Origin: an uncultured Bacteroidia bacterium
GTDB lineage: Bacteria > Bacteroidota > Bacteroidia > Bacteroidales > UBA932
Direction of reading: 5' to 3'
Length of the DNA stretch: 62,322 nt
NCBI GenBank assembly: GCA_902779785.1
Contig: CACZDC010000015.1
Location: 1 to 62,322, forward strand
In this document: in pieces, positions 1 through 62,322 of the stretch
Numbering within the stretch: the stretch's first letter is position 1
Layout of the letters: every line of letters begins with the position of its first letter
The notes under the pieces: generated by a model
Told to the model about the DNA's origin: nothing
Seen by the model: the letters and a program-made list of their open reading frames with translations, nothing else
Database searches by the model: none
Translations under genes and position numbers: made by a program

Positions 1-1180
1 AGTATTGCCGATAGTATGGAAGGTATATTCCGTCTTGTCCAGAGATACGCTTTCCACAGGAACAACATCGGTCGTAAATGTTTTGACCTCGCCATAGAAG
101 GTCTGGCTGTCAAGTTTTACATAGGCTTTGTACCAATACTGGGTCTTGTGGGAAAGATTTGTCAAGGTTGCTGCAATGGCATTGTCCTTTATCTCCGTGC
201 ACTTGAAATCCGTGTTCAGCGCTGACTCGGATATACCCCAGAGGAAACCGTAAGCCAAGTTCGTGTACTGGACATCCGTAAGGTCCAGTTTGGCATTAAG
301 CGTAGCCTTTGTTGCCTCGACTCCGCTTGCGTCCCGTGTCTCAAGGAGTGAAGCAACGTCTTTTGTTGTGAACTCCTTGGTCTCGCCGTAGGTGTCCTGG
401 CCGTTCTGGCGGATAAAACTCCAATAAGAGTAAGTCGTAGACGGTTCCAACCCGGTAATAGTTGCGGTGTAATTCTTTTCCTCGTCTGCATTTGTCGCTA
501 TCAGAGTCGTCACAGAAGGCGCTTCAGTACCAGATAATTTGTAAAGCCGAAATATGTTCAGCCCCAACGGTAACTGAAGGTGCAAGGTTGGATTTTACCG
601 TTACAGGACATTCTGCGGTCTTGGCTCCATCTTCCGTCGTAACTGTTATGGTCACGGTTCCCGGCTGCACACCGATGACTTTGCCATCTTCGACGGTTGC
701 GACATTATCATTGCTGCTGGTCCAGGATACCTTCTTGTTTGTGGCGTCTTCTGGGGTGATTGTAGTAGTAAGTGTTTCAGATTCACCTACTTTTATGGTG
801 ATCTGCGTTTTATCCAAAGAAACTCCTGTGACGGGAATGACCTTTGCTTCAACCGTTATGGTGATGAAGTCGGATTTGTCCCCGGATTTAGCAGTTATGA
901 TAGCTTTGCCCAGCGACAGAGCCATAGCCTTCCCATTACTGGAGACCATAACCACGCTCTCGTCTGAAGAACTCCAACTAACTGTCTTGTCGGCAGCATT
1001 TTCCGGCAGGACTTTGGCAGACAGGTTGACGCTTTCCCCCTCGGTAAGCGTCATATCACTCTGTTCTATCGTTATGCTTTGAACCTTAACGACGGGAGCT
1101 TCTTCCTCTTTCCCGGTGCAGGTCCATAGAAGCGGAAATGCCGAAAGCGCGGCTAAAATGATGGCGGGGAATCTTTTCAT
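1..1180 (-). pseudogene. Frameshifted surface lipoprotein with Big_2 and fibronectin-III-like domains, 3' end outside window
   Basis: Read leftwards from the Met at 1180, the product begins with a Lys/Arg-containing hydrophobic signal peptide ending in a Cys (LLWTC), so it is probably an exported lipoprotein, although the lipobox is imperfect. Two bacterial Ig-like Big_2 domains follow (about residues 30-110 and 115-195), each with the typical SLDKTQITIKVGES type of opening strand. This frame meets a stop at 524-526. The neighbouring frame is open from about 545 to the window edge and encodes an FN3-like segment (GLEPSTTYSYWSF, then a KTQYWYKAYV repeat) and the start of a third Big_2 domain (VESVSLDKTEYTF). 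The N-terminal half and the FN3 half therefore belong to one gene split by a frameshift, probably with a small deletion. Such proteins are usually surface adhesins or glycan-associated proteins; the substrate here is unknown. Confidence 0.75.
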
Positions 1181-1430
1181 ATAAATTGTCTCCAAAATTG
1201 GAATATCTGTTGTAATGTAGCTTTACTAAAGTGTCCTTCTGTATAAAATGCGGGTTTTTCAGCGGCCTCTTTGAGGGTGGAGACCTTTCTTCCTATTTCC
1301 CGTTTTCCTCTCTTTTGAACAAGAGAACGCAGATATATACAAACATAAGAGGGCTATGCCCTTCAATGAATTATTAATCTTTCTCATATTCGTGCAAGCA
1401 TTCGCTGTTTAAACAGTAAAAGATGCGACA

Positions 1431-2087
1431 TTATGCATGACTGTTGTTTGATTTACGATCAAGTTCCGCAGCCACTTTTCCTAAAGAGAAGGATTTGACA
1501 AAGGGAGCAACCTGCGGCACGAACAACAGAATTACTATCAAGGCAAAAGTCAAGCACATTTCACTTGTTAACGGCAACTGGAAGCTTGTATCAAGAGCAG
1601 CTAGAACTATCCAGGCGACAAGGTATGTCGCAAGTATCACTGCGGAAATGATAGCTCGGCTACGTATCTTTTTGCACAGGATTTTAAATGGTAGTCTTTT
1701 CAGTCTACCAGTATAAACATGTACGGCCTTCTCATAGTTAAAAATGTCAGTGTAACTCTCATATTTCAAGTTTAAATCACCAGGATAACGTACTTCCCAC
1801 TGATTATTAGAATCGTCAAGGCTTACCACAAAACATAAGGGCATAATCTCAGAGATATTGGTCCTGCTTGTCCTATATGACCTGTAAAATGGGAAGGTTT
1901 TTTCCTTTTGAACCTCCTTTTCATCCATAAGGACAAAAGACTGAACCTTTCGGCGGTCTTCGCATAACACCTCAACACGTTTATACGCCTTGTTATCCCA
2001 GATATATGGACATATACGCACTTTATCTGCAGGATAACCCTTTTCTTTCACCAAGAAAGACTTGAAATCATAAATATTCATAATCAA
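1431..2087 (-). CDS. Hypothetical membrane protein with two C-terminal transmembrane segments
   Basis: A 218-residue protein I do not recognise. The first ~140 residues are soluble and mixed in charge, with several Tyr/Arg pairs (KTFPFYRSYRTSR). Two hydrophobic segments follow at about residues 146-166 and 176-197, and a short basic tail closes the protein. Both ends of the chain are therefore likely on the same side of the membrane. It lies 15 bp downstream of the large LRR lipoprotein gene on the same strand and may be co-transcribed with it. The DNA is visibly more AT-rich than most of the window, which suggests accessory origin. The start could be the Met at 2087 or the one at 2081. No function is proposed. 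Confidence 0.6.
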   Translation of the reverse strand: MIMNIYDFKSFLVKEKGYPADKVRICPYIWDNKAYKRVEVLCEDRRKVQSFVLMDEKEVQKEKTFPFYRSYRTSRTNISEIMPLCFVVSLDDSNNQWEVRYPGDLNLKYESYTDIFNYEKAVHVYTGRLKRLPFKILCKKIRSRAIISAVILATYLVAWIVLAALDTSFQLPLTSEMCLTFALIVILLFVPQVAPFVKSFSLGKVAAELDRKSNNSHA

Positions 2088-2102
2088 TACATATAATGCT
2101 TA

Positions 2103-5100
2103 TTACAGAGCTCGAACAGCACGCACAGAAGTAGAGTAATCCTTATTGGTGTAGTCCGTAGTACCATTATTGAAGCGCACGAAGTACGCGTAGTAGTAGT
2201 TACTCTCGGTAGACGACCAATAAGCCCCAGTTCCAAGCTGTGTGCCTCCGATTGATGATAATGTTGTATTAAGTGTTGATTTTTTGTTGTATATTGCCTT
2301 CAATTCTTCTCTGGCGGGGAGATACCACGCACTTCCCTTTGCCCGACACCATTTTGCAGCTGATGAATTGGGAATTTTATTGGTGTTGGCCACTCCGTCG
2401 GTAGTACTAGTTGCACCAGTGGTTGTTCCGTCATAATCCCAAGTCGTCTTAGTCTCATCTATAGACAGTGCCTTTACTCTGTCCTCATTACTAAAAAAGA
2501 CAACTTTTATATTATCCATGTATGCCCATTGTGCAGAAATAGAATTAAGTGCAGTGCCGGTTGAAATTAGAATTATTCCGTTATTCATATCCAGCTTGGC
2601 GAGAGACGTGTTATTGGACACATCCAGCGTAGCGAGGGAAGTGGAGGAGACATTGAGGTCAACCAAGGCGGTATTGACCGCAAGGTCAATAACTCGAATT
2701 CCCGCACATCCACTGAGATTCAGTACTTTAATCGCCAGGTTATCAGAAAGATCAATGTCCGTCAGAGAAGTATTGGCGGCCTTCAATTCCTCAAGCTGTG
2801 TATTATATCCCAGCGCCAGTGCGGTAATGCCGGCATTATTTGACACATCAAAGATCTTCAACGCCGTGTTCTTGCGCACATTCACATTCTGAAGATTATT
2901 GCCTTGCAAGTAAATTTGGGTGAGCGCTGCATTGTTCGTGAGGACGATGGACGACAGTTGGTTGTTGGCAGCCCCAAGAGTATCGAGTTGAATATTGTTA
3001 TTCAGATTGATAGCCGAAATATCATTGTCCGTGAAGGCAAGATAGACCAGGTCTATATTATTATCGACATTCAATGAAGTGAGGGCGCAGCGCCGGAGGT
3101 CCAGATGCTCGAGTGCGGTGAGTGTAGAAACATTTACTCCTGTAACCTGGCTGTTGTCTGTAGCCACAAGTCTGGTCAACTGGATGTTCTCAGCAATGTC
3201 GTATGAAGTAAGCACGGAACTCTTCATCAGGTTCAAAGTTGTAAAACCTGTTCCGGCAAATGCAAGAGACAAACTTGCGGCCTGATCGTAGGCATTGATC
3301 GTGACGACGTTGCCATTGAGGGCATTCGTGCTCACATCCTGAAGATAAAGGGCTGTCAAGGCTGTGTCGTTGTTGACATTGATGCGTTCAATCGGATTGC
3401 CGTATGCGACGATGGTTTCAAGTTTCGACAGGTTCGGAAGCTCAACGGTAGTGACATTGTTACCATTGAAATTCAGATACTTCAAGTTCGGGCAGTCCTG
3501 CAGGCCGGTGAGGTCGCTGACTCCGCGCCCGGAGCAGTTGACGTTCTGGACATTCTCGGCTTCCAAGATGCTGATTTCTCCGTCTTCATCGTCATCAAAG
3601 AGGGCAAGCATATAGGCCTTCAGCTTAGTGTCAGGAATGTAGATTCCTCCATCATTGTAGGCGATTTGCGTGAAGGAATCCTTCGTCACGGAGAGCGCAG
3701 CAGCCTGCGCCGCATTCTTGACCCACAGTTTTGCAAGTGACGGGTTGCCGGTGCAGACAACAGTTTCGAGTGCCGGGTTCAAACTCACATCCAGACGGAT
3801 GAGTTGATTACCTGCACAGTTGAGTGTTTCGAGCAATGAATTCTTGCTTACGTCAAGCGCGGTGATTGCATTGCCCTGGCAGTCGACGAAGGTCAGCTTC
3901 GTATTTGCGTTAATGCCAAGGCTGCTCAGTTGGTTGGAGGCGCAGTAGAGAATCTCAAGGCCGGAATTCTGGTATAGATTCAGCGAGGCGAGTTTGTTCT
4001 GGCTGCAGTCAAGCTCTTTCAAGCCGCTTAGCTTCGTGACGTCAAGAACGTTGATTTCGTTCTTTCGGCAATATAGTTTCTCAAGCAATGTATTGTTCTT
4101 CAAATTCAGCGACTGAATATGGTTGGAATTGCATTGCAGAGTCTTCAGAAGCTTGTTTTTCGTCAGATTCAAAGCGCCGATTTCGTTGCCGTTGCAGTTC
4201 AGTGTTTCAAGAGAGGGCGACTCGCTGACATCAAGTGAGGTCAACTTGTTGTTGGAGGCTTCCAGTGTCTCGAGCGAGGACAGGCCGGAGAGGCCAAGTG
4301 CCTGCAACTTGTTCCCGGACACATCCACTGTCTTCAGCTTGGGAGAATGGGAGAGATCAAGTGAGGTCAGTTTGTTGAAGCTGACATCAATGCTTTCGAG
4401 ATTGCTGAAGTACTCTATCCCTACCAGTGAAGATATATTGAGCATCGAAGCACTGATGTCCGTCACAGCCTCTGCTTCCTCCTCGGAAATTTCTCCGTCC
4501 TGGTTGGTGTCGAAGTTCTGGACGCAGTAGGCCTTGAAGGCATCGTCACCGAAACTGATGACATCTGTAGTCCAAGGGACAAGCTGGACATATTCGCTTG
4601 CAAGCTCGTTGTTGCCGTCGGAGACAACCAGGGCAGCATTGGCGCTGCAACGGCTCCGGAAGAAATCTTCTTTCAGTGCGTCGCCACTGACGGTAACAGT
4701 GAGATAACCATTCTCTGCAGTTGCCTGAGTGATGGTAAGTTGTACCGTTTCAGGGGCGGATTTCGTGAGGGTGTAAACGGTCTTCACTTTTAATGCGTTC
4801 TGCCAGACCTTTACAAGTTCCGTCGCCGTGGAGGCCGGCTGCAGTTCGAAATCCAGCGTCGCCGTTCCGGAAGTGAGGGTCCCGTTGTCGGTATAGCTTA
4901 CGGGGACTTTTCCGTCGGAATATGCAGGGACGAAGGCAATGGACTGGATGCGCGCTAAAATGGCTGCCACCTGGTCCTGCAGGTCCTCTATCTCCTGCTG
5001 CATCGAATAGATTGTATTCTTGATGTTCTTGATATCTTTCTCACACTGAGTTACCCGCGCGGTCAGGGCCTCAATAGCTGTATTGATTGTGGCCACCTCC

Positions 5101-6605
5101 GTGTCTATGCGGCCATTGATGGTGGACACTTCCGTCGCAATCTGTCCGCTCAGTTTGCCGTCGAGGGTACTGATGGCCGTACCGATTGCCTGCTGGTAAG
5201 CTGCGGTAATCTCCGTCCGGGCGGTGTTGAGGTCGGTGCGGAGCTGAACGATGTCGGCGGCATTGTCACTGATGGCCCGGGCGTTATTGCTGATGGCCGT
5301 GGCATTGGCCGAAATCAGCGCGGCGTTGGCGGCGATGTCCTCCGCGTTCTTAGCGATGTTGGATGCATTGGTGGCGATGTTCCCTTCGTCTGTGGTCGCG
5401 CGCTGATGCAACGTAGTGATGGCGGAAGCGTTTGTAGAGATGTTCGTTTCATTCTCCTCAATCAGCCGTTTGTTGGCGGCAATGAGCCTTTCGCAGGCGT
5501 CGATATCCGAGGCATTCGTTGCGATATTTCTGGCATTCGCCGCAATGTCGGAGGCATTCTGGGAGATGTTACGGCTGTTAGTCGCTACTGTCGCGGCAAG
5601 GTCTGACAGGTCATTGCTAAGTCCGTCGATCTGTAATTGGAGACCGTTGATAAGGGTCGTGTTGGCGGAGATCTTATTGGTCAGCGATGTTTCGAGGCTG
5701 GTGATCAGGCCCTGGAGGTAGGTCTTCTGGCTGTTGAGCTGGCCCTCGAGGTTGGATTTCAGCGAGGCTAGTTTTGCGTCGGTCTGGGAGATGGTGTAGT
5801 AACCCGCGAGTTGGTTGTTGACCCAGGTCTTTATGCTGCTCTCGCTGCTGGAAATGGCGTTCTTTATGGCCGTTGTATATGCAGAGGTGATTTCCTGTTT
5901 CGCAGTGTTAAGGGCTGTGTTACAATCGGATACGCTCTGCGAGATGATTCCCTGCAGTTTAGTGTCGAGGCCGGAAATGGCCGAGTTCAGCTCAGCCTGA
6001 GAAACGCCCGAACTGCTGCTGCCTATATTGGCAAGAGCTGAATTGATTGCATCGATCTGTGTCTGGATGCCGGATATTATATTGGAAGTCTGGTTGAACT
6101 TCTCCAGGGTTACAAAAGTAGCCGAAACCCAGTCTTTTGCAGATTTGATTCCGCTGTCCACATAGGTCTTGAGGTTATTGATCTGGGTCTGGAGATTATC
6201 ATCCTTGGACTGCAAGGCGGAAATGGCCTGGTTGATGGTCTGAAGCTGGTTATTGACCGTGGTCTTATAGCTGTTGAGCTGGGCAAGAATCCGTGTTTCC
6301 GTTTCTGGAAGCTCAGTTTTCAGTTCGTTTATGCTCTTGCCGAGCTCTTCATCGGCCTTGGCCAAATCCCGGGCCTGGCCCTGCAGCGTCGTAATATATC
6401 CCTTCAGCTCGGTGTCCATCGCCGTAAGAAGGGCGATAGAGGTGTTGATTGAAGAAATCTGCGAGTCAATGGACGCGATTTTATCAGATTTCAGTCCATC
6501 AATCTGCTTCTGTAGATTGTCAACGTCGTCTTGTTTCACGCAGGACGCTGCAGCAAAGGCCGCCAAGATTCCGGCCAAAGCATAGAGTAAAAGCTTTTTC
6601 ATCAT
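2103..6605 (-). CDS. Large surface lipoprotein: coiled-coil stalk, leucine-rich repeats, C-type-lectin-like (DUF1566/FISUMP-like) C terminus
   Basis: About 1500 residues. The start at 6605 (or 6602) gives a Lys-rich, hydrophobic signal peptide ending AAASC, a good lipobox, so the protein is probably anchored in the outer membrane. Residues ~30-560 are predicted coiled coil, with helical repeats such as NASDIAANARNIATNASDI that resemble a stalk. A beta-rich linker follows. Leucine-rich repeats then run from about 700 to 1370 with the LxxLDVSxNxxLxxL pattern. Two EF-hand-like calcium motifs, DTNQDGEISEEEA (~700) and DDDEDGEISILEA (~1005), sit at the start of the two LRR blocks. The last ~120 residues contain WYLPAREELKAIY and YWSSTES and end RAVRAL, the signature of the DUF1566/FISUMP C-type-lectin-like fold. 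The design is typical of Bacteroidota surface binding proteins; the ligand is unknown. Nothing looks truncated. Confidence 0.85.
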   Translation of the reverse strand: MMKKLLLYALAGILAAFAAASCVKQDDVDNLQKQIDGLKSDKIASIDSQISSINTSIALLTAMDTELKGYITTLQGQARDLAKADEELGKSINELKTELPETETRILAQLNSYKTTVNNQLQTINQAISALQSKDDNLQTQINNLKTYVDSGIKSAKDWVSATFVTLEKFNQTSNIISGIQTQIDAINSALANIGSSSSGVSQAELNSAISGLDTKLQGIISQSVSDCNTALNTAKQEITSAYTTAIKNAISSSESSIKTWVNNQLAGYYTISQTDAKLASLKSNLEGQLNSQKTYLQGLITSLETSLTNKISANTTLINGLQLQIDGLSNDLSDLAATVATNSRNISQNASDIAANARNIATNASDIDACERLIAANKRLIEENETNISTNASAITTLHQRATTDEGNIATNASNIAKNAEDIAANAALISANATAISNNARAISDNAADIVQLRTDLNTARTEITAAYQQAIGTAISTLDGKLSGQIATEVSTINGRIDTEVATINTAIEALTARVTQCEKDIKNIKNTIYSMQQEIEDLQDQVAAILARIQSIAFVPAYSDGKVPVSYTDNGTLTSGTATLDFELQPASTATELVKVWQNALKVKTVYTLTKSAPETVQLTITQATAENGYLTVTVSGDALKEDFFRSRCSANAALVVSDGNNELASEYVQLVPWTTDVISFGDDAFKAYCVQNFDTNQDGEISEEEAEAVTDISASMLNISSLVGIEYFSNLESIDVSFNKLTSLDLSHSPKLKTVDVSGNKLQALGLSGLSSLETLEASNNKLTSLDVSESPSLETLNCNGNEIGALNLTKNKLLKTLQCNSNHIQSLNLKNNTLLEKLYCRKNEINVLDVTKLSGLKELDCSQNKLASLNLYQNSGLEILYCASNQLSSLGINANTKLTFVDCQGNAITALDVSKNSLLETLNCAGNQLIRLDVSLNPALETVVCTGNPSLAKLWVKNAAQAAALSVTKDSFTQIAYNDGGIYIPDTKLKAYMLALFDDDEDGEISILEAENVQNVNCSGRGVSDLTGLQDCPNLKYLNFNGNNVTTVELPNLSKLETIVAYGNPIERINVNNDTALTALYLQDVSTNALNGNVVTINAYDQAASLSLAFAGTGFTTLNLMKSSVLTSYDIAENIQLTRLVATDNSQVTGVNVSTLTALEHLDLRRCALTSLNVDNNIDLVYLAFTDNDISAINLNNNIQLDTLGAANNQLSSIVLTNNAALTQIYLQGNNLQNVNVRKNTALKIFDVSNNAGITALALGYNTQLEELKAANTSLTDIDLSDNLAIKVLNLSGCAGIRVIDLAVNTALVDLNVSSTSLATLDVSNNTSLAKLDMNNGIILISTGTALNSISAQWAYMDNIKVVFFSNEDRVKALSIDETKTTWDYDGTTTGATSTTDGVANTNKIPNSSAAKWCRAKGSAWYLPAREELKAIYNKKSTLNTTLSSIGGTQLGTGAYWSSTESNYYYAYFVRFNNGTTDYTNKDYSTSVRAVRAL

Positions 6606-6720
6606 CTCGTTGTGTGTTAATCTGGGCAAAGTTCGTCAAGGGGCTTGGCGAAATCAAGTCCATTCTGGTCCATTTGTGTGGCTATTCAGTTCTATTGCCC
6701 GGGAATGACGCTGAAGGCCC

Positions 6721-7761
6721 TTACTCGAACAGGCCGGTGGCCTCGCGGAAGAGGGCGTCGATGTCGTCTTTGGAGGCGGCGGAGGAGGTGGTTTCTGAAG
6801 TTTTTTGGGTGCGGGGTTTCGCCGACACTGTGATTGTGTCAGTTTCGGGGGCTTTTTCTGAGCTGAGCTCCGTTGTGTCGGCCGCCATTACCGTCTCTGG
6901 CTCGGTTGCGGGCTGACGCTTCTGGAGGACTGCGGTGGTGACCACTGCCGCTACCGCAAGAGCGATGAGCACGATGGTCCAGGGGCGCAGGCTGCGCTGA
7001 AGGAGGGCGTCTTTCAATTCGGAGATTTGCTGGTAGCGGTCCTCAGGGTCGGCGGCGCAGGCTTTGTGGAGTGCTCCAGCGTGCCGGCTGCTCCAAGCCC
7101 GACGGCGGACAGCCGTGCCCCCGTTGCCTGAAACCCCGCTCAGCTCAGACAGGACTTTTCCGACCGCCCATATGTCCGTCCGCATATCGGCCTTGCCTCC
7201 CGAGAGGACTTCAGGAGCTATGTAGGCCTGCGTCCCGGCAGGCATTTTGAGGATGGCCGAGTCATCCGAGTCGGCGAGGCCGAAGTCAATGAGTTTCAGG
7301 TTGTTCCCGTTGTGGGTAATCAGAATGTTCGACGGCTTGATGTCGCGGTGGACAATCTGGTGGGAATGGAGATAGCCCACGGCATCGCAAAGTTCGATGG
7401 CAATCTTCAGAAACAGAGCTTCGTCGGGCTTGCCGTCCCGGAAGCGCTCTGAGAGAGTCACTCCGTCCACCCACTCCATTTCGATGCAGCTTCCCAAAAG
7501 AGGATGGGAGCGGAAGTGCCAGGTGCGGCATATCGACGGATGGTTCAGGCTATAGCTAATCTCGAATTCTTTTCTCAAAAGTGCCTCATACACAGGGTCT
7601 CCGCGATACTTCTCCTGCAGGGCTTTGAGCACGACGAACTGGCCGAATTTCTGCACTCGCCAGATTTCGGCAAAGCCCTTGAGACTTCGGTGCAGAAGCT
7701 GCGCGCCTTCAGCCTCGCCTTCCAACTGCGGATCAATGATGAAGCCTGATTCTTCCTCCAT
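6721..7761 (-). CDS. Membrane-anchored Hanks-type Ser/Thr protein kinase
   Basis: A 346-residue eukaryotic-like kinase. Starting at Met 7761, the ATP-anchoring Lys is at ~46 (VVLKAL), the catalytic loop is HRDIKPSN (~137-144), the metal-binding motif is DFGLAD (~160), and APEVL marks the activation-segment end. The Gly-rich loop is weak (LKGFAEIW in place of a canonical GxGxxG), which is the main oddity. A single transmembrane helix (PWTIVLIALAVAAVV) at about 260-280 leaves a Thr/Ser-rich tail of ~65 residues outside the cytoplasm with no PASTA or other sensor domain. The start at 7761 is chosen because a TAnnTTTG promoter box on the minus strand ends only six bases upstream; the longer frame would overlap it. 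Substrates cannot be read from sequence. It is transcribed divergently from the exported protein at 7801. Confidence 0.88.
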   Translation of the reverse strand: MEEESGFIIDPQLEGEAEGAQLLHRSLKGFAEIWRVQKFGQFVVLKALQEKYRGDPVYEALLRKEFEISYSLNHPSICRTWHFRSHPLLGSCIEMEWVDGVTLSERFRDGKPDEALFLKIAIELCDAVGYLHSHQIVHRDIKPSNILITHNGNNLKLIDFGLADSDDSAILKMPAGTQAYIAPEVLSGGKADMRTDIWAVGKVLSELSGVSGNGGTAVRRRAWSSRHAGALHKACAADPEDRYQQISELKDALLQRSLRPWTIVLIALAVAAVVTTAVLQKRQPATEPETVMAADTTELSSEKAPETDTITVSAKPRTQKTSETTSSAASKDDIDALFREATGLFE

Positions 7762-7767
7762 AGGGCA

Positions 7768-7796
7768 CAAAGATAGCATTTTTTGAATTATCTTTG
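7768..7796. promoter_or_regulatory. Divergent back-to-back promoters for the kinase and the exported protein
   Basis: CAAAGATA (7768-7775, a minus-strand TATCTTTG) and TATCTTTG (7789-7796, plus strand) form an 8-bp perfect inverted repeat of two Bacteroidota -7 boxes. Each box ends only 4-6 bases before a start codon (GTG 7801 and ATG 7761), so both transcripts would be leaderless or nearly so. I see no clear -33 TTTG at the consensus distance for either. Confidence 0.6.
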
Positions 7797-7800
7797 CAGG

Positions 7801-8766
7801 GTGCAGCGTTTGAGCTCATATCTGACCGTTCTTCTTCTGCTTGCCTGCGCGGTTACTTCAACGGCGCAGGAGAGGGTGTGGAATGCAGCTCTGGATCGCT
7901 ACGAGTTCATCTGCAGGCGCTGTGCCGGCTGGCGTGAGAGTATCGAGCAAGGGAAGTCTGTCCCGAAAGACAGTCTGAGGGCACTGAGCGTGGAGCTTTC
8001 CGTCCTGAAGAATAATCTGCAGTATGCCCTTGGGGATATGACTCCTGGCCAGAAGCGCCGTTTCGAGGCTATCCGGGACTGGTTCACAAGCGGGAGCTGG
8101 CCGGAATACAGCATAGAACCAATCAGTCCGTGCAGCATCGCGCCGGAGTGCAGTCCGCGTCCTCCTCGCGGCTGGGTTATGGAACCGTGTCCGCCGCCTT
8201 TTCTCTCTGAGCCGTTTTTTCGTCATTGGGAAAGCTCTTTTCGCTTGCCGGCCTGGCTTTCGCCCTTTGCCGGCGTGAGCATTGGCTTTTATCCCGACCT
8301 CTCGTTAGGTGCCTTCGCCGGCGTCCAGATAAAGCGCGTTGGCATCTTCCTGAAGGGCCGGAGCAGTTTCCGCTCGCAGTCCACCGGCTATGACTGCCTC
8401 TCTGACGGCACTTTAAGCGGAGGCTTTTTCTGGAGCGGGGGAGAGAAGTGCGTACAGAGGCATCAGCTTACACTCGATCTGTCGTACGCCATCTTCCGGC
8501 CCGTTTCGGTCTATGTCGGCGGCGGATATGGCGAAAGAAAACTTTGCTGGAAGGACTCCGTTGGGCAATGGGCCCGGGTAAGTGACCGCAGCTTCCGCGG
8601 GGTGGCACTTGATGCCGGACTTCTCATCCGTCCGGTACGGGAAGGGGCCGCACGGAGATTGACCTTGCTTCTCGGCTGTAGCTGGATGCCCCAGAACTCT
8701 CAAAACCGGAGTTACCTCGACGCTGAAGTCGGCCTGGCCTGGTGTTTCCTTGGCAAGAATCGTTGA
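7801..8766 (+). CDS. Hypothetical exported protein, possible outer-membrane beta-barrel
   Basis: About 321 residues with a clear signal peptide (hydrophobic stretch YLTVLLLLACAVTSTAQ). The N-terminal ~130 residues are mixed and Cys-containing. From about residue 150 the chain alternates hydrophobic and polar residues with Gly and aromatic pairs (FAGVSIGFYPDLSLGAF, YVGGGYGERKLCW, AEVGLAWCF), the look of a small outer-membrane beta-barrel. No family is recognised with confidence. The start is taken as GTG 7801, four bases after a TATCTTTG box; the in-frame TTG further upstream overlaps the promoter. It is divergent from the Ser/Thr kinase, and a functional link between the two is possible but only inferred. 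Confidence 0.6.
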   Translation: MQRLSSYLTVLLLLACAVTSTAQERVWNAALDRYEFICRRCAGWRESIEQGKSVPKDSLRALSVELSVLKNNLQYALGDMTPGQKRRFEAIRDWFTSGSWPEYSIEPISPCSIAPECSPRPPRGWVMEPCPPPFLSEPFFRHWESSFRLPAWLSPFAGVSIGFYPDLSLGAFAGVQIKRVGIFLKGRSSFRSQSTGYDCLSDGTLSGGFFWSGGEKCVQRHQLTLDLSYAIFRPVSVYVGGGYGERKLCWKDSVGQWARVSDRSFRGVALDAGLLIRPVREGAARRLTLLLGCSWMPQNSQNRSYLDAEVGLAWCFLGKNR

Positions 8767-8899
8767 GCCCTCGGCACCGCCTCCTCGCAACAAGGGGGCT
8801 CGGCGGCTACAGATCGGACGCTGCGGTGGCCAACTCCCGGAAGGGGCCTCCTCGCGCCCGCCTGTTGCCAAAATCCGCAACTGTCTTTTGGTTACTGGC

Positions 8900-9007
8900 C
8901 GTAAAATGGAAACGCTTGATAGACAGGCTGTTATGCAAAGCAATGTAGGTCAGATTGACCACGTTACTTTGCATAAAATGCTATATATCAACAAGTTACA
9001 TTTTACG
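8900..9007. repeat. 108-bp nested imperfect palindrome
   Basis: Perfect 9-bp outer arms (CGTAAAATG at 8900-8908, CATTTTACG at 8999-9007) enclose two 22-base partly complementary segments. These enclose perfect 10-bp arms (TTATGCAAAG 8931-8940, CTTTGCATAA 8967-8976). At the centre is GGTCA-GAT-TGACC (8948-8960). The layout is symmetrical to the base. I see no target-site duplication. It could be a MITE-like remnant, an extragenic palindrome or a structured RNA. Confidence 0.7.
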
Positions 9008-9113
9008 CATTCTGGGGCAGTCTCTTCCCATCGCGCCCCTGCCCTCGCCATGAGCACCGCCTCCCATCAGCCTCCGCCACGAGCAGCGCTCCCGCCCGGG
9101 CTCCCCGCCATTT

Positions 9114-9145
9114 TTTGGAATTGTTCCGGCAAGTGGGTATCTTTG
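9114..9145 (+). promoter_or_regulatory. Promoter of rnr
   Basis: TTTG (9114-9117), a 20-base gap, then TATCTTTG (9138-9145) match the Bacteroidota -33/-7 consensus. The ATG of rnr is 15 bases further on. Confidence 0.75.
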
Positions 9146-9160
9146 TGAAACGAAAAAAAT

Positions 9161-11260
9161 ATGTCTAGGAAAAAACACAGGATAGCAAAACCCCGGAAGA
9201 AAAAGTTCATTCCGGAGTATGAGGGCATTGCGGCAATGTCGCGCGAGGGCTTCATCTTCGTAAGGATAGAAGGGCAGGAGGAAGATGTCTATGTCAAGGC
9301 GTCCAAGACGCGCGGCGCCCTTGACGGAGACCGGGTCCGAGTTGCCGTGACTCAGGAACACGTAGGGGCTGCGAAGCGCCGTGCCGGTGAGATTGTCGCC
9401 GTGCTGGAACGCAGTACGAAGCCTTTCGTGGGCATTCTTCACCTTGTCGGGAAACAGGCCTGGGTGCTGATGCAGTCCAAGAATATGCCTTACGACATCT
9501 CTGTCCCCGTCCTCGAAGGAGCCCAGAAAGGGATGAAGGTCGCTGCGGTGGTGGACGGCTGGGAGAGGGGGGAGAGCCTGCCGCACGGACACGTGGTCGA
9601 CATCCTCGGGATGCCCGGCGAGAACGACACGGAGATGCACGCGATCCTCGCCGAATTCGGCCTTCCTTACCGATTCACCAAGGAAGTCGAGCAGGCCGCC
9701 GACAAGATCCCGGCGACCATTACGGACAAGGACCGCGCCGGCAGGATGGACTTCCGCAAGGTCCTGACTTTCACCATAGACCCGTCCGACGCCAAGGACT
9801 TCGACGACGCCCTGTCGTTCCGCCCCCTCGACAACGGCAATTTCGAGGTTGGGGTCCATATCGCCGACGTCACATACTATGTCCGCCCCGGCTCGCCCGT
9901 GGACAAGGAGGCCCAGGCGAGGGGTACTTCGGTCTATCTCGTGGACCGTACTGTGCCTATGCTGCCCGAGGCCCTCTCGAACAAACTTTGTTCGCTCCGG
10001 CCCAATGAGGAGAAGCTCTGTTTCTCGGCGGTCTTTGAAATAACGCCCAAGGCCAAAATCGAATCCCGGAGTTTCGGTCGCAGCACTATCTGCAGCGACT
10101 ATCGCTTTGACTATGAGCTCGCCCAGAGCATTATCGATGCCGGCCCCGAAGCGATGAAGACCGACTTCGGCGAAGGCAGCGAATGCGGGCTCGTCCCATC
10201 TGAAATCAAGCAGGCCATACTGACGCTCAACTCCCTTGCCCTGATACTTCGCAAGAAGCGTTTCGCCGCCGGCGCGGTCAATTTCGACCGTCCCGAGATG
10301 AAGGTCACCGTGGACGAAAAAGGCAAGCCTACCGGCGTGGTGCAGAAGTTTTCCAAGGAGGCCAACTGGCTTATCGAAGAGTTTATGCTGCTGGCCAACC
10401 GCAGCGTCGCAGAGTGGGTCGCGACTGACGGAAAAATGGACGGAAAGGCCCGTAAGGCCCCCAAGACCTTTGTCTATCGTGTCCACGACGAGCCGAATAT
10501 GGAAAAGCTCGGCGGCCTTCGCGACTTCGCGGGGAACTTCGGCTACAAGATGGGCCCGATCGAAGATGGACGAGGAGTAGCCATCGCGCTCAACGGCCTG
10601 CTCAAGGATGCCAAGGACAAACCCGAGCTCGAGGCCATCCAGCTGTTGGCCCTGCGCTCTATGGCAAAGGCCTGTTATTCAACCGACAATATAGGCCACT
10701 ATGGCCTGGCTTTCCGCTTCTACACTCATTTTACTTCGCCTATACGCCGCTACCCGGATATGATGGTTCACCGCCTCCTGTCCCTGTATCTTGACGGAGC
10801 GCCGTCGCAGTCGCTGGATTTCTACTCCGAGCAGTGCAAGCACGCTTCGGAGAGGGAGGTGATTGCCGCCGAGGCCGAAAGGGACAGCGTGAAGTACAAG
10901 GTCATCGAATTTATGGAGGACAAGATCGGTCAGGAATTCGACGGCCACGTCTCTGGAGTGACCCAGTGGGGAATCTATGTCGAGATTGAGCCGACCAAGA
11001 TCGAGGGAATGATTGCCTACAGGACGATAAAGGGCGATTATTACGACTTCGACGAGGACCATTACTGCGCCCGCGGCCGACGCACGAAGAGGGTGATCCG
11101 TCTCGGCGACCCTCTCCGTATCCGAGTCAAGGGATCCAGCCTGGAGCAGCGTCTCCTGGACTACGAACTCGTCGAAGAGAATCTCCCCGAAGCCCCGGCC
11201 GAAAGGGAAGAGCCCTATTTCAAACCAAGGAGATCAAAAGGTAGGCGAAGTGGGCGATGA
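9161..11260 (+). CDS. rnr: Ribonuclease R (3'-5' exoribonuclease)
   Basis: A 699-residue RNase II/R family enzyme that degrades structured RNA processively from the 3' end, yielding 5'-mononucleotides, in the cytoplasm. After a Lys-rich N terminus come cold-shock-type RNA-binding domains (~20-190). The RNB catalytic domain opens at about residue 205 with TIDPSDAKDFDDALSF, whose aspartates bind catalytic magnesium, and ends near SPIRRYPDMMVHRLL (~525-540). A C-terminal S1 domain (GHVSGVTQWGIYVEI, ~593) and a basic tail (RRSKGRRSGR) complete the usual order. The length is near that of family members. It has its own promoter. The last 41 bp overlap, on the opposite strand, the 3' end of the Gate-domain gene. 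Confidence 0.96.
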   Translation: MSRKKHRIAKPRKKKFIPEYEGIAAMSREGFIFVRIEGQEEDVYVKASKTRGALDGDRVRVAVTQEHVGAAKRRAGEIVAVLERSTKPFVGILHLVGKQAWVLMQSKNMPYDISVPVLEGAQKGMKVAAVVDGWERGESLPHGHVVDILGMPGENDTEMHAILAEFGLPYRFTKEVEQAADKIPATITDKDRAGRMDFRKVLTFTIDPSDAKDFDDALSFRPLDNGNFEVGVHIADVTYYVRPGSPVDKEAQARGTSVYLVDRTVPMLPEALSNKLCSLRPNEEKLCFSAVFEITPKAKIESRSFGRSTICSDYRFDYELAQSIIDAGPEAMKTDFGEGSECGLVPSEIKQAILTLNSLALILRKKRFAAGAVNFDRPEMKVTVDEKGKPTGVVQKFSKEANWLIEEFMLLANRSVAEWVATDGKMDGKARKAPKTFVYRVHDEPNMEKLGGLRDFAGNFGYKMGPIEDGRGVAIALNGLLKDAKDKPELEAIQLLALRSMAKACYSTDNIGHYGLAFRFYTHFTSPIRRYPDMMVHRLLSLYLDGAPSQSLDFYSEQCKHASEREVIAAEAERDSVKYKVIEFMEDKIGQEFDGHVSGVTQWGIYVEIEPTKIEGMIAYRTIKGDYYDFDEDHYCARGRRTKRVIRLGDPLRIRVKGSSLEQRLLDYELVEENLPEAPAEREEPYFKPRRSKGRRSGR

Positions 11261-12353
11261 CTCCGGCGGCGAGGCCGGCGATGGTATGGGCACCTATGGC
11301 TTTGGAGATGGCCTTGCGGTAGCCAAGTGAATCCAGCATCGCGGTATGGGTGGAGAGGAAGCCGCTCCAGCACATTCCTATGGCCGTAAACACCGCTATG
11401 GCGTTGCCGTCCAGAATGCCGGCGGCATTGAAGGTGGGCAGCAGGCCGAGGGCGGCTCCTACGGCGCCGAGGGCGGTCATCGGGAAGGCTATCAGTTTCA
11501 TATCGCTGAAGCCGAAGAGCCATTCGAAGAGCCAGTGGATCTTCTCCGCGAGCCAGGGGAGGATGGGCACACCCTGCGAGGAACTGCCGTCATAGACCCC
11601 TCCGGGACCGGCGCCGAAAGTGATCATAATCACGGCGGTGGTTATTATAAGCACGCCGGGGATGATCTGCAGGCCGAGTTCCACGCCGTTCTTTCCGCCG
11701 TCGAGTATGGCGTTCAGAAAGCGCATAAAGATGCTTTTGTCCTTTTCCTCTTCTTCAAGTTCCATAGGCTCTGTATTCAATTCCCCGCTGACCGGGCTGT
11801 CCAGCTGCGGCCAGGCCTTGAGGCAGCTGCGCTGCATTATGCGGGTGGAAATTATGGATCCGCAGATGGCTCCGAAAAGGCCGACCAGGGCTCCTGAAAC
11901 CTGGCCGTAGCCGAACATTGTGATCATCACGACGAAGCCCATTCCGAAGGCAGTCCCGAAGTTGGTGAGCGAAATCAGCTGGTACTTTTTGAAATAGGAA
12001 GCGAAGGTCTTGTCCTTGGACAGGGCGATTATGGCCGGATTGTCGGAAAGGAAGGTCATTACGCCGCCGAGGGCCGCTACCCCGGGAAGATTGTACAGAG
12101 GCTTCATCAGAGGTCTCAGGACCTTTTCCAGAAGGGTGACGACACCGAACTCCGACATCAGTTTGGACAGGGCTCCGGTCAGCACGGTGATGCCCATCAG
12201 GTAGAAGACCGTGTTGAGGAGCAGGTCGTGGGCGGTATTCATCACCGTCTTCAGCATATTCCCTCCTCCCATACGGGTCCCGAGCAGGCCGAAAACCGTG
12301 AAAAGCAGGACGAGGAAAACTATGGCCTCGATTGTATAGCGCTTGATTTTCAT
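11220..12353 (-). CDS. Nucleoside-recognition (Gate) domain membrane protein, SpmA/SpmB-like
   Basis: 377 residues with about eight to ten hydrophobic segments and two Gate-type repeats: TVFYLMGITVLTGALSKL...GVMTFLSDNPA in the first half and LGLQIIPGVLIITTAVIMI...FLSTHTAMLDSLGY in the second. A charged cytoplasmic linker (MELEEEEKDKS) separates them. Spore-maturation SpmA/SpmB and nucleoside transporters share this fold; in non-spore-forming Bacteroidota the fused form is common and its role is unproven. It is the last gene of a reverse operon behind recO, overlapping it by four bases. The 3' end overlaps rnr head to head by 41 bp with no separate terminator visible. Confidence 0.82.
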   Translation of the reverse strand: MKIKRYTIEAIVFLVLLFTVFGLLGTRMGGGNMLKTVMNTAHDLLLNTVFYLMGITVLTGALSKLMSEFGVVTLLEKVLRPLMKPLYNLPGVAALGGVMTFLSDNPAIIALSKDKTFASYFKKYQLISLTNFGTAFGMGFVVMITMFGYGQVSGALVGLFGAICGSIISTRIMQRSCLKAWPQLDSPVSGELNTEPMELEEEEKDKSIFMRFLNAILDGGKNGVELGLQIIPGVLIITTAVIMITFGAGPGGVYDGSSSQGVPILPWLAEKIHWLFEWLFGFSDMKLIAFPMTALGAVGAALGLLPTFNAAGILDGNAIAVFTAIGMCWSGFLSTHTAMLDSLGYRKAISKAIGAHTIAGLAAGVIAHFAYLLISLV

Positions 12354-13024
12354 ATATTTGAGCTGTTTGGCTCCTCTCGGAAGAGTTCCCGCAGCACGGC
12401 GAGAGAACGGACGTTGAGAGAGGAATCCAGATGGTATTCGAGATATCGTATTATTTCTTCACAGAGTGCGTTGCGCTCCTCTCCGCGGAGAGGCAGGAGC
12501 AGACTTTGCTGCAGAGAACTTTCCAGAAGGGCCTGCATAGCCTTGAGATTGCTCCCGGCGAAAGGCGCTATGCTTTCGAAGCCGGGCCTGAAGCCCAGGG
12601 CTCCGGCGAATTCCAGCAGGAAGCGCAGAGGATAGTTGGGGAAATGCCCCTGCAGGGCATCCAGGGTAAGAATGCTGCTTTCCGCCCATTCGAAAAGACC
12701 GTCTTCGTTCATCCCGTCGCGGACGGCCCTCATCAGGACTTCCGCCATAAAAAGGGTCATACTGTTTTTCTTCAGATCGCCCCTGATGCCGTAGAGCGGG
12801 GCGCGGGAGGCAAGTTTATGGGCGGACCAGAGCTCTGACTTGGGATTGGACACGATTTCCGCTTCGACAAGGCTGAGCGGCATCAGCAACCCGAGCGGGG
12901 TCTTTTTGCCGACTCTCACGAGGAAGCCCCTCCTTCCGTACTCGCGGGACAGGGTATGGACCACGATGCCGTTCTCGGAGAACTTCGTCGTGCCAAGTAC
13001 TATGAGCTGAAGGCTTTCTTTCAC
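12350..13024 (-). CDS. recO: DNA repair protein RecO
   Basis: A 224-residue protein. RecO works with RecR to load RecA on SSB-coated single-stranded DNA in the RecFOR pathway. The N-terminal OB-fold is seen as LIVLGTTKFSENGIVVHTLS followed by GRRGFLVRVGKKT, and the helical C-terminal part contains the motif FEWAESSILTLDAL. The zinc-binding cysteines of some RecO proteins are absent, as in many Bacteroidota. It overlaps rdgB upstream and the Gate-domain gene downstream by four bases each, so the three genes form one tightly coupled operon. Confidence 0.88.
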   Translation of the reverse strand: MKESLQLIVLGTTKFSENGIVVHTLSREYGRRGFLVRVGKKTPLGLLMPLSLVEAEIVSNPKSELWSAHKLASRAPLYGIRGDLKKNSMTLFMAEVLMRAVRDGMNEDGLFEWAESSILTLDALQGHFPNYPLRFLLEFAGALGFRPGFESIAPFAGSNLKAMQALLESSLQQSLLLPLRGEERNALCEEIIRYLEYHLDSSLNVRSLAVLRELFREEPNSSNI

Positions 13025-13596
13025 CGCTTCGAGAGGAACTCCGCCATAGCCCTTAGGGCCTTTCCGCGGTGTGAAATGGCATTTTTCTCTTCTTCGGAAA
13101 GCTCTGCGGCGGTGCAGGGACGGCCTTGGGGGATAAAGACCGGGTCATAGCCGAAGCCTCCCTTGCCGGAGCGCTCCGTGGCTATGGATCCTTCCATTAT
13201 TCCTTCGAAGAAATGGTATTCTCCGCCGAGGATGAGGGTGACAGAGGTGCGGAAACGGGCTCTCCTGTCACCGGCTCCCTGCATCTCCCTGAGCAGTTTG
13301 TCTATGTTGGCATCGGGCTTCCTGTCCTCTCCGGCATAACGGGCGGTATGGACCCCGGGAGCACCGCCGAGGTAGTCCACTTCCAGGCCGGTGTCGTCTG
13401 CAAAGCAGTCCAGACCGGTCTTTTCATAGATATATCGGGCTTTCTGGAGGGAATTCTCCCTAAGTGTACTGCCGTCTTCGGGGATGTCTTCCGTGATTCC
13501 GACCTCGGACGGGGTCAGAAGTTCATAGCCTTCTCCGAGTATCTCGGAGGCCTCGCGGATTTTTCCGCGGTTGTTGCTTGCAAATACCAGTTTCAT
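13021..13596 (-). CDS. rdgB: Non-canonical purine NTP pyrophosphatase (RdgB/HAM1 family)
   Basis: 191 residues. The enzyme hydrolyses dITP, XTP and related deaminated purine nucleotides to monophosphates and keeps them out of DNA and RNA. Family motifs are all present: FASNNRGKIREASEIL at the N terminus (substrate-binding Asn/Lys), ENSLQKARY, DDTGLEVDYLGGAPG, FGYDPVFIPQG and SHRGKALRAM near the end. The start at 13596 is fixed by the family N terminus (MKLVFASNN); the open frame extends upstream across the promoter but is not coding. It is the first gene of the rdgB-recO-Gate operon. A TATCTTTG box lies eight bases upstream. Confidence 0.95.
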   Translation of the reverse strand: MKLVFASNNRGKIREASEILGEGYELLTPSEVGITEDIPEDGSTLRENSLQKARYIYEKTGLDCFADDTGLEVDYLGGAPGVHTARYAGEDRKPDANIDKLLREMQGAGDRRARFRTSVTLILGGEYHFFEGIMEGSIATERSGKGGFGYDPVFIPQGRPCTAAELSEEEKNAISHRGKALRAMAEFLSKR

Positions 13597-13604
13597 TACG
13601 GAGG

Positions 13605-13652
13605 CAAAGATAGCGCAAAAGCCCGGACTATGAAAAAGAATTTGTAAATTTG
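13605..13652. promoter_or_regulatory. Divergent promoters for rdgB operon and PHP-eptA-ctp operon
   Basis: CAAAGATA (13605-13612) is a minus-strand TATCTTTG eight bases before rdgB. TAAATTTG (13645-13652) is the plus-strand -7 box 20 bases before the PHP gene. Confidence 0.65.
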
Positions 13653-13672
13653 CACGATTTAAACCTGGATTG

Positions 13673-14875
13673 ATGAAAAAAGTCCTGAGTATATTTGCGC
13701 GTATAATCGCCGCAATGCTGTTGATCCTGATTCTCGTCGTCGGGGTTACGAGTGTCAGTCCCATCTACGATTTCCGCCCTCCAAAGGCTTTCAGCGGCCC
13801 GGACATCTTCAATCCCTACCGCGACCTCGACAGTACGAAAAGCTGGAAACGCGCCCTTTTCCACACCCATACCCGTGTAAAGGGGCCTTTCCCGCCCAAC
13901 GAGTGCCCGATGTGGCCGCAGGAGACCTATGACTCCCTGAAGAATTACGGCTACGACATCGTGACCTTCTCAAACCATAATGAGATAACCGTCCATCCTT
14001 TTGACACTGCCCTCCAGGTCAATGTCTATGAACACGGCTACAGTCCCTTCAAGTTCCATAAACTGGTCTTCGGCGCGGACAGGGTGAAGCATTTCGACCC
14101 GCTGCTGCCGCTTCTCGGCTCGCAGAAACAGTTCGAGCTGGATTATCTCGGCAAGGGTTCAGATTTCATCCAGATGAACCATCCTTACAGGACCATAGGG
14201 ACTTGCCGCGAGCATATGGAGGACCTTTCCGGCTACGAGATTATGGAACTGGACACCGGTATCAGCACGGAGAACGAGTACTGGGACTGGGCCCTGAGTG
14301 CAGGACACTACAGCTTCGGCCTGGCCAACGACGACCTGCATCATCCCGAAAGGACCTGGTGCATAGCAGTCCGCTGCAACTTCCTCAACACGGCTTCCGG
14401 GCGCTATGAGGATATTAAGCAGACGCTTCTCAGCGGCGATTACTACGCTATGAGAGTGCCGGATTACGGGGCCGGGGACTGGAAGGAAAAGCACCGGGGT
14501 AACAGTAATCTCCCGTATGTGAAGGACATAGGCCTGGACGGGGAGACCATCTATATGTCTCTTTCCGAAGCGGCCGACAGCATCCGCGTCACCGGCCAGG
14601 ACCACCGGACTCTTTCCGTGAGCCGGGACTGTGATTCCATCCGTTACACTATGGCCCCGGATGACCCCTATGCGCGCCTGACGGCGTATTTCCCCCAGGG
14701 GGAGGTAATCTATTCCAATCCTTTCGCACGTTACGATTCCTCCTTGACGGACAGCCCTATGGACAATGCTCCGCAGAAGATAAATGTTTTGCTCACAGTT
14801 CTTTACAACCTGCTGGTGCTGCTCATTTGCGGCGGAGCGCTGTGGGCTTTGGTTAAACTGTTCAAAAGAAGATGA
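13673..14875 (+). CDS. Membrane-anchored PHP-domain phosphoesterase
   Basis: About 400 residues. An N-terminal hydrophobic helix (LLILILVVGVTSV) and a C-terminal helix (LLVLLICGGALWALV) bracket a soluble domain. This domain carries polymerase-and-histidinol-phosphatase (PHP) metal-site motifs: LFHTHT at ~67, VTFSNHNE at ~100, a QMNHPYR segment at ~166 and NDDLHHPE at ~225. PHP domains use two or three metal ions to hydrolyse phosphate esters; the substrate here is unknown. Because the next genes act on the envelope, a lipid- or cell-envelope-related role is plausible, but this is inference. ATG 13673 is preferred over the preceding ATG. It overlaps the following phosphoethanolamine transferase gene by four bases. 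Confidence 0.8.
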   Translation: MKKVLSIFARIIAAMLLILILVVGVTSVSPIYDFRPPKAFSGPDIFNPYRDLDSTKSWKRALFHTHTRVKGPFPPNECPMWPQETYDSLKNYGYDIVTFSNHNEITVHPFDTALQVNVYEHGYSPFKFHKLVFGADRVKHFDPLLPLLGSQKQFELDYLGKGSDFIQMNHPYRTIGTCREHMEDLSGYEIMELDTGISTENEYWDWALSAGHYSFGLANDDLHHPERTWCIAVRCNFLNTASGRYEDIKQTLLSGDYYAMRVPDYGAGDWKEKHRGNSNLPYVKDIGLDGETIYMSLSEAADSIRVTGQDHRTLSVSRDCDSIRYTMAPDDPYARLTAYFPQGEVIYSNPFARYDSSLTDSPMDNAPQKINVLLTVLYNLLVLLICGGALWALVKLFKRR

Positions 14876-16340
14876 TCAAAGGAAAAGCAAAGCTGTCGCT
14901 ATACTGTCTGGCACTCTCCGCGCTTACCGTCGCGGCTTTCCATATTCCGTTTTTCAAACACCTGCTGGGCTGCCTTGAGGGTGGATTCAACGCTGTCGTT
15001 CTGACTGTCAGCGCCGCAGTTCTTCTGCTCGCCCTGGATTTCCTGCTCTTTTATCTTCTTGTCGGCGGACTGCGTTTCGTGGGCAAGATTCTCTCGTCCT
15101 TCCTCTTTTTCGGCAATGCCACGATGCTCTATTTCGTGAACACCTACGAGGTGCTGGTGACCGACGAGATGATGGGCAATGTGTTCAATACCCAGTACAG
15201 CGAGGCCTCGGGCTTCTTTTCCCTTGCCTATGTGCTTTACCTGCTGGGCTTTTTCGTGCTTCCGTCGGTCTATATTTTCGCGAGGAAGATAGAGTTTCCT
15301 TCCTTCCGGCGCGGCCTTGCCCATATCGGAATCAGCCTTGCCCTGGTTGCCGGAGTGGTTTTCGGCAATATGCCCAACTGGCCCTGGATAGACCGCAATG
15401 CCCCGGAACTGGGAAGTCTGCTCTGTCCGTGGTCCTGGATAGTCAATGCCTTCCGCTTCAAGGCTGCCGAGAAGGCGAAGAACCGGACGGAGATTCCTCT
15501 TCCAGACGCGACCATACTCAACGAGAACCGCGAAGTCTGCGTGCTGATGATAGGCGAGTCGGCCCGCAGGGATCATTTCTCCCTTTTCGGCTACCCCCGC
15601 GAGACCAATCCCTATACGCCCTCGGACGGTGTGAAGGTCATCCCGGCCCTCTCGTCCGCGACCTATACGACCGCCGGAGTCAAGGCCATACTGGAGCCCT
15701 TCGACAGCGGCGAGCTTTATGAGATTCTCCCGAACTATCTTGACAGAACCGGGGTGGACGTAACCTGGCGGACCAGCAACTGGGGAGAGCCTCCTGTCCA
15801 TATAGACAAGTATTTCAAGCCCCATCAGCTGAAAGAGATGTATCCCGAGGCCGACGAGCGCTATGACGGCCTGCTTATCGAGGGCCTCAGGGACGCCGTC
15901 CTTGCCTGCGACAAGGCCAAGCAGCTGATAATCCTGCATACGAGCACCTCCCACGGCCCGAATTACAATACTAAGTATCCCGCTGAATTCGAGGTGTTTA
16001 CGCCTGTCTCGCCTATGACAATTCCATAGTCTATACCGACTATCTGGTCCACAGCGTGATTTCCGTGCTCCGGGAACTTCCGGAAATCCATTCGTCAGTG
16101 ATTTTCATCTCCGACCACGGCGAATCCCTCGGAGAGAATAATCTCTATATGCACGGCGTGCCTATGGCTATGGCCCCGAAAGAACAGGTGGAGATACCGC
16201 TTGTCGTGTGGGACTCCAAACCCGGTTTCGAGCTAAAACCTATCGAAATGGCCGGGCAGCATAATATTTTCCATACCGTCCTTCGTCTCCTCTCCGTCGG
16301 AAGTCCGGTGCTTGATGAGGAAAAAGTGTTAATGAAATGA
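14872..16340 (+). pseudogene. Lipid A phosphoethanolamine transferase (EptA-like), disrupted by frameshift
   Basis: The first open segment (14872-16029, 385 residues) has an EptA-like N-terminal membrane domain of about five helices and then the start of the sulfatase-fold catalytic domain: VCVLMIGESARRDHFSLFGY and SATYTTAGVKAI, the latter holding the likely nucleophile Thr. After FEVFTPVS the frame runs into a stop at 16027-16029. The next frame picks up directly with AYDNSIVYTDY from about 16006 and continues to 16340 with the metal-binding FISDHGESLGEN and the final metal His region (YMHGVP). Relatives have about a dozen residues between these two points, so a short out-of-frame deletion is likely. 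An enzyme ending at 16029 would lack the DHGE ligands and be inactive. Family role: adding phosphoethanolamine to lipid A, which affects cationic peptide resistance. Confidence 0.85.
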
Positions 16341-17965
16341 AGAAATCACTGATTATATGCGCGCTGGCCTCGCTCCTGGCCGGTCCGCTCCACGCGCAGA
16401 GCAGCAGTTTCACCCTCGGCAAGTGGGTGGAAGTGAACAATGCCATCCTCAAGGAGCTCAGCCGCTCGTATGTGGATTCGCTTGAACTGGGGCGGATTGA
16501 GCGTGCCGGGGTGGACGCTATGCTTTCCGCCCTGGACCCTTATACGGTGTATGTCCCGGAGGAGGAGCAGGAGACCTTCCAGATGATGCTTTCCAATACC
16601 TATGGGGGTATCGGAGCAGTCATCCATAAGCCGGATGTCGACGGGAATGTCATAATCAACGAGCCCTACGCGGATTCTCCTTCCGCCAAGGCCGGACTTC
16701 GCTGCGGCGATGAAATCCTGTCCATAGACGGGCTCTCCACCCACGGGCTCAAGACCCAGGAGGCTACCGAAAAGATGCGGGGCAAGCCGGGAACCACTGT
16801 CAAGTTCCAGGTCAAAAAGCTTCGCGGCGGACCTTCCTGGAAGGCAGGTGACGTCATCGAGGTCCCCGTGGTCCGCGAAAGGATAGTTCTGCCTTCCGTC
16901 GAATTCGTGGGGATGGTTGAGGATACTACGGGCTATATCCTCGCGTCGAAATTTACGGACGGGGTCGCCCAGAGCGTCAAGGATGCGCTTGTCGCCTTGA
17001 AGAAGAGCGGGGCAAAGCGTATCTGTCTGGACCTTAGGGGCAACGGGGGAGGACTCCTCAGCGAGGCAGTGGAAATGGTCTCGCTCTTTGTTCCCAGAGG
17101 CAGCGTCGTCGTGACGGCAAAAGGCCGTGCGGCGGGGTCGAATGCCGTCTACAAGACCTCCCAGGCCCCTGTGGACACTGAGATCCCGCTGGTGGTTCTG
17201 GTCGATTCCGGCTCGGCTTCGGCGTCTGAGATAGTCTCCGGGGCCCTCCAGGACTATGACCGTGCCACCATAATCGGCACCAGGACCTTCGGAAAGGGCC
17301 TGGTCCAGAGCATACGCCCGCTTCCTTATGACGGACAGCTGAAGGTGACGACCGCCAAGTACTACACTCCTTCCGGCCGCTGTGTCCAGGCCATAGACTA
17401 TTCCCACCGCAACGAGGACGGCTCCGTGGGCCATATCCCCGACAGCCTTACCCACGAGTTTACGACGGCCCACGGCCGGAAGGTGCGTGACGGCGGCGGC
17501 ATCACGCCTGATTTCGAGGTCAAGGGCCGCAAGTATTCCAGGCTCACTTATTCCGTGGTTCTCAGTGGTATAGTCGAGCAGTACGCTATGAAGTATGTGC
17601 GTGAGCACGAGACGATTCCGCCGGTGGAACAGTTCCATTTCAAGGATTATGAAGACTTCATCGCCTTCGCTTCGGACAAGACTTTCGACTATCGCAGCGC
17701 CGCCCACGCCGAGTTCGACGAGATGCGGAAGATCCTCGAGGAGGACGGTCTGGCGGATGCGCTGAAATCTCAGCTTGACGCCTTGCAGAAGTCACTCGAG
17801 ATGGACAAAGAGAGCTTCCTGCGGCTGAAGAAAAACGAGATACTTCCCTTCATTGAAGAGGAGATCGCTGTCCGCTACTATTTCCAGCAGGCCGGAATCC
17901 GTGTGCGCCTTCGCTATGACGACGCCCTCCGTGAGGCCCTTGCAAAACCTTCGATCAAGATATGA
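16337..17965 (+). CDS. C-terminal processing peptidase (S41 family, PDZ-containing)
   Basis: 542 residues with a signal peptide (ICALASLLAGPLHAQ), so it is periplasmic or membrane-associated. A PDZ domain (IGAVIHKPDVDGNVI to GDEILSIDG, about residues 95-180) is followed by the S41 catalytic core. In that core, VDSGSASASEIVSGAL provides the nucleophilic Ser (~290-300) and TFGKGLVQS about 25 residues later supplies the Lys of the Ser/Lys dyad. The long C-terminal extension with charged helices is usual for Bacteroidota CTPs. The family trims C termini of periplasmic proteins and murein hydrolases. It overlaps the gene before and the gene after by four bases (ATGA junctions), so it is translated within the PHP-eptA-ctp-prenyl synthase operon. 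Confidence 0.93.
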   Translation: MKKSLIICALASLLAGPLHAQSSSFTLGKWVEVNNAILKELSRSYVDSLELGRIERAGVDAMLSALDPYTVYVPEEEQETFQMMLSNTYGGIGAVIHKPDVDGNVIINEPYADSPSAKAGLRCGDEILSIDGLSTHGLKTQEATEKMRGKPGTTVKFQVKKLRGGPSWKAGDVIEVPVVRERIVLPSVEFVGMVEDTTGYILASKFTDGVAQSVKDALVALKKSGAKRICLDLRGNGGGLLSEAVEMVSLFVPRGSVVVTAKGRAAGSNAVYKTSQAPVDTEIPLVVLVDSGSASASEIVSGALQDYDRATIIGTRTFGKGLVQSIRPLPYDGQLKVTTAKYYTPSGRCVQAIDYSHRNEDGSVGHIPDSLTHEFTTAHGRKVRDGGGITPDFEVKGRKYSRLTYSVVLSGIVEQYAMKYVREHETIPPVEQFHFKDYEDFIAFASDKTFDYRSAAHAEFDEMRKILEEDGLADALKSQLDALQKSLEMDKESFLRLKKNEILPFIEEEIAVRYYFQQAGIRVRLRYDDALREALAKPSIKI

Positions 17966-19116
17966 TTGACTCCAGAACCATCGACCAGGCCGTCGCGCGG
18001 CTTTTTTCCGAGCTGAGCTTTCAGGAGCAGCCCGCCGGCCTTTACGACCCTCTGCGCTATACTGTAGCCCTCGGTGGCAAGCGCCTCAGGCCGAGGCTTT
18101 GCCTGCTCGCCTATTCCTTTTTCAAGGACGAATTTACTCCCGGTATTCTAGGACCCGCCGCCGGACTGGAGGTCTATCACAGTTTTACGCTCATCCACGA
18201 TGACGTGATGGACCGTTCCCCGCTTCGGCGCGGCAGTGAGACGGTGTGGAAGAAATGGTCCGAGACCACGGCCATACTCTCCGGGGACGTGATGTGCATA
18301 GATGCCTTCAAACGCATCGCCCAGACACCGGTTGAGGTGCTTCCGGAGGCCCTTTCGCTCTTTTCCCGCACGGCTGCGGAGGTCTGCGACGGCCAGCAGC
18401 TGGATATGGATTTCGAGGGCAGGGAGATGGTCGGGATGGACGAATATATGCAGATGATCGGGCTCAAGACCGGTGTCCTGCTGGCCTGCTCGGCGGCTCT
18501 CGGGGCACTCATCGGCGGGGCAGATGCGAGGAGTCGGGAGTGCCTTTATGACTATGGCTACAATCTCGGCCTGGCTTTCCAGCTGGCCGACGATTATCTG
18601 GATGCGTATGGCGATGAAAAGACTTTCGGCAAGCCCATCGGCGGGGACATCCTGAACGGGAAGAAGTCCTGGCTGAGCGTCCGGGCTGCGGAACTTCTTT
18701 CGGAGCGAGCTGCGGCGCGTGATGCGGCCAGTGATGCGGCGTGTGATGCGGCGTGTGATACGGCCAGTGCTGCGGCCAGGCCTTGCGCGGCCGGCCCTCG
18801 CGCTGCTGCATACCCCGGCCCTGCTGCACACCCCGGCCCTGCTGCACACCCCGGCGGCCCCTGCCCTGGCGAGGCTTCCGCTGCGGCCCTGGCCGAGGCC
18901 CTTGCTGCCCCGGCGGCTTCACCGGAGGAGAAGGCCGCCAAGATCGCCCGGGTTATGGCGCTATACGAGAGCGCCGGCGTCGCCCCGGCTGCTCTCTCCG
19001 CCATTTCGGAACTCACCGAACGTGCCGTTTCACGGGGCTGTGAGGCCGATATCTCCGACTCCGCCCGCGACTCCCTCCGCAGCTTCGCCTATTCCCTGGT
19101 CGGTCGCGTAAAATAG
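17962..19116 (+). CDS. Polyprenyl diphosphate synthase with an Ala/Pro/Cys-rich insertion
   Basis: 384 residues. Trans-isoprenyl diphosphate synthases condense isopentenyl diphosphate onto an allylic starter; products feed quinone or undecaprenyl carriers. The first Asp-rich motif is LIHDDVMDRSPLRRG (~73-87), the second is FQLADDYLDAYGD (~208-220), and KPIGGDILNGKKSWL follows as expected. Between about residues 248 and 320, where relatives have a short helical linker, there is a low-complexity stretch of Ala, Asp, Cys, Pro, Gly and His encoded by tandem DNA repeats. After it the normal C terminus resumes (AKIARVMALYESAGV). The frame stays open, so the gene is probably functional, with an extended loop. 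Product chain length cannot be judged from this sequence. Confidence 0.92.
   Translation: MIDSRTIDQAVARLFSELSFQEQPAGLYDPLRYTVALGGKRLRPRLCLLAYSFFKDEFTPGILGPAAGLEVYHSFTLIHDDVMDRSPLRRGSETVWKKWSETTAILSGDVMCIDAFKRIAQTPVEVLPEALSLFSRTAAEVCDGQQLDMDFEGREMVGMDEYMQMIGLKTGVLLACSAALGALIGGADARSRECLYDYGYNLGLAFQLADDYLDAYGDEKTFGKPIGGDILNGKKSWLSVRAAELLSERAAARDAASDAACDAACDTASAAARPCAAGPRAAAYPGPAAHPGPAAHPGGPCPGEASAAALAEALAAPAASPEEKAAKIARVMALYESAGVAPAALSAISELTERAVSRGCEADISDSARDSLRSFAYSLVGRVK
18717..18856 (+). repeat. In-frame tandem minisatellites inside the prenyl synthase gene
   Basis: Five consecutive 12-bp units (18717-18776; typical unit GTGTGATGCGGC, encoding a CDAA-like period) are followed by about three 18-bp units (roughly 18803-18856; ACCCCGGCCCTGCTGCAC type, encoding PGPAAH). 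Both periods are multiples of three, so copy-number change would keep the frame. Confidence 0.85.
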
Positions 19117-19136
19117 GCACTGCTGTGCTTCCATCC

Positions 19137-19220
19137 TGCGCCGGCACGTTTGCAAGCGTTTTCCTGCCGCCGACCGTGTTTTTTGTTTGCGCCGGCACGT
19201 TTGCAAGCGTTTTCCTGCCG
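19137..19220. repeat. Extragenic palindrome family 1, array A (two copies, 51-bp period)
   Basis: An exact 33-bp direct repeat occurs at 19137-19169 and 19188-19220, starts 51 bp apart. Each unit is a hairpin, CCGGCA...TGCCG(G), with a second small palindrome CGTTTGCAAGCG inside. This is the reverse complement of the units in arrays B and C. It sits between the convergent prenyl synthase and U32 genes. Confidence 0.85.
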
Positions 19221-19228
19221 GCGGGAGA

Positions 19229-20548
19229 TTATTGGACGGGGAGCTTAGGCGGGCACGCCTGCCAGATAAACACTTTGTCGCCGCGGCGGGGATGGATGCG
19301 CTCGCCGGGACTCATTTCGGGATTGCGGTTGACCTGGTCCACAGGCATATCGCCGAGCGGAACGGCAATCGAGCAGCGTTCGCCCTGCGGGCAGACGGCG
19401 GCGGGTTTCAAATCCACCCGCATATCCTCTATCTTCATTTCCAGGACACCCGTCGTATGGCCGATGAACATTATCTCATCTCCTTCGTGCAGCGGAGCGG
19501 CCTCGACGGCGACTTCAGCGACCCCTATGCGATCGAACCAATTGGTAACTTTGCCGATATACTGTTTGCGGCGGATTGCCTGAGAGCCATAAACCGCGCT
19601 CCACTCACCCATCTTCTGACCAAGGTAATAGCCGTCCCAGAAGCCCCTGTTGAAGACTTCGGAGAGCTGCATCTTCAACTTCGCCGCCAGTTCCGGGGTG
19701 TAGCTCCCGTCGGCGACCGCATCGGCGGCCTCCCTGTAACAGCGGCTGCAGCGCTTGACATACTCCGCACTCCTTGCCCTTCCCTCGATCTTGAACACCC
19801 TCACCCCTGCATCGATGATCCTGTCCATAAACTCGATGGTGCAGAGGTCTTTGGGAGACATTATGTATTTGTTGTCAACATCCAGTTCAAAGCCGGTTTC
19901 CATATCGGTGACCCGGTAGCCCCGACGGCAGACCTGCAGGCATTCGCCCCTGTTGGCTGAGGCACCATAGGCCGCCAGAGAGAGATAACATTTCCCGGAA
20001 ATGGCCATACAGAAAGCCCCGTGGGCAAACATCTCTATGCGTACCAGCTGCCCGGACGGGCCGGTAATATGCTCTGCGACAATGGTTTCGTGGATGGACT
20101 TTACCTGTTCCAGGCGAAGTTCCCGGGCCAGCACTACGACATCGGCCCACTGGGCGTAGAAACGCAGGGCTTCGACATTGGAAATGCTCAGTTGAGTGGA
20201 AATATGAACTTCCAGGCCGATTTGAGAGCAATACAGGATGGCCGCCATATCAGATGCAATGACGGCATCGACGCCCGCCGCCTTGGCCGCATCGAGAGTG
20301 TCGCGGGCCGCCTGGAGATCCTCTCCGTACAGGGTGATGTTAAGGGTCATATAGCTTTTGACCCCATACGAGCGGCAGATGCGAACGATTTCCGGGAGGT
20401 CCTCAAGGGCGAAATTATTGGCCGAATGGGAACGCATATTCAACCGGCCTATTCCAAAATAGACGGAGTCTGCTCCGCCCTCGATGGCCGCGACGAGGCA
20501 GTCGAAACTCCCCGCGGGAGCCATTATTTCCAAATCCTTTTTCTGCAT
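19229..20548 (-). CDS. U32-family protein, TrhP (YegQ)-like tRNA hydroxylation factor
   Basis: 439 residues. The N terminus EIMAPAGSFDCLVAAIEGGADSVYFG is the U32 TIM-barrel signature. GECLQVCRRGYRV, in the ANRGECLQVCRR region, holds the conserved cysteines. PKDLCTIEFMDRIIDAGV and KIEGRARSAEYV follow. The C-terminal part (about 340-439) is the small beta domain of the TrhP type. E. coli TrhP is about the same length and takes part, with prephenate, in 5-hydroxyuridine formation at tRNA position 34; older annotation calls the family collagenase-like peptidases. ATG 20548 is chosen because a minus-strand TAACTTTG box ends six bases upstream; the longer frame would run through the promoter and a hairpin repeat. 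It converges with the prenyl synthase gene. Confidence 0.88.
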   Translation of the reverse strand: MQKKDLEIMAPAGSFDCLVAAIEGGADSVYFGIGRLNMRSHSANNFALEDLPEIVRICRSYGVKSYMTLNITLYGEDLQAARDTLDAAKAAGVDAVIASDMAAILYCSQIGLEVHISTQLSISNVEALRFYAQWADVVVLARELRLEQVKSIHETIVAEHITGPSGQLVRIEMFAHGAFCMAISGKCYLSLAAYGASANRGECLQVCRRGYRVTDMETGFELDVDNKYIMSPKDLCTIEFMDRIIDAGVRVFKIEGRARSAEYVKRCSRCYREAADAVADGSYTPELAAKLKMQLSEVFNRGFWDGYYLGQKMGEWSAVYGSQAIRRKQYIGKVTNWFDRIGVAEVAVEAAPLHEGDEIMFIGHTTGVLEMKIEDMRVDLKPAAVCPQGERCSIAVPLGDMPVDQVNRNPEMSPGERIHPRRGDKVFIWQACPPKLPVQ

Positions 20549-20554
20549 AGGCTG

Positions 20555-20562
20555 CAAAGTTA
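20555..20562 (-). promoter_or_regulatory. -7 box of the U32 gene
   Basis: CAAAGTTA on the plus strand reads TAACTTTG on the minus strand and ends six bases before ATG 20548, implying a leaderless or near-leaderless mRNA. No consensus -33 element is seen. Confidence 0.55.
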
Positions 20563-20620
20563 CGGAATTGTTCCGAATCTGCAGCTCCATTTTTCTCCTA
20601 CGGCCCCAAAAACACTGTCG

Positions 20621-20699
20621 CGGGCAGGGAAATGACTGGAAACGTGCCCGTGCAGGAGAAAGACGGCAGGTAGCAAGGAAGAGCCGGAAAAACTGCCCG
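20621..20699. repeat. Extragenic palindrome family 1, array B (one good and one degenerate copy)
   Basis: 20621-20650 is a 30-base unit with 6-bp arms CGGGCA/TGCCCG and the family interior (GGGAAA...AAACG). 20664-20699 is a more diverged unit with CGGCAG/CTGCCCG ends. The start-to-start distance is 43 bp, not 51, so the second copy is rearranged or only distantly related. Confidence 0.7.
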
Positions 20700-20856
20700 A
20701 AACTTATGCTATATTGGTGCTTGCTGCCCGCCCCTTGGAGGAAGTGACTTTTTTTTGCACGGTGTTCATCAATGAAAAAACTGCAAAATTCACGAAAAAA
20801 TAATATCGTTAGCGACACAAACGGGCGAATGAGCGGCGTAGAAACGGCTTTTTTCA

Positions 20857-20904
20857 CTTATCCGTTTTGTTTGCTAATAAAACGGATAAGTTTTACAAAA
20901 TTTG
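20857..20904 (+). promoter_or_regulatory. Perfect 12-bp inverted repeat overlapping the RAYT-like gene promoter
   Basis: CTTATCCGTTTT (20857-20868) and AAAACGGATAAG (20879-20890) are exact inverted copies separated by ten bases. A TTTG at 20870-20873 and a -7-like AAAATTTG at 20897-20904 flank the right arm (23-base gap), so a protein bound to the palindrome would sit on the promoter. It may be an autoregulatory operator or a leader hairpin. Confidence 0.55.
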
Positions 20905-20929
20905 CAGCGACAAAGTAAAAAGAATCGGT

Positions 20930-21844
20930 ATGCAGGAAAAGAATTCTTATTGGTTAAGAGAGAAGGAGTGTGAACGTATCTTTTCAGAGACGGGGCCATA
21001 TTATATGGTTACGACAGCACATCAGGACTGGCTGTTGTATAAGTCGAGAGAAGAGTTCATTGCCGGAACAAACTTGGTCGCTGTATCTGCAGCTCATTCG
21101 GAGTTCACAGTCGTGGACGATGTACAAATGAACAATCATCACCATATTGTCGGTTGCGGAACCGGGCGGTCAGTACGTTCATTTGTAGATATATTTCGAG
21201 AAAAAAGTAGTAGACTTCAGTTAGCCTTAGGCAACAAGTCATTGAAAGACTGGGAAATCCGCATTGACGAAGTCGTTGACCTGCGTCAACTCAGAAACAG
21301 AATAGGATATGTGGACAGGAATGCGTTTGTCGCCAGACTGGACAGTATGCCGACAGGTTATCCGTGGGGTTCCGCATATCTGTTTTTCAATGGAAACTTA
21401 TGGATGATGTCGGAAGGAGAGCCGTGGAAGGAACTCAGTATTGCCAGACAGCGTAGTATTTGTCATTCGCACGAGGTAAACTTGCCGGAGAAATACAGGG
21501 TTTTGGACTCAATGATTCTCCGCAGCAGTTTTGTGGATTATAAACTCACGGAGAGTCTCTTCAACAGCGCCAACCAGTATTTCTCTATGCTCACGCGTCG
21601 TGGCGAAGCTGACGTTGAAATCGCCCGTATGCTGGGAGAAGGAATACAATTGCCGAATGAGGAGGTATTTCAAATTGTCGGCGGGTGGTATCCGGACCAG
21701 AAAATCAGTATGATGGGCCTTGAGACGAAACTTGTTGCTGCGCAGAAAATGAAAAAGCAACTGGGCTGTACCAACAAGCAGATTGTGCAGATACTTCGGT
21801 TAGAGGCAAATATTGTTGAACAACTCTTTCCGATACCTCGATAG
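20930..21844 (+). CDS. RAYT-like (REP-associated tyrosine transposase, IS200/Y1 superfamily) protein
   Basis: 304 residues from ATG 20930; the in-frame TTG upstream overlaps the promoter. The HUH-type motif is seen in VQMNNHHHIVGCG (~65-77), matching the MPNHxHL motif of Y1 transposases. A region equivalent to the RAYT YIHxNPVxxxL...YPWSSY block follows: IGYVDRNAFVARLDSMPTGYPWGSAYLFF spans about 126-154 and includes a candidate catalytic Tyr. The C-terminal half (about 190-304) is an extra domain ending in an HTH-like stretch (KKQLGCTNKQIVQILRLE). RAYTs are single-domain, domesticated nucleases that cut and spread REP hairpins in other phyla. This gene is bordered upstream (arrays A and B) and downstream (array C) by hairpin repeats of one family, which supports that role. 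Activity is inferred, not proven. Confidence 0.78.
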   Translation: MQEKNSYWLREKECERIFSETGPYYMVTTAHQDWLLYKSREEFIAGTNLVAVSAAHSEFTVVDDVQMNNHHHIVGCGTGRSVRSFVDIFREKSSRLQLALGNKSLKDWEIRIDEVVDLRQLRNRIGYVDRNAFVARLDSMPTGYPWGSAYLFFNGNLWMMSEGEPWKELSIARQRSICHSHEVNLPEKYRVLDSMILRSSFVDYKLTESLFNSANQYFSMLTRRGEADVEIARMLGEGIQLPNEEVFQIVGGWYPDQKISMMGLETKLVAAQKMKKQLGCTNKQIVQILRLEANIVEQLFPIPR

Positions 21845-21851
21845 TCATCAG

Positions 21852-21983
21852 CGGGCAGGGAAACGCAAAAAAACGTGTCCGTGCAGGCAAAAATGATGGT
21901 CACGGGCAGGGAAACGCAAGAAAACGTGCCCGCGGAGGCAAAAAACACGCCCGCGGGCAGGAAAACAAGCGAAATTGTGCCGG
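21852..21983. repeat. Extragenic palindrome family 1, array C (three copies, exact 51-bp period)
   Basis: 30-base units lie at 21852-21881, 21903-21932 and 21954-21983. Each opens CGGGCAGG, has an AAACG-type interior and closes TG(C/T)C(C/G)G, giving 6-bp hairpin arms. The 21-base spacers (start TGCAGGCAAAAA or CGGAGGCAAAAA) are also related, so the repeating unit is the whole 51 bp. The array starts eight bases after the RAYT-like stop codon. Confidence 0.85.
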
Positions 21984-22062
21984 AAGACGGTGAATTACGG
22001 CCAAAGCGGATAGGAATATCCATTTTTTTCTTATCTTCGCGGGATAATAAAAACGAACGAGT

Positions 22063-23751
22063 ATGTCTGATACAATCAAAAAGACTCTGCGCGACAGCGC
22101 TGCAATGAGATGGACAGCGCTTCTGCTGCTTGCCCTGGCGATGTTCTGCGCCTATATTTTTATGGATATCCTCTCTCCTATCAAGGATTTGATGCAGGAG
22201 ACGAGGGGCTGGGATTCCACCGCCTTCGGCACTATGCAGGGCTCAGAGGTTTTCCTCAATGTCTTCGTCTTCTTCCTGATCTTCGCCGGAATTATCCTGG
22301 ACAAGATGGGAGTCCGCTTCACTGCCGTGCTTTCCGCTGCGGTGATGCTCGTCGGCGCCTGCGTGAAGTGGTTCGCCGTGAGCGAAAGTTTCATCGGGAG
22401 CGGCCTGGAAGCGTGGTTCAACAATAATCTGAATTATATTCCGCTCTTCGACGAACTCGGAGTTTCGCCCTTCTATCGGGGGATGCCGGCTTCGGCCAAG
22501 TTCGCCGCCTGCGGCTTTATGATCTTCGGCTGCGGCTGCGAAATGGCCGGTATCACGGTCAGCCGCGGAATCGTCAAGTGGTTCAAAGGCAGGGAGATGG
22601 CCCTGGCGATGGGCTCTGAAATGGCCCTTGCGCGTCTCGGCGTCGCGACCTGTATGATCTTTTCCCCGTTCTTCGCCAAACTTGGCGGCCAGGTGGACGT
22701 GTCCCGCTCTGTGGCCTTCGGCGTGGTCCTGATGTGCATTGCGCTGATTATGACCATAGTATACTTCTTTATGGACAAGAAGCTGGACGAGCAGACCGGC
22801 GAGGCCGAGGAGAAGGACGACCCGTTCAAGGTCAGCGACATCGGCAGGATTCTCTCCGACGGCGGATTCTGGATCGTGGCCCTTCTCTGCGTCCTTTATT
22901 ATTCCGCGATTTTCCCCTTCCAGAAGTATGCGGTCAATATGCTGCAGTGCAACCTGACGCTGACGGCACCCGGGGCCGGGAGTTTCTGGGCCGGTGAGAG
23001 CGTGACCATCATCCAGTACCTGATTATGCTCGTAGTGGCCGCGACCGGCTTTGCCAGCAATTTCCAGAAGAAAAAGACCAACCAGTGGGTGCTCCTCGGC
23101 ATTTCGATAGCTTCCCTGATCGTCTATTGCTATATGGGTTATATGCGCCAGAGCGCCGAATCCATCTTTGCGGTCTTCCCGCTGCTGGCCGTGCTGATCA
23201 CCCCGATCCTCGGCGGCTATCTTGACCATAAGGGCAAGGGTGCGTCGATGCTGGTCCTCGGCTCCATACTGCTGATCGCCTGCCATCTGACCTTCGCCTT
23301 CGTGCTGCCGGCCTTCAAGGGCAGCGCCGCCGGCATCATAGTGGCCTATACGACCATCCTGGTCCTCGGTGCAAGCTTCTCCCTGGTCCCCGCCGCACTC
23401 TGGCCTTCTGTCCCCAAGCTCGTGGACGCCAAGGTCATAGGCTCGGCCTATGCTCTCATCTTCTGGATACAGAATATCGGCCTCTGGCTCTTCCCCCTGC
23501 TTATCGGCAAGGTCCTGGACAAGACCAATCCCGGAGTCGAGGATCCCACCCAGTTCAATTACACCGCCCCTCTGGTGATGCTCGCCTGCCTCGGCGTAGC
23601 GGCACTTGTGCTCGGGCTCATCCTGAAAGCCGTCGACAAGAAGAAGGGACTCGGACTGGAACTTCCCAACATCAAGCAGGAAGCGCCGGAACTCGTTGAT
23701 GCCGAGACTCTTGCGGCTGAACTTGCGAAGGACGAATGCTCCCAGCGGTAA
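22063..23751 (+). CDS. MFS transporter (MFSD1-like)
   Basis: 562 residues with twelve predicted transmembrane helices. The pattern includes MFS signatures: DKMGVRF after helix 2, GREMALAMGSEMALARLGVA in helix 4-5, and, near the end, SLVPAALWPSVPKLV with FWIQNIGLWLFPLLIGKVLD. These last motifs resemble the MFSD1 group. A charged cytoplasmic loop (EAEEKDDPFKVSDIG) separates the two halves, and the C-terminal tail is acidic. The substrate is unknown. A TATCTTCG box at 22032-22039 could be its promoter. The stop overlaps the ATG of a second, related MFS gene, and the pair could act as a heteromer or have arisen by duplication. Confidence 0.88.
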   Translation: MSDTIKKTLRDSAAMRWTALLLLALAMFCAYIFMDILSPIKDLMQETRGWDSTAFGTMQGSEVFLNVFVFFLIFAGIILDKMGVRFTAVLSAAVMLVGACVKWFAVSESFIGSGLEAWFNNNLNYIPLFDELGVSPFYRGMPASAKFAACGFMIFGCGCEMAGITVSRGIVKWFKGREMALAMGSEMALARLGVATCMIFSPFFAKLGGQVDVSRSVAFGVVLMCIALIMTIVYFFMDKKLDEQTGEAEEKDDPFKVSDIGRILSDGGFWIVALLCVLYYSAIFPFQKYAVNMLQCNLTLTAPGAGSFWAGESVTIIQYLIMLVVAATGFASNFQKKKTNQWVLLGISIASLIVYCYMGYMRQSAESIFAVFPLLAVLITPILGGYLDHKGKGASMLVLGSILLIACHLTFAFVLPAFKGSAAGIIVAYTTILVLGASFSLVPAALWPSVPKLVDAKVIGSAYALIFWIQNIGLWLFPLLIGKVLDKTNPGVEDPTQFNYTAPLVMLACLGVAALVLGLILKAVDKKKGLGLELPNIKQEAPELVDAETLAAELAKDECSQR

Positions 23752-25172
23752 TGGACGGCCGGGAAAATAAACTGCGCGGGTGGCTCCCTTGGGCCGCCCT
23801 CGCTTGTCTTGTAGTACCGATGTTCGCGTCGTACTACTTCGACGACATCTTCTCCAGCATATCCTTCATCTTTGATTCGGCCGAGGGGAATGCCCTGGGA
23901 TGGAACCAGGCGAAATACGGAGTTTACACCAGCGCTTACAGCGTGCTCTGCATCTTCGGCGGACTGGTCCTCGGAGGCATTCTTCTGGACAAGTGGGGTG
24001 TCAGGATAGCGGGAAGCTTTTTCGTCGTTATGATGGCCGCAGGAGCCGGGCTTGTGCTGTTTGCGCTCCTGACGGGCGGGAAACATTCTCTCGATCTCGC
24101 TTACGCGGGCGGAATGTTCTTCGGCCTCGGCAGCGAAATCGCCGGCACCGCGGTCAACCGCAGCATCGCCAAGTGGTTCAAGGGTGGCCCCCTGGCCCTT
24201 GCTATGGGTCTCCAGCTCGCTATCGCACGCCTCGGAACGGCCTTCGCAATGGTCCTTGCACCGAAACTCGTAGCCCAGCAGACTGGCCACGTCTACAGCC
24301 TCGTGGAATGCTCCCGTCCGGCCCTCTCCGGGATGGGGCTTATGGCCTTCGGCCTAATCCTCTGGGCTGTTTTCGTGGCAATTGACCGCAAGGCGGCAGA
24401 GGCTCCTTCCGGAGCATTTGCCCGTACAGGGTTGCGAAGCAACGCGGAGGAAGGAGCAGCTGCCGCCGAAGCGAAGGACGCTGCCGCCGAGGCCAAGGGC
24501 GGAGACGACGATAAATTCGTCCTGAAGGATGTGCTCAAAGTCCTCGGCAACAAGAACTTCTGGCTCCTCGGCCTGCTCTGCGTCCTCTTTTACAGCGCAA
24601 TCATCGCCTTCAAGAAATTCGCCGGCGCCATCCTTGTCCCCCGCTTTGACATCCCCGCCCAGACCGCCGGGTGGATGATTTCTATGCTGCCTTTCTCGAC
24701 GGTTATCTTCGCCCCTCTCTTCGGCCTTATGGTAGACAAGTTCGGGAACGGAACCCGCTGGATGATAGCCGGTTCGGTGCTTGCCCTGGCCGCGCACCTG
24801 CTGCTTGCCTTCGCCCCTCAGGGCGTTCCGGCCTTCGGCTATCTTGCGATGGTGCTCCTCGGCTTCGGCTATTCTCTGGTCCCGGCCGCTCTCTGGCCAT
24901 CGGCGACCAAAATCGTCCCCGAAAAGGTGCTCGGGACCACTTTCGCCCTGCTTTTCTGGGTGCAGAATCTCGGACTGTTCAGCTTCAAAGTGCTCGCCGG
25001 CAAAATCCTTGCTGCGGGAGCCGGAGCGGGGGAATCCGCTGCTGCAGTCAGCGTCGAACAGATGTTCGTCGGCCTCTGCGTCGCTGCGGTGCTCCTGGCC
25101 TTCATCTTCGCCCGTACCTCCCGGCTGCATCCCGAACTCCGCCTGGATGCTCCCAGCCGTTCTTCTGAATAA
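23751..25172 (+). CDS. MFS transporter (MFSD1-like), paralogue of the preceding gene, with a hairpin-element insert
   Basis: 473 residues and twelve predicted helices, clearly related to the upstream transporter: LDKWGVRIAGSFF, GGPLALAMGLQLAIARLG, SLVPAALWPSATKIV and FWVQNLGLFSFK match equivalent positions. ATG 23751 gives a one-base overlap (TAATG) with the upstream stop and is preferred to ATG 23736. The central cytoplasmic loop contains GAFARTGLRSNAE, encoded by a 39-bp hairpin element (24411-24449) found also inside cysS and the SpoU methyltransferase gene. Ala/Glu-rich repeats (EEGAAAAEAKDAAAEAKG) follow. The insertion keeps the frame and lies in a loop, so the transporter is probably functional. 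The substrate is unknown. Confidence 0.88.
   Translation: MDGRENKLRGWLPWAALACLVVPMFASYYFDDIFSSISFIFDSAEGNALGWNQAKYGVYTSAYSVLCIFGGLVLGGILLDKWGVRIAGSFFVVMMAAGAGLVLFALLTGGKHSLDLAYAGGMFFGLGSEIAGTAVNRSIAKWFKGGPLALAMGLQLAIARLGTAFAMVLAPKLVAQQTGHVYSLVECSRPALSGMGLMAFGLILWAVFVAIDRKAAEAPSGAFARTGLRSNAEEGAAAAEAKDAAAEAKGGDDDKFVLKDVLKVLGNKNFWLLGLLCVLFYSAIIAFKKFAGAILVPRFDIPAQTAGWMISMLPFSTVIFAPLFGLMVDKFGNGTRWMIAGSVLALAAHLLLAFAPQGVPAFGYLAMVLLGFGYSLVPAALWPSATKIVPEKVLGTTFALLFWVQNLGLFSFKVLAGKILAAGAGAGESAAAVSVEQMFVGLCVAAVLLAFIFARTSRLHPELRLDAPSRSSE
24411..24449 (-). repeat. In-gene hairpin element, copy 1 (inside MFS gene)
   Basis: Read on the minus strand the 32-bp core (24443-24412) matches copies 2 and 3 at 30 of 32 positions. 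The two differences are the paired bases of its small hairpin: GTTGC-TTC-GCAAC here, GTCGC-TTC-GCGAC in the others, a compensatory change. The preceding CTCCGC and final C are shared with copy 3. It is inserted in the opposite orientation relative to the host reading frame. Confidence 0.9.
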
Positions 25173-25178
25173 ATTTCG

Positions 25179-25186
25179 TATATTTG
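25179..25186 (+). promoter_or_regulatory. -7 box of dxs
   Basis: TATATTTG ends six bases before ATG 25193, so the dxs mRNA would be leaderless or nearly so. The box lies in the short gap after the MFS stop codon at 25172. Confidence 0.6.
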
Positions 25187-25192
25187 CAATCA

Positions 25193-27067
25193 ATGTACGG
25201 ACTCCTGGACAAGATAAATACGCCGGACGATCTTCGGAAACTGCCTCGCAAAGCCCTGAAACAGCTCTGCGCCGAGCTTCGCGACTATATGGTCAAGTGC
25301 TGTGCGGACAACCCGGGCCATCTCGGGTCCAGCCTAGGCGCCGTGGAACTGATAGTCGCCCTCCATTATGTCTTCGACACTCCGAAGGATAAGATAGTCT
25401 TCGACGTGGGCCATCAGGCCTATGCCCATAAAATCCTGACAGGCCGCAAGGAGGCCTTCAGGAGAAACCGCAGCGCCGACGGGATCAGCGGTTTCCCTTC
25501 AAGGAGCGAGAGCCCGTATGACGCTTTCGGCGCCGGCCATTCTTCAACCTCCATTTCCGCCGCCCTCGGTTTCGCCGAAGCGGCCAGGCTGAACGGGAGC
25601 GGGGAGAGGGCTGTTGCCGTGATCGGAGACGGGGCGATGACCGGCGGGCTGGCCTGGGAAGGCCTTAACAATGCAGGGGCCTCATCGGCCGACATCCTTG
25701 TCATCCTTAACGACAATAACATCTCGATAGACAAGAACATAGGCGGTCTCCACGACTATCTCCTGAGAATCACCACCTCCCATACCTATAATAAGATGAA
25801 GGGGAAGATCTGGGAAAGTCTCGGAGAGGGAAAGTTCCGCGACTGGATCCAGAAGAAGGTCACTGGCACGAAATCCAGCATCGTCCGGAGCAGCGGCGGT
25901 GATATTTTCGAAGCGCTTGGATTCCGCTATTTCGGGCCGGTGGACGGGAATGACGTCAGGCAGATGGCCGATGTCCTGAACCGCCTTAAGGACCTGAAGG
26001 GCCCTCGTATTCTGCACGTTCTCACGCGCAAGGGCTTCGGCTACGCTCCGGCGGAGGCCGACCCTACGACCTGGCACGCCCCCGGCCGTTTCGACCCTGC
26101 TACCGGCGAGAGGCTGAAGTCGGTGTCATCGATTGACAGGTATCAGGACGTGTTCGGTCAGGTTCTTATGGATCTCGCGGAGAAGGATTCACGCGTGGTC
26201 GGAGTCACTCCGGCAATGGCTTCGGGTTGCGGGATGAGCAGGTTCGCCGACCGTTTCCCGGACAGATTTTTCGATGTGGGCATAGAAGAAGAGCACGCTG
26301 TGACTTTTTCGGCCGGACTGGCGGCGGGCGGCCTCAGGCCTTTCTGCAACATCTATTCGTCCTTTGCCCAGAGGGCCTATGACCAGATTATTCACGATGT
26401 CGCCCTGCAGAAACTGCCGGTCGTACTCTGTTTCGACAGGGCCGGTCTGGTAGGGGAGGACGGGGCCACTCACCAGGGCGCTTTCGACCTGGCCGCTTTC
26501 CGCAGCATTCCGGGGACGGTGATTGCCGCCCCTCGCAATGAGCTGGAACTCAAGAACTTGATGCACACCGCCCTGGCCGCGAAGGAAGGCCCGTTCATTA
26601 TAAGGTATCCGCGCGGTTACGGCGAAGGAGTGGACTGGCGCGGAGCCGAGCCGTCCGTTCTAAGTGTCGGAAAAGGGGAAAAGCTGACGGACGGCCGGAG
26701 GGTTGCGGTACTGGCTCTCGGACCCGTGGTGAACAGGGCCGTCGAGGCCGCCGCAAGGCACAAGGCGGACTATTGGGTGTCGCCGGCCGTCTACGATATG
26801 CGTTTCCTCAAGCCTCTGGACGAGTCCATACTCGAGGAGGTCGCGGGCTATGACGTGATCCTGACAATAGAGGACGCTTGCCTGAAAGGCGGTCTTTTCT
26901 CTGCGGTCAGCGAGTACTTCGCCGGGAAGAAAAACGCTCCTATTATCAAGGCCTTGGGCATTCCGGACCGCTTTATCGCACAGGATTCCCAGACCGGCCA
27001 GAGGAAGTCTTGCTGCCTGGATGCCGATTCGATTTATTCGATACTTTACGAAATGATGAAAAATTAG
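25193..27067 (+). CDS. dxs: 1-deoxy-D-xylulose-5-phosphate synthase
   Basis: 624 residues. It uses thiamine diphosphate to join pyruvate and glyceraldehyde 3-phosphate into DXP, the entry step of the MEP isoprenoid pathway, and DXP also feeds thiamine and pyridoxal synthesis. Motifs: GHLGSSLGAVEL near the N terminus, GAGHSSTSISAALG (~110), the ThDP-binding GDGAMTGG...N (~145-175), DGNDV at the domain joint and GEDGATHQGAFD (~420) of the pyrimidine domain. A transketolase C-terminal domain closes the chain. The start is ATG 25193; a TTG nine bases upstream overlaps the promoter box. It may supply isoprenoid units for the prenyl synthase 6 kb upstream. Confidence 0.97.
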   Translation: MYGLLDKINTPDDLRKLPRKALKQLCAELRDYMVKCCADNPGHLGSSLGAVELIVALHYVFDTPKDKIVFDVGHQAYAHKILTGRKEAFRRNRSADGISGFPSRSESPYDAFGAGHSSTSISAALGFAEAARLNGSGERAVAVIGDGAMTGGLAWEGLNNAGASSADILVILNDNNISIDKNIGGLHDYLLRITTSHTYNKMKGKIWESLGEGKFRDWIQKKVTGTKSSIVRSSGGDIFEALGFRYFGPVDGNDVRQMADVLNRLKDLKGPRILHVLTRKGFGYAPAEADPTTWHAPGRFDPATGERLKSVSSIDRYQDVFGQVLMDLAEKDSRVVGVTPAMASGCGMSRFADRFPDRFFDVGIEEEHAVTFSAGLAAGGLRPFCNIYSSFAQRAYDQIIHDVALQKLPVVLCFDRAGLVGEDGATHQGAFDLAAFRSIPGTVIAAPRNELELKNLMHTALAAKEGPFIIRYPRGYGEGVDWRGAEPSVLSVGKGEKLTDGRRVAVLALGPVVNRAVEAAARHKADYWVSPAVYDMRFLKPLDESILEEVAGYDVILTIEDACLKGGLFSAVSEYFAGKKNAPIIKALGIPDRFIAQDSQTGQRKSCCLDADSIYSILYEMMKN

Positions 27068-27075
27068 CAAATTAT

Positions 27076-27106
27076 TTTGCAGATTCAGTTTTTATTTATA
27101 CCTTTG
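27076..27106 (+). promoter_or_regulatory. Promoter of the tRNA-tuf cluster
   Basis: TTTG (27076-27079), a 19-base gap, then TACCTTTG (27099-27106) match the Bacteroidota consensus exactly and precede the first tRNA by 34 bases. Confidence 0.8.
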
Positions 27107-27140
27107 CAGTCCCTTTCAGCGATGAGGGAGTCAATGAGTT

Positions 27141-27214
27141 GCCGATATAGCTCAGTTGGCCAGAGCACGTGATTTGTAATCTCGGGGTCGTGGGTTCGAA
27201 TCCCTCTATCGGCT
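27141..27214 (+). tRNA. tRNA-Thr (anticodon TGT)
   Basis: Acceptor arms GCCGATA/TATCGGC, a D-loop with AGCTCAGTTGG, anticodon loop TTTGTAA and T-arm GGGTTCGAATCCC give a full cloverleaf. CCA is not encoded. First of four tRNAs upstream of tuf. Confidence 0.96.
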
Positions 27215-27248
27215 CGAAGGGGCTTTGAAAATACTGAAAAAAGCCAAT

Positions 27249-27329
27249 GGGAGGTTCGCATAGTGGCAATTGCGGCGGACTGTAAATCCGCTCCCTCAGG
27301 GTTCGGTGGTTCGAGTCCACCACCTCCCA
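27249..27329 (+). tRNA. tRNA-Tyr (anticodon GTA)
   Basis: 81 bases with a long variable arm (class II), acceptor GGGAGGT/ACCTCCC, anticodon loop CTGTAAA and T-arm GTGGTTCGAGTCCAC. CCA is not encoded. Confidence 0.95.
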
Positions 27330-27335
27330 CACAAA

Positions 27336-27408
27336 GCGGAAGTAGCTCAGTTGGTAGAGCATCAGCCTTCCAAGCTGAGGGTCGCGAGTTCGAACCTCGT
27401 TTTCCGCT
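27336..27408 (+). tRNA. tRNA-Gly (anticodon TCC)
   Basis: Acceptor GCGGAAG/TTTCCGC with one G-T pair, D-arm AGCTCAGTTGGTAGAGC, anticodon loop CTTCCAA and T-arm CGAGTTCGAACCTCG. CCA is not encoded. Confidence 0.96.
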
Positions 27409-27414
27409 CTGAAA

Positions 27415-27486
<72 letters not shown>

Positions 27487-27545
27487 CTTTTTTGGTGCAA
27501 ACCGAAATTATTTGAAATACAATTGTTTAAACAATATTTAAAATT

Positions 27546-28739
27546 ATGGCAAAAGAAACATTCCAGAGAACCAAACCGCACGTCAACATCGGTACTATCG
27601 GCCACGTTGACCACGGTAAGACCACCCTCACCGCCGCGATCACCAAGGTGCTTGCCGAGCGTGTTGCCGGTAACTCCGACAAGGTGAAGTCCTTCGACCA
27701 GATCGACAACGCCCCGGAAGAGAAAGAGCGTGGTATCACCATCAACACCGCTCACGTCGAGTACGAGACTGAGAAGCGCCACTATGCGCACGTCGACTGC
27801 CCTGGCCACGCTGACTATGTCAAGAATATGGTCACCGGTGCCGCGCAGATGGACGGAGCTATCCTCGTCGTCGCTGCGACCGACGGTCCGATGCCCCAGA
27901 CCCGTGAGCACATCCTGCTCGCCCGTCAGGTGAACGTCCCTAAGATCCTCGTTTTCATGAACAAGGTTGACCTCGTCGACGATGAGGAAATGCTCGACCT
28001 CGTTGAAATGGAAATCCGTGACCTCCTCGCATTCTACAAGTTTGATGAGGACTGCCCTATCATCCGCGGCTCCGCTCTCGGTGCTCTCAACGGTGAGAAG
28101 CAGTGGGAAGACAAGGTTATGGAACTTATGGATGCCGTCGATGAGTACATTCCGCTTCCGGAGCGTCTTGTTGACAAGGACTTCCTGATGCCTATCGAGG
28201 ACATCTTCTCCATCACTGGCCGTGGTACTGTCGTTACCGGTCGTATCGAGTCCGGTACCATCCACGTCAACGACCCTGTCGAACTCGTCGGCTTCGGCGA
28301 TGAGCCTCGTACCTCCGTCGTTACCGGTGTCGAGATGTTCCGCAAGCTCCTCCCTCAGGGTGAGGCTGGTGACAACGTCGGTCTCCTCCTCCGTGGTGTC
28401 GACAAGAAGGAAGTCAAGCGTGGTGAGGTCGTCGCAAAGCCGAAGTCCATCACACCGCACACCGAGTTCAAGGCTCAGATCTACGTTCTGAAGAAGGACG
28501 AAGGCGGCCGTCACACTCCGTTCCACAATCACTATCGTCCTCAGTTCTTCATCCGTACCCTGGATGTGACTGGCGAAATCACTCTCCCCGCTGGTGTCGA
28601 GATGGTTATGCCTGGCGATAACGTGGAAATCACCGTCAAGCTCATCACTCCGGTCGCTATGAACGAGGGTCTCCAGTTCGCTATCCGCGAAGGTGGCCGT
28701 ACCGTCGGTGCCGGTCAGGTGATCAAGGTTGTCGAATAA
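27546..28739 (+). CDS. tuf: Translation elongation factor Tu
   Basis: 397 residues. This GTPase delivers aminoacyl-tRNA to the ribosomal A site. The P-loop [10 protein letters not shown] is at ~19-28, the switch I Thr in ERGITIN at ~60, DCPGHADY at ~81-88 and NKVDLVDD at ~136-143; beta-barrel domains 2 and 3 end [10 protein letters not shown]. The length is near that of relatives. It follows four tRNA genes closely and precedes tRNA-Trp, the usual Bacteroidota order. A 14-bp palindrome ATTGTTTAAACAAT (27522-27535) lies in the AT-rich leader. Confidence 0.98.
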
Positions 28740-28761
28740 TTCATCGGCAAGAGTTTCGATC

Positions 28762-28789
28762 AGTGAGGGCGCAGACGTGTGCCCTCACT
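28762..28789 (+). terminator. Hairpin after tuf
   Basis: AGTGAGGGC (28762-28770) and GCCCTCACT (28781-28789) form a 9-bp stem with a ten-base loop. Only a short TT follows, so it may be a weak terminator, an attenuator or an mRNA-processing site before tRNA-Trp. Confidence 0.6.
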
Positions 28790-28794
28790 TTAAC

Positions 28795-28865
28795 AGGGGA
28801 ATAGAACAAGGGTAGTTCAGCGGTCTCCAAAACCGTCGATGTGGGTTCGAATCCTGCTTCCCCTG
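28795..28865 (+). tRNA. tRNA-Trp (anticodon CCA)
   Basis: Acceptor AGGGGAA/TTCCCCT, D-arm region GGTAGTTCAGCGG, anticodon loop CTCCAAA and T-arm TGGGTTCGAATCCTG. It is located between tuf and secE as in other Bacteroidota. Confidence 0.95.
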
Positions 28866-28891
28866 CAAATATCAAAGGTTACGATTTGGTA

Positions 28892-29080
28892 ATGAGAAAG
28901 TTTTTCAACTACCTTAAGGAGTCCTATACGGAACTCACCAAGAAGGTCACCTGGCCGACTTGGGACAAGCTGCAGAATTCTGCGCTGCTGGTCCTCGGCG
29001 CCACGCTGATCCTTTCCCTGGTGGTTTTCATAATGGACTTTGCTTTCCAGCATCTGATGGAGTTTGTCTACGCACTGTAA
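28892..29080 (+). CDS. secE: Preprotein translocase subunit SecE
   Basis: 62 residues, the short single-helix form of SecE. The amphipathic N-terminal motif ESYTELTKKVTWPTWDKL is conserved, and one transmembrane helix (ALLVLGATLILSLVVFIM) follows. SecE stabilises SecY in the SecYEG channel of the inner membrane. The start is ATG 28892, set by the family N terminus; upstream in-frame codons fall in tRNA-Trp. It lies 16 bases before nusG. Confidence 0.95.
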   Translation: MRKFFNYLKESYTELTKKVTWPTWDKLQNSALLVLGATLILSLVVFIMDFAFQHLMEFVYAL

Positions 29081-29096
29081 CTGATTGAATCCAACT

Positions 29097-29660
29097 ATGG
29101 CTGAAAAAAAATGGTACGTACTGCGTGCCGCGGGAACCAAAGAGAAAAAGGCCGCTGAATATCTTAGGAAGGAAATTGAGAGACACACCGATCTGCAGGC
29201 AATTGTGGATCAGGTGCTCGTTCCTGTAAAGAAGGAAATCGTCACGAAGAACGGGAAACGCAAAGAAGTCGAAAGGCTGCTTTACCCGGGCTATGTGCTG
29301 ATTCACGCGGAACTCAATGGTGACCTCGAGTACGTTATCCGGAACGGTATCCCCGGTATGGCCGGCTTCCTGACTGAGAAGTCGGGTAACAGCCAGACCG
29401 AGCGCGTGCCCGTTCCCATCCGTGACGATGAAGCCCAGCGCATCCTCGGCATCCAGGACGAAAACGCTACCAGCGCAGCCGAGACGGAAGTCAATTTCTC
29501 CGTCGGAGAGGCTGTCAAGATTACTGACGGTCCTTTCAGCGGATTCGGTGGCATCGTAGAGGAAATCCTTGAAGAGAGAAGCAAACTCAAGGTTGTCGTA
29601 GTGATTTTCGGGAGAAAGACTCTCCTCGAACTCAGCTTTGCACAAGTAACTAAAGAATAA
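29097..29660 (+). CDS. nusG: Transcription termination/antitermination protein NusG
   Basis: 187 residues. NusG binds RNA polymerase through its N-terminal NGN domain and links it to Rho or ribosomal protein S10 through its KOW domain. The start MAEKKWYVLRAAGTKEKKAA is typical of the NGN fold, and the RLLYPGYVLI strand follows. The KOW motif is VKITDGPFSGFGGIVEEI near residue 140. The linker between the domains (~residues 100-130) is longer than in E. coli, as usual in Bacteroidota. ATG 29097 is preferred to the TTG upstream. It is the second gene of the secE-nusG-L11-L1-L10-L12 cluster. Confidence 0.96.
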   Translation: MAEKKWYVLRAAGTKEKKAAEYLRKEIERHTDLQAIVDQVLVPVKKEIVTKNGKRKEVERLLYPGYVLIHAELNGDLEYVIRNGIPGMAGFLTEKSGNSQTERVPVPIRDDEAQRILGIQDENATSAAETEVNFSVGEAVKITDGPFSGFGGIVEEILEERSKLKVVVVIFGRKTLLELSFAQVTKE

Positions 29661-29669
29661 TCATTAACA

Positions 29670-30113
29670 ATGGCAAAAGAAGTAACCGGATTCATCAAGC
29701 TCCAGATTAAAGGTGGAGCTGCTAATCCTGCACCTCCAGTAGGACCGGCGCTCGGTTCCAAAGGCCTCAATATCATGGATTTCTGCAAGCAGTTCAATGC
29801 TCGCACCCAGGATCAGGCCGGTAAGGTTCTCCCCGTCGTCATCACTGTCTTCAGTGACAAGTCCTTCTCTTTCGAGGTAAAACAGCCGCCGGTGGCCGTG
29901 TCCCTCAAGGAAGCCGCGAAGGTCTCCAAAGGTTCCGGTGAACCGAACCGTAAGAAAGTGGCTACCGTCACCTGGGATCAGGTGAAGGAGATTGCCCAGT
30001 CCAAGATGCCTGACCTGAATGCGTTCACGCTCGCTTCCGCTATGAAGATGGTAGCCGGCACCGCTCGCAGTATGGGTATCCGCGTCGAAGGCGAATTTCC
30101 TGAGAACATTTAA
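29670..30113 (+). CDS. rplK: 50S ribosomal protein L11
   Basis: 147 residues. L11 forms the GTPase-associated centre with 23S rRNA and L10-L12. The N-terminal domain signature [21 protein letters not shown] and the C-terminal RNA-binding motif AGTARSMGI are complete. It lies nine bases after nusG and 14 before rplA. Confidence 0.98.
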
Positions 30114-30127
30114 TTTACGCGTGTCTT

Positions 30128-30826
30128 ATGAGCAAGTTGACTAAAAACCAGAAAGCTGTTCTTGCCAAGTATGACAAGAGCCAGGTATACTCCCTCAATG
30201 AGGCATGCGCCCTTCTGAAGGAAATCAGCTATACCAAGTTCGACGCTTCCGTCGAGGTTACCACTAACCTTGGTGTGGACCCGCGCAAGGCCAACCAGAT
30301 GATCCGTGGCGTTGTCACCCTTCCTGCCGGAACCGGTAAGGTCACCCGCGTCCTGGTGCTCTGCACCCCGGACAAGGAGACCGAGGCCAAGGAAGCCGGA
30401 GCCGACTATGTCGGTCTGGATGACTATATCCAGAAGATCAAGGAAGGCTGGACCGATGTGGACGTCATCATCTGCACCCCTTCCGTAATGGCCAAGGTCG
30501 GTCAGATCGGCCGTATCCTCGGTCCCCGCGGCCTGATGCCGAACCCCAAGACCGGCACTGTTACGATGGATATCGCTACGGCCGTCAAGGACGTCAAGGG
30601 TGGTAAGATTGATTTCAAGGTCGACAAGACCGGTATCATCCACGCCGCCATCGGCAAGGTTTCCTTCACCCCCAACCAGATCGCCGAGAATGCCCGTGCA
30701 TTCGTGAGCGCTGTCCTGAAGCTGAAACCTCAGACACTGAAGGGTACTTATCTCAAGAGCGTCACCCTCTGCACGACTATGTCTCCTGCAGTCAAGGTCG
30801 ACATCAAGGGATTCACCGCTGAATAA
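30128..30826 (+). CDS. rplA: 50S ribosomal protein L1
   Basis: 232 residues. L1 forms the mobile stalk next to the E site and in many bacteria represses its own operon by binding the mRNA. Motifs seen: [37 protein letters not shown] and [19 protein letters not shown]. The length is that of the family. I did not identify a clear L1-binding leader in the mRNA. Confidence 0.98.
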
Positions 30827-30843
30827 TCAAGGAGGGAAGTGAT

Positions 30844-31371
30844 ATGAAAAAGGAAATGAAACAGCAGGTCATCGAGGCCATCAAGGCCAACATCGCCCAG
30901 TACCCCAACTTCTACATCACCGACATCGCCGGCCTGAATGCCGAGCAGACCGCTACCCTGCGTCGCGACTGCTTCAACGAAGGCATCAAGCTGACCGTCG
31001 TGAAGAACACCCTCTTCCACAAGGTCATCAAGGACAGCGGCAACGCTGAGATGGACCTTTTGAGCGCAACTCTCGAAGGCAATACCGCCATTATGTACAC
31101 TGAGGCTCCCGCAAATCCTGCGAAGCTCATCAAGAAGTACCAGAAGGCCGGCAGCGAGAAACCCGCTCTCAAGGGAGCCTATGTGCAGGAGTGCGCCTTT
31201 GTAGGTGCTGACAAACTCGAAGCTCTCATCAACATCAAGTCCCGTGAGGAACTCATCGGTGAAATCGTTGGTATGCTCAACGCCCCGATCCAGAACGTTC
31301 TCTCCGCCCTCCAGGGTGCAGGCCAGAAGATCGTTGGTGTACTCGAGACACTTGAAGAAAAGAAAAACTAA
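30844..31371 (+). CDS. rplJ: 50S ribosomal protein L10
   Basis: 175 residues. L10 is the base of the L12 stalk. The N terminus EMKQQVIEAIKANIAQYPN and LRRDCFNEGIKLTVVKNTL carry the rRNA-binding surface, and the C-terminal helix carries the L12 dimer sites. It starts 17 bases after rplA. Confidence 0.97.
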   Translation: MKKEMKQQVIEAIKANIAQYPNFYITDIAGLNAEQTATLRRDCFNEGIKLTVVKNTLFHKVIKDSGNAEMDLLSATLEGNTAIMYTEAPANPAKLIKKYQKAGSEKPALKGAYVQECAFVGADKLEALINIKSREELIGEIVGMLNAPIQNVLSALQGAGQKIVGVLETLEEKKN

Positions 31372-31398
31372 TAATAACAATTTAAAAATCAAACAATT

Positions 31399-31773
31399 AT
31401 GGCAGACGTTAAAGTTCTCGCAGAAGAGTTGGTCAACCTTACTGTGAAAGATGTCCAGGAACTCGCTAAGATCCTGAAGGAAGAATATGGTATCGAGCCC
31501 GCCGCTGCAGCAGTTGCAGTCGCCGCTCCCGCCGCAGCTGAGGCTGCCGGTCCGGCTGAGCAGACCGAGTTCGATGTTATCCTCACCAGCGCTGGCCAGG
31601 CTAAGCTCCAGGTCATCAAGGCTGTTAAGGAGAGCGCGGGTCTTGGCCTCAAAGAGGCGAAGGAACTCGTCGACAAAGCCCCTGTCGCTGTCAAGGAGAA
31701 AGTCTCCAAGGCTGAGGCTGAGGCTCTCAAGGCTGCCCTCGAGGAAGCCGGTGCGGAAGTTGAGCTTAAATAG
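31399..31773 (+). CDS. rplL: 50S ribosomal protein L7/L12
   Basis: 124 residues. Present as several copies on the stalk, it recruits translation factors. The N-terminal dimerisation helices, the Ala/Pro-rich flexible hinge (about residues 36-52) and the C-terminal domain with [20 protein letters not shown] are all visible. It is followed by an intrinsic terminator-like hairpin before rpoB. Confidence 0.98.
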
Positions 31774-31806
31774 CTCCGCCCGCTCCCTGGAAAGGGAACA
31801 AAATCA

Positions 31807-31841
31807 GGTTTAGAGCCACCAATAGGCTCTAAACCTTTTTT
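31807..31841 (+). terminator. Intrinsic terminator/attenuator between rplL and rpoB
   Basis: GGTTTAGAGCC (31807-31817) pairs with GGCTCTAAACC (31825-31835) across a seven-base loop and is followed by six T. A partial terminator at this point is the classical way to lower rpoBC expression relative to the ribosomal genes. Confidence 0.85.
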
Positions 31842-31877
31842 CCGTCTTTATTTTTTCTTCAAAGCGAAGGCAGAAAC

Positions 31878-34800
31878 ATGTCAAATACGACTTACACAAA
31901 GCGAGTCAATTTCGCAACATCAAAAATCCTGGAATACCCTGACCTTCTGGAGGTTCAGCTGAAGTCTTTCCGTGACTTCTTCCAGCTGGAGACTACTCCG
32001 GACAGCCGCAAGGGAGAAGGTCTGTACAAGGTTTTTCAGGAAATTTTTCCGATCGAGGACACCAGAAACAGCTATAGACTCGATTTTATAGACTATTTCA
32101 TCGACCCTCCCCAGTACTCGATCGAAGAATGCCTTGAGCGCGGGCTTACCTACAATGTCCCTCTGAAGGCAAAACTTCGCCTTGAGTGTACCGATAAGGA
32201 TCACGAGGATTTCGAGATAAAGGTCCAGGACGTTTTTCTCGGGAACATCCCTTATATGACCCCTGCCGGTACGTTCATCATAAACGGTTCGGAACGGATC
32301 ATCGTTTCCCAGCTGCACCGCTCTCCGGGCGTTTTCTTCGACCAGAGCTCGCACGCTAACGGAACCAAGCTTTATTCCGCCCGTATCATCCCCTTCAAGG
32401 GGTCCTGGATCGAGTTTGCTACAGACATCAACAATGTTATGTATGCCTACATCGACCGGAAAAAGAAACTTCCCGTCACCACTCTGCTGAGGGCTATCGG
32501 TTACAATTCCGACAAGGACATCATCGATATCTTCGGCCTTGCCGATGAGGTTGAGGCCACTCCCGAGGTTCTGAAGGAGAACGAAGGCCGCCGTCTGGCC
32601 GCCAAGGTCCTGAAGACCTGGCTCGAGGACTTCGAGGACGACGATACCGGCGAAATCATCCCCGTGGAACGCACGGTCGCCATTGTCGAACGCGGAGAAA
32701 TCCTCAATGAGGACACCATCGAGAAGATCGTCGACACCGGAGTCCAGACCGTACTTCTGCAGAAGGATGAGACGAACTCCTCCGAGTACGCCATTATCTA
32801 CAACACCCTTCAGAAGGATCCGACCAATACTGAGGCGCAGGCTATCACTTACATCTATAAGCAGCTTCGCAACAGTGAACCGCCGGATGAGGCTACCGCA
32901 CGCGACGTCATCGACAAGCTCTTCTTCTCGGAGAAGCGTTATGACCTCGGCAGTGTGGGCCGTTACCGTCTGAACAACAAGCTTGGAATGGCGATCGACC
33001 CTTCGGTCAGGGTTCTCACCAAGACCGACATCATCGAGATCATCAAGTATCTCATCCAGCTGATTAATTCCCGTGCCACCGTGGACGACATCGATCATCT
33101 GTCGAACCGTCGCGTCCGCACCGTGGGCGAGCAGCTGGCCAATCAGTTCAGCGTGGGCCTCAGCCGTATGGCCCGCACTATCCGTGAGAGGATGAATGTC
33201 CGCGACAGCGAGCAGTTCTCCCCGACCGAGCTTATCAACGCCAAGACCCTGTCTTCCGTGATCAACTCCTTCTTCGGGACGAGCCAGCTTTCCCAGTTTA
33301 TGGACCAGACCAATCCTCTTGCCGAGATTACTCACAAGCGCCGTCTGAGCGCCCTCGGCCCGGGAGGTCTGAGCCGTGACCGCGCCGGCTTCGAGGTGCG
33401 TGACGTCCACTACACTCACTATGGCCGTCTCTGCCCTATCGAGTCGCCGGAAGGCCCGAATATCGGTCTGATTTCTTCACTCTGCGTCTATGCCCGCATC
33501 AACGACCTCGGTTTCATCGAGACTCCTTACCGCGAGGTAAAGGATGGAAAGGTGGATCTGAGCGACAGCGGATGGAAGTATATGAGCGCAGAGGAAGAGG
33601 GCGAAAAGCTTGTTTCCCTCGCCAAGGTCAATATGGACGAAGACGGTACTCTCCTCGACGAGAGGATCCAGTGCCGCCTCGAGGCCGACTTCCCGCTCGT
33701 GGGCAAGGATGAGGTCAACTATATGGACGTTGCGCCGAACCAGATGGCTTCCGTCGCGGCATCCCTGATTCCTTTCCTCGAGCACGACGATGCGCACCGT
33801 GCCCTGATGGGCGCGAATATGATGCGCCAGGCCGTTCCTCTGCTTTCTCCGGAGTCTCCTGTAGTGGGTACCGGACTGGAGGAAAGGGTCTGCATCGATT
33901 CCCGCACCCAGATCATCGCGGAGCGCAACGGTACCGTCACTTATGTGGATGCCAATGAGATCCACGTCCGTTACGAGCGCACCGAAGAAGAGAAGTTCGT
34001 CAGTTTCTCTCCGGATGAGACTGTCTACAAACTTCCCATCTGCCGCCGTACCAACCAGAACACGACGATCACCCTCAAGCCGCTCGTCCGCAAGGGCGAC
34101 AGCGTCCGCAAGGGCCAGATCCTCACCGAGGGTTATGCCACCCAGGGCGGAGAACTTGCCCTCGGCCGCAACCTGATGGTCGCGTTTATGCCTTGGAAGG
34201 GTTACAACTACGAGGACGCCATCGTCCTCAGCGAGGAGATGGTCAAGTGGGATGTCCTCACTTCCATCCACGTCGAGGAGTTCCTGACCGAGGTTCGCGA
34301 GACAAAGCGCGGTATGGAAGAGCTGACTTCCGACATTCCGAATGTCAGTGACGAAGCTACCAAGGATCTCGACAAGGACGGCATCATCCGCATCGGCGCC
34401 CACATCGAGCCCGGCGACATTATGGTCGGTAAGATCACCCCTAAGGGCGAGAGCGATCCTTCTCCGGAAGAGAAACTCCTCAAGGCCATCTTCGGTGACA
34501 AGGCCGGTGATGTCAAGGACGCCTCCCTGAAGGCCAATCCTTCACTGAGCGGCACCGTCATCAAGACTGCCCTCTACACCAAGGTCGCGAAGGAAAGCGG
34601 CCGCAAGGGTGCCAAGTCGGACCAGAAGGCCCGCCTGGAGTCTATGCAGGCTGATTTCGACCGCGCTGCCGAGAAACTCCGCGCAGGCTTTATCGAGAAA
34701 CTCTGGTCGCTTGTCCAGGGTAAGAAGAGTGCCGGCGTGAACGATCTCTATGGCGTGGAAGTCTTCCCGAAAGGCAAGGAGTTCACTCTCCAGGGCCTGA

Positions 34801-35696
34801 AGGATGTCGACTACCAGACCATTTCTACCGCCAAGTGGGTGAACGACGCCAAGACCGCCGCCCTCGTGCGCGAGCTTATCGCCGGATACTGCATCACCAG
34901 CAAGGAGGCCGAGGCCAGGTCCAAACGCCAGATTGACAAGGTGAAGGTCGGTGACGAACTCCCGAACGGAGTGATGCAGGTCGCCAAGGTCTATGTCGCC
35001 AAGAAGCGCAAGATCACTGTCGGTGACAAGATGGCCGGACGTCACGGAAACAAGGGTATCGTGGCCAAGATCGTCCGTCAGGAGGATATGCCGTTCCTTG
35101 AGGACGGTACTCCCGTGGACATCGTCCTGAACCCTCTGGGCGTGCCTTCCCGTATGAACCTCGGTCAGATTTACGAGACGGTCCTCGGTTGGGCCGGACG
35201 TGAACTCGGCCTGAAGTTCGCCACTCCGATTTTCGACGGTGCCACCATCGACGAGATCTGTTCCTACACTGACAAGGCCGGTGTGCCGAGATTCGGCTGC
35301 ACGCGTCTCCGTGACGGCGGAACCGGTGACTGGTTCGACCAGAGCGCTACCGTGGGTGTCATCTATATGATCAAGCTCGGCCATATGGTCGACGACAAGA
35401 TGCACGCCCGTTCCATCGGACCTTACTCCCTTATCACCCAGCAGCCGCTCGGAGGTAAGGCTCAGTTCGGCGGACAGCGTTTCGGAGAAATGGAAGTCTG
35501 GGCCCTCGAGGCTTTCGGTGCGGCCAATACGCTGCAGGAGATTCTCACCGTCAAGTCCGACGATGTCAATGGTCGCAGCAAGACCTACGAAGCCATCGTC
35601 AAGGGCGATCCTATGCCTCAGCCCGGTATTCCGGAGTCCCTGAACGTGCTCCTGCACGAACTCAGAGGCCTCGGTCTCAAGGTTACTTTGGATTAA
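31878..35696 (+). CDS. rpoB: DNA-directed RNA polymerase subunit beta
   Basis: 1272 residues. RpoB forms one pincer of RNA polymerase and much of the active-site wall. The rifampicin region is intact ([18 protein letters not shown] at about 465, then [20 protein letters not shown]) and shows no obvious resistance change by eye. The C-terminal part contains [15 protein letters not shown] (about 1050), part of the active-site channel. The size and insertions are typical of Bacteroidota RpoB. It starts 36 bases after a terminator-like hairpin and is followed 28 bases later by rpoC. Confidence 0.98.
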
Positions 35697-35724
35697 TATG
35701 GACCTCTTAAAATGATAAAGCATT

Positions 35725-40008
<4,284 letters not shown>

Positions 40009-40021
40009 TCTTATTTGAATT

Positions 40022-40573
40022 ATGGATAAACTCAATCATCCTGCAATCCTTGTCGTCGATATGCTCAACGACTTCGTCACCGGCGCACTTGGTTGCGATC
40101 GCGCCCGCGCGATTGTTCCCGCCACCGCAAAACTTCTCGAAGCTGCGCGCAGCAAGGGTGTTCCCGTGATTTATTGCAATGATGCTCATCTTCCCGGCAT
40201 CGACCGTGAACTTCAGATCTGGGGCGACCACGCAATCGCCGGTACCCCCGGCGCCGAGGTCATTCCCGAGCTCGCTCCCCAGAAACAGGATTTCGTCGTT
40301 CCGAAGCGCCGCTACAGCGGTTTCTTCCAAACCGACCTCGACATCCTGCTCAAGGAGCTCGGCGTCAAGACCGTCGTGATGACCGGACTACACGCCCATA
40401 TGTGTGTCCGTCACACCTCGGCCGACGCCTACTGCCTCGGTTATGACGTTGTCGTTGCCAAGGAAGCGGTCAACTCCTTCACCGAAGAGGACTATCAGGG
40501 CGGCCTTGCCTACCTGAAGACCTGCTATGGTGCTCCCGCACTTTCGAATGAGGAGCTGATTGCCGCATTCTGA
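40022..40573 (+). CDS. Isochorismatase-family cysteine hydrolase (nicotinamidase-like)
   Basis: 183 residues with the complete catalytic triad of the family: Asp in LVVDMLNDFV (~13), Lys in VPKRRYSGF (~98) and Cys in LHAHMCVRHT (~130). The HAHMC context includes a cis-peptide motif typical of nicotinamidases and related amidases. The substrate cannot be fixed from sequence; nicotinamide or other amide hydrolysis is possible. It lies 13 bases after rpoC with no promoter visible in the gap, so it is probably transcribed with rpoBC. A strong terminator follows. Confidence 0.85.
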   Translation: MDKLNHPAILVVDMLNDFVTGALGCDRARAIVPATAKLLEAARSKGVPVIYCNDAHLPGIDRELQIWGDHAIAGTPGAEVIPELAPQKQDFVVPKRRYSGFFQTDLDILLKELGVKTVVMTGLHAHMCVRHTSADAYCLGYDVVVAKEAVNSFTEEDYQGGLAYLKTCYGAPALSNEELIAAF

Positions 40574-40592
40574 GGCTTCGGCGTTTAACACC

Positions 40593-40632
40593 AGAGGGCG
40601 ACCCGCTTCCACGCAGGCCGCCCTCTTTTTTG
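40593..40632 (+). terminator. Intrinsic terminator after the rpoBC-isochorismatase unit
   Basis: AGAGGGCG (40593-40600) pairs with CGCCCTCT (40619-40626) and is followed by a run of six T. Confidence 0.85.
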
Positions 40633-40651
40633 TTTGGCCGGTTTTTTGTAC

Positions 40652-40659
40652 TATCTTTG
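40652..40659 (+). promoter_or_regulatory. -7 box of the Gly-rich lipoprotein gene
   Basis: TATCTTTG, 22 bases before the preferred ATG at 40682. A TTTG at 40633-40636 is nearer than the consensus spacing. Confidence 0.55.
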
Positions 40660-40681
40660 TAGAACCCAAAATTGAATGATT

Positions 40682-41866
40682 ATGAAGACGACTCGGATTC
40701 TGCTTGCGACAAGTCTCGCACTTATGGCCCTTGTGGGCTGCACGAAATTCGAACCTGAGTTCCAGAACGGCCGCTGGCCCAACTCCGGCGGAAACGCTGG
40801 TGGCAATGGCGGTAACGGTGGTAACGGCGGCAGTGGCGGCTCAGGCGGTCAGCAGACGGCCACTCCGACCCTCCAGAACGGATGGAAAATCGAATACAAA
40901 GGCAGAAGTGTCTTTACCGATGATGGCAGCAACGACACTGTCGAAGGTTTTGCCTTTACTTACAGCGGAAGTGCTTACTACATCGTAAGGATGGTCAGTA
41001 AGGGTAGCGTCCTGGACAAGGACCTCGCTACTTTCTTCACGGATGAGGCAAAGGCACTTGACGACAAGTTCGCCGAGGATGAGAACAATGTGTTCAAGGA
41101 CAGCCGCACGGTCTATTTCGACCTGCTTCTCCACGGAGAATATGATGTCTATATGATCGAGATCTCCGACAAGAAGAAGGCTACGATGTCATATCAGAAA
41201 GCCGTGATTGAAGTCAAGGAGGACGAGGCATCGGCAGATTATCTGAGCTGGCTCGGCTTCTGGAGAGTGTCCACGGGCCTTATCGGCTATGACATTGAAA
41301 TCCAGCACGCCGAGAACAACCTGCTCTATTATGTATGGGGCTGGGAATCAGGTCCTGCCGCGATGACTCAGGATATGGGCGACGACTGGCTTTTCGTGCG
41401 CTATGATCCTTCCACCAAGGGCCTTGCCTTCTATGTCCAGACTATCGGCGAGGACAACGACGAGGACGGCAGCCGTTTCGACAAGGTTTTCGTGGGGACG
41501 TGGCCCACTCCTGATGGAGATGTGGTCGATGACCTTGAGGGATCCGTGATTGCCCGCAGCGGCGAGAATGAAAAAGGTGAGCTGGCGCTCATCCCTGAGA
41601 CGATTGTGTACGATAATGACGCAGTCTTTACTTATAAGACTATGCGCTATTCCAGCTATAGCTATAAAGATGAGTTATGGTACCATTACAATGCCTCGGT
41701 ACCTCCGCTATACACGATGGTCAACAAGGTTATGACCTATCCTCTGACTATGGAAAAGATCCCCAATGCGGGAGCTCCGATGCGCGTAATGGCGAGACCT
41801 CAGAACTCGACGGGGCGCATCAAGGCCAAGGTCCACGGCTCGGCAAAGAGAAGGACGGTGAAATAA
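40682..41866 (+). CDS. Lipoprotein with Gly/Asn-rich linker and basic C-terminal tail, function unknown
   Basis: About 394 residues. The signal peptide ends with a good lipobox (LMALVGC), so the protein is probably anchored to a membrane facing the periplasm or cell surface. A Gly-rich linker (GGNAGGNGGNGGNGGSGGSGG spans ~35-55) separates the anchor from a beta-rich domain with many Asp, Tyr and Trp residues. The last ~25 residues are strongly basic (RIKAKVHGSAKRRTVK). The same design appears in the lipoprotein at 42780. No family is recognised. A hairpin terminator for this gene lies inside the convergent folD gene. Confidence 0.7.
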   Translation: MKTTRILLATSLALMALVGCTKFEPEFQNGRWPNSGGNAGGNGGNGGNGGSGGSGGQQTATPTLQNGWKIEYKGRSVFTDDGSNDTVEGFAFTYSGSAYYIVRMVSKGSVLDKDLATFFTDEAKALDDKFAEDENNVFKDSRTVYFDLLLHGEYDVYMIEISDKKKATMSYQKAVIEVKEDEASADYLSWLGFWRVSTGLIGYDIEIQHAENNLLYYVWGWESGPAAMTQDMGDDWLFVRYDPSTKGLAFYVQTIGEDNDEDGSRFDKVFVGTWPTPDGDVVDDLEGSVIARSGENEKGELALIPETIVYDNDAVFTYKTMRYSSYSYKDELWYHYNASVPPLYTMVNKVMTYPLTMEKIPNAGAPMRVMARPQNSTGRIKAKVHGSAKRRTVK

Positions 41867-41868
41867 AA

Positions 41869-42717
41869 TCATTTGACACGCTGGAGGAAACACTCCAGCG
41901 TGTTTTCCATAAGGCAGGCGATGGTCATTGGCCCGACACCGCCGGGGACGGGGGTGATGGCAGCGGCCTTGGGAGCGCAGGAGGCGAAATCCACGTCGCC
42001 GCAGAGTTTGCCGGTCTCGGGGTCCCGGTCCATCCCGACATCGATGATGACCACCCCTTCTGAGACCATATCGCCGGTGATAATCTTGGGCCTTCCGGCG
42101 GCGACCACGAGGATTTCGGCCTCGCGGGTCGCGGCGGCGAGGTCACGGGTGCGGGTATGGCAGAAAGTGACGGTGGCGTTGGCGTCAAGCAGCATTTTTC
42201 CGACGGGAAGGCCGACTATGTTTGAGCGCCCTATTACCACGGCCCTCTTGCCCTTGGGATCGACTCCTGCGGCTTCAAGAAGTTTCATAATGCCTTTCGG
42301 AGTGCAGGGGGCCAGGTGCGGAGTCTTCTGCCAGAGTCCGGCGACATTGAGAGGATGGAAGCCGTCCACGTCTTTTTCGCGGGAGATGGCTGCAATCACA
42401 TTGGCCTCGGAAATCTGCCGGGGCAGGGGAAGCTGCACCAGGATACCGTCCACATCCGGGTCGGCATTGAGCTTGGCGATAAGGCCGAGCAGGCGCTCCT
42501 CGCTGCAGCTTTCTTCCAGAACCGTTGTAGTATTCCGTATCCCGGCTTCGTCGCAGGCCTTGGCCTTGTTGCGCACATAAACTACGCTTGCAGGGTCCTC
42601 TCCGACACGTATTACCACAAGATGAGGAGTCCTTCCATATTTTGCCTGACATTCGGCCGTGCGGGAGGCGACATCGGCCTTCAGCGCCGCCGCAATCTGT
42701 TTTCCATCGATAATCAT
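41869..42717 (-). CDS. folD: Bifunctional methylenetetrahydrofolate dehydrogenase/cyclohydrolase
   Basis: 282 residues. FolD interconverts 5,10-methylene-THF, 5,10-methenyl-THF and 10-formyl-THF with NADP, feeding purine and formyl-Met-tRNA synthesis. Motifs: YVRNKAKACDEAGI with the catalytic Tyr and Lys (~48-61), GILVQLPLP (~93), KDVDGFHPLN (~120) and the nucleotide-binding GRSNIVGLPVGKMLL (~160). TPVPGGVGPMT is near the end. A minus-strand TAAATTTG box (42722-42729) ends four bases before the ATG. The final ~9 codons contain a perfect hairpin that serves the convergent lipoprotein gene. Confidence 0.97.
   Translation of the reverse strand: MIIDGKQIAAALKADVASRTAECQAKYGRTPHLVVIRVGEDPASVVYVRNKAKACDEAGIRNTTTVLEESCSEERLLGLIAKLNADPDVDGILVQLPLPRQISEANVIAAISREKDVDGFHPLNVAGLWQKTPHLAPCTPKGIMKLLEAAGVDPKGKRAVVIGRSNIVGLPVGKMLLDANATVTFCHTRTRDLAAATREAEILVVAAGRPKIITGDMVSEGVVIIDVGMDRDPETGKLCGDVDFASCAPKAAAITPVPGGVGPMTIACLMENTLECFLQRVK
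41877..41906 (+). terminator. Intrinsic terminator for the lipoprotein gene, embedded in the 3' end of folD
   Basis: CACGCTGGAG (41877-41886) pairs perfectly with CTCCAGCGTG (41893-41902) across a six-base loop and is followed by TTTT. It lies ten bases after the lipoprotein stop, within the coding region of the opposite folD gene. Confidence 0.75.
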
Positions 42718-42721
42718 ACGG

Positions 42722-42770
42722 CAAATTTACGCATCTTTTCCCAGATGCTCGAAAAAAATCTTTATATTTG
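42722..42770. promoter_or_regulatory. Divergent promoters for folD and the second Gly-rich lipoprotein
   Basis: CAAATTTA (42722-42729) reads TAAATTTG on the minus strand, four bases before folD. TATATTTG (42763-42770) precedes the lipoprotein ATG at 42780 by nine bases. Confidence 0.65.
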
Positions 42771-42779
42771 TAGGATAGT

Positions 42780-44141
42780 ATGTCAATGAAGATGAAGAAT
42801 TTTTTTAATCTACTCCTTTCGACTGTCTTCGCAGTCCTTCTTTTTGCTTCCTGTGTCAGAGAGGCAGTTGATATTCTCGTTATCAAAATGAGCGCCGATT
42901 CGGGATTCAAGGATTCTTATGCGTCAATCAACTTTGCCCTTACCAAGGCCTCCGGCTCGGATATTAGCATTTCTTTGCTCGTGCTGGACCAGCCTTCCGA
43001 GGGGAACAGTTGTGTTGCTGCCAGTAAGCTGACCCTGCCCTCAAGCGTCGTAGTAAGCGCAGGTTCCACCTCCGTTAAGCTGGATGTCGCCCTTGCCGAA
43101 GATGCAGTTGGCACCGAGGCCGTCATTGCCGTTGCCGGAGTTGTAGGTGCTTCGCTTGAAGGCGAGGGAGTCGCCCGCATCAAGACCGGCCAGAGCTACA
43201 GCGGCGGCGGCCAGGGCGGAGAAGGAGGCGGCGGTGGCGAAGGCGGCCTGACGCTTTCACTGCAGAGCAGTTGGACAGCCACTATCCTGGATGATGACTG
43301 GGAAACTGACGGGGAATATTATTATTATCCGGTTTCCGTGACTGCCCCTGGCTCCACTTACATCTATCTGGACACCTATTCTGACGCTGAACTGCAAGAA
43401 GAATTCAATGGCTCTATTGAGGATTTGCTTAAATACTACTCCGGCATTGAAGAAGGATCCACGGTTGAAGACTCCTTCTACACGGCTAGTGATGTGGTCT
43501 ATGTCCCTTATTATGAGGCCGGCCTGACCAAATGCTATATTATGGACTTCGACGCCAAAGGCAATCCTACCGGAAAGTACGGTGTGGTTGAACTGAATGT
43601 GCCTGACTATGGCGATGAAGGCGGTGGTGAAGGCGGTCAGGGCGGCGAAGAAACTACGATTCCATTTACCGGGACGACGACCCTCAAGTCGAACTGGACG
43701 CTCACCATCGAGGAGGTCGGCACAGACGAGTATGGGGATTATATACTGGTCGATGTCACCACGGATGCGCAGCTCTTTGCCGTGGACTATTATACCGAAG
43801 CAGAAATGATTCAGTATTTTGGCTCCGTCGACATAGCGGATATGCTGACAGCCTTCCAGACCACTGCTGTGAGTGCTTCGGCCACTTACACGAATCCTTC
43901 CGATTATTTCTGGACCCAGGAAGACGACGTGTACTGCGATTATTATGAGGGATACGAGAATGGAACGGATTTCTATATCCTTGAGTTCGGGACGGATTGG
44001 TTGGCCACGGGTAATTATGGAAAAGTCCATCTCAATGTTCCCGTGCTGTCTAATGCAAGGAAAGCGTTCCGTGTAAAAATCGCTCCACAGCATAAGAGAA
44101 CTGCTACAGTGAGAGTTATCGCTAAACACCGCAAAAAATGA
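42780..44141 (+). CDS. Lipoprotein with two Gly-linked related domains and basic tail, function unknown
   Basis: About 453 residues. The signal peptide ends VLLFASC, a good lipobox. An N-terminal beta-rich domain (~25-140) is followed by two Gly/Glu linkers ([15 protein letters not shown] at ~143 and GGGEGGQGG at ~280). Each linker precedes a related ~120-residue domain opening with a SSWTATI or SNWTLTI strand and containing YTxxDY and acidic Tyr-rich stretches. The C-terminal tail is basic ([23 protein letters not shown] spans the last 23 residues). The design matches the lipoprotein at 40682, so the two are probably paralogues. It overlaps cysS by four bases, so they are co-transcribed. Confidence 0.7.
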
Positions 44142-45673
44142 GACCACTGTATCTGACAAACACGCTGACCAGGACCAAGGAGCTGTTCAAACCCATTCAC
44201 GAGGGCCACGTTGGGATGTATGTCTGCGGACCGACCGTCTATGGCGACGCTCACCTTGGCCACGCCCGTCCGGGAGTTACCTACGACGTGCTTTTCCGCC
44301 TGCTGAAGGCCCTCGGCTACAAGGTCCGCTATGTGCGCAACATCACCGATGTAGGCCACCTCGAGCACGATGCCGACGAGGGGGAGGACAAAATAGCGAA
44401 GAAAGCCCGCCTGGAGGAGCTGGAGCCTATGGAGGTAGTCCAGACCTATACCGAGCGCTACCACGAGGCTATGCGCGAGCTGAATGTCCTGTCTCCGTCC
44501 ATAGAGCCCCGCGCTTCTGGCCATATCATCGAGCAGATCGAGACCGTCAAGAAGATCCTCGAAGCCGGCTATGCCTACGAATCCAACGGCTCTGTCTATT
44601 TCGATGTCGAGAAATATAATAAGGACCATCGTTACGGCATCCTTTCGGGACGCAGCCTGGACGAGACTCTGGAGGGCACGCGTTCCCTGGACGGTCAGGC
44701 CGACAAGAAAGCCCCATACGACTTCGCTATATGGAAAAAGGCTGAACCTGAGCATATTATGCGCTGGCCTTCTCCCTGGGGCGAGGGCTTCCCGGGATGG
44801 CATCTGGAGTGCTCGGTGATGGGCGAGAAATATCTAGGACAGGAGTTCGACATCCACGGCGGAGGTATGGACCTTATGTTCCCTCACCACGAGTGCGAGA
44901 TTGCCCAGAACGTCGCTTCGCGCGGCACTCAGGGCGTGCATTACTGGGTCCATAACAATATGATCACCATCAACGGGCAGAAGATGGGGAAGTCGCTGGG
45001 GAACTTTATCACCCTGCCAGAACTTTTCTCCGGTTCCCATCCGAAGCTTGAGAGGGCCTATAGCCCGATGACGGTCCGTTTCTTCATCCTGCAGGCCCAT
45101 TACCGTTCGACTCTGGATTTCTCAAACGAGGCCTTGCAGGCGGCGGAGAAGGGCTACAGGCGGCTTATGGCCGCCGCGCGGGCGCTCGGCGCCGGGGAAG
45201 ACTCGGGAGTGGGGGCACTTGCCCTCACGTCGCTTCGCGACCCTGTACGGGCAAATGCTCGGTCAAATGCCCCCACTCCCTCGTTACCTTCCCCGGCGGT
45301 TTCGGCGCTGGTCGAGGCAGTCTGGGAGGCGCTCTGCGACGATATGAACACCCCGATTGCCATCGCCAAGCTTTTCGAAGCAGTGAAGATGGTCAATGGC
45401 GGGGGGCTGTCCGAAGGCGACAAGGCGGCGCTCCGAGGGCTCTTCGACGATGTCGTTTTCGGCGTTCTGGGGCTTCGCGATGAGGAGGCCCAAGGCGGCT
45501 CCGGCAAGGCTGAAAAGGCCCTTGAGGGGGTTATGGAGCTTGTCCTGGAGGACAGGCGCAAGGCCCGCGCAGAGAAAAACTGGGCCGAGAGCGACCGTAT
45601 CAGGGACCTTCTCGCCTCCTTCGGCATCACTGTCAAGGACACCAAGGACGGCGCTACCTGGACATTGGAATAA
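44138..45673 (+). CDS. cysS: Cysteinyl-tRNA synthetase with hairpin-element insert
   Basis: 511 residues. A class I aminoacyl-tRNA synthetase charging tRNA-Cys. The HIGH-like signature is AHLGHARP (~37-44) and the KMSKS-like one is KMGKS (~284). Zinc ligands are seen as the Cys in YVCGPTVY, the Cys in LECSVMG and the His/Glu in PHHECE. In the helical anticodon-binding region, between AAARALGAG and [12 protein letters not shown], about 40 extra residues include [12 protein letters not shown]. They are encoded by the 32-bp hairpin element enclosed by a 13-bp inverted repeat. The insert is in frame and in a surface loop by family comparison, so the enzyme is probably active. Confidence 0.96.
45205..45280 (+). 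repeat. In-gene hairpin element, copy 2 (inside cysS), with flanking 13-bp inverted repeat
   Basis: The 32-bp core lies at 45229-45260 and contains GTCGC-TTC-GCGAC. It is enclosed by perfect 13-bp inverted repeats GGGAGTGGGGGCA (45205-45217) and TGCCCCCACTCCC (45268-45280). The core is identical to copy 3 over all 32 bases. Confidence 0.9.
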
Positions 45674-45677
45674 GACT

Positions 45678-46421
45678 ATGAAATTCATCTCCTGGAATGT
45701 AAATGGCCTCAGGGCCGTGGCGGGGAAGGGCTTCGCCGATATTTTTGTGGGCCTGGACGCTGATTTCGTCTGCCTGCAGGAAACCAAACTGCAGGCAGGT
45801 CAGATCGACCTGGAATTCCCCGGCTACCAGTCCTATTGGAACTATGCCGAGAAGCCGGGCTATTCCGGAACTGCTGTCTACACTAAGCATACTCCACTGT
45901 CCGTGGCTTACGGCATCGGCGTGGAACAGCACGACCGTGAGGGCCGCGTAATCACTCTTGAGTATGAGGATTTCTTCCTTGTATGCTGCTATGTCCCGAA
46001 CAGCCAGGACGGCCTCAGGCGCCTGGAATACAGGATGCAGTGGGAGGATGCGATGCGCTCCTATCTTTGCTCGCTTCCCAAGCCTGTCGTCTTCTGCGGC
46101 GACCTGAATGTGGCCCACGAAGAGATAGATCTGAAGAATCCCTCTACGAACCATCTCAACGCCGGTTTTACCGACGAGGAGAGGGGAAAGTTCGGCGAAC
46201 TGCTCGCAGCGGGATTCACCGACAGCTGGCGCTTCCAGCATCCCGGGGAGGTAAAGTACTCCTGGTGGTCCTACCGGATGAACGCCCGTGCACGGAATGC
46301 CGGGTGGCGCATCGACTATTTTCTAGTATCGGATACGCTTCGGGGCAGGATCGTCTCCACTGACATCCTAAATGACGTCTTCGGTTCGGACCACTGCCCC
46401 GTAGAACTCGTATTAGCCTAG
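45678..46421 (+). CDS. xth: Exodeoxyribonuclease III
   Basis: 247 residues of the exonuclease III/AP endonuclease family, which incises abasic sites and trims 3' ends in base-excision repair. Motifs: MKFISWNVNGLRA at the start, CLQETKLQ with the metal-binding Glu (~36), GYSGTAVYTK (~62), FCGDLNVAHEEIDL with catalytic Asp/Asn (~140), WWSYRMNARARNAGWRIDY (~200) and GSDHCPV with the catalytic His. ATG 45678, five bases after the cysS stop, is fixed by the family N terminus. It converges with the hydrolase gene one base away (46421/46423). Confidence 0.96.
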   Translation: MKFISWNVNGLRAVAGKGFADIFVGLDADFVCLQETKLQAGQIDLEFPGYQSYWNYAEKPGYSGTAVYTKHTPLSVAYGIGVEQHDREGRVITLEYEDFFLVCCYVPNSQDGLRRLEYRMQWEDAMRSYLCSLPKPVVFCGDLNVAHEEIDLKNPSTNHLNAGFTDEERGKFGELLAAGFTDSWRFQHPGEVKYSWWSYRMNARARNAGWRIDYFLVSDTLRGRIVSTDILNDVFGSDHCPVELVLA

Positions 46422-46422
46422 T

Positions 46423-47388
46423 TTACAGCGTTTTGGCTTTTGCCAGGAAGGCGCGGACGTGCTCAGTGTAGCCCTTGGTGTCCTTGGCGTATGAATTGGC
46501 GTGGACGGCACCTTCGGCAACCCACATTTCCTTGTAACCATTGACCTTGGCGTCGTAGTTCTTCTTAAGGTGGGAGAAGGGTACGAAGTCATCGGCGTCG
46601 CCGTGGATAAAGAGCATAGGACGGTCGCATTTGGCCAGCTGCTTGACAGAGGAGGCTTCCTTGAAGGACCAGCCATAGCGGTTCTTGCAGACGATGTTGG
46701 CGCTTGTCAGGACGGGGAACGGAGGCAGGTGGAAACTCTGCTTCAGATTGGATTTCAGCTGGTCCCAGACAGAGCTGTAGCCGCAGTCTTCGACGAAGGC
46801 GCGGACATAGCCGGGAAGCTCTTCACCTGAAAGCATCATTGTCGTGGCGGCGCCCATCGATACTCCGTGGACCACCATAAAGTCGTCCTTCCAGATATTG
46901 TGGGCCACTTCGGTCCATCTCTTGACGTCGAGACGGTCGTTCCAGCCCATCTGGATGTGGTCGCCTTCCGAGTAGCCGTGGTACTGAAGGTCGGGGAAGA
47001 GGACATTGTAATTGAACTCATCCCTGTACATCCTGACGAGGTAGAGGAATACATAGTGGTTGTCTCCGTAGCCGTGGACGACGATAGCGGTGCCCTGGGC
47101 TTTGGCAGGATCGGCGGCGGGGACGTAGCAGGCGTGGAGCTTGAGATTGCGTTCGCCGGTGATGGTCGTGTCTTTCAGGATGCCCTGAGCCTTGAGGCCG
47201 TCGTACCACTGGGTGCTGCCGGGAAGGAGGGAATCGGCCTTGTGGCGTGTCCTTTCGATGTCATCGACTCCGTGCGGAGTGGGAAGAAGGGCGTAGTTGC
47301 ACATATACTTGCCGACGAGGCAACTGTTCAGGCAGCTCAGTCCGATGAGGACGGCCGCAGCAAAATTGATAAAACGTTTCAGTGTCAT
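46423..47388 (-). CDS. Exported alpha/beta hydrolase (S33-like)
   Basis: 321 residues. The N terminus is a signal peptide ending CLNSC, so it may be a lipoprotein. The hydrolase fold carries the nucleophile elbow GVSMGAATTM (~150), VVHGYGDN as the oxyanion region, HGDADDFVPF with the catalytic Asp (~258) and GAVHANSY with the likely catalytic His (~292). The family is broad (esterases, aminopeptidases, thioesterases); the substrate is unknown. Last gene of a minus-strand run PfkB kinase, DUF6913-like, small multidrug-export-like, hydrolase. Confidence 0.85.
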   Translation of the reverse strand: MTLKRFINFAAAVLIGLSCLNSCLVGKYMCNYALLPTPHGVDDIERTRHKADSLLPGSTQWYDGLKAQGILKDTTITGERNLKLHACYVPAADPAKAQGTAIVVHGYGDNHYVFLYLVRMYRDEFNYNVLFPDLQYHGYSEGDHIQMGWNDRLDVKRWTEVAHNIWKDDFMVVHGVSMGAATTMMLSGEELPGYVRAFVEDCGYSSVWDQLKSNLKQSFHLPPFPVLTSANIVCKNRYGWSFKEASSVKQLAKCDRPMLFIHGDADDFVPFSHLKKNYDAKVNGYKEMWVAEGAVHANSYAKDTKGYTEHVRAFLAKAKTL

Positions 47389-47400
47389 AAGTATAATTGG

Positions 47401-47877
47401 TTATTTTAAAAAGTCTATCGCTCCGAATACCCCAAGGCTTGCCAGCAGCATTATGGCTCCGGCCAGAAGCACGCCGCCGAGGACGTAGAGTACGCTTTTC
47501 TTGAAATCCATATCCAGCAGGCTGGCGGCGAGGGTTCCTGTCCAGGCCCCAGTCCCGGGAAGGGGAATCCCGACAAAGAGCAGCAGGGCTACATACAGGC
47601 CCGCCCCGGCCTTCTCCTCAAGCTTCTTTCCCCCCTTGTGGCCTTTCTCCATACACCAGCGGCAGAAGCCTCCGATCACTTTTTTGTCCTGGCCCCATTC
47701 CAAGATTTTCCTGGCGAAGAGGAAGATGAAGGGGACGGGAATCATATTGCCGAGAACGCAGAGGGCCAGTGAAGGAAGCAGCGGAAGATCGAATCCTACG
47801 GCATAGGGGACGGCTCCGCGAAGTTCGATCAGCGGGACCATCGATATAAGGAATACTATTATATAGTGCTTGATCAT
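47401..47877 (-). CDS. Small multidrug export-like membrane protein (Sm_multidrug_ex family)
   Basis: 158 residues with about four hydrophobic segments. The N terminus FLISMVPLIELRGAVPYAVG and the re-entrant-like PLPGTGAWTGTLAASLL are the hallmarks of the Sm_multidrug_ex (COG2426) family; despite the name, transport has not been shown for most members. A basic loop with EKGHKGGKKLEEKAG separates the halves. It overlaps the upstream gene by four bases and lies 12 bases before the hydrolase gene. Confidence 0.8.
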   Translation of the reverse strand: MIKHYIIVFLISMVPLIELRGAVPYAVGFDLPLLPSLALCVLGNMIPVPFIFLFARKILEWGQDKKVIGGFCRWCMEKGHKGGKKLEEKAGAGLYVALLLFVGIPLPGTGAWTGTLAASLLDMDFKKSVLYVLGGVLLAGAIMLLASLGVFGAIDFLK

Positions 47878-48407
47878 TGGATTTTGTCGAGAAGTTTTCG
47901 AATCTCCAGAAACACCTCGGCTTCAGACAGTTGCCTGTCGGCGGGGTCTGAGACGACGAGGTCGAATACATTTCCCGGAAGCTGTACGCGGCCTACTTTG
48001 AAATGAGCTTTGGAGACGGCGGCCATAAACGTGATGGGGAAATCATCCTTGCGGAGCAGTGAAATGAACATATCCGGCTCTCCGGAGAGGAGAAGGTCCA
48101 CTTTTTCCATTGCCGGACGGCCGTACCAGTTGAGGTCTTTTTTGAGGACGGTCGTCGTTATGGACGTTATGAGCCTCTCGCCCTCGGTAAGCTTTCGGAA
48201 GTCGAAGAAAAAGATGTCGCCCTTGATCCGGTTTTCGCGGAAGAAGGCGTTCAGTTCGTTTTTGCACTCGTCGAAGGAGGTGTCCTCGACATCTATGAAG
48301 GCGACGGCGGAACGGATCTCGCGGATAGGTGTTATCCGCGTCGCTTCCCTCGATGCGTGTTTGGCGATGCTGCGGCGCCTGAAGAACTGTTTTACCCCTT
48401 CGAACAT
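47874..48407 (-). CDS. DUF6913-like cytoplasmic protein, function unknown
   Basis: 177 residues, soluble, with mixed alpha/beta character. A basic N-terminal helix (FEGVKQFFRRRSIAKHA) is followed by AVAFIDVEDTS and FFFDFRKLTEGER. It looks like the conserved Bacteroidota family often labelled DUF6913, but I cannot confirm this without a profile search. The gene begins one base after the PfkB kinase gene and overlaps the next gene by four bases, so it is embedded in the operon. Confidence 0.65.
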   Translation of the reverse strand: MFEGVKQFFRRRSIAKHASREATRITPIREIRSAVAFIDVEDTSFDECKNELNAFFRENRIKGDIFFFDFRKLTEGERLITSITTTVLKKDLNWYGRPAMEKVDLLLSGEPDMFISLLRKDDFPITFMAAVSKAHFKVGRVQLPGNVFDLVVSDPADRQLSEAEVFLEIRKLLDKIQ

Positions 48408-48408
48408 A

Positions 48409-49404
48409 CTATCTGCTGTTGGCGGCGATAAGTTCGCGGATTTCCTGTTTGGCGTCCCTCCAGCGCGGAATGTCTATCTTCGTGCCGATGACCTCCACCA
48501 CCTTGGCGGCGATTATGGACCCGACCTCTCCGCAGACTTTCAGGGGCATTCCGAGGCTGTGGGCATAGAGGAAGCCGGCGGCATAGGTGTCCCCGGCACC
48601 GGTCGCGTCGATGGGCTTGGCCGGCCAGGGCTCTATGAAATGGTACTCGTCACCGCTCCGGACCATAGAGCCTTCCTTGCCTACCTTTACGACGGCAATC
48701 TTGCAGTGCCGGGCGAGTTCGTCCACGGCCTGGCGAGGCTCCATCTTGGTGAAAGCCTTGGCCTCGCTCTCGTTGGCGAAGACTATGTCCACGTAGTTTT
48801 CGACCAGGTTGTGGAAGAAGGCATCGTTGGACTCCACTACATTGTAGGAGGCCATATCTATGGAAATGATGCAGCCCGCGGCCTTGGCAAGACGTGCAGC
48901 CTTGGAGATAAGTTCCTGATTCTGGACCAGATAGCCTTCGATATGGAAGTAGTCGTAGCCTTCGAACTGCTCCGGGGTCAGGTCGTCGGGGCCGAGTTCC
49001 AGAGTCGCGCCCATATAGTCGGCGAAGGTGCGCTCGGCGTTGGCTCCGGTGATGAAGACCATACAGCGCCCGGAAGATTTCTTGCTGTAGAGCATCTGGG
49101 CCTTGACGCCATACTGCTCCATCGTGCTCTTGAAGAGGTTACCGAGGTCATCGTTGCCTATCTTTCCGAGGAAGCCGGCCTGCATCCCGAAAATCGCCGC
49201 GCAGGTGATAGTGTTCGCCGCGCTCCCTCCGGGCACATACTTGACTCCGTATTCCTTAAGCGCTTCCCAGATTTTGTCTCCGGTCTCCATATCCACGTGC
49301 TGCATACTTCCCAGGGGCAGGTGCCACTGGCGGAGAAGACTGTCGTCCGGAAGGACTGCGAGAATGTCGGTAAGGGCGTTTCCGATGCCAAGGATGGATT
49401 TCAT
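48409..49404 (-). CDS. PfkB-family carbohydrate/nucleoside kinase (adenosine kinase-like)
   Basis: 331 residues. The pfkB signature GGSAANTITCAAIFG (~60) and the ATP/catalytic-base motif DATGAGDTYAAGFLYA (~265) are intact. The N terminus ILGIGNALTDIL and MDMASYN-type strands resemble adenosine kinase-like members common in Bacteroidota. Substrate could be adenosine, ribokinase-type sugars or others. A minus-strand TATATTTG box at 49431-49438 is its promoter, and it is the first gene of the four-gene minus-strand run. Confidence 0.88.
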   Translation of the reverse strand: MKSILGIGNALTDILAVLPDDSLLRQWHLPLGSMQHVDMETGDKIWEALKEYGVKYVPGGSAANTITCAAIFGMQAGFLGKIGNDDLGNLFKSTMEQYGVKAQMLYSKKSSGRCMVFITGANAERTFADYMGATLELGPDDLTPEQFEGYDYFHIEGYLVQNQELISKAARLAKAAGCIISIDMASYNVVESNDAFFHNLVENYVDIVFANESEAKAFTKMEPRQAVDELARHCKIAVVKVGKEGSMVRSGDEYHFIEPWPAKPIDATGAGDTYAAGFLYAHSLGMPLKVCGEVGSIIAAKVVEVIGTKIDIPRWRDAKQEIRELIAANSR

Positions 49405-49430
49405 ATACTTGCTGGTTTTCTAAAAGCTTA

Positions 49431-49469
49431 CAAATATATACATTATTCAGGATTTTTCCATTAACTTTG
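49431..49469. promoter_or_regulatory. Divergent promoters for the PfkB kinase and flippase-like genes
   Basis: CAAATATA (49431-49438) reads TATATTTG on the minus strand. TAACTTTG (49462-49469) on the plus strand ends eight bases before ATG 49478. Confidence 0.6.
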
Positions 49470-49477
49470 TCAGTGAT

Positions 49478-50521
49478 ATGGACAAGAAAGTTGCAAGTTT
49501 TCTGAAATATCTGCTCTGGGGGGCGGTCGCCGTCGTTTTGCTGTACTTTTCCTTCCGGAGCGTACGCTGGGCGGATTTCGCCGCAGCCCTTACGAACTGT
49601 CGCTGGGGCTATGTGCTGCTGTCTATGGTTTTAGGCGCGATGGTGTTCCTTGTCAGAGGTCTCCGCTGGAGGATGCAGCTGCTGCCGATCGACCCTAAGA
49701 CTTCGGGAGTCACCTGCTGGAACGCCTACAATATCTGTATGCTGGTCAACCTGGTCCTGCCGAGGGTAGGGGAGGTGGTCCGCTGCGCCTATGTCACCAA
49801 GCATTCCTCACGGGATTCTTCCGGAGCCCGGCTTGCAAGTATGGACAAGGTTTTCGGGACGGTCGTCGTGGACAGGGTATGGGACGCCCTTTCGCTGGTA
49901 ATTATATTCGGGGTTCTTCTGCTGACGATGTGGGACCGTTTCGGGGCTTTTTTCGAGCAGAGTTTCTCTTCCGGCATCTCTCTGAGGGGCGGGTTTGTAT
50001 GGATATTTGTCCTGCTTGTCTGTGTCCTTGTCCTGGCGGTGTACCTGTCTTGGAAGTTCCGCGCCAAAGGTGGTCTGTGGGGAAAGCTATGGGAAATCAT
50101 CAGAGGCTTTTCCGACGGTCTGTCTTCCTGTCTGAGGATGCGCCGCGGCTGGCTTTTCGTCGTCTATACCGCTTTGATATGGATCCTGTACTGGCTTATG
50201 TGCGCAACCGTGATGTGGGCCCTTCAAGGGATTGACCCTTCGGCAGTTGGCCCGGAGCTTGCCGAGTCGCTCGCCAAGATTGATTCCCTGACAATGGCCG
50301 ACGCGCTCTTCCTGATGTTCGCCGGGGCTATGAGCTCGATTATCCCTGTGCCCGGAGGCTTCGGGGCCTTCCATACCGTGGTCGCGGGTGCTTTGCTTTC
50401 CATCTATGGGATACCCTTCCCGGTGGGCCTTATCTTCGCTACTCTTTCGCACGAGTCCCAGGTAGTTACGGATGCGATCTGCGGCGGAGTCTCTTATGTC
50501 GCCGAGACCGTGAGGAAATGA
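49478..50521 (+). CDS. Flippase-like membrane protein (LPG synthase TM-region/UPF0104 family)
   Basis: 347 residues with about eight transmembrane helices. The family is recognised by RGLRWRMQLLPI (~63), NLVLPRVGEVVRCAYVTK (~88) and SSIIPVPGGFGAFHTVVAGAL (~288). Related proteins include the membrane part of MprF, which moves aminoacyl-phospholipids across the membrane, but this gene has no synthase domain. The lipid or glycolipid moved is unknown. It overlaps aroE by four bases. Confidence 0.85.
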   Translation: MDKKVASFLKYLLWGAVAVVLLYFSFRSVRWADFAAALTNCRWGYVLLSMVLGAMVFLVRGLRWRMQLLPIDPKTSGVTCWNAYNICMLVNLVLPRVGEVVRCAYVTKHSSRDSSGARLASMDKVFGTVVVDRVWDALSLVIIFGVLLLTMWDRFGAFFEQSFSSGISLRGGFVWIFVLLVCVLVLAVYLSWKFRAKGGLWGKLWEIIRGFSDGLSSCLRMRRGWLFVVYTALIWILYWLMCATVMWALQGIDPSAVGPELAESLAKIDSLTMADALFLMFAGAMSSIIPVPGGFGAFHTVVAGALLSIYGIPFPVGLIFATLSHESQVVTDAICGGVSYVAETVRK

Positions 50522-51249
50522 AGCGTTTCGCCCTCATAGGCCATCCTGTAGCCCAGTCCCTCAGTCCGCGTCTCTTTGCTGCGGCCTATGGGGGAAAATA
50601 TTCCTATGAACTGCTTGACGGAGAGGATTTCGGACTGCTCTGGCAGCGCTTCCTGGATGAGTTCGACGGAATCAACGTAACTGCGCCGTATAAACTGGAC
50701 GCTTTTGCCAAAGTCGACTTCGTCTCCGAGGAGGCATCTCTCTGCGGGGCGGTGAACCTGGCCGTAAAGACCCCGGAAGGCATCAAGGGCTACAATACGG
50801 ATGTCGACGGGGTGGTGAGTTCGGTCCAGGAGTGCGGAGTGCCTGTGAAGAAGGCCCTTGTCGTAGGCTGCGGCGGGGCCGGAAGGGCGGCTGCCGTGGG
50901 CGCGCTCAGACTTGGCTGCACACTCAGACTATGGAACCGCAGCTATGGAAAGGCGCAGGCTCTGGCGGAGGAGTTCGGCGCAGTTGCCGTCGACAGCCTT
51001 GAGGCGGCGCTCCCGGGAGCGGATCTTCTGATCTATACTCTGCCCGGCAGCGCGGATGTTCCTCCGGCTCTTTCCGATCTGTCCGGAAAACTTGTCCTTG
51101 AGGCTGAATACAAGACACCTCGCCTTGCCTCAGTCCCGTCTTTGCGCTATCTTTCAGGCAAGCGCTGGCTGCTTGGCCAGGCCGTCTCCGGATATGCTCT
51201 TTTTACCGGAGAAGAGCCGCTTGTCTCTGAAATGGAAAAATTTTTGTAA
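50518..51249 (+). CDS. aroE: Shikimate dehydrogenase
   Basis: 243 residues, short for the family. It reduces 3-dehydroshikimate with NADPH in aromatic amino acid synthesis. Motifs: LIGHPVAQSLSPRLF (~7), GINVTAPYK with the catalytic Lys (~57), GAVNLAVK (~79), NTDVDGV (~96) and the Rossmann GCGGAGRAAAVGAL (~118). The end lacks the longer C-terminal helix of the enterobacterial enzyme, which is usual for Bacteroidota. It overlaps the flippase-like gene by four bases (ATGA). Confidence 0.93.
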   Translation: MKRFALIGHPVAQSLSPRLFAAAYGGKYSYELLDGEDFGLLWQRFLDEFDGINVTAPYKLDAFAKVDFVSEEASLCGAVNLAVKTPEGIKGYNTDVDGVVSSVQECGVPVKKALVVGCGGAGRAAAVGALRLGCTLRLWNRSYGKAQALAEEFGAVAVDSLEAALPGADLLIYTLPGSADVPPALSDLSGKLVLEAEYKTPRLASVPSLRYLSGKRWLLGQAVSGYALFTGEEPLVSEMEKFL

Positions 51250-51316
51250 TTAACTGAAAAATACGTAACTTGCGACCGCGATTGCAAGGGGCGATTGCGT
51301 AAAAACACAAAATGTT

Positions 51317-51790
51317 ATGTCTCTGAATAAAGTTATGCTTATCGGCAATGTTGGTGACGACCCGAAGGTCCGTTATCTTGAGCCGAACCCACAGAATCCC
51401 GCGGCTGCCCCGAAGGTCGCCACATTCCGCCTTGCCACATCGGAGCGTTTCCGTGACCGCAACGGGGAACTTCGTGAAAATACCGAGTGGCACAGCATCG
51501 TTGCCTGGCGGAATTCAGCCGATGTGTGTGAAAAGTTTGTCCGCAAGGGGACGCAGTTATTCATAGAAGGGAAGCTTCGCAGCCGTCAGTGGACGGACCA
51601 GAACGGCGGAACTCGCTATGTCACCGAAATCGTCGTGGACAATCTTCAACTTCTCAACCGCAAGCCGGAGTCTCAGGGACAGCCCCAGGCGGAAGCGGTC
51701 CAGCAGCCTGCCCCGGCTGCGGCTGCGGCGGTTCCTCCCGCGGCGCCGCAGGTTCAGGATGCCTCGTCGGACGACGACCTCCCGTTCTAA
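51317..51790 (+). CDS. ssb: Single-stranded DNA-binding protein
   Basis: 157 residues. The N-terminal OB fold (SLNKVMLIGNVGDDPKVRY, then WHSIVAWRNSADVCEKFVRKG) binds single-stranded DNA as a tetramer. The Gln/Pro/Ala-rich linker (~115-148) leads to the acidic tail SSDDDLPF, which recruits RecO, primase, exonucleases and others. A hairpin terminator follows. Confidence 0.97.
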   Translation: MSLNKVMLIGNVGDDPKVRYLEPNPQNPAAAPKVATFRLATSERFRDRNGELRENTEWHSIVAWRNSADVCEKFVRKGTQLFIEGKLRSRQWTDQNGGTRYVTEIVVDNLQLLNRKPESQGQPQAEAVQQPAPAAAAAVPPAAPQVQDASSDDDLPF

Positions 51791-51797
51791 GATGTTT

Positions 51798-51832
51798 AAT
51801 CCCCGTTTCCGGCTAGGAATTCGGGGATTTTT
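51798..51832 (+). terminator. Intrinsic terminator after ssb
   Basis: AATCCCCG (51798-51805) pairs with CGGGGATT (51822-51829) and leads into a five-T run. Confidence 0.8.
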
Positions 51833-51834
51833 CG

Positions 51835-51842
51835 TATCTTTG
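51835..51842 (+). promoter_or_regulatory. -7 box of lysS
   Basis: TATCTTTG begins just after the ssb terminator and ends 19 bases before the lysS ATG. Confidence 0.65.
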
Positions 51843-51861
51843 CGGAATATCGAACTAAACT

Positions 51862-53376
51862 ATGGCATATTATGAATTGAACGAGCAGGAGCTCGGCAGA
51901 AGAGAATCGCTTGGAAAGCTTCGCGAACTGGGTATAAACCCATATCCTGCAGAGCAGTATCCTGTCAATACCACAACTGTGGAGATAGCCGCCGGCTACG
52001 ACCCCGAAAAGGGCAATTTCGGTGATGTCTGCATCGCCGGCCGCATTATGAGCCGCCGCATTATGGGCGCGGCTTCCTTTATGGAAATTCAGGACTCGGA
52101 AGGCCGCATCCAGGTCTATGTCAAGCGCGACGAGATCTGCCCTGGCGAGGACAAGACTATGTACAACACCGTGTTCAAGAAACTTCTGGACATTGGTGAC
52201 ATCGTGGGTATCAAGGGCTTCGCCTTCTTCACTCAGACAGGCCAGCTTTCGGTCCACGCCAAAGAACTGACCGTCCTTTCCAAGTCGCTCCGCGTGCTTC
52301 CCATAGTCAAGACGGACGCCGACGGTACTGTCCACGACGGCTTCGCCGATCCGGAACTGCGTTACCGCCAGAGGTATGTGGACCTGGTCGTCAACCCTCA
52401 AGTCAAGGAGACCTTCATCAAGCGCACCCAGATCATAGGAAAGATGCGCGAGTGCTTCAATGAGGTGGGCTGCCTGGAGGTGGAAACCCCTATCCTGCAG
52501 CCGATTCCCGGCGGTGCAACGGCTCGTCCTTTCGTCACTCATCACAATGCCCTGGACGTGGATATGTATATGCGTATCGCCAATGAGCTTTATCTCAAGA
52601 GGCTGATCGTAGGCGGTTTCGCCGGGGTGTATGAGTTCGCCAAGAATTTCCGCAACGAGGGTATGGACAAGACCCACAATCCGGAGTTCACCTGCGTGGA
52701 GATGTACATTGCCTATAAGGACTACCTCTGGATGATGGAGTTTACCGAAAAGATGCTCCAGAGGGTTGCAGAGGCCACCGGCGGGGTCAAAAAGGTCATC
52801 GGCGGACAGGAGGTTTCCTTCGAAGGCCCGTTCCGCCGTCTCAGGATACTGGACGCAATCAAGGAATACGCCGGGGTGGATGTCAAGGGAATGGACGAGA
52901 AGGCTCTCCGGGAGGTCTGCCGGAAGCTGAACGTGGAGGTGTCTCCCGAAATGGGGGTCGGCAAACTGATCGACGCCATTTTCGGGGAATACTGCGAGAA
53001 GAATCTGATCCAGCCGACCTTTGTGATCGACTATCCCGTGGAGATGTCGCCTCTTACCAAGCGCTGCCGCTACGATGACAGCCTCACGGAGCGTTTCGAG
53101 CTTTTCGTCTGCGGAAAGGAACTGGCCAATGCCTACAGCGAACTGAATGACCCGGTCGACCAGCTGGAGCGCTTCGAGGAGCAGGCTGCCCTCAAGAGCA
53201 AGGGTGACGACGAGGCGATGTATGTGGACTATGACTTCGTCCGCGCTCTGGAATATGGGATGCCTCCGACCTCCGGAATCGGCATCGGAATTGACCGTCT
53301 GACAATGTTTATGACCGGGGCCGAGACTATCCAGGACGTGCTTTTCTTCCCCACTATGAGACCTGAAAAATTCTGA
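51862..53376 (+). CDS. lysS: Lysyl-tRNA synthetase (class II)
   Basis: 504 residues. The N-terminal OB anticodon-binding domain ([21 protein letters not shown]) is followed by the class II core: motif 1 around [17 protein letters not shown] (~211), motif 2 [15 protein letters not shown] (~262) and motif 3 [12 protein letters not shown] (~475). The length is that of bacterial LysS. It is followed six bases later by a 59-residue PspC gene and then a SpoU methyltransferase; the three appear co-transcribed. Confidence 0.97.
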
Positions 53377-53381
53377 AGTAT

Positions 53382-53561
53382 ATGAAACGTTTGGTTCTTG
53401 ACCGGCAGAATAAAAAAATCGCCGGAGTCTGCGCCGGCATTGCGAATTATCTAGAAGTTGACGTCACCGTCGTCAGGATTCTCTTCCTGATCGCGCTTCT
53501 GTGCGGCTCCTTCGGCTTCTGGGCATACATCATAGTCTGGGCCCTGGCTCCGGTTCAGTGA
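53382..53561 (+). CDS. PspC-domain membrane protein (59 residues)
   Basis: A very small gene. The product starts MKRLVLDRQNKKIAGVCAGI and continues NYLEVDVTVVRILFLIALLC, the full PspC signature, with one or two transmembrane passes in GFWAYIIVWALAP. PspC proteins sit in the inner membrane; in enterobacteria PspC senses envelope stress, but the single-domain form has no proven role. It starts five bases after lysS, and its TGA overlaps the GTG start of the methyltransferase (GTGA). Confidence 0.88.
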   Translation: MKRLVLDRQNKKIAGVCAGIANYLEVDVTVVRILFLIALLCGSFGFWAYIIVWALAPVQ

Positions 53562-54391
53562 GGACGGAAGCTGTCACTTCGGCGTCCAATCCGAAGATAA
53601 AACAGCTTCTCCAGCTGCAGGAAAAGTCGAAACTGCGGCGGGAGAGGGGACTTTTCGTGGTCGAAGGAAGGCGTGAGATTGAGCATTGTCTGGAGGGCGG
53701 CTTCCGTATCAGGACGCTTTTCGTATGTCCCGAGATTGCGGGCGAAGCGGCAATTCTCTCCGCGTCGCTTCGCGACCCTGTACGGGCAAATGCTCCAGAA
53801 ATGGCCACTTTGCCTGAAATGGTCGTAGAGCTTCCGGAGAGCCTGTACAGGAAAGTGGCCTACAGGGATTCCACGGAAGGCGTTATTGCCGAGGTGGAGT
53901 ACAAGTCGCTTGGACTGGAAGATCTGGCCCTTGGGGACAATCCCTTGATTGTTGTCCTGGAGGCGGTAGAAAAGCCCGGGAACCTCGGAGCGGTGCTCCG
54001 CAGCGCCGATGCCGCCGGGGCGGATGCCGTCATTGTCTGCGATCCGCTGACAGACCTGTACAATCCCAATCTTATCCGCGCTTCCGTCGGCGCCGTCTTT
54101 ACCGTGCCCACTGTCGTGAGCGCTTCCGAAGAACTGATCCCCTGGCTTAAAGAAAGAGGAATACGGATACTTACGGCTCAGCTTCAGGACTCCTCTTTAT
54201 ATTACGATTATGATATGAAAGGTGGAACTGCGCTGGTAATGGGGACGGAATCCACCGGGCTCAGCGAGCGATGGCGACAGGCTGCGGATGCTCATATCCG
54301 CATTCCGATGCTAGGCCGTCTGGACAGCCTGAACGTTTCGGTCTCCGCGGCGATACTCCTCTTTGAAGCTGTACGTCAACGAAATAGATAA
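53558..54391 (+). CDS. SpoU/TrmH-family RNA methyltransferase with hairpin-element insert
   Basis: 277 residues from GTG 53558, which overlaps the PspC stop; in-frame codons further upstream lie inside pspC. The N-terminal substrate-binding domain starts TSASNPKIKQLLQL with RRERGLFVVEGRREIEHCL. The C-terminal trefoil-knot SAM domain has EAVEKPGNLGAVLRSADAAG (motif 1), NPNLIRASVGAVFTVP (motif 2) and VMGTESTGLSERW with IPMLGRLDSLNVSVSAAI (motif 3). Targets are 2'-O-ribose sites of rRNA or tRNA; the exact site is unknown. The N-terminal domain contains [14 protein letters not shown] (~69-82), encoded by copy 3 of the in-gene hairpin element. The insert keeps the frame and lies between two family blocks. 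Confidence 0.93.
   Translation: MRTEAVTSASNPKIKQLLQLQEKSKLRRERGLFVVEGRREIEHCLEGGFRIRTLFVCPEIAGEAAILSASLRDPVRANAPEMATLPEMVVELPESLYRKVAYRDSTEGVIAEVEYKSLGLEDLALGDNPLIVVLEAVEKPGNLGAVLRSADAAGADAVIVCDPLTDLYNPNLIRASVGAVFTVPTVVSASEELIPWLKERGIRILTAQLQDSSLYYDYDMKGGTALVMGTESTGLSERWRQAADAHIRIPMLGRLDSLNVSVSAAILLFEAVRQRNR
53758..53796 (+). repeat. In-gene hairpin element, copy 3 (inside SpoU methyltransferase gene)
   Basis: 39 bp: CTCCGC, the 32-bp core at 53764-53795 with hairpin GTCGC-TTC-GCGAC, and a final C. The core is identical to copy 2, and CTCCGC is shared with copy 1. Confidence 0.9.
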
Positions 54392-54396
54392 AAAGT

Positions 54397-54424
54397 GCCG
54401 GCGCTCCTCCCCAAGAGCGCCGGC
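54397..54424 (+). terminator. Hairpin after the SpoU methyltransferase gene
   Basis: GCCGGCGCTC (54397-54406) pairs perfectly with GAGCGCCGGC (54415-54424) across an eight-base loop, five bases after the stop. There is no T run, so it may act as a Rho-independent-like pause or mRNA 3' protector. Confidence 0.55.
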
Positions 54425-54565
54425 CGGTATATAAAACGAACTTAACAAATGGATAGGAAGAATTCTTCCTTAATCCACAGGCAAAGTTATCGATTAAAAT
54501 CCATAACTCCAAGTTTCCTTACAATTATTTTCTAATTAAATATTTTTAATTTCGATTGTTAAGGA

Positions 54566-55525
54566 TTATTGCTCCTCGGGAGTCCTGCCTTCAAGCAGTG
54601 CGGTAGTCAGGGGGAATTTCTCCGGAGTTATCGTTATCTCGAATGGATACTTGAAAAAGAATAGTTCATCGCTGAGACTCAAGGCCCCGATACTTTCCGG
54701 ATTCTCCTCATCTTCGAGCCATTTGGCAAGGTCGGGGAGGAGGCTCAAAACGATGGTCCGCCTAAGGTTGGTAAACTGAAAGTCCACCCTTTTTTCGGCT
54801 TTGCCATTGTAGTAAGCGCCGATGGCATAATCATTTTTCAGGATATTGTTCACATTTGCCCGGAGCGTGAGTTTCCCGGGAATGTCTTGGATGAATTTCA
54901 TCTTTTCCGGGATAGGAATTTTTGACGTGGCATCTCCGTTCCCGCTGAGTTCCAGCGTGGTCAGGAGAGTTTCCTCAAAGCAGGCTTTGCACTTCAGGCT
55001 GAGCTCGAAATCGGTCCTTATCAAATGTCTTTCCAGCTTGATGGAACTCTCTTCGATTTCTATGCTTTGTTTCCCGAACAGGATTTTGCCTTTGAATATG
55101 GCCGAGCCGTCGTGATTGTACTCGAGTGTCTTGTCTTTCCCGTTGATTATGAGATAGATATCGCCGCTGACAATCTCCTTTCCGGCTTTCTTTATGATAA
55201 AATGGTTCTCCGTCCAGGGATGATAAGTGCCTTGCTGGAGGACGAGGGTAAGCTCTTCTCCGGAGCCGGTGAAGAGGACTTCATAGCCTGGGGCATCGAA
55301 ATTGCCCTGGGTCAAAAACTGGTGGGAAAGGGCCTCGGCGGCATATACGGCGTCGCGTGTGGGCTCGTATTCCACAGGGGAGAAGTTGTCGTAGATGGTC
55401 TGGTCGATGAAATGGATGTTGTTTTCGAGATGGTTGACTCTTTCTTTGGAGGAACCGCTTTCGAGCTCTTTTTCCTGGCAGGAAACGGCGGCTAGGAGCA
55501 GAAGTATGATGTGGATTTTTTTCAT
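54566..55525 (-). CDS. Lipoprotein of unknown function
   Basis: 319 residues. The signal peptide KKIHIILLLLAAVSC is a good SPII lipobox and is followed by a Glu/Ser-rich linker. The rest is a beta-rich soluble domain with many Glu/Lys (ELTLVLQQGTYHPWTENHF, GKDKTLEYNHDGSAIFKGK). Cys residues in KCKACFEE are unusual for an exported domain. No family recognised. It is less GC-rich than its neighbours. Minus-strand TATCTTTG at 55553-55560 is the probable promoter. Confidence 0.7.
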   Translation of the reverse strand: MKKIHIILLLLAAVSCQEKELESGSSKERVNHLENNIHFIDQTIYDNFSPVEYEPTRDAVYAAEALSHQFLTQGNFDAPGYEVLFTGSGEELTLVLQQGTYHPWTENHFIIKKAGKEIVSGDIYLIINGKDKTLEYNHDGSAIFKGKILFGKQSIEIEESSIKLERHLIRTDFELSLKCKACFEETLLTTLELSGNGDATSKIPIPEKMKFIQDIPGKLTLRANVNNILKNDYAIGAYYNGKAEKRVDFQFTNLRRTIVLSLLPDLAKWLEDEENPESIGALSLSDELFFFKYPFEITITPEKFPLTTALLEGRTPEEQ

Positions 55526-55552
55526 AATTTTGCCTGAGTTTCAGCTCAAGGG

Positions 55553-55591
55553 CAAAGATATAAATACTTTGAAGAAAAATTGCTATATTTG
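55553..55591. promoter_or_regulatory. Divergent -7 boxes for the lipoprotein and sugar transporter genes
   Basis: CAAAGATA (55553-55560) reads TATCTTTG on the minus strand, toward the lipoprotein gene. TATATTTG (55584-55591) is the plus-strand box about 43 bases before the transporter ATG. Confidence 0.55.
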
Positions 55592-55634
55592 AAAGCTATT
55601 TGAAACAAATAACAAACTTTATAAACACAAAACA

Positions 55635-56906
55635 ATGGCTAAAAAAAACAGTAACGTCCTGGCAATCGGAATCATGTTCTTCCTCTTTTTTATGATTTCC
55701 TTTGTCACCGGTTTGCAGAACCCTATGGGTGTTATCGCGAAGGCCCAGTTCAATGCGACCAACGCAATGTCCCAGATGGGCAATTTTATGAACTTCTTCG
55801 CCTATCTGGTCCTCGGCATTCCCGCCGGTCTGGTCCTGAAGAAGAAAGGCTACAAATTCACGGCTCTCACGGCTGTGGCGGTTGGCTTTACCGGAGTCCT
55901 GATCTCCTTCCTTTCCGGAGTGTTCGGAAACTATTGGGTTTATCTTCTCGGCGCTCTCGTGTCCGGCTTTTCGATGTGTATGCTGAATACGGTCGTCAAC
56001 CCCTTGCTCAACACCCTTGGCGGCGGTGGAAACCGTGGCAACCAGCTTATCCAGATGGGCGGAAGCCTTAATTCCATCGGTGCGACGCTGGTCCCCATCC
56101 TTGCCGGTTATATGATCGGAGAGGTTACGGAAAAGACTCAGGTCGCCGATGTGAACGGAGCCCTTTTCCTGGCAATGGGTATTTTTGCCCTGGCCTTCCT
56201 GGTGATTCTCTTCTCCGCTATTCCCGAACCTGAACTCGAGGCTGCGAAGGCTGCCCCTGCCGTCCAGGCAGAAGGTGTGGTAGACAGCGTGAAGGGCGCT
56301 CTCAAATTCCGTCACTTTGTACTCGGTATCGTGGCGATATTCCTTTATCTCGGCATCGAGGTAGGCATCCCGAACATTGCCAATCTTTATATGACTACAG
56401 GCGCTGAAGGTGGCGGTCTCGGAATCGCGGCAGGCATTGCCGGCACTTTCGTGGGCGCTTACTGGTTTATGATGATGATCGGCCGTCTGACCGGCAGCGC
56501 AGTCGGCGGCAAGGTCTCCAGCCGCGCTATGATTATGGCTACAAGCGGCGCAGGCATCCTCTTCCTCCTTCTGGCTATGTTCCTTCCCAAGTCCTGGGTT
56601 ATCACTATTTCCGGCAACACTGTTCCCTTCGCCATTATCCTTATGGTTGCCTGCGGTCTTTGCACTTCCATTATGTGGGGCGCCATCTTCAACCTTGCTG
56701 TCGAGGGCCTTGGAAAGTACACTTCAATCGCCTCCGGTATATTTATGACTATGGTCGTCGGCGGCGGTATCCTTCCTCTAGTCCAGGGCTTTGCAGCCGA
56801 CCATCTTGGTTTCCTGAACAGCTACTGGCTGATAATCATCTACTTGCTCTATCTCCTCTGGTATGGTTTCAGTGGTTCCCGTCCCGTCAACAAAGAAGCT
56901 AAATAA
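55635..56906 (+). CDS. Sugar MFS transporter (FucP/GlcP family)
   Basis: 423 residues with twelve predicted helices. The N-terminal half has FFLFFMISFVTGLQNPMG and NFFAYLVLGIPAGLVLKKKGYK, the latter a FucP-type motif after helix 2; GFSMCMLNTVVNPLLNTLG lies in helix 4. The C-terminal half contains KVSSRAMI and MWGAIFNLAVEGLGKYTSIASG, typical of the sugar/proton symporters for fucose, glucose and galactose. The ROK kinase gene eight bases downstream suggests glucose or a related hexose as substrate (inference). Confidence 0.9.
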   Translation: MAKKNSNVLAIGIMFFLFFMISFVTGLQNPMGVIAKAQFNATNAMSQMGNFMNFFAYLVLGIPAGLVLKKKGYKFTALTAVAVGFTGVLISFLSGVFGNYWVYLLGALVSGFSMCMLNTVVNPLLNTLGGGGNRGNQLIQMGGSLNSIGATLVPILAGYMIGEVTEKTQVADVNGALFLAMGIFALAFLVILFSAIPEPELEAAKAAPAVQAEGVVDSVKGALKFRHFVLGIVAIFLYLGIEVGIPNIANLYMTTGAEGGGLGIAAGIAGTFVGAYWFMMMIGRLTGSAVGGKVSSRAMIMATSGAGILFLLLAMFLPKSWVITISGNTVPFAIILMVACGLCTSIMWGAIFNLAVEGLGKYTSIASGIFMTMVVGGGILPLVQGFAADHLGFLNSYWLIIIYLLYLLWYGFSGSRPVNKEAK

Positions 56907-56914
56907 AAGGTAGT

Positions 56915-57883
56915 ATGGAAAAGAAATACGTCATAGGTGTCGATGTAGGCGGCCAGACCGCAAAGTGCGGTGTCGTGGACGCTGAGGGCAATGTGGTGGC
57001 CCAGGAAGTTCTAGTTTCCAACGAGACTTCCGAAGCTGCAGTGTTTATCGCCGAACTTGCAGAGACTCTCAAGAAGTTGATTGCCAAGGCAGGGGTCGAG
57101 GGAAAAATAGCCGGTATCGGCGTGGGCGCTCCGAATGCCAATTATTACACGGGCAATATCGAGTTCGCTCCGAATCTGACCTGGACTCTCGCCGGCAGCA
57201 AGATCATTCCATTTGCAAAGATGCTTTCCGAGGCTATGGGCGGCCTGAAGGTCACCCTTACCAACGATGCCAATGCGGCTGCCCTTGGTGAGATGAAATA
57301 CGGCGTTGCCAAACTGATGAAAATCAAGGACTTCATTATGATTACCCTGGGCACCGGCGTCGGCAGCGGCATTGTTATCAACGGCCAGCTTCTCTATGGT
57401 CACGACGGCTTTGCAGGTGAGCTTGGGCACACTATCGTTGTCCGCGAAAACGGCCGCCAGTGCGGTTGTGGACGCAAAGGCTGCCTCGAGGCGTATTGCT
57501 CGGCGATCGGTGTCGCCCGCACGGCAAAGGAGTGGCTTGAAGAGAGCGAGGAGCCTTCTCTGCTTCGTTCGAAGTCTGACATCACCTCCAAGGACGTCTA
57601 TGATGCCGCCAAGGACGGTGACGCCCTTGCAAAGCGCGTGTTTGACTACACAGGCCGGCTGCTGGGAACTCAGCTTGCCGATTTCATTGCCTTCTCCGCC
57701 CCCGAGGCCATTATTCTCTTCGGCGGTCTCGCCCGTGCGAAAGAATTCCTGACGGAGCCTATCGAGAAAGCGATGAACGACAATGTCCTCCCTTTGTGGA
57801 AGAACAAGGTCAAGCTCCTTTACTCGACGCTTCCTGCCTCCGATGCCGCCATCCTCGGTGCCTCGGCCCTCGGCTGGGAGTAA
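56915..57883 (+). CDS. ROK-family sugar kinase (glucokinase-like)
   Basis: 322 residues. The N-terminal phosphate-binding loop is IGVDVGGQTAKCGVVD (~7). GHDGFAGELGHTIV carries the ROK ExGH motif (~167), followed by the zinc-binding RQCGCGRKGCLEAYCS (~185), and the C-terminal part has FGGLARA. ROK kinases phosphorylate glucose, mannose, fructose or N-acetyl sugars. Placed directly after a hexose transporter, it is likely to phosphorylate the imported sugar. An extragenic palindrome array begins 18 bases after the stop. Confidence 0.93.
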   Translation: MEKKYVIGVDVGGQTAKCGVVDAEGNVVAQEVLVSNETSEAAVFIAELAETLKKLIAKAGVEGKIAGIGVGAPNANYYTGNIEFAPNLTWTLAGSKIIPFAKMLSEAMGGLKVTLTNDANAAALGEMKYGVAKLMKIKDFIMITLGTGVGSGIVINGQLLYGHDGFAGELGHTIVVRENGRQCGCGRKGCLEAYCSAIGVARTAKEWLEESEEPSLLRSKSDITSKDVYDAAKDGDALAKRVFDYTGRLLGTQLADFIAFSAPEAIILFGGLARAKEFLTEPIEKAMNDNVLPLWKNKVKLLYSTLPASDAAILGASALGWE

Positions 57884-57901
57884 GCGCTTGCTTTTTTGAT
57901 T

Positions 57902-58041
57902 TTTCACCCGCAAAAATGCCTGTTTTTGCGGGTGAAACGTTTCTTGCCTGCGATTTCACCCGCATTTTTGCCCATTTTTGCGGGTGAAACGTTTTATGCC
58001 TGTGCTTTCACCCGCATTTTTGCCCATTTTTGCGGGTGAAA
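57902..58041. repeat. Extragenic palindrome family 2, three copies with a 52-bp period
   Basis: Units at 57902-57937, 57954-57989 and 58006-58041. The first has perfect 15-bp arms (TTTCACCCGCAAAAA / TTTTTGCGGGTGAAA) with a six-base loop. The other two have perfect 11-bp arms (TTTCACCCGCA / TGCGGGTGAAA). The 16-base spacers (CGTTTCTTGCCTG- and CGTTTTATGCCTG- type) are also similar. The array lies in a 202-bp gap between the ROK kinase and esterase genes. Confidence 0.88.
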
Positions 58042-58055
58042 CGGTAAAAAGCATT

Positions 58056-58063
58056 TATCTTTG
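58056..58063 (+). promoter_or_regulatory. -7 box of the tandem esterase gene
   Basis: TATCTTTG lies 15 bases after the last palindrome and 22 bases before the ATG at 58086, so the repeat array sits just upstream of the promoter. Confidence 0.65.
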
Positions 58064-58085
58064 CAGGAGAACACTACAAAGAAAT

Positions 58086-59837
58086 ATGAAAACTTCAAAA
58101 CTGTCCGCGGCTATTTGCCTGCTGTTTGCATCCATCTCTCTTCTGACCGCAGCGAAACCCGCAGCCCTGCCCGAGCGAGAAAGCGTATGGCCGTCTGTCA
58201 AAGTGATGCCAGATGCCCAAGAGCATCAGATCGCGGCTATGACTTCCGAAACCGCCGACGCCAAATTCAATCCGAAGAAGCATCGCATAGCTTATCTGGA
58301 ATGGTTCGATGCGCCAGAAAAGCCGAATGGAGGCTGTATGATGCTGATCTCCGGCGGCGGCTACAACAACTGCTGCGATGTGAAATTGATTGAAAAGTGG
58401 CGGGTAAGATTCACCGAACTTGGTTTCCAATGCGTCAATTTCGTTTATCGCACTCCCCGTCCGGAAGGACTGCCCATATATCAGACCGCCTGGGAAGATG
58501 GACAGAGGGCTGTCAGGATGGTCAGAAGCGAAGCGGCCAAGCGTGGCTACGACCCCGAAAAGATAGGGACCATCTCAATGTCCGCCGGCTCGCACCTTGC
58601 TCTGCTGCTCTCCACGAGTTCGCAGACCAGGGCCTACGCCCCCATAGACAAGCTGGACTCTGTCGCCTGCCATATCAACTGGGCGATTGTCAATGCCCCG
58701 GCCTATGTCACGACCGACGGAGAGACCTTCAGGGCCACTAGAGAAGGATACGGAGTTGACGTGAAGATCTGCGATATTTTCCATTTCGACGAAAAGACCT
58801 GCCCGATGTCGCTGCACCACGGTGGTATGGACCCGTACAGCCCGAACGGCTCGACCTTGGTTTACAGGGAGTTGAGAAAGCGCGGCATCCCCGCCGAGGT
58901 CCATATCTACCCGGACAAGAAGCACGGCGCCTACGGTCTAGAACGAGGTGTGGAGTTTATGAGGCAGATGGGTTTCCTCGGGCAGCTTGAGGAGGAGGTC
59001 GCCCTTATGGACCGATACACATCTGACGAGGCCAGGGGAGACTACAAAAAAGAGGCACTATGGCCGGAAGGGCAGATGCCAGACAGGCAGGAGCAGCAGT
59101 GCGAGCCCTACCTGGAATGGCATTTTCCCAAAGAGCGCAAGACTACGGCCATCCAGATTGTATATTCCGGAGGCGGATACTCCAAAAACAACCCTGACGC
59201 TTTTGAAGTCGCCCCGATAAGGCGTTACCTCAACGAGAAGGGGATGACAGTCGTGACAATGAAATACCGCACCCCGCGTCCGGAGGGCCTGGCTAAGCAT
59301 ACAACTGCCTGGCAGGATCTGCAGAGGGCCATAAAAACCGTCCGCAGCGAAGCTCCCGGCTATGGCCTGGATCCGGAGCGTATCGGCATTATGGGCTCTT
59401 CGGCCGGTGGCCACCTTACGCTTATGGGCACTACCTCAGCCCGGCATAAGGCCTACCTGCCCAAGGATGAAATCGACAAGCTTCCCTGCAATGTACAGTG
59501 GGGCATCGCAATCTATCCTGCCTATGCCCTGACGGACGGGATTGACAAGCATAACACAAGCGGGGGGAATGACGACAGCGCCGTCCTGGTTCCGGAATTC
59601 GCCTTCGACCTCGACACTGCGCCACTGCTTATGATTCACGGCGACGCAGATTACTGGGCTGCTATGAATTCAGTAAAGGTATGGGAAAAGCATCGTTCTA
59701 TGGGCATCCAGAGCGAGCTTCACACCCTTGCCCTGCGGCCTCATTGCTTCCAGAGGAAAGCATCTCCCGGCACCGGCAGCTACAGCTGGATGGACCGCAT
59801 CTGGGAATTCCTCACCGCCAAGGGTTTCAACCGCTAG
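58086..59837 (+). CDS. Exported tandem alpha/beta hydrolase (two esterase-like domains)
   Basis: About 583 residues with a signal peptide (LSAAICLLFASISLLTAAK). Two similar hydrolase domains follow. Domain 1 (~40-300) has LISGGGYNN as oxyanion region, FVYRTPRPEGLP, nucleophile elbow SMSAGSHLA and HGGMDPYSP. Domain 2 (~325-583) has IVYSGGGYSKN, MKYRTPRPEGLA, GSSAGGHLT, HGDADYW and a final His in RPHCF. The YRTPRPEGL block in both halves shows an internal duplication. Such proteins are often carbohydrate or acetyl esterases in Bacteroidota; the substrate is not determined. The start is ATG 58086. It is flanked on both sides by family-2 palindromes. Confidence 0.82.
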   Translation: MKTSKLSAAICLLFASISLLTAAKPAALPERESVWPSVKVMPDAQEHQIAAMTSETADAKFNPKKHRIAYLEWFDAPEKPNGGCMMLISGGGYNNCCDVKLIEKWRVRFTELGFQCVNFVYRTPRPEGLPIYQTAWEDGQRAVRMVRSEAAKRGYDPEKIGTISMSAGSHLALLLSTSSQTRAYAPIDKLDSVACHINWAIVNAPAYVTTDGETFRATREGYGVDVKICDIFHFDEKTCPMSLHHGGMDPYSPNGSTLVYRELRKRGIPAEVHIYPDKKHGAYGLERGVEFMRQMGFLGQLEEEVALMDRYTSDEARGDYKKEALWPEGQMPDRQEQQCEPYLEWHFPKERKTTAIQIVYSGGGYSKNNPDAFEVAPIRRYLNEKGMTVVTMKYRTPRPEGLAKHTTAWQDLQRAIKTVRSEAPGYGLDPERIGIMGSSAGGHLTLMGTTSARHKAYLPKDEIDKLPCNVQWGIAIYPAYALTDGIDKHNTSGGNDDSAVLVPEFAFDLDTAPLLMIHGDADYWAAMNSVKVWEKHRSMGIQSELHTLALRPHCFQRKASPGTGSYSWMDRIWEFLTAKGFNR

Positions 59838-59853
59838 CAGTAAGCGCCTTCCG

Positions 59854-59889
59854 TTTCACCCGCAAAAATGGGCAAAAATGTGGGTGAAA
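59854..59889. repeat. Extragenic palindrome family 2, copy 4 (opposite orientation)
   Basis: A 36-base unit, TTTCACCCGC...TGTGGGTGAAA, which is the reverse complement of the units at 57954 and 58006 apart from one arm base. It lies in the 79-bp gap between the convergent esterase and acyltransferase genes. Confidence 0.85.
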
Positions 59890-59916
59890 GCGGCGGAGAG
59901 AAAGCTGTCATAATCC

Positions 59917-60777
59917 TCAGCCTCTCCAGCCGGCGATGTCATCGGGAGAGAAGTCGTAGGAGAGCGGACGGCCGTAGATGCTTTCGTAGGCTGCTTTCTT
60001 AGCCTGGTAGTCGGCCTCGCACATCTCGAAACTGTTCTGTCTGGCGCTTTTGGACGGGTTGGGGAAGATTGGATCGAGGATGTGCAGGATACATTTGACA
60101 TCGTGGAAGTCCGGAGTGAGCAGTTGCGGAAGCTCACGCAGTTCGACGAAGCAAGGAATTACTGGCACCCCGTATTCGGCGGCAAACAAATATGCCCCCC
60201 GCTTTCCGGGCCGGGGCTTGCGGTAATTGAACCACATCTCCTGCTCGGGATATATCAATATGTATCTGTTTTCTTTGAGAACGCTAGCCATCAGCTCCCT
60301 GAACGGCCCGTTCATATAGGAGGGCTCGCTTATCAGTGGAATTACATCTATATTCCTGAGTACGAAGCCGTTAAGTCCAGGCATTACGAAATTAGTCCCT
60401 TGGCTTATCGCCCAGAGTCGGCCGTGTCCGGACTCTTTGGCCATAGTGCGGAGGAAGCCGTTGTCGAAGGGATTGAAATGATTGCTGGTCACGAAAGCCG
60501 GACCCGGGACGGCCTTCAGCTTTTCCATACCCACAATTTCATTTACCCCGTTACTGTAGCGCCATATCCAGCTGTCCACAATCTTGCGGGCTATGAAGTT
60601 CTTTATTTTGAAGGAAAGTGAAGCTCGCCTGCGGACATAGCGCAGTATATTCGCCTTCAGCTCCTCCGGATTCCACTCCGGGTCGAAAGGCTCAATCTTG
60701 TCGTTGAAGCGTCCCTCCGAAACTGCTTTCCGGATATTGTCGATAGCCTCTTTCCGGCCGGGTGTAACTAAGAGCAT
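59917..60777 (-). CDS. PlsC-like 1-acyl-glycerol-3-phosphate acyltransferase family protein
   Basis: 286 residues. The acyltransferase block NHX4D is seen as SNHFNPFDNGFL (~99-110). VIPLISEPSYMNG and the YPEQEMWFN motif (~175), followed by VPVIPCFVEL, complete the family pattern. The N-terminal ~85 residues are a helical extension with VRRRASLSFKIKNFIARK, basic and likely membrane-associated. Acyl donor and lipid acceptor are not known; lysophosphatidic acid or an aminolipid is possible. Its start overlaps the end of the GT8 gene by ten bases, so the two are co-transcribed. Confidence 0.85.
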   Translation of the reverse strand: MLLVTPGRKEAIDNIRKAVSEGRFNDKIEPFDPEWNPEELKANILRYVRRRASLSFKIKNFIARKIVDSWIWRYSNGVNEIVGMEKLKAVPGPAFVTSNHFNPFDNGFLRTMAKESGHGRLWAISQGTNFVMPGLNGFVLRNIDVIPLISEPSYMNGPFRELMASVLKENRYILIYPEQEMWFNYRKPRPGKRGAYLFAAEYGVPVIPCFVELRELPQLLTPDFHDVKCILHILDPIFPNPSKSARQNSFEMCEADYQAKKAAYESIYGRPLSYDFSPDDIAGWRG

Positions 60778-61745
60778 AGGCGGAATTCCTTACGAGAGGA
60801 AATGATGCTGTTGAAAGATGTCTTTTTCTCCGAAAGCTTTGCCGCCAGCTTTATCAGACCGGCGATGGCGTTTTCGTATTTTTCTCTCTGGAGAGGGTCT
60901 TTCAAAAAGGCGTCACGCCTTTGGATGATCTCTTTTTCGTAGCCGCAGCAAAGGGCGTATTCCCAGAAGACATCGTGATACATCGACCATTCGTTAAGCC
61001 AGGGTTTTGTATCAAGATTGAAATGAATGATTTGCGGAGATACGATTCTCGGCATTGCGTCCGAGGGCATTGTGTCCCAGCTAGGGTCGAGGTATTTGAT
61101 TGAATTCCAGCATAATGCGTTGATGTAATCCTGATCGGGCGCGACTGCCTCGAAGCGATACTTCTGCATCCACGATATGAACCTTCCTGCGATGTCTACT
61201 TCGCGTAGATGTTTCAAATTCATAAGCAGTACTCCGCTGTTGACATAGTTCTTATGGTCCACTCCGACATAGGTGTCGATATAGTGCATAAAGGGAGCGA
61301 TGTGTTGGATCGAGTAGTCAGCGCAAGCTCCGATCAGATTGCCTTCCAGCTCTGTCTCCCAGAGTTTTGAGATGTCTCCCGGAACAACGATGTCGCTGTC
61401 GAGATAGATTGCCTTGTCATACTGTGGGAACAGGACCGGAATAAACAGGCGAAAATATATGGTTGGAGAGGAAAAAGCTTCAAACTGATGCCCCTTCAGC
61501 TTTGAAACTCCTTTTATCGACTCCATCGTTTCAGTCAGAGGAATGAATTCTATTTTAAAATCTTTCTCCGAGAAGCGAAGGAGGCGTTTCCGGTTACTCG
61601 CGCTGATGTCGTCGTTCAGTATATGTATAAGGTAGTAGTATTTTTTTGACGCGTTGGTCTTCAGAGAATTCAGCGCGACGGAGAGGTATGGCACATAAGC
61701 GTCGTTTACCGAGAAGAAAATGGGAATGATACTGTTTTGTTCCAT
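60768..61745 (-). CDS. Family 8 glycosyltransferase
   Basis: 325 residues from Met 61745. The GT8 pattern is complete: IPIFFSVNDAYVPYLSVAL at the start, FRLFIPVLFPQYDKAIYLDSDIVV with the DxD metal motif, NSGVLLMNLKHLRE and DQDYINALC. HFNLDTKPW gives the final conserved His. GT8 enzymes transfer glucose or galactose from UDP-sugars, often to lipopolysaccharide cores or glycoproteins. Acting with the following acyltransferase, a role in a surface glycolipid is possible (inference). The in-frame upstream Met is not used in relatives. Confidence 0.92.
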   Translation of the reverse strand: MEQNSIIPIFFSVNDAYVPYLSVALNSLKTNASKKYYYLIHILNDDISASNRKRLLRFSEKDFKIEFIPLTETMESIKGVSKLKGHQFEAFSSPTIYFRLFIPVLFPQYDKAIYLDSDIVVPGDISKLWETELEGNLIGACADYSIQHIAPFMHYIDTYVGVDHKNYVNSGVLLMNLKHLREVDIAGRFISWMQKYRFEAVAPDQDYINALCWNSIKYLDPSWDTMPSDAMPRIVSPQIIHFNLDTKPWLNEWSMYHDVFWEYALCCGYEKEIIQRRDAFLKDPLQREKYENAIAGLIKLAAKLSEKKTSFNSIISSRKEFRLCS

Positions 61746-61768
61746 AGCATTTCGATTTTCGATTTGTG

Positions 61769-61776
61769 CAAAATTA
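61769..61776 (-). promoter_or_regulatory. -7 box of the GT8-acyltransferase operon
   Basis: CAAAATTA on the plus strand reads TAATTTTG on the minus strand, 23 bases before the GT8 start. Confidence 0.55.
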
Positions 61777-61845
61777 TCCCTGTTTTTCGCCACGCGGAAA
61801 TAAATGTTGCAGGGACGAACACTATGTTGTGAAAATCGGTATTCA

Positions 61846-61895
61846 GGGACTAAACTGCCGATTTTGGGACTAAATGATTATTTTTTGTATCTTTG
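61846..61895 (+). promoter_or_regulatory. Promoter of the last gene with paired direct repeats
   Basis: TATCTTTG (61888-61895) is preceded by TTTG (61863-61866) with a 21-base gap. GGGACTAAA occurs twice, at 61846-61854 and 61866-61874, 20 bp apart centre to centre, the second overlapping the -33 element. A third, weaker match GGGACGAAC is at 61812-61820. Confidence 0.6.
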
Positions 61896-61915
61896 TCCCA
61901 TTAAAAATACTGTCG

Positions 61916-62322
61916 ATGAAAGCTGTTTCAAGGACCTTTTACAAGATGAGCGTTCAGTGCATCTTCTTTCTTGTGCTGCCAATCTTCTTTTTCCTGTTCT
62001 GTCTTGCCTACAAGCCGTACGATTTCGAGGATTTTCTTGCAGTCGGGCGTGACCGTTACACTCTGAACCTGATTGTAGCTACTCTGATTGTCTTTGGCGT
62101 CCTCGTCATTACGAGAGTGCTGCTGTTTCTTCTCAGAAACGTTATGGACCTTAACTGGGCGTTATATATTATTTGGTGTGTGGGGGAAGTGGTCATCGCG
62201 GGATTGATGCTCTCAATCCCTATGGGCATAGGATGGAGCGGTTACATCGACTATTTCTCGGTTATGTCCCGCTGTATCCTGTATCTCGCCGGAGTGCTGG
62301 TCTATCCTTACAGCATAATTAT
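61916..62322 (+). CDS. N-terminal part of a four-helix membrane protein, possible LytTR-type regulator (truncated by window end)
   Basis: The open frame runs from ATG 61916 to the window edge (136 codons). It has about four hydrophobic helices: CIFFLVLPIFFFLFCLAY, LIVATLIVFGVLVITRVLLFL, WALYIIWCVGEVVIAGLML and ILYLAGVLVYPYSIII. Charged and aromatic loops lie between them (KPYDFEDFLAVGRDRYTLN). Bacteroidota contain membrane-bound LytTR transcription regulators with just this type of four-helix N-terminal part, and paired direct repeats upstream would suit an autoregulated LytTR protein. The DNA-binding domain lies outside the window, so the assignment is tentative. Confidence 0.6.
   Translation, partial: MKAVSRTFYKMSVQCIFFLVLPIFFFLFCLAYKPYDFEDFLAVGRDRYTLNLIVATLIVFGVLVITRVLLFLLRNVMDLNWALYIIWCVGEVVIAGLMLSIPMGIGWSGYIDYFSVMSRCILYLAGVLVYPYSII

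What the first reader, a model, noticed from the sequence alone, without database searches (positions are those of the whole stretch)
24411..53796. A 32-bp hairpin element lies in frame inside three unrelated protein-coding genes
Copies at 24412-24443 (MFS transporter, inverted), 45229-45260 (cysS) and 53764-53795 (SpoU methyltransferase) are identical or differ at only two bases. Those two bases form one pair of its inner stem: GTCGC-TTC-GCGAC in two copies, GTTGC-TTC-GCAAC in the third. This is a compensatory change, which argues for selection on, or propagation through, a hairpin. Two copies share a further CTCCGC on the left and C on the right. All three lie in predicted loops, keep the reading frame, and read [10 protein letters not shown] in one direction or GAFARTGLRSNA in the other. 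This resembles the Rickettsia palindromic elements that insert in coding regions, but I know of no such description for Bacteroidales.
Basis: partly seen in the sequence, partly recalled or inferred. Interest (0 to 1): 0.9.

Follow-up and report, generated by a model that had tools for sequence, protein, structure and literature searches.

The report
In-frame flipping hairpins inside rumen-bacterial genes
The three short repeats are members of a 78-base hairpin element that sits in frame inside many ordinary genes of one genus of rumen bacteria; its two arms stay complementary while drifting and its tip can flip over in place.

Summary
Confirmed and larger than reported. The 32-bp repeat is the conserved tip of a 78-bp (26-codon) element: 20-bp arm, 38-nt tip, 20-bp arm. 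The window holds three copies (MFS transporter, cysS, SpoU methyltransferase); a fourth lies elsewhere in the genome in a terminator-like hairpin. A covariance model hits 65 of 250 genomes of the genus (this one included) and none of 245 other Bacteroidales.

Each copy has its own arms, yet they pair: 96.7% of cells in 72 well-paired copies against 72.0% after shuffling, with 472 double changes against 114. Within a genome, tips differ at about 2 of 38 positions, arms at half. At orthologous sites the tip sits in either orientation (17 of 31 multi-copy sites); in one pair the 40 arm bases are identical and the tip exactly inverted. Arm homogenisation plus spacer inversion is the published signature of hairpin template switching.

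It works like the Rickettsia palindromic elements but maintains its arms. At 2-3 sites arms are alike while the tip is of another family, so tips may be exchanged between hairpins; genome-wide tip homogenisation is only partly supported (no preference in newly fetched copies). The mobiliser is unknown. I found no earlier description in the library searched.

The parts
24391..24468 (-). Element copy 1 in the MFS transporter gene, tip inverted to the gene; arms 24391-24410 and 24449-24468, tip 24411-24448
   Evidence: R1 match E 2.3e-15; 17 of 20 arm pairs; stem z -4.2
45204..45281 (+). Element copy 2 in cysS; arms 45204-45223 and 45262-45281, tip 45224-45261
   Evidence: R1 match E 4.8e-13; 17 of 20 arm pairs; stem z -4.4
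53739..53816 (+). Element copy 3 in the SpoU methyltransferase gene; arms 53739-53758 and 53797-53816, tip 53759-53796; arms partly decayed
   Evidence: R1 match E 3.1e-12; 13 of 20 arm pairs; z -1.9
24412..24443 (-).
45229..45260 (+). 32-bp core, copy 2
53764..53795 (+). 32-bp core, copy 3
23736..25172 (+). Host gene of copy 1: MFS transporter, 478 aa
   Evidence: PF07690, E 5.1e-38
44138..45673 (+). Host gene of copy 2: cysteinyl-tRNA synthetase, 511 aa
53501..54391 (+). Host gene of copy 3: SpoU-family RNA methyltransferase, 296 aa (start codon uncertain)

Best explanation
A genus-specific family of palindromic insertion elements (20-bp arm, tip, 20-bp arm; 66, 78 or 117 bp in the three tip forms measured, all multiples of three) that entered genes in frame at permissive linkers and is translated as an extra peptide. 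Shown from sequence: the family, its in-frame residence, arm covariation, tip inversion at orthologous sites, sites shared between species. Inferred: after insertion each hairpin is rewritten by template switching within the hairpin during replication, which copies one arm onto the other (paired substitutions) and sometimes leaves the tip inverted. The tip is kept by selection on the element's own recognition, by exchange of tips between hairpins of one genome, or both. How the element moves is not known, and translation was not tested.
For: Copies: 175 distinct pattern-found copies; R1 in 65 of 250 genus genomes, this one included, and in none of 245 other Bacteroidales (247 searched, among them this genome and one of the same genus; the listing is cut). 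In frame: 87 of 99 class A copies lie in open frames of at least 600 nt (94% of random positions do), 67 of 87 in one codon phase, 44 in one orientation and 43 in the other; in the enlarged set 101 of 131 in that phase. Arms belong to the element: column information is at most 0.15 bit outside -30..+47, and the sites without the element at L138 and L128 carry no arm sequence. Covariation: 96.7% of cells paired, 472 double-change cells against 114 in shuffles, no shuffle of 500 reaching either. Orthologous pairs (the 86 of 100 with at most 20 of 40 arm differences): of 1720 arm columns 440 changed on both sides (386 keep pairing) and 142 on one side; 152 double changes expected if independent. 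Tip inversion: L433/L438 (flanks 90%, arms 40 of 40 identical, tip exactly inverted), L021/L092, L080/L130, L428/L431; 17 of 31 multi-copy sites hold both orientations. Template switching is published to give both arm homogenisation and spacer inversion (PMC8604942, abstract and introduction read) and to maintain stems (PMC8794818, abstract and opening read).
Against: No mobilising gene was found. Template switching is inferred from its footprint; selection on an mRNA or DNA hairpin could also keep pairing, though it does not predict inversion. Inversion could come from recombination between the arms or, in looser pairs, from independent insertion. One covariation measure is weak: pairs with any double change, 22 against 19.4, reached by 27 of 500 shuffles. 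Not every model hit has a length divisible by three (one search lists 68-116 bp hits, many in class C or other tip forms, not examined for frame). The longest-open-frame rule mis-assigns some genes: L006 and L018 are the same locus but were given opposite strands. Site matching was by script, and all genomes appear to be draft or metagenome assemblies.
Confidence: 0.66

Rival explanations
1. Functional hairpin: the stem is kept by selection because the DNA or mRNA hairpin does something for the host or the element; compensatory changes are ordinary selection on structure.
For: Strong covariation; tip conserved across genomes (3.87 of 38 differences between unrelated copies).
Against: It sits in unrelated genes and is absent from the same place in most cysS and SpoU loci read; arms are replaceable in sequence; it does not predict exact tip inversion. 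Some copies have decayed arms (10 of 131 with 14 or fewer pairs).
Confidence: 0.17
2. Target-derived arms: only the tip is mobile, and insertion makes an inverted copy of about 20 bp of the target, so every site has its own arms.
For: Arms are site-specific while tips are shared. L164 keeps part of both arms of the element seen in L128 without the tip, which could be a state before insertion.
Against: Arms have a common consensus with sharp outer borders; arm sequence is absent from the empty sites L138 and L128; tip plus one arm (58 bp) would break the frame, whereas 66, 78 and 117 bp keep it.
Confidence: 0.08
3. Ordinary REP/RAYT or MITE family mobilised by a Y1 or other transposase, with recent spread; the oddities are noise.
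For: Palindromic, dispersed, non-autonomous; class C copies are REP-like (only 20 of 61 in open frames of 600 nt or more). Y1 genes are in 22 of 32 genomes, 11 of 13 with the core. One Y1 match lies 0.9 kb from a class C copy (G020 contig 58: 6060-6275 and 7183-7206), others 2.0 kb (G069 contig 28) and 3.5 kb (G028 contig 18) from cysS copies.
Against: Of 41 listed Y1 matches, 20 came as loci with 1.5 kb on each side where the contig allows: none holds the core, and their palindromes, where found (11 of 20), are of other sequence; only weak TAAAAA-type matches with 2-3 mismatches occur in 3. G005 and G074 have elements but no Y1 match. No clear target duplication (identity 0.29-0.35 against 0.26-0.27). 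Arms too diverged for recent spread.
Confidence: 0.08
4. Ancestral protein sequence or chance similarity.
For: Copies share a peptide ([10 protein letters not shown]).
Against: Read in two orientations and in unrelated proteins; absent from most cysS and SpoU loci read; chance rejected.
Confidence: 0.01

Closest known systems
[quoted passage not shown]
   Same: Palindromic, dispersed, several families, inserted in frame in unrelated genes and translated (PMC10969869, passages read; the original papers were not read).
   Different: Other phylum; 66-117 bp here against about 150 bp; arms here are kept paired, whereas PMC6649704 (discussion read) says RPEs lose repeat identity; tip inversion was not mentioned in what I read. 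No sequence comparison with RPEs was made.
Coding palindromes of Nematomorpha mitochondria (PMC6649704)
   Same: Perfect inverted repeats in protein genes, proposed to be kept by template-switch conversion of the arms.
   Different: In what I read (abstract and discussion) both arms encode conserved protein regions and no shared tip is described; here an added linker with a conserved tip, dispersed as a sequence family.
Template switching between short inverted repeats in yeast genes (PMC8604942)
   Same: Arm homogenisation and spacer inversion in coding DNA.
   Different: Acts on incidental short repeats, not on a dispersed insertion family.
REP/BIME with RAYT (Y1) transposases
   Same: Short palindromes, many copies, non-autonomous; class C copies are mostly outside long open frames.
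   Different: Class A is mostly inside genes, has no conserved foot sequence, and was not found beside the 20 Y1 genes read.

Membership tests
Rickettsia palindromic elements | Palindromic repeat inserted in frame in unrelated protein genes | tested here: met
Rickettsia palindromic elements | Sequence homology to a described RPE family | not tested
   No RPE sequence was fetched; at gathering scores the window matched only tRNA in Rfam
Rickettsia palindromic elements | Arms lose identity with age (as stated in PMC6649704) | tested here: not met
   Arms at orthologous sites change together; median 19 of 20 pairs in 131 copies, of which the newly added ones were required to have at least 12
REP elements mobilised by RAYT | Extragenic location | tested here: not met
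   Class A: 87 of 99 in open frames of at least 600 nt; class C differs, 20 of 61
REP elements mobilised by RAYT | Copies next to the RAYT gene | tested here: inconclusive
   20 of 41 Y1 matches read as loci, none holds the core; one of the others, in G020, lies 0.9 kb from a class C copy
MITE | Target-site duplication | tested here: inconclusive
   Slight excess only, best of 25 shifts
MITE | Autonomous partner transposon with the same ends | not tested
   Only Y1 transposases were looked for
Template-switch-maintained hairpin | Paired arm changes and spacer inversion between relatives | tested here: met

The most novel reading that the evidence does not exclude
The tip is a replaceable cassette: within one genome the tips of dispersed hairpins convert one another, so a new tip can take over resident hairpins in place while each hairpin keeps its own arms, and each species ends up with its own tip. 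The element would then spread by rewriting existing hairpins as well as, or instead of, by inserting new ones.
Probability: 0.33. Interest if true: 0.87.

Novelty: new variant of a known kind. Interest (0 to 1): 0.74.

Why it matters
As far as I know (recalled, and the review passages read), selfish DNA that adds in-frame peptides to ordinary genes is known mainly from Rickettsia. Here is a family in a species-rich rumen genus, with up to 26 model hits per genome, and species pairs that catch two steps of hairpin rewriting (arm copying, tip inversion) in coding DNA. It makes the mutational behaviour of inverted repeats measurable, and warns that strong stem covariation in coding DNA need not mean a selected RNA structure. 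It also shows one way in which new linkers enter tRNA synthetases and other core proteins.

Tried and rejected
Core exchange with the TAAAAA-tip family: not shown. At the 5 sites shared by A and TAAAAA tips the arms are as different as unrelated pairs (17-24 of 40), so independent insertion at permissive linkers is as good.

Full concerted evolution of tips: only partly supported. In the pattern-found set (87 copies, 30 genomes) arms were closer between orthologues in 40 of 52 comparisons (10 the other way) and tips closer between paralogues in 35 of 52 (12 the other way). That set was found with the tip as bait. In the enlarged set (131 copies, 33 genomes) it was 136 of 173 and 105 of 173 (59 the other way). 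In the 47 newly fetched copies alone tips gave 11 against 12 with 4 ties, that is no preference, with mean tip differences of 2.93 between paralogues, 2.79 between orthologues and 4.59 between unrelated copies. Comparisons overlap and are not independent.

RAYT as mobiliser: Y1 genes are in 11 of 13 genomes with the core, 4 of 5 with the TAAAAA tip and 7 of 14 others (several of the others later gave R1 hits). No firm support; see the rival for the neighbouring pairs.

Plasmids and viruses: the MFS copy found two 26-base partial matches in plasmids; the exact degenerate tip pattern found none in viral contigs.

Target duplication: no clear one. Reading genome names from file headers failed; names were taken and typed into scripts. 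Class labels are mine; 6 of 175 copies were unclassified and my class D pattern caught none. Dropped before counts: class A copies with short flanks (99 to 96); for A1 only copies with arm offset 6 and at least 17 pairs (72), so the covariation figures are from the better-paired copies; L087, L336, L379 and copies in short open frames; 10 of 141 copies without an open frame of 300 nt, where L368 gave no element and newly added copies with fewer than 12 of 20 pairs were passed over. Of 26 R1 hits in G206 about 20 stretches were fetched.

Full report
Observation. The 16-nt core is far above chance. The genome, 2.78 Mb in 126 contigs, has a fourth copy on another contig, between genes, inside a hairpin followed by a T run. 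At gathering scores the window matches only tRNA in Rfam.

Distribution. With up to 3 mismatches the 24-nt core is in 13 of 150 genomes searched, all in the same genus (13 of 91, this genome included; 0 of 59 from other genera). A covariance model built from 72 copies hits 65 of 250 genomes of the genus at E up to 1e-4, this one included, and none of 245 other Bacteroidales. Both searches used stricter filters, so weak copies are missed. The genus is not named here.

Anatomy. Of 175 distinct copies, 99 form class A, like the window's. Their column information is at most 0.15 bit outside a 78-bp unit: 20-bp arm, 38-nt tip, 20-bp arm. The tip holds a small hairpin, GTYGC-TTC-GCRAC, then CCTRTMCGGGNAAATG. 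Class A lies in long open frames about as often as random positions do (87 of 99 against 94%), with one codon phase in 67 of 87 and both orientations alike. In that phase the element reads [10 protein letters not shown] one way and AFARTG one way back. Class C (61 copies) is mostly outside long open frames (20 of 61 inside). The open-frame rule takes the longest of six frames and mis-assigns some genes.

Arms. The arms differ from copy to copy but pair. Arm-to-arm local scores have a median of 30 (170 copies) against 12 for arms of different copies. In the 72-copy alignment all 20 arm pairs have double changes; 96.7% of cells are paired against 72.0% in shuffles, 472 cells are doubly changed against 114, and sliding the partner by one column drops pairing to 45-53%; the count of pairs with any double change is less telling (22 against 19.4; 27 of 500 shuffles as high). 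These 72 were chosen for pairing; in the looser set of 131 the median is 19 of 20 pairs, 102 have 18 or more and 10 have 14 or fewer.

Sites. In the 30 cysS loci and 29 SpoU loci read, the same linker holds this element in some species, in others a different palindrome or none. L138 (rsmH by its sequence; name recalled) and L128 lack an element that L043 and L164 have, and carry no arm sequence. L164 keeps part of both arms of L128's other element but not the tip, so it is a partial loss or an earlier state. The cysS insert falls between the two aligned parts of PDB 6ujd and the SpoU insert in a gapped stretch against 9h1k.

Flipping. Of 100 orthologous pairs, 59 have the tip in the same and 41 in the opposite orientation; 17 of 31 multi-copy sites hold both. 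The clearest pair, L433/L438, has 90% identical flanks, identical arms and an exactly inverted tip. L428/L431 shows an inverted tip together with paired arm changes. Among the 19 closest pairs (up to 8 of 40 arm differences), 9 are inverted. In the 86 orthologous pairs with at most 20 of 40 arm differences, 440 of 1720 arm columns changed on both sides and 386 of those keep pairing, against 142 changed on one side. Template switching between inverted repeats is reported to give both arm homogenisation and spacer inversion in yeast genes (PMC8604942), and to maintain RNA stems (PMC8794818).

Tips. Other genomes of the genus have other tips in the same frame of arms: a 26-nt tip in G206 (21 copies, mean 1.8 tip differences of 26 and 9.5 left-arm differences of 20), a TAAAAA tip in G077 (11 pattern matches), and a 77-nt tip at two loci of G019. 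Elements with these tips are 66, 78 or 117 bp, multiples of three; other model hits have other lengths and were not examined for frame. Eleven of 38 non-A coding copies are at sites that hold an A copy elsewhere. At shared sites A and G206-tip arms differ by 5, 9, 11 and 18 of 40 at best; among 3664 unrelated pairs 2 are as low as 5, 30 as low as 9 and 2.9% as low as 11. So at two or three sites the arms look inherited while the tip is of another kind. The TAAAAA-tip pairs show no such likeness.

Homogenisation of tips within genomes. In all 131 copies tips differ by 2.05 of 38 between paralogues, 2.79 between orthologues and 3.87 between unrelated copies; arms by 19.9, 13.5 and 20.9 of 40. 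Paralogues had the closer tip in 105 of 173 comparisons and orthologues in 59, whereas orthologues had the closer arms in 136; with tips shuffled 200 times the paralogue share was at most 58% against 64% observed. But the 47 newly fetched copies alone show no preference (11 against 12, 4 ties), and the first set was found with the tip as bait. I therefore rate tip conversion as open.

Mechanism, shown and inferred. Shown from sequence: insertion, frame, arm co-change, tip inversion. Inferred: template switching as the agent; a mobile origin; tip exchange; translation. Not found: a mobiliser. Y1 transposase genes are in 22 of 32 genomes. In the 20 Y1 loci read (of 41 matches) there is no copy of the core, and 11 hold palindromes of other sequence; but one further match in G020 lies 0.9 kb from a class C copy, and matches in G069 and G028 lie 2.0 and 3.5 kb from cysS copies, so a link is not excluded. 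This neighbouring evidence raised my odds for that rival slightly (0.07 to 0.08).

Relation to the literature. Closest are the Rickettsia palindromic elements (review PMC10969869, passages) and the nematomorph coding palindromes (PMC6649704, abstract and discussion). Searches for a Bacteroidetes or Bacteroidales description listed none by title and abstract; the library holds open-access papers only, and the listed papers PMC3733652 and PMC7366714 were not opened.

Noticed in passing
window 19137-19223, 20608-20664, 21839-21997: A second repeat family, about GCACGTTTTCTTGCGTTTCCCTGC in both orientations, partly in tandem with a 51-bp step.
   Followed up: partly
window 57902-58057 and 59852-59910: REP-like palindromes TTTCACCCGCA...TGCGGGTGAAA, three in tandem with a 52-bp step and one inverted copy, on either side of a hydrolase-like ORF.
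   Followed up: partly
L270, L282, L285: Y1 transposase genes in this genus with similar palindromes on both sides, like REP/RAYT units, unrelated in sequence to the element studied.
   Followed up: partly
L191, L199, L224: GTCATTTCGAGCGnAGTCGAGAAATC-type repeats in frame inside cysS and SpoU orthologues at the same linkers; more in L030, L128 and L219.
   Followed up: no
L362, L363 (G019 C3 and C31): Elements of 117 bp with a 39-nt insert in the tip at two loci, at sites where other species have the 78-bp form.
   Followed up: partly
L070: A copy on a short contig labelled Schwartzia (Firmicutes); possibly misbinned, not proven.
   Followed up: partly
G000 contig 15 (the window): Three of the genome's four detected copies lie on this 62-kb contig.
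   Followed up: no
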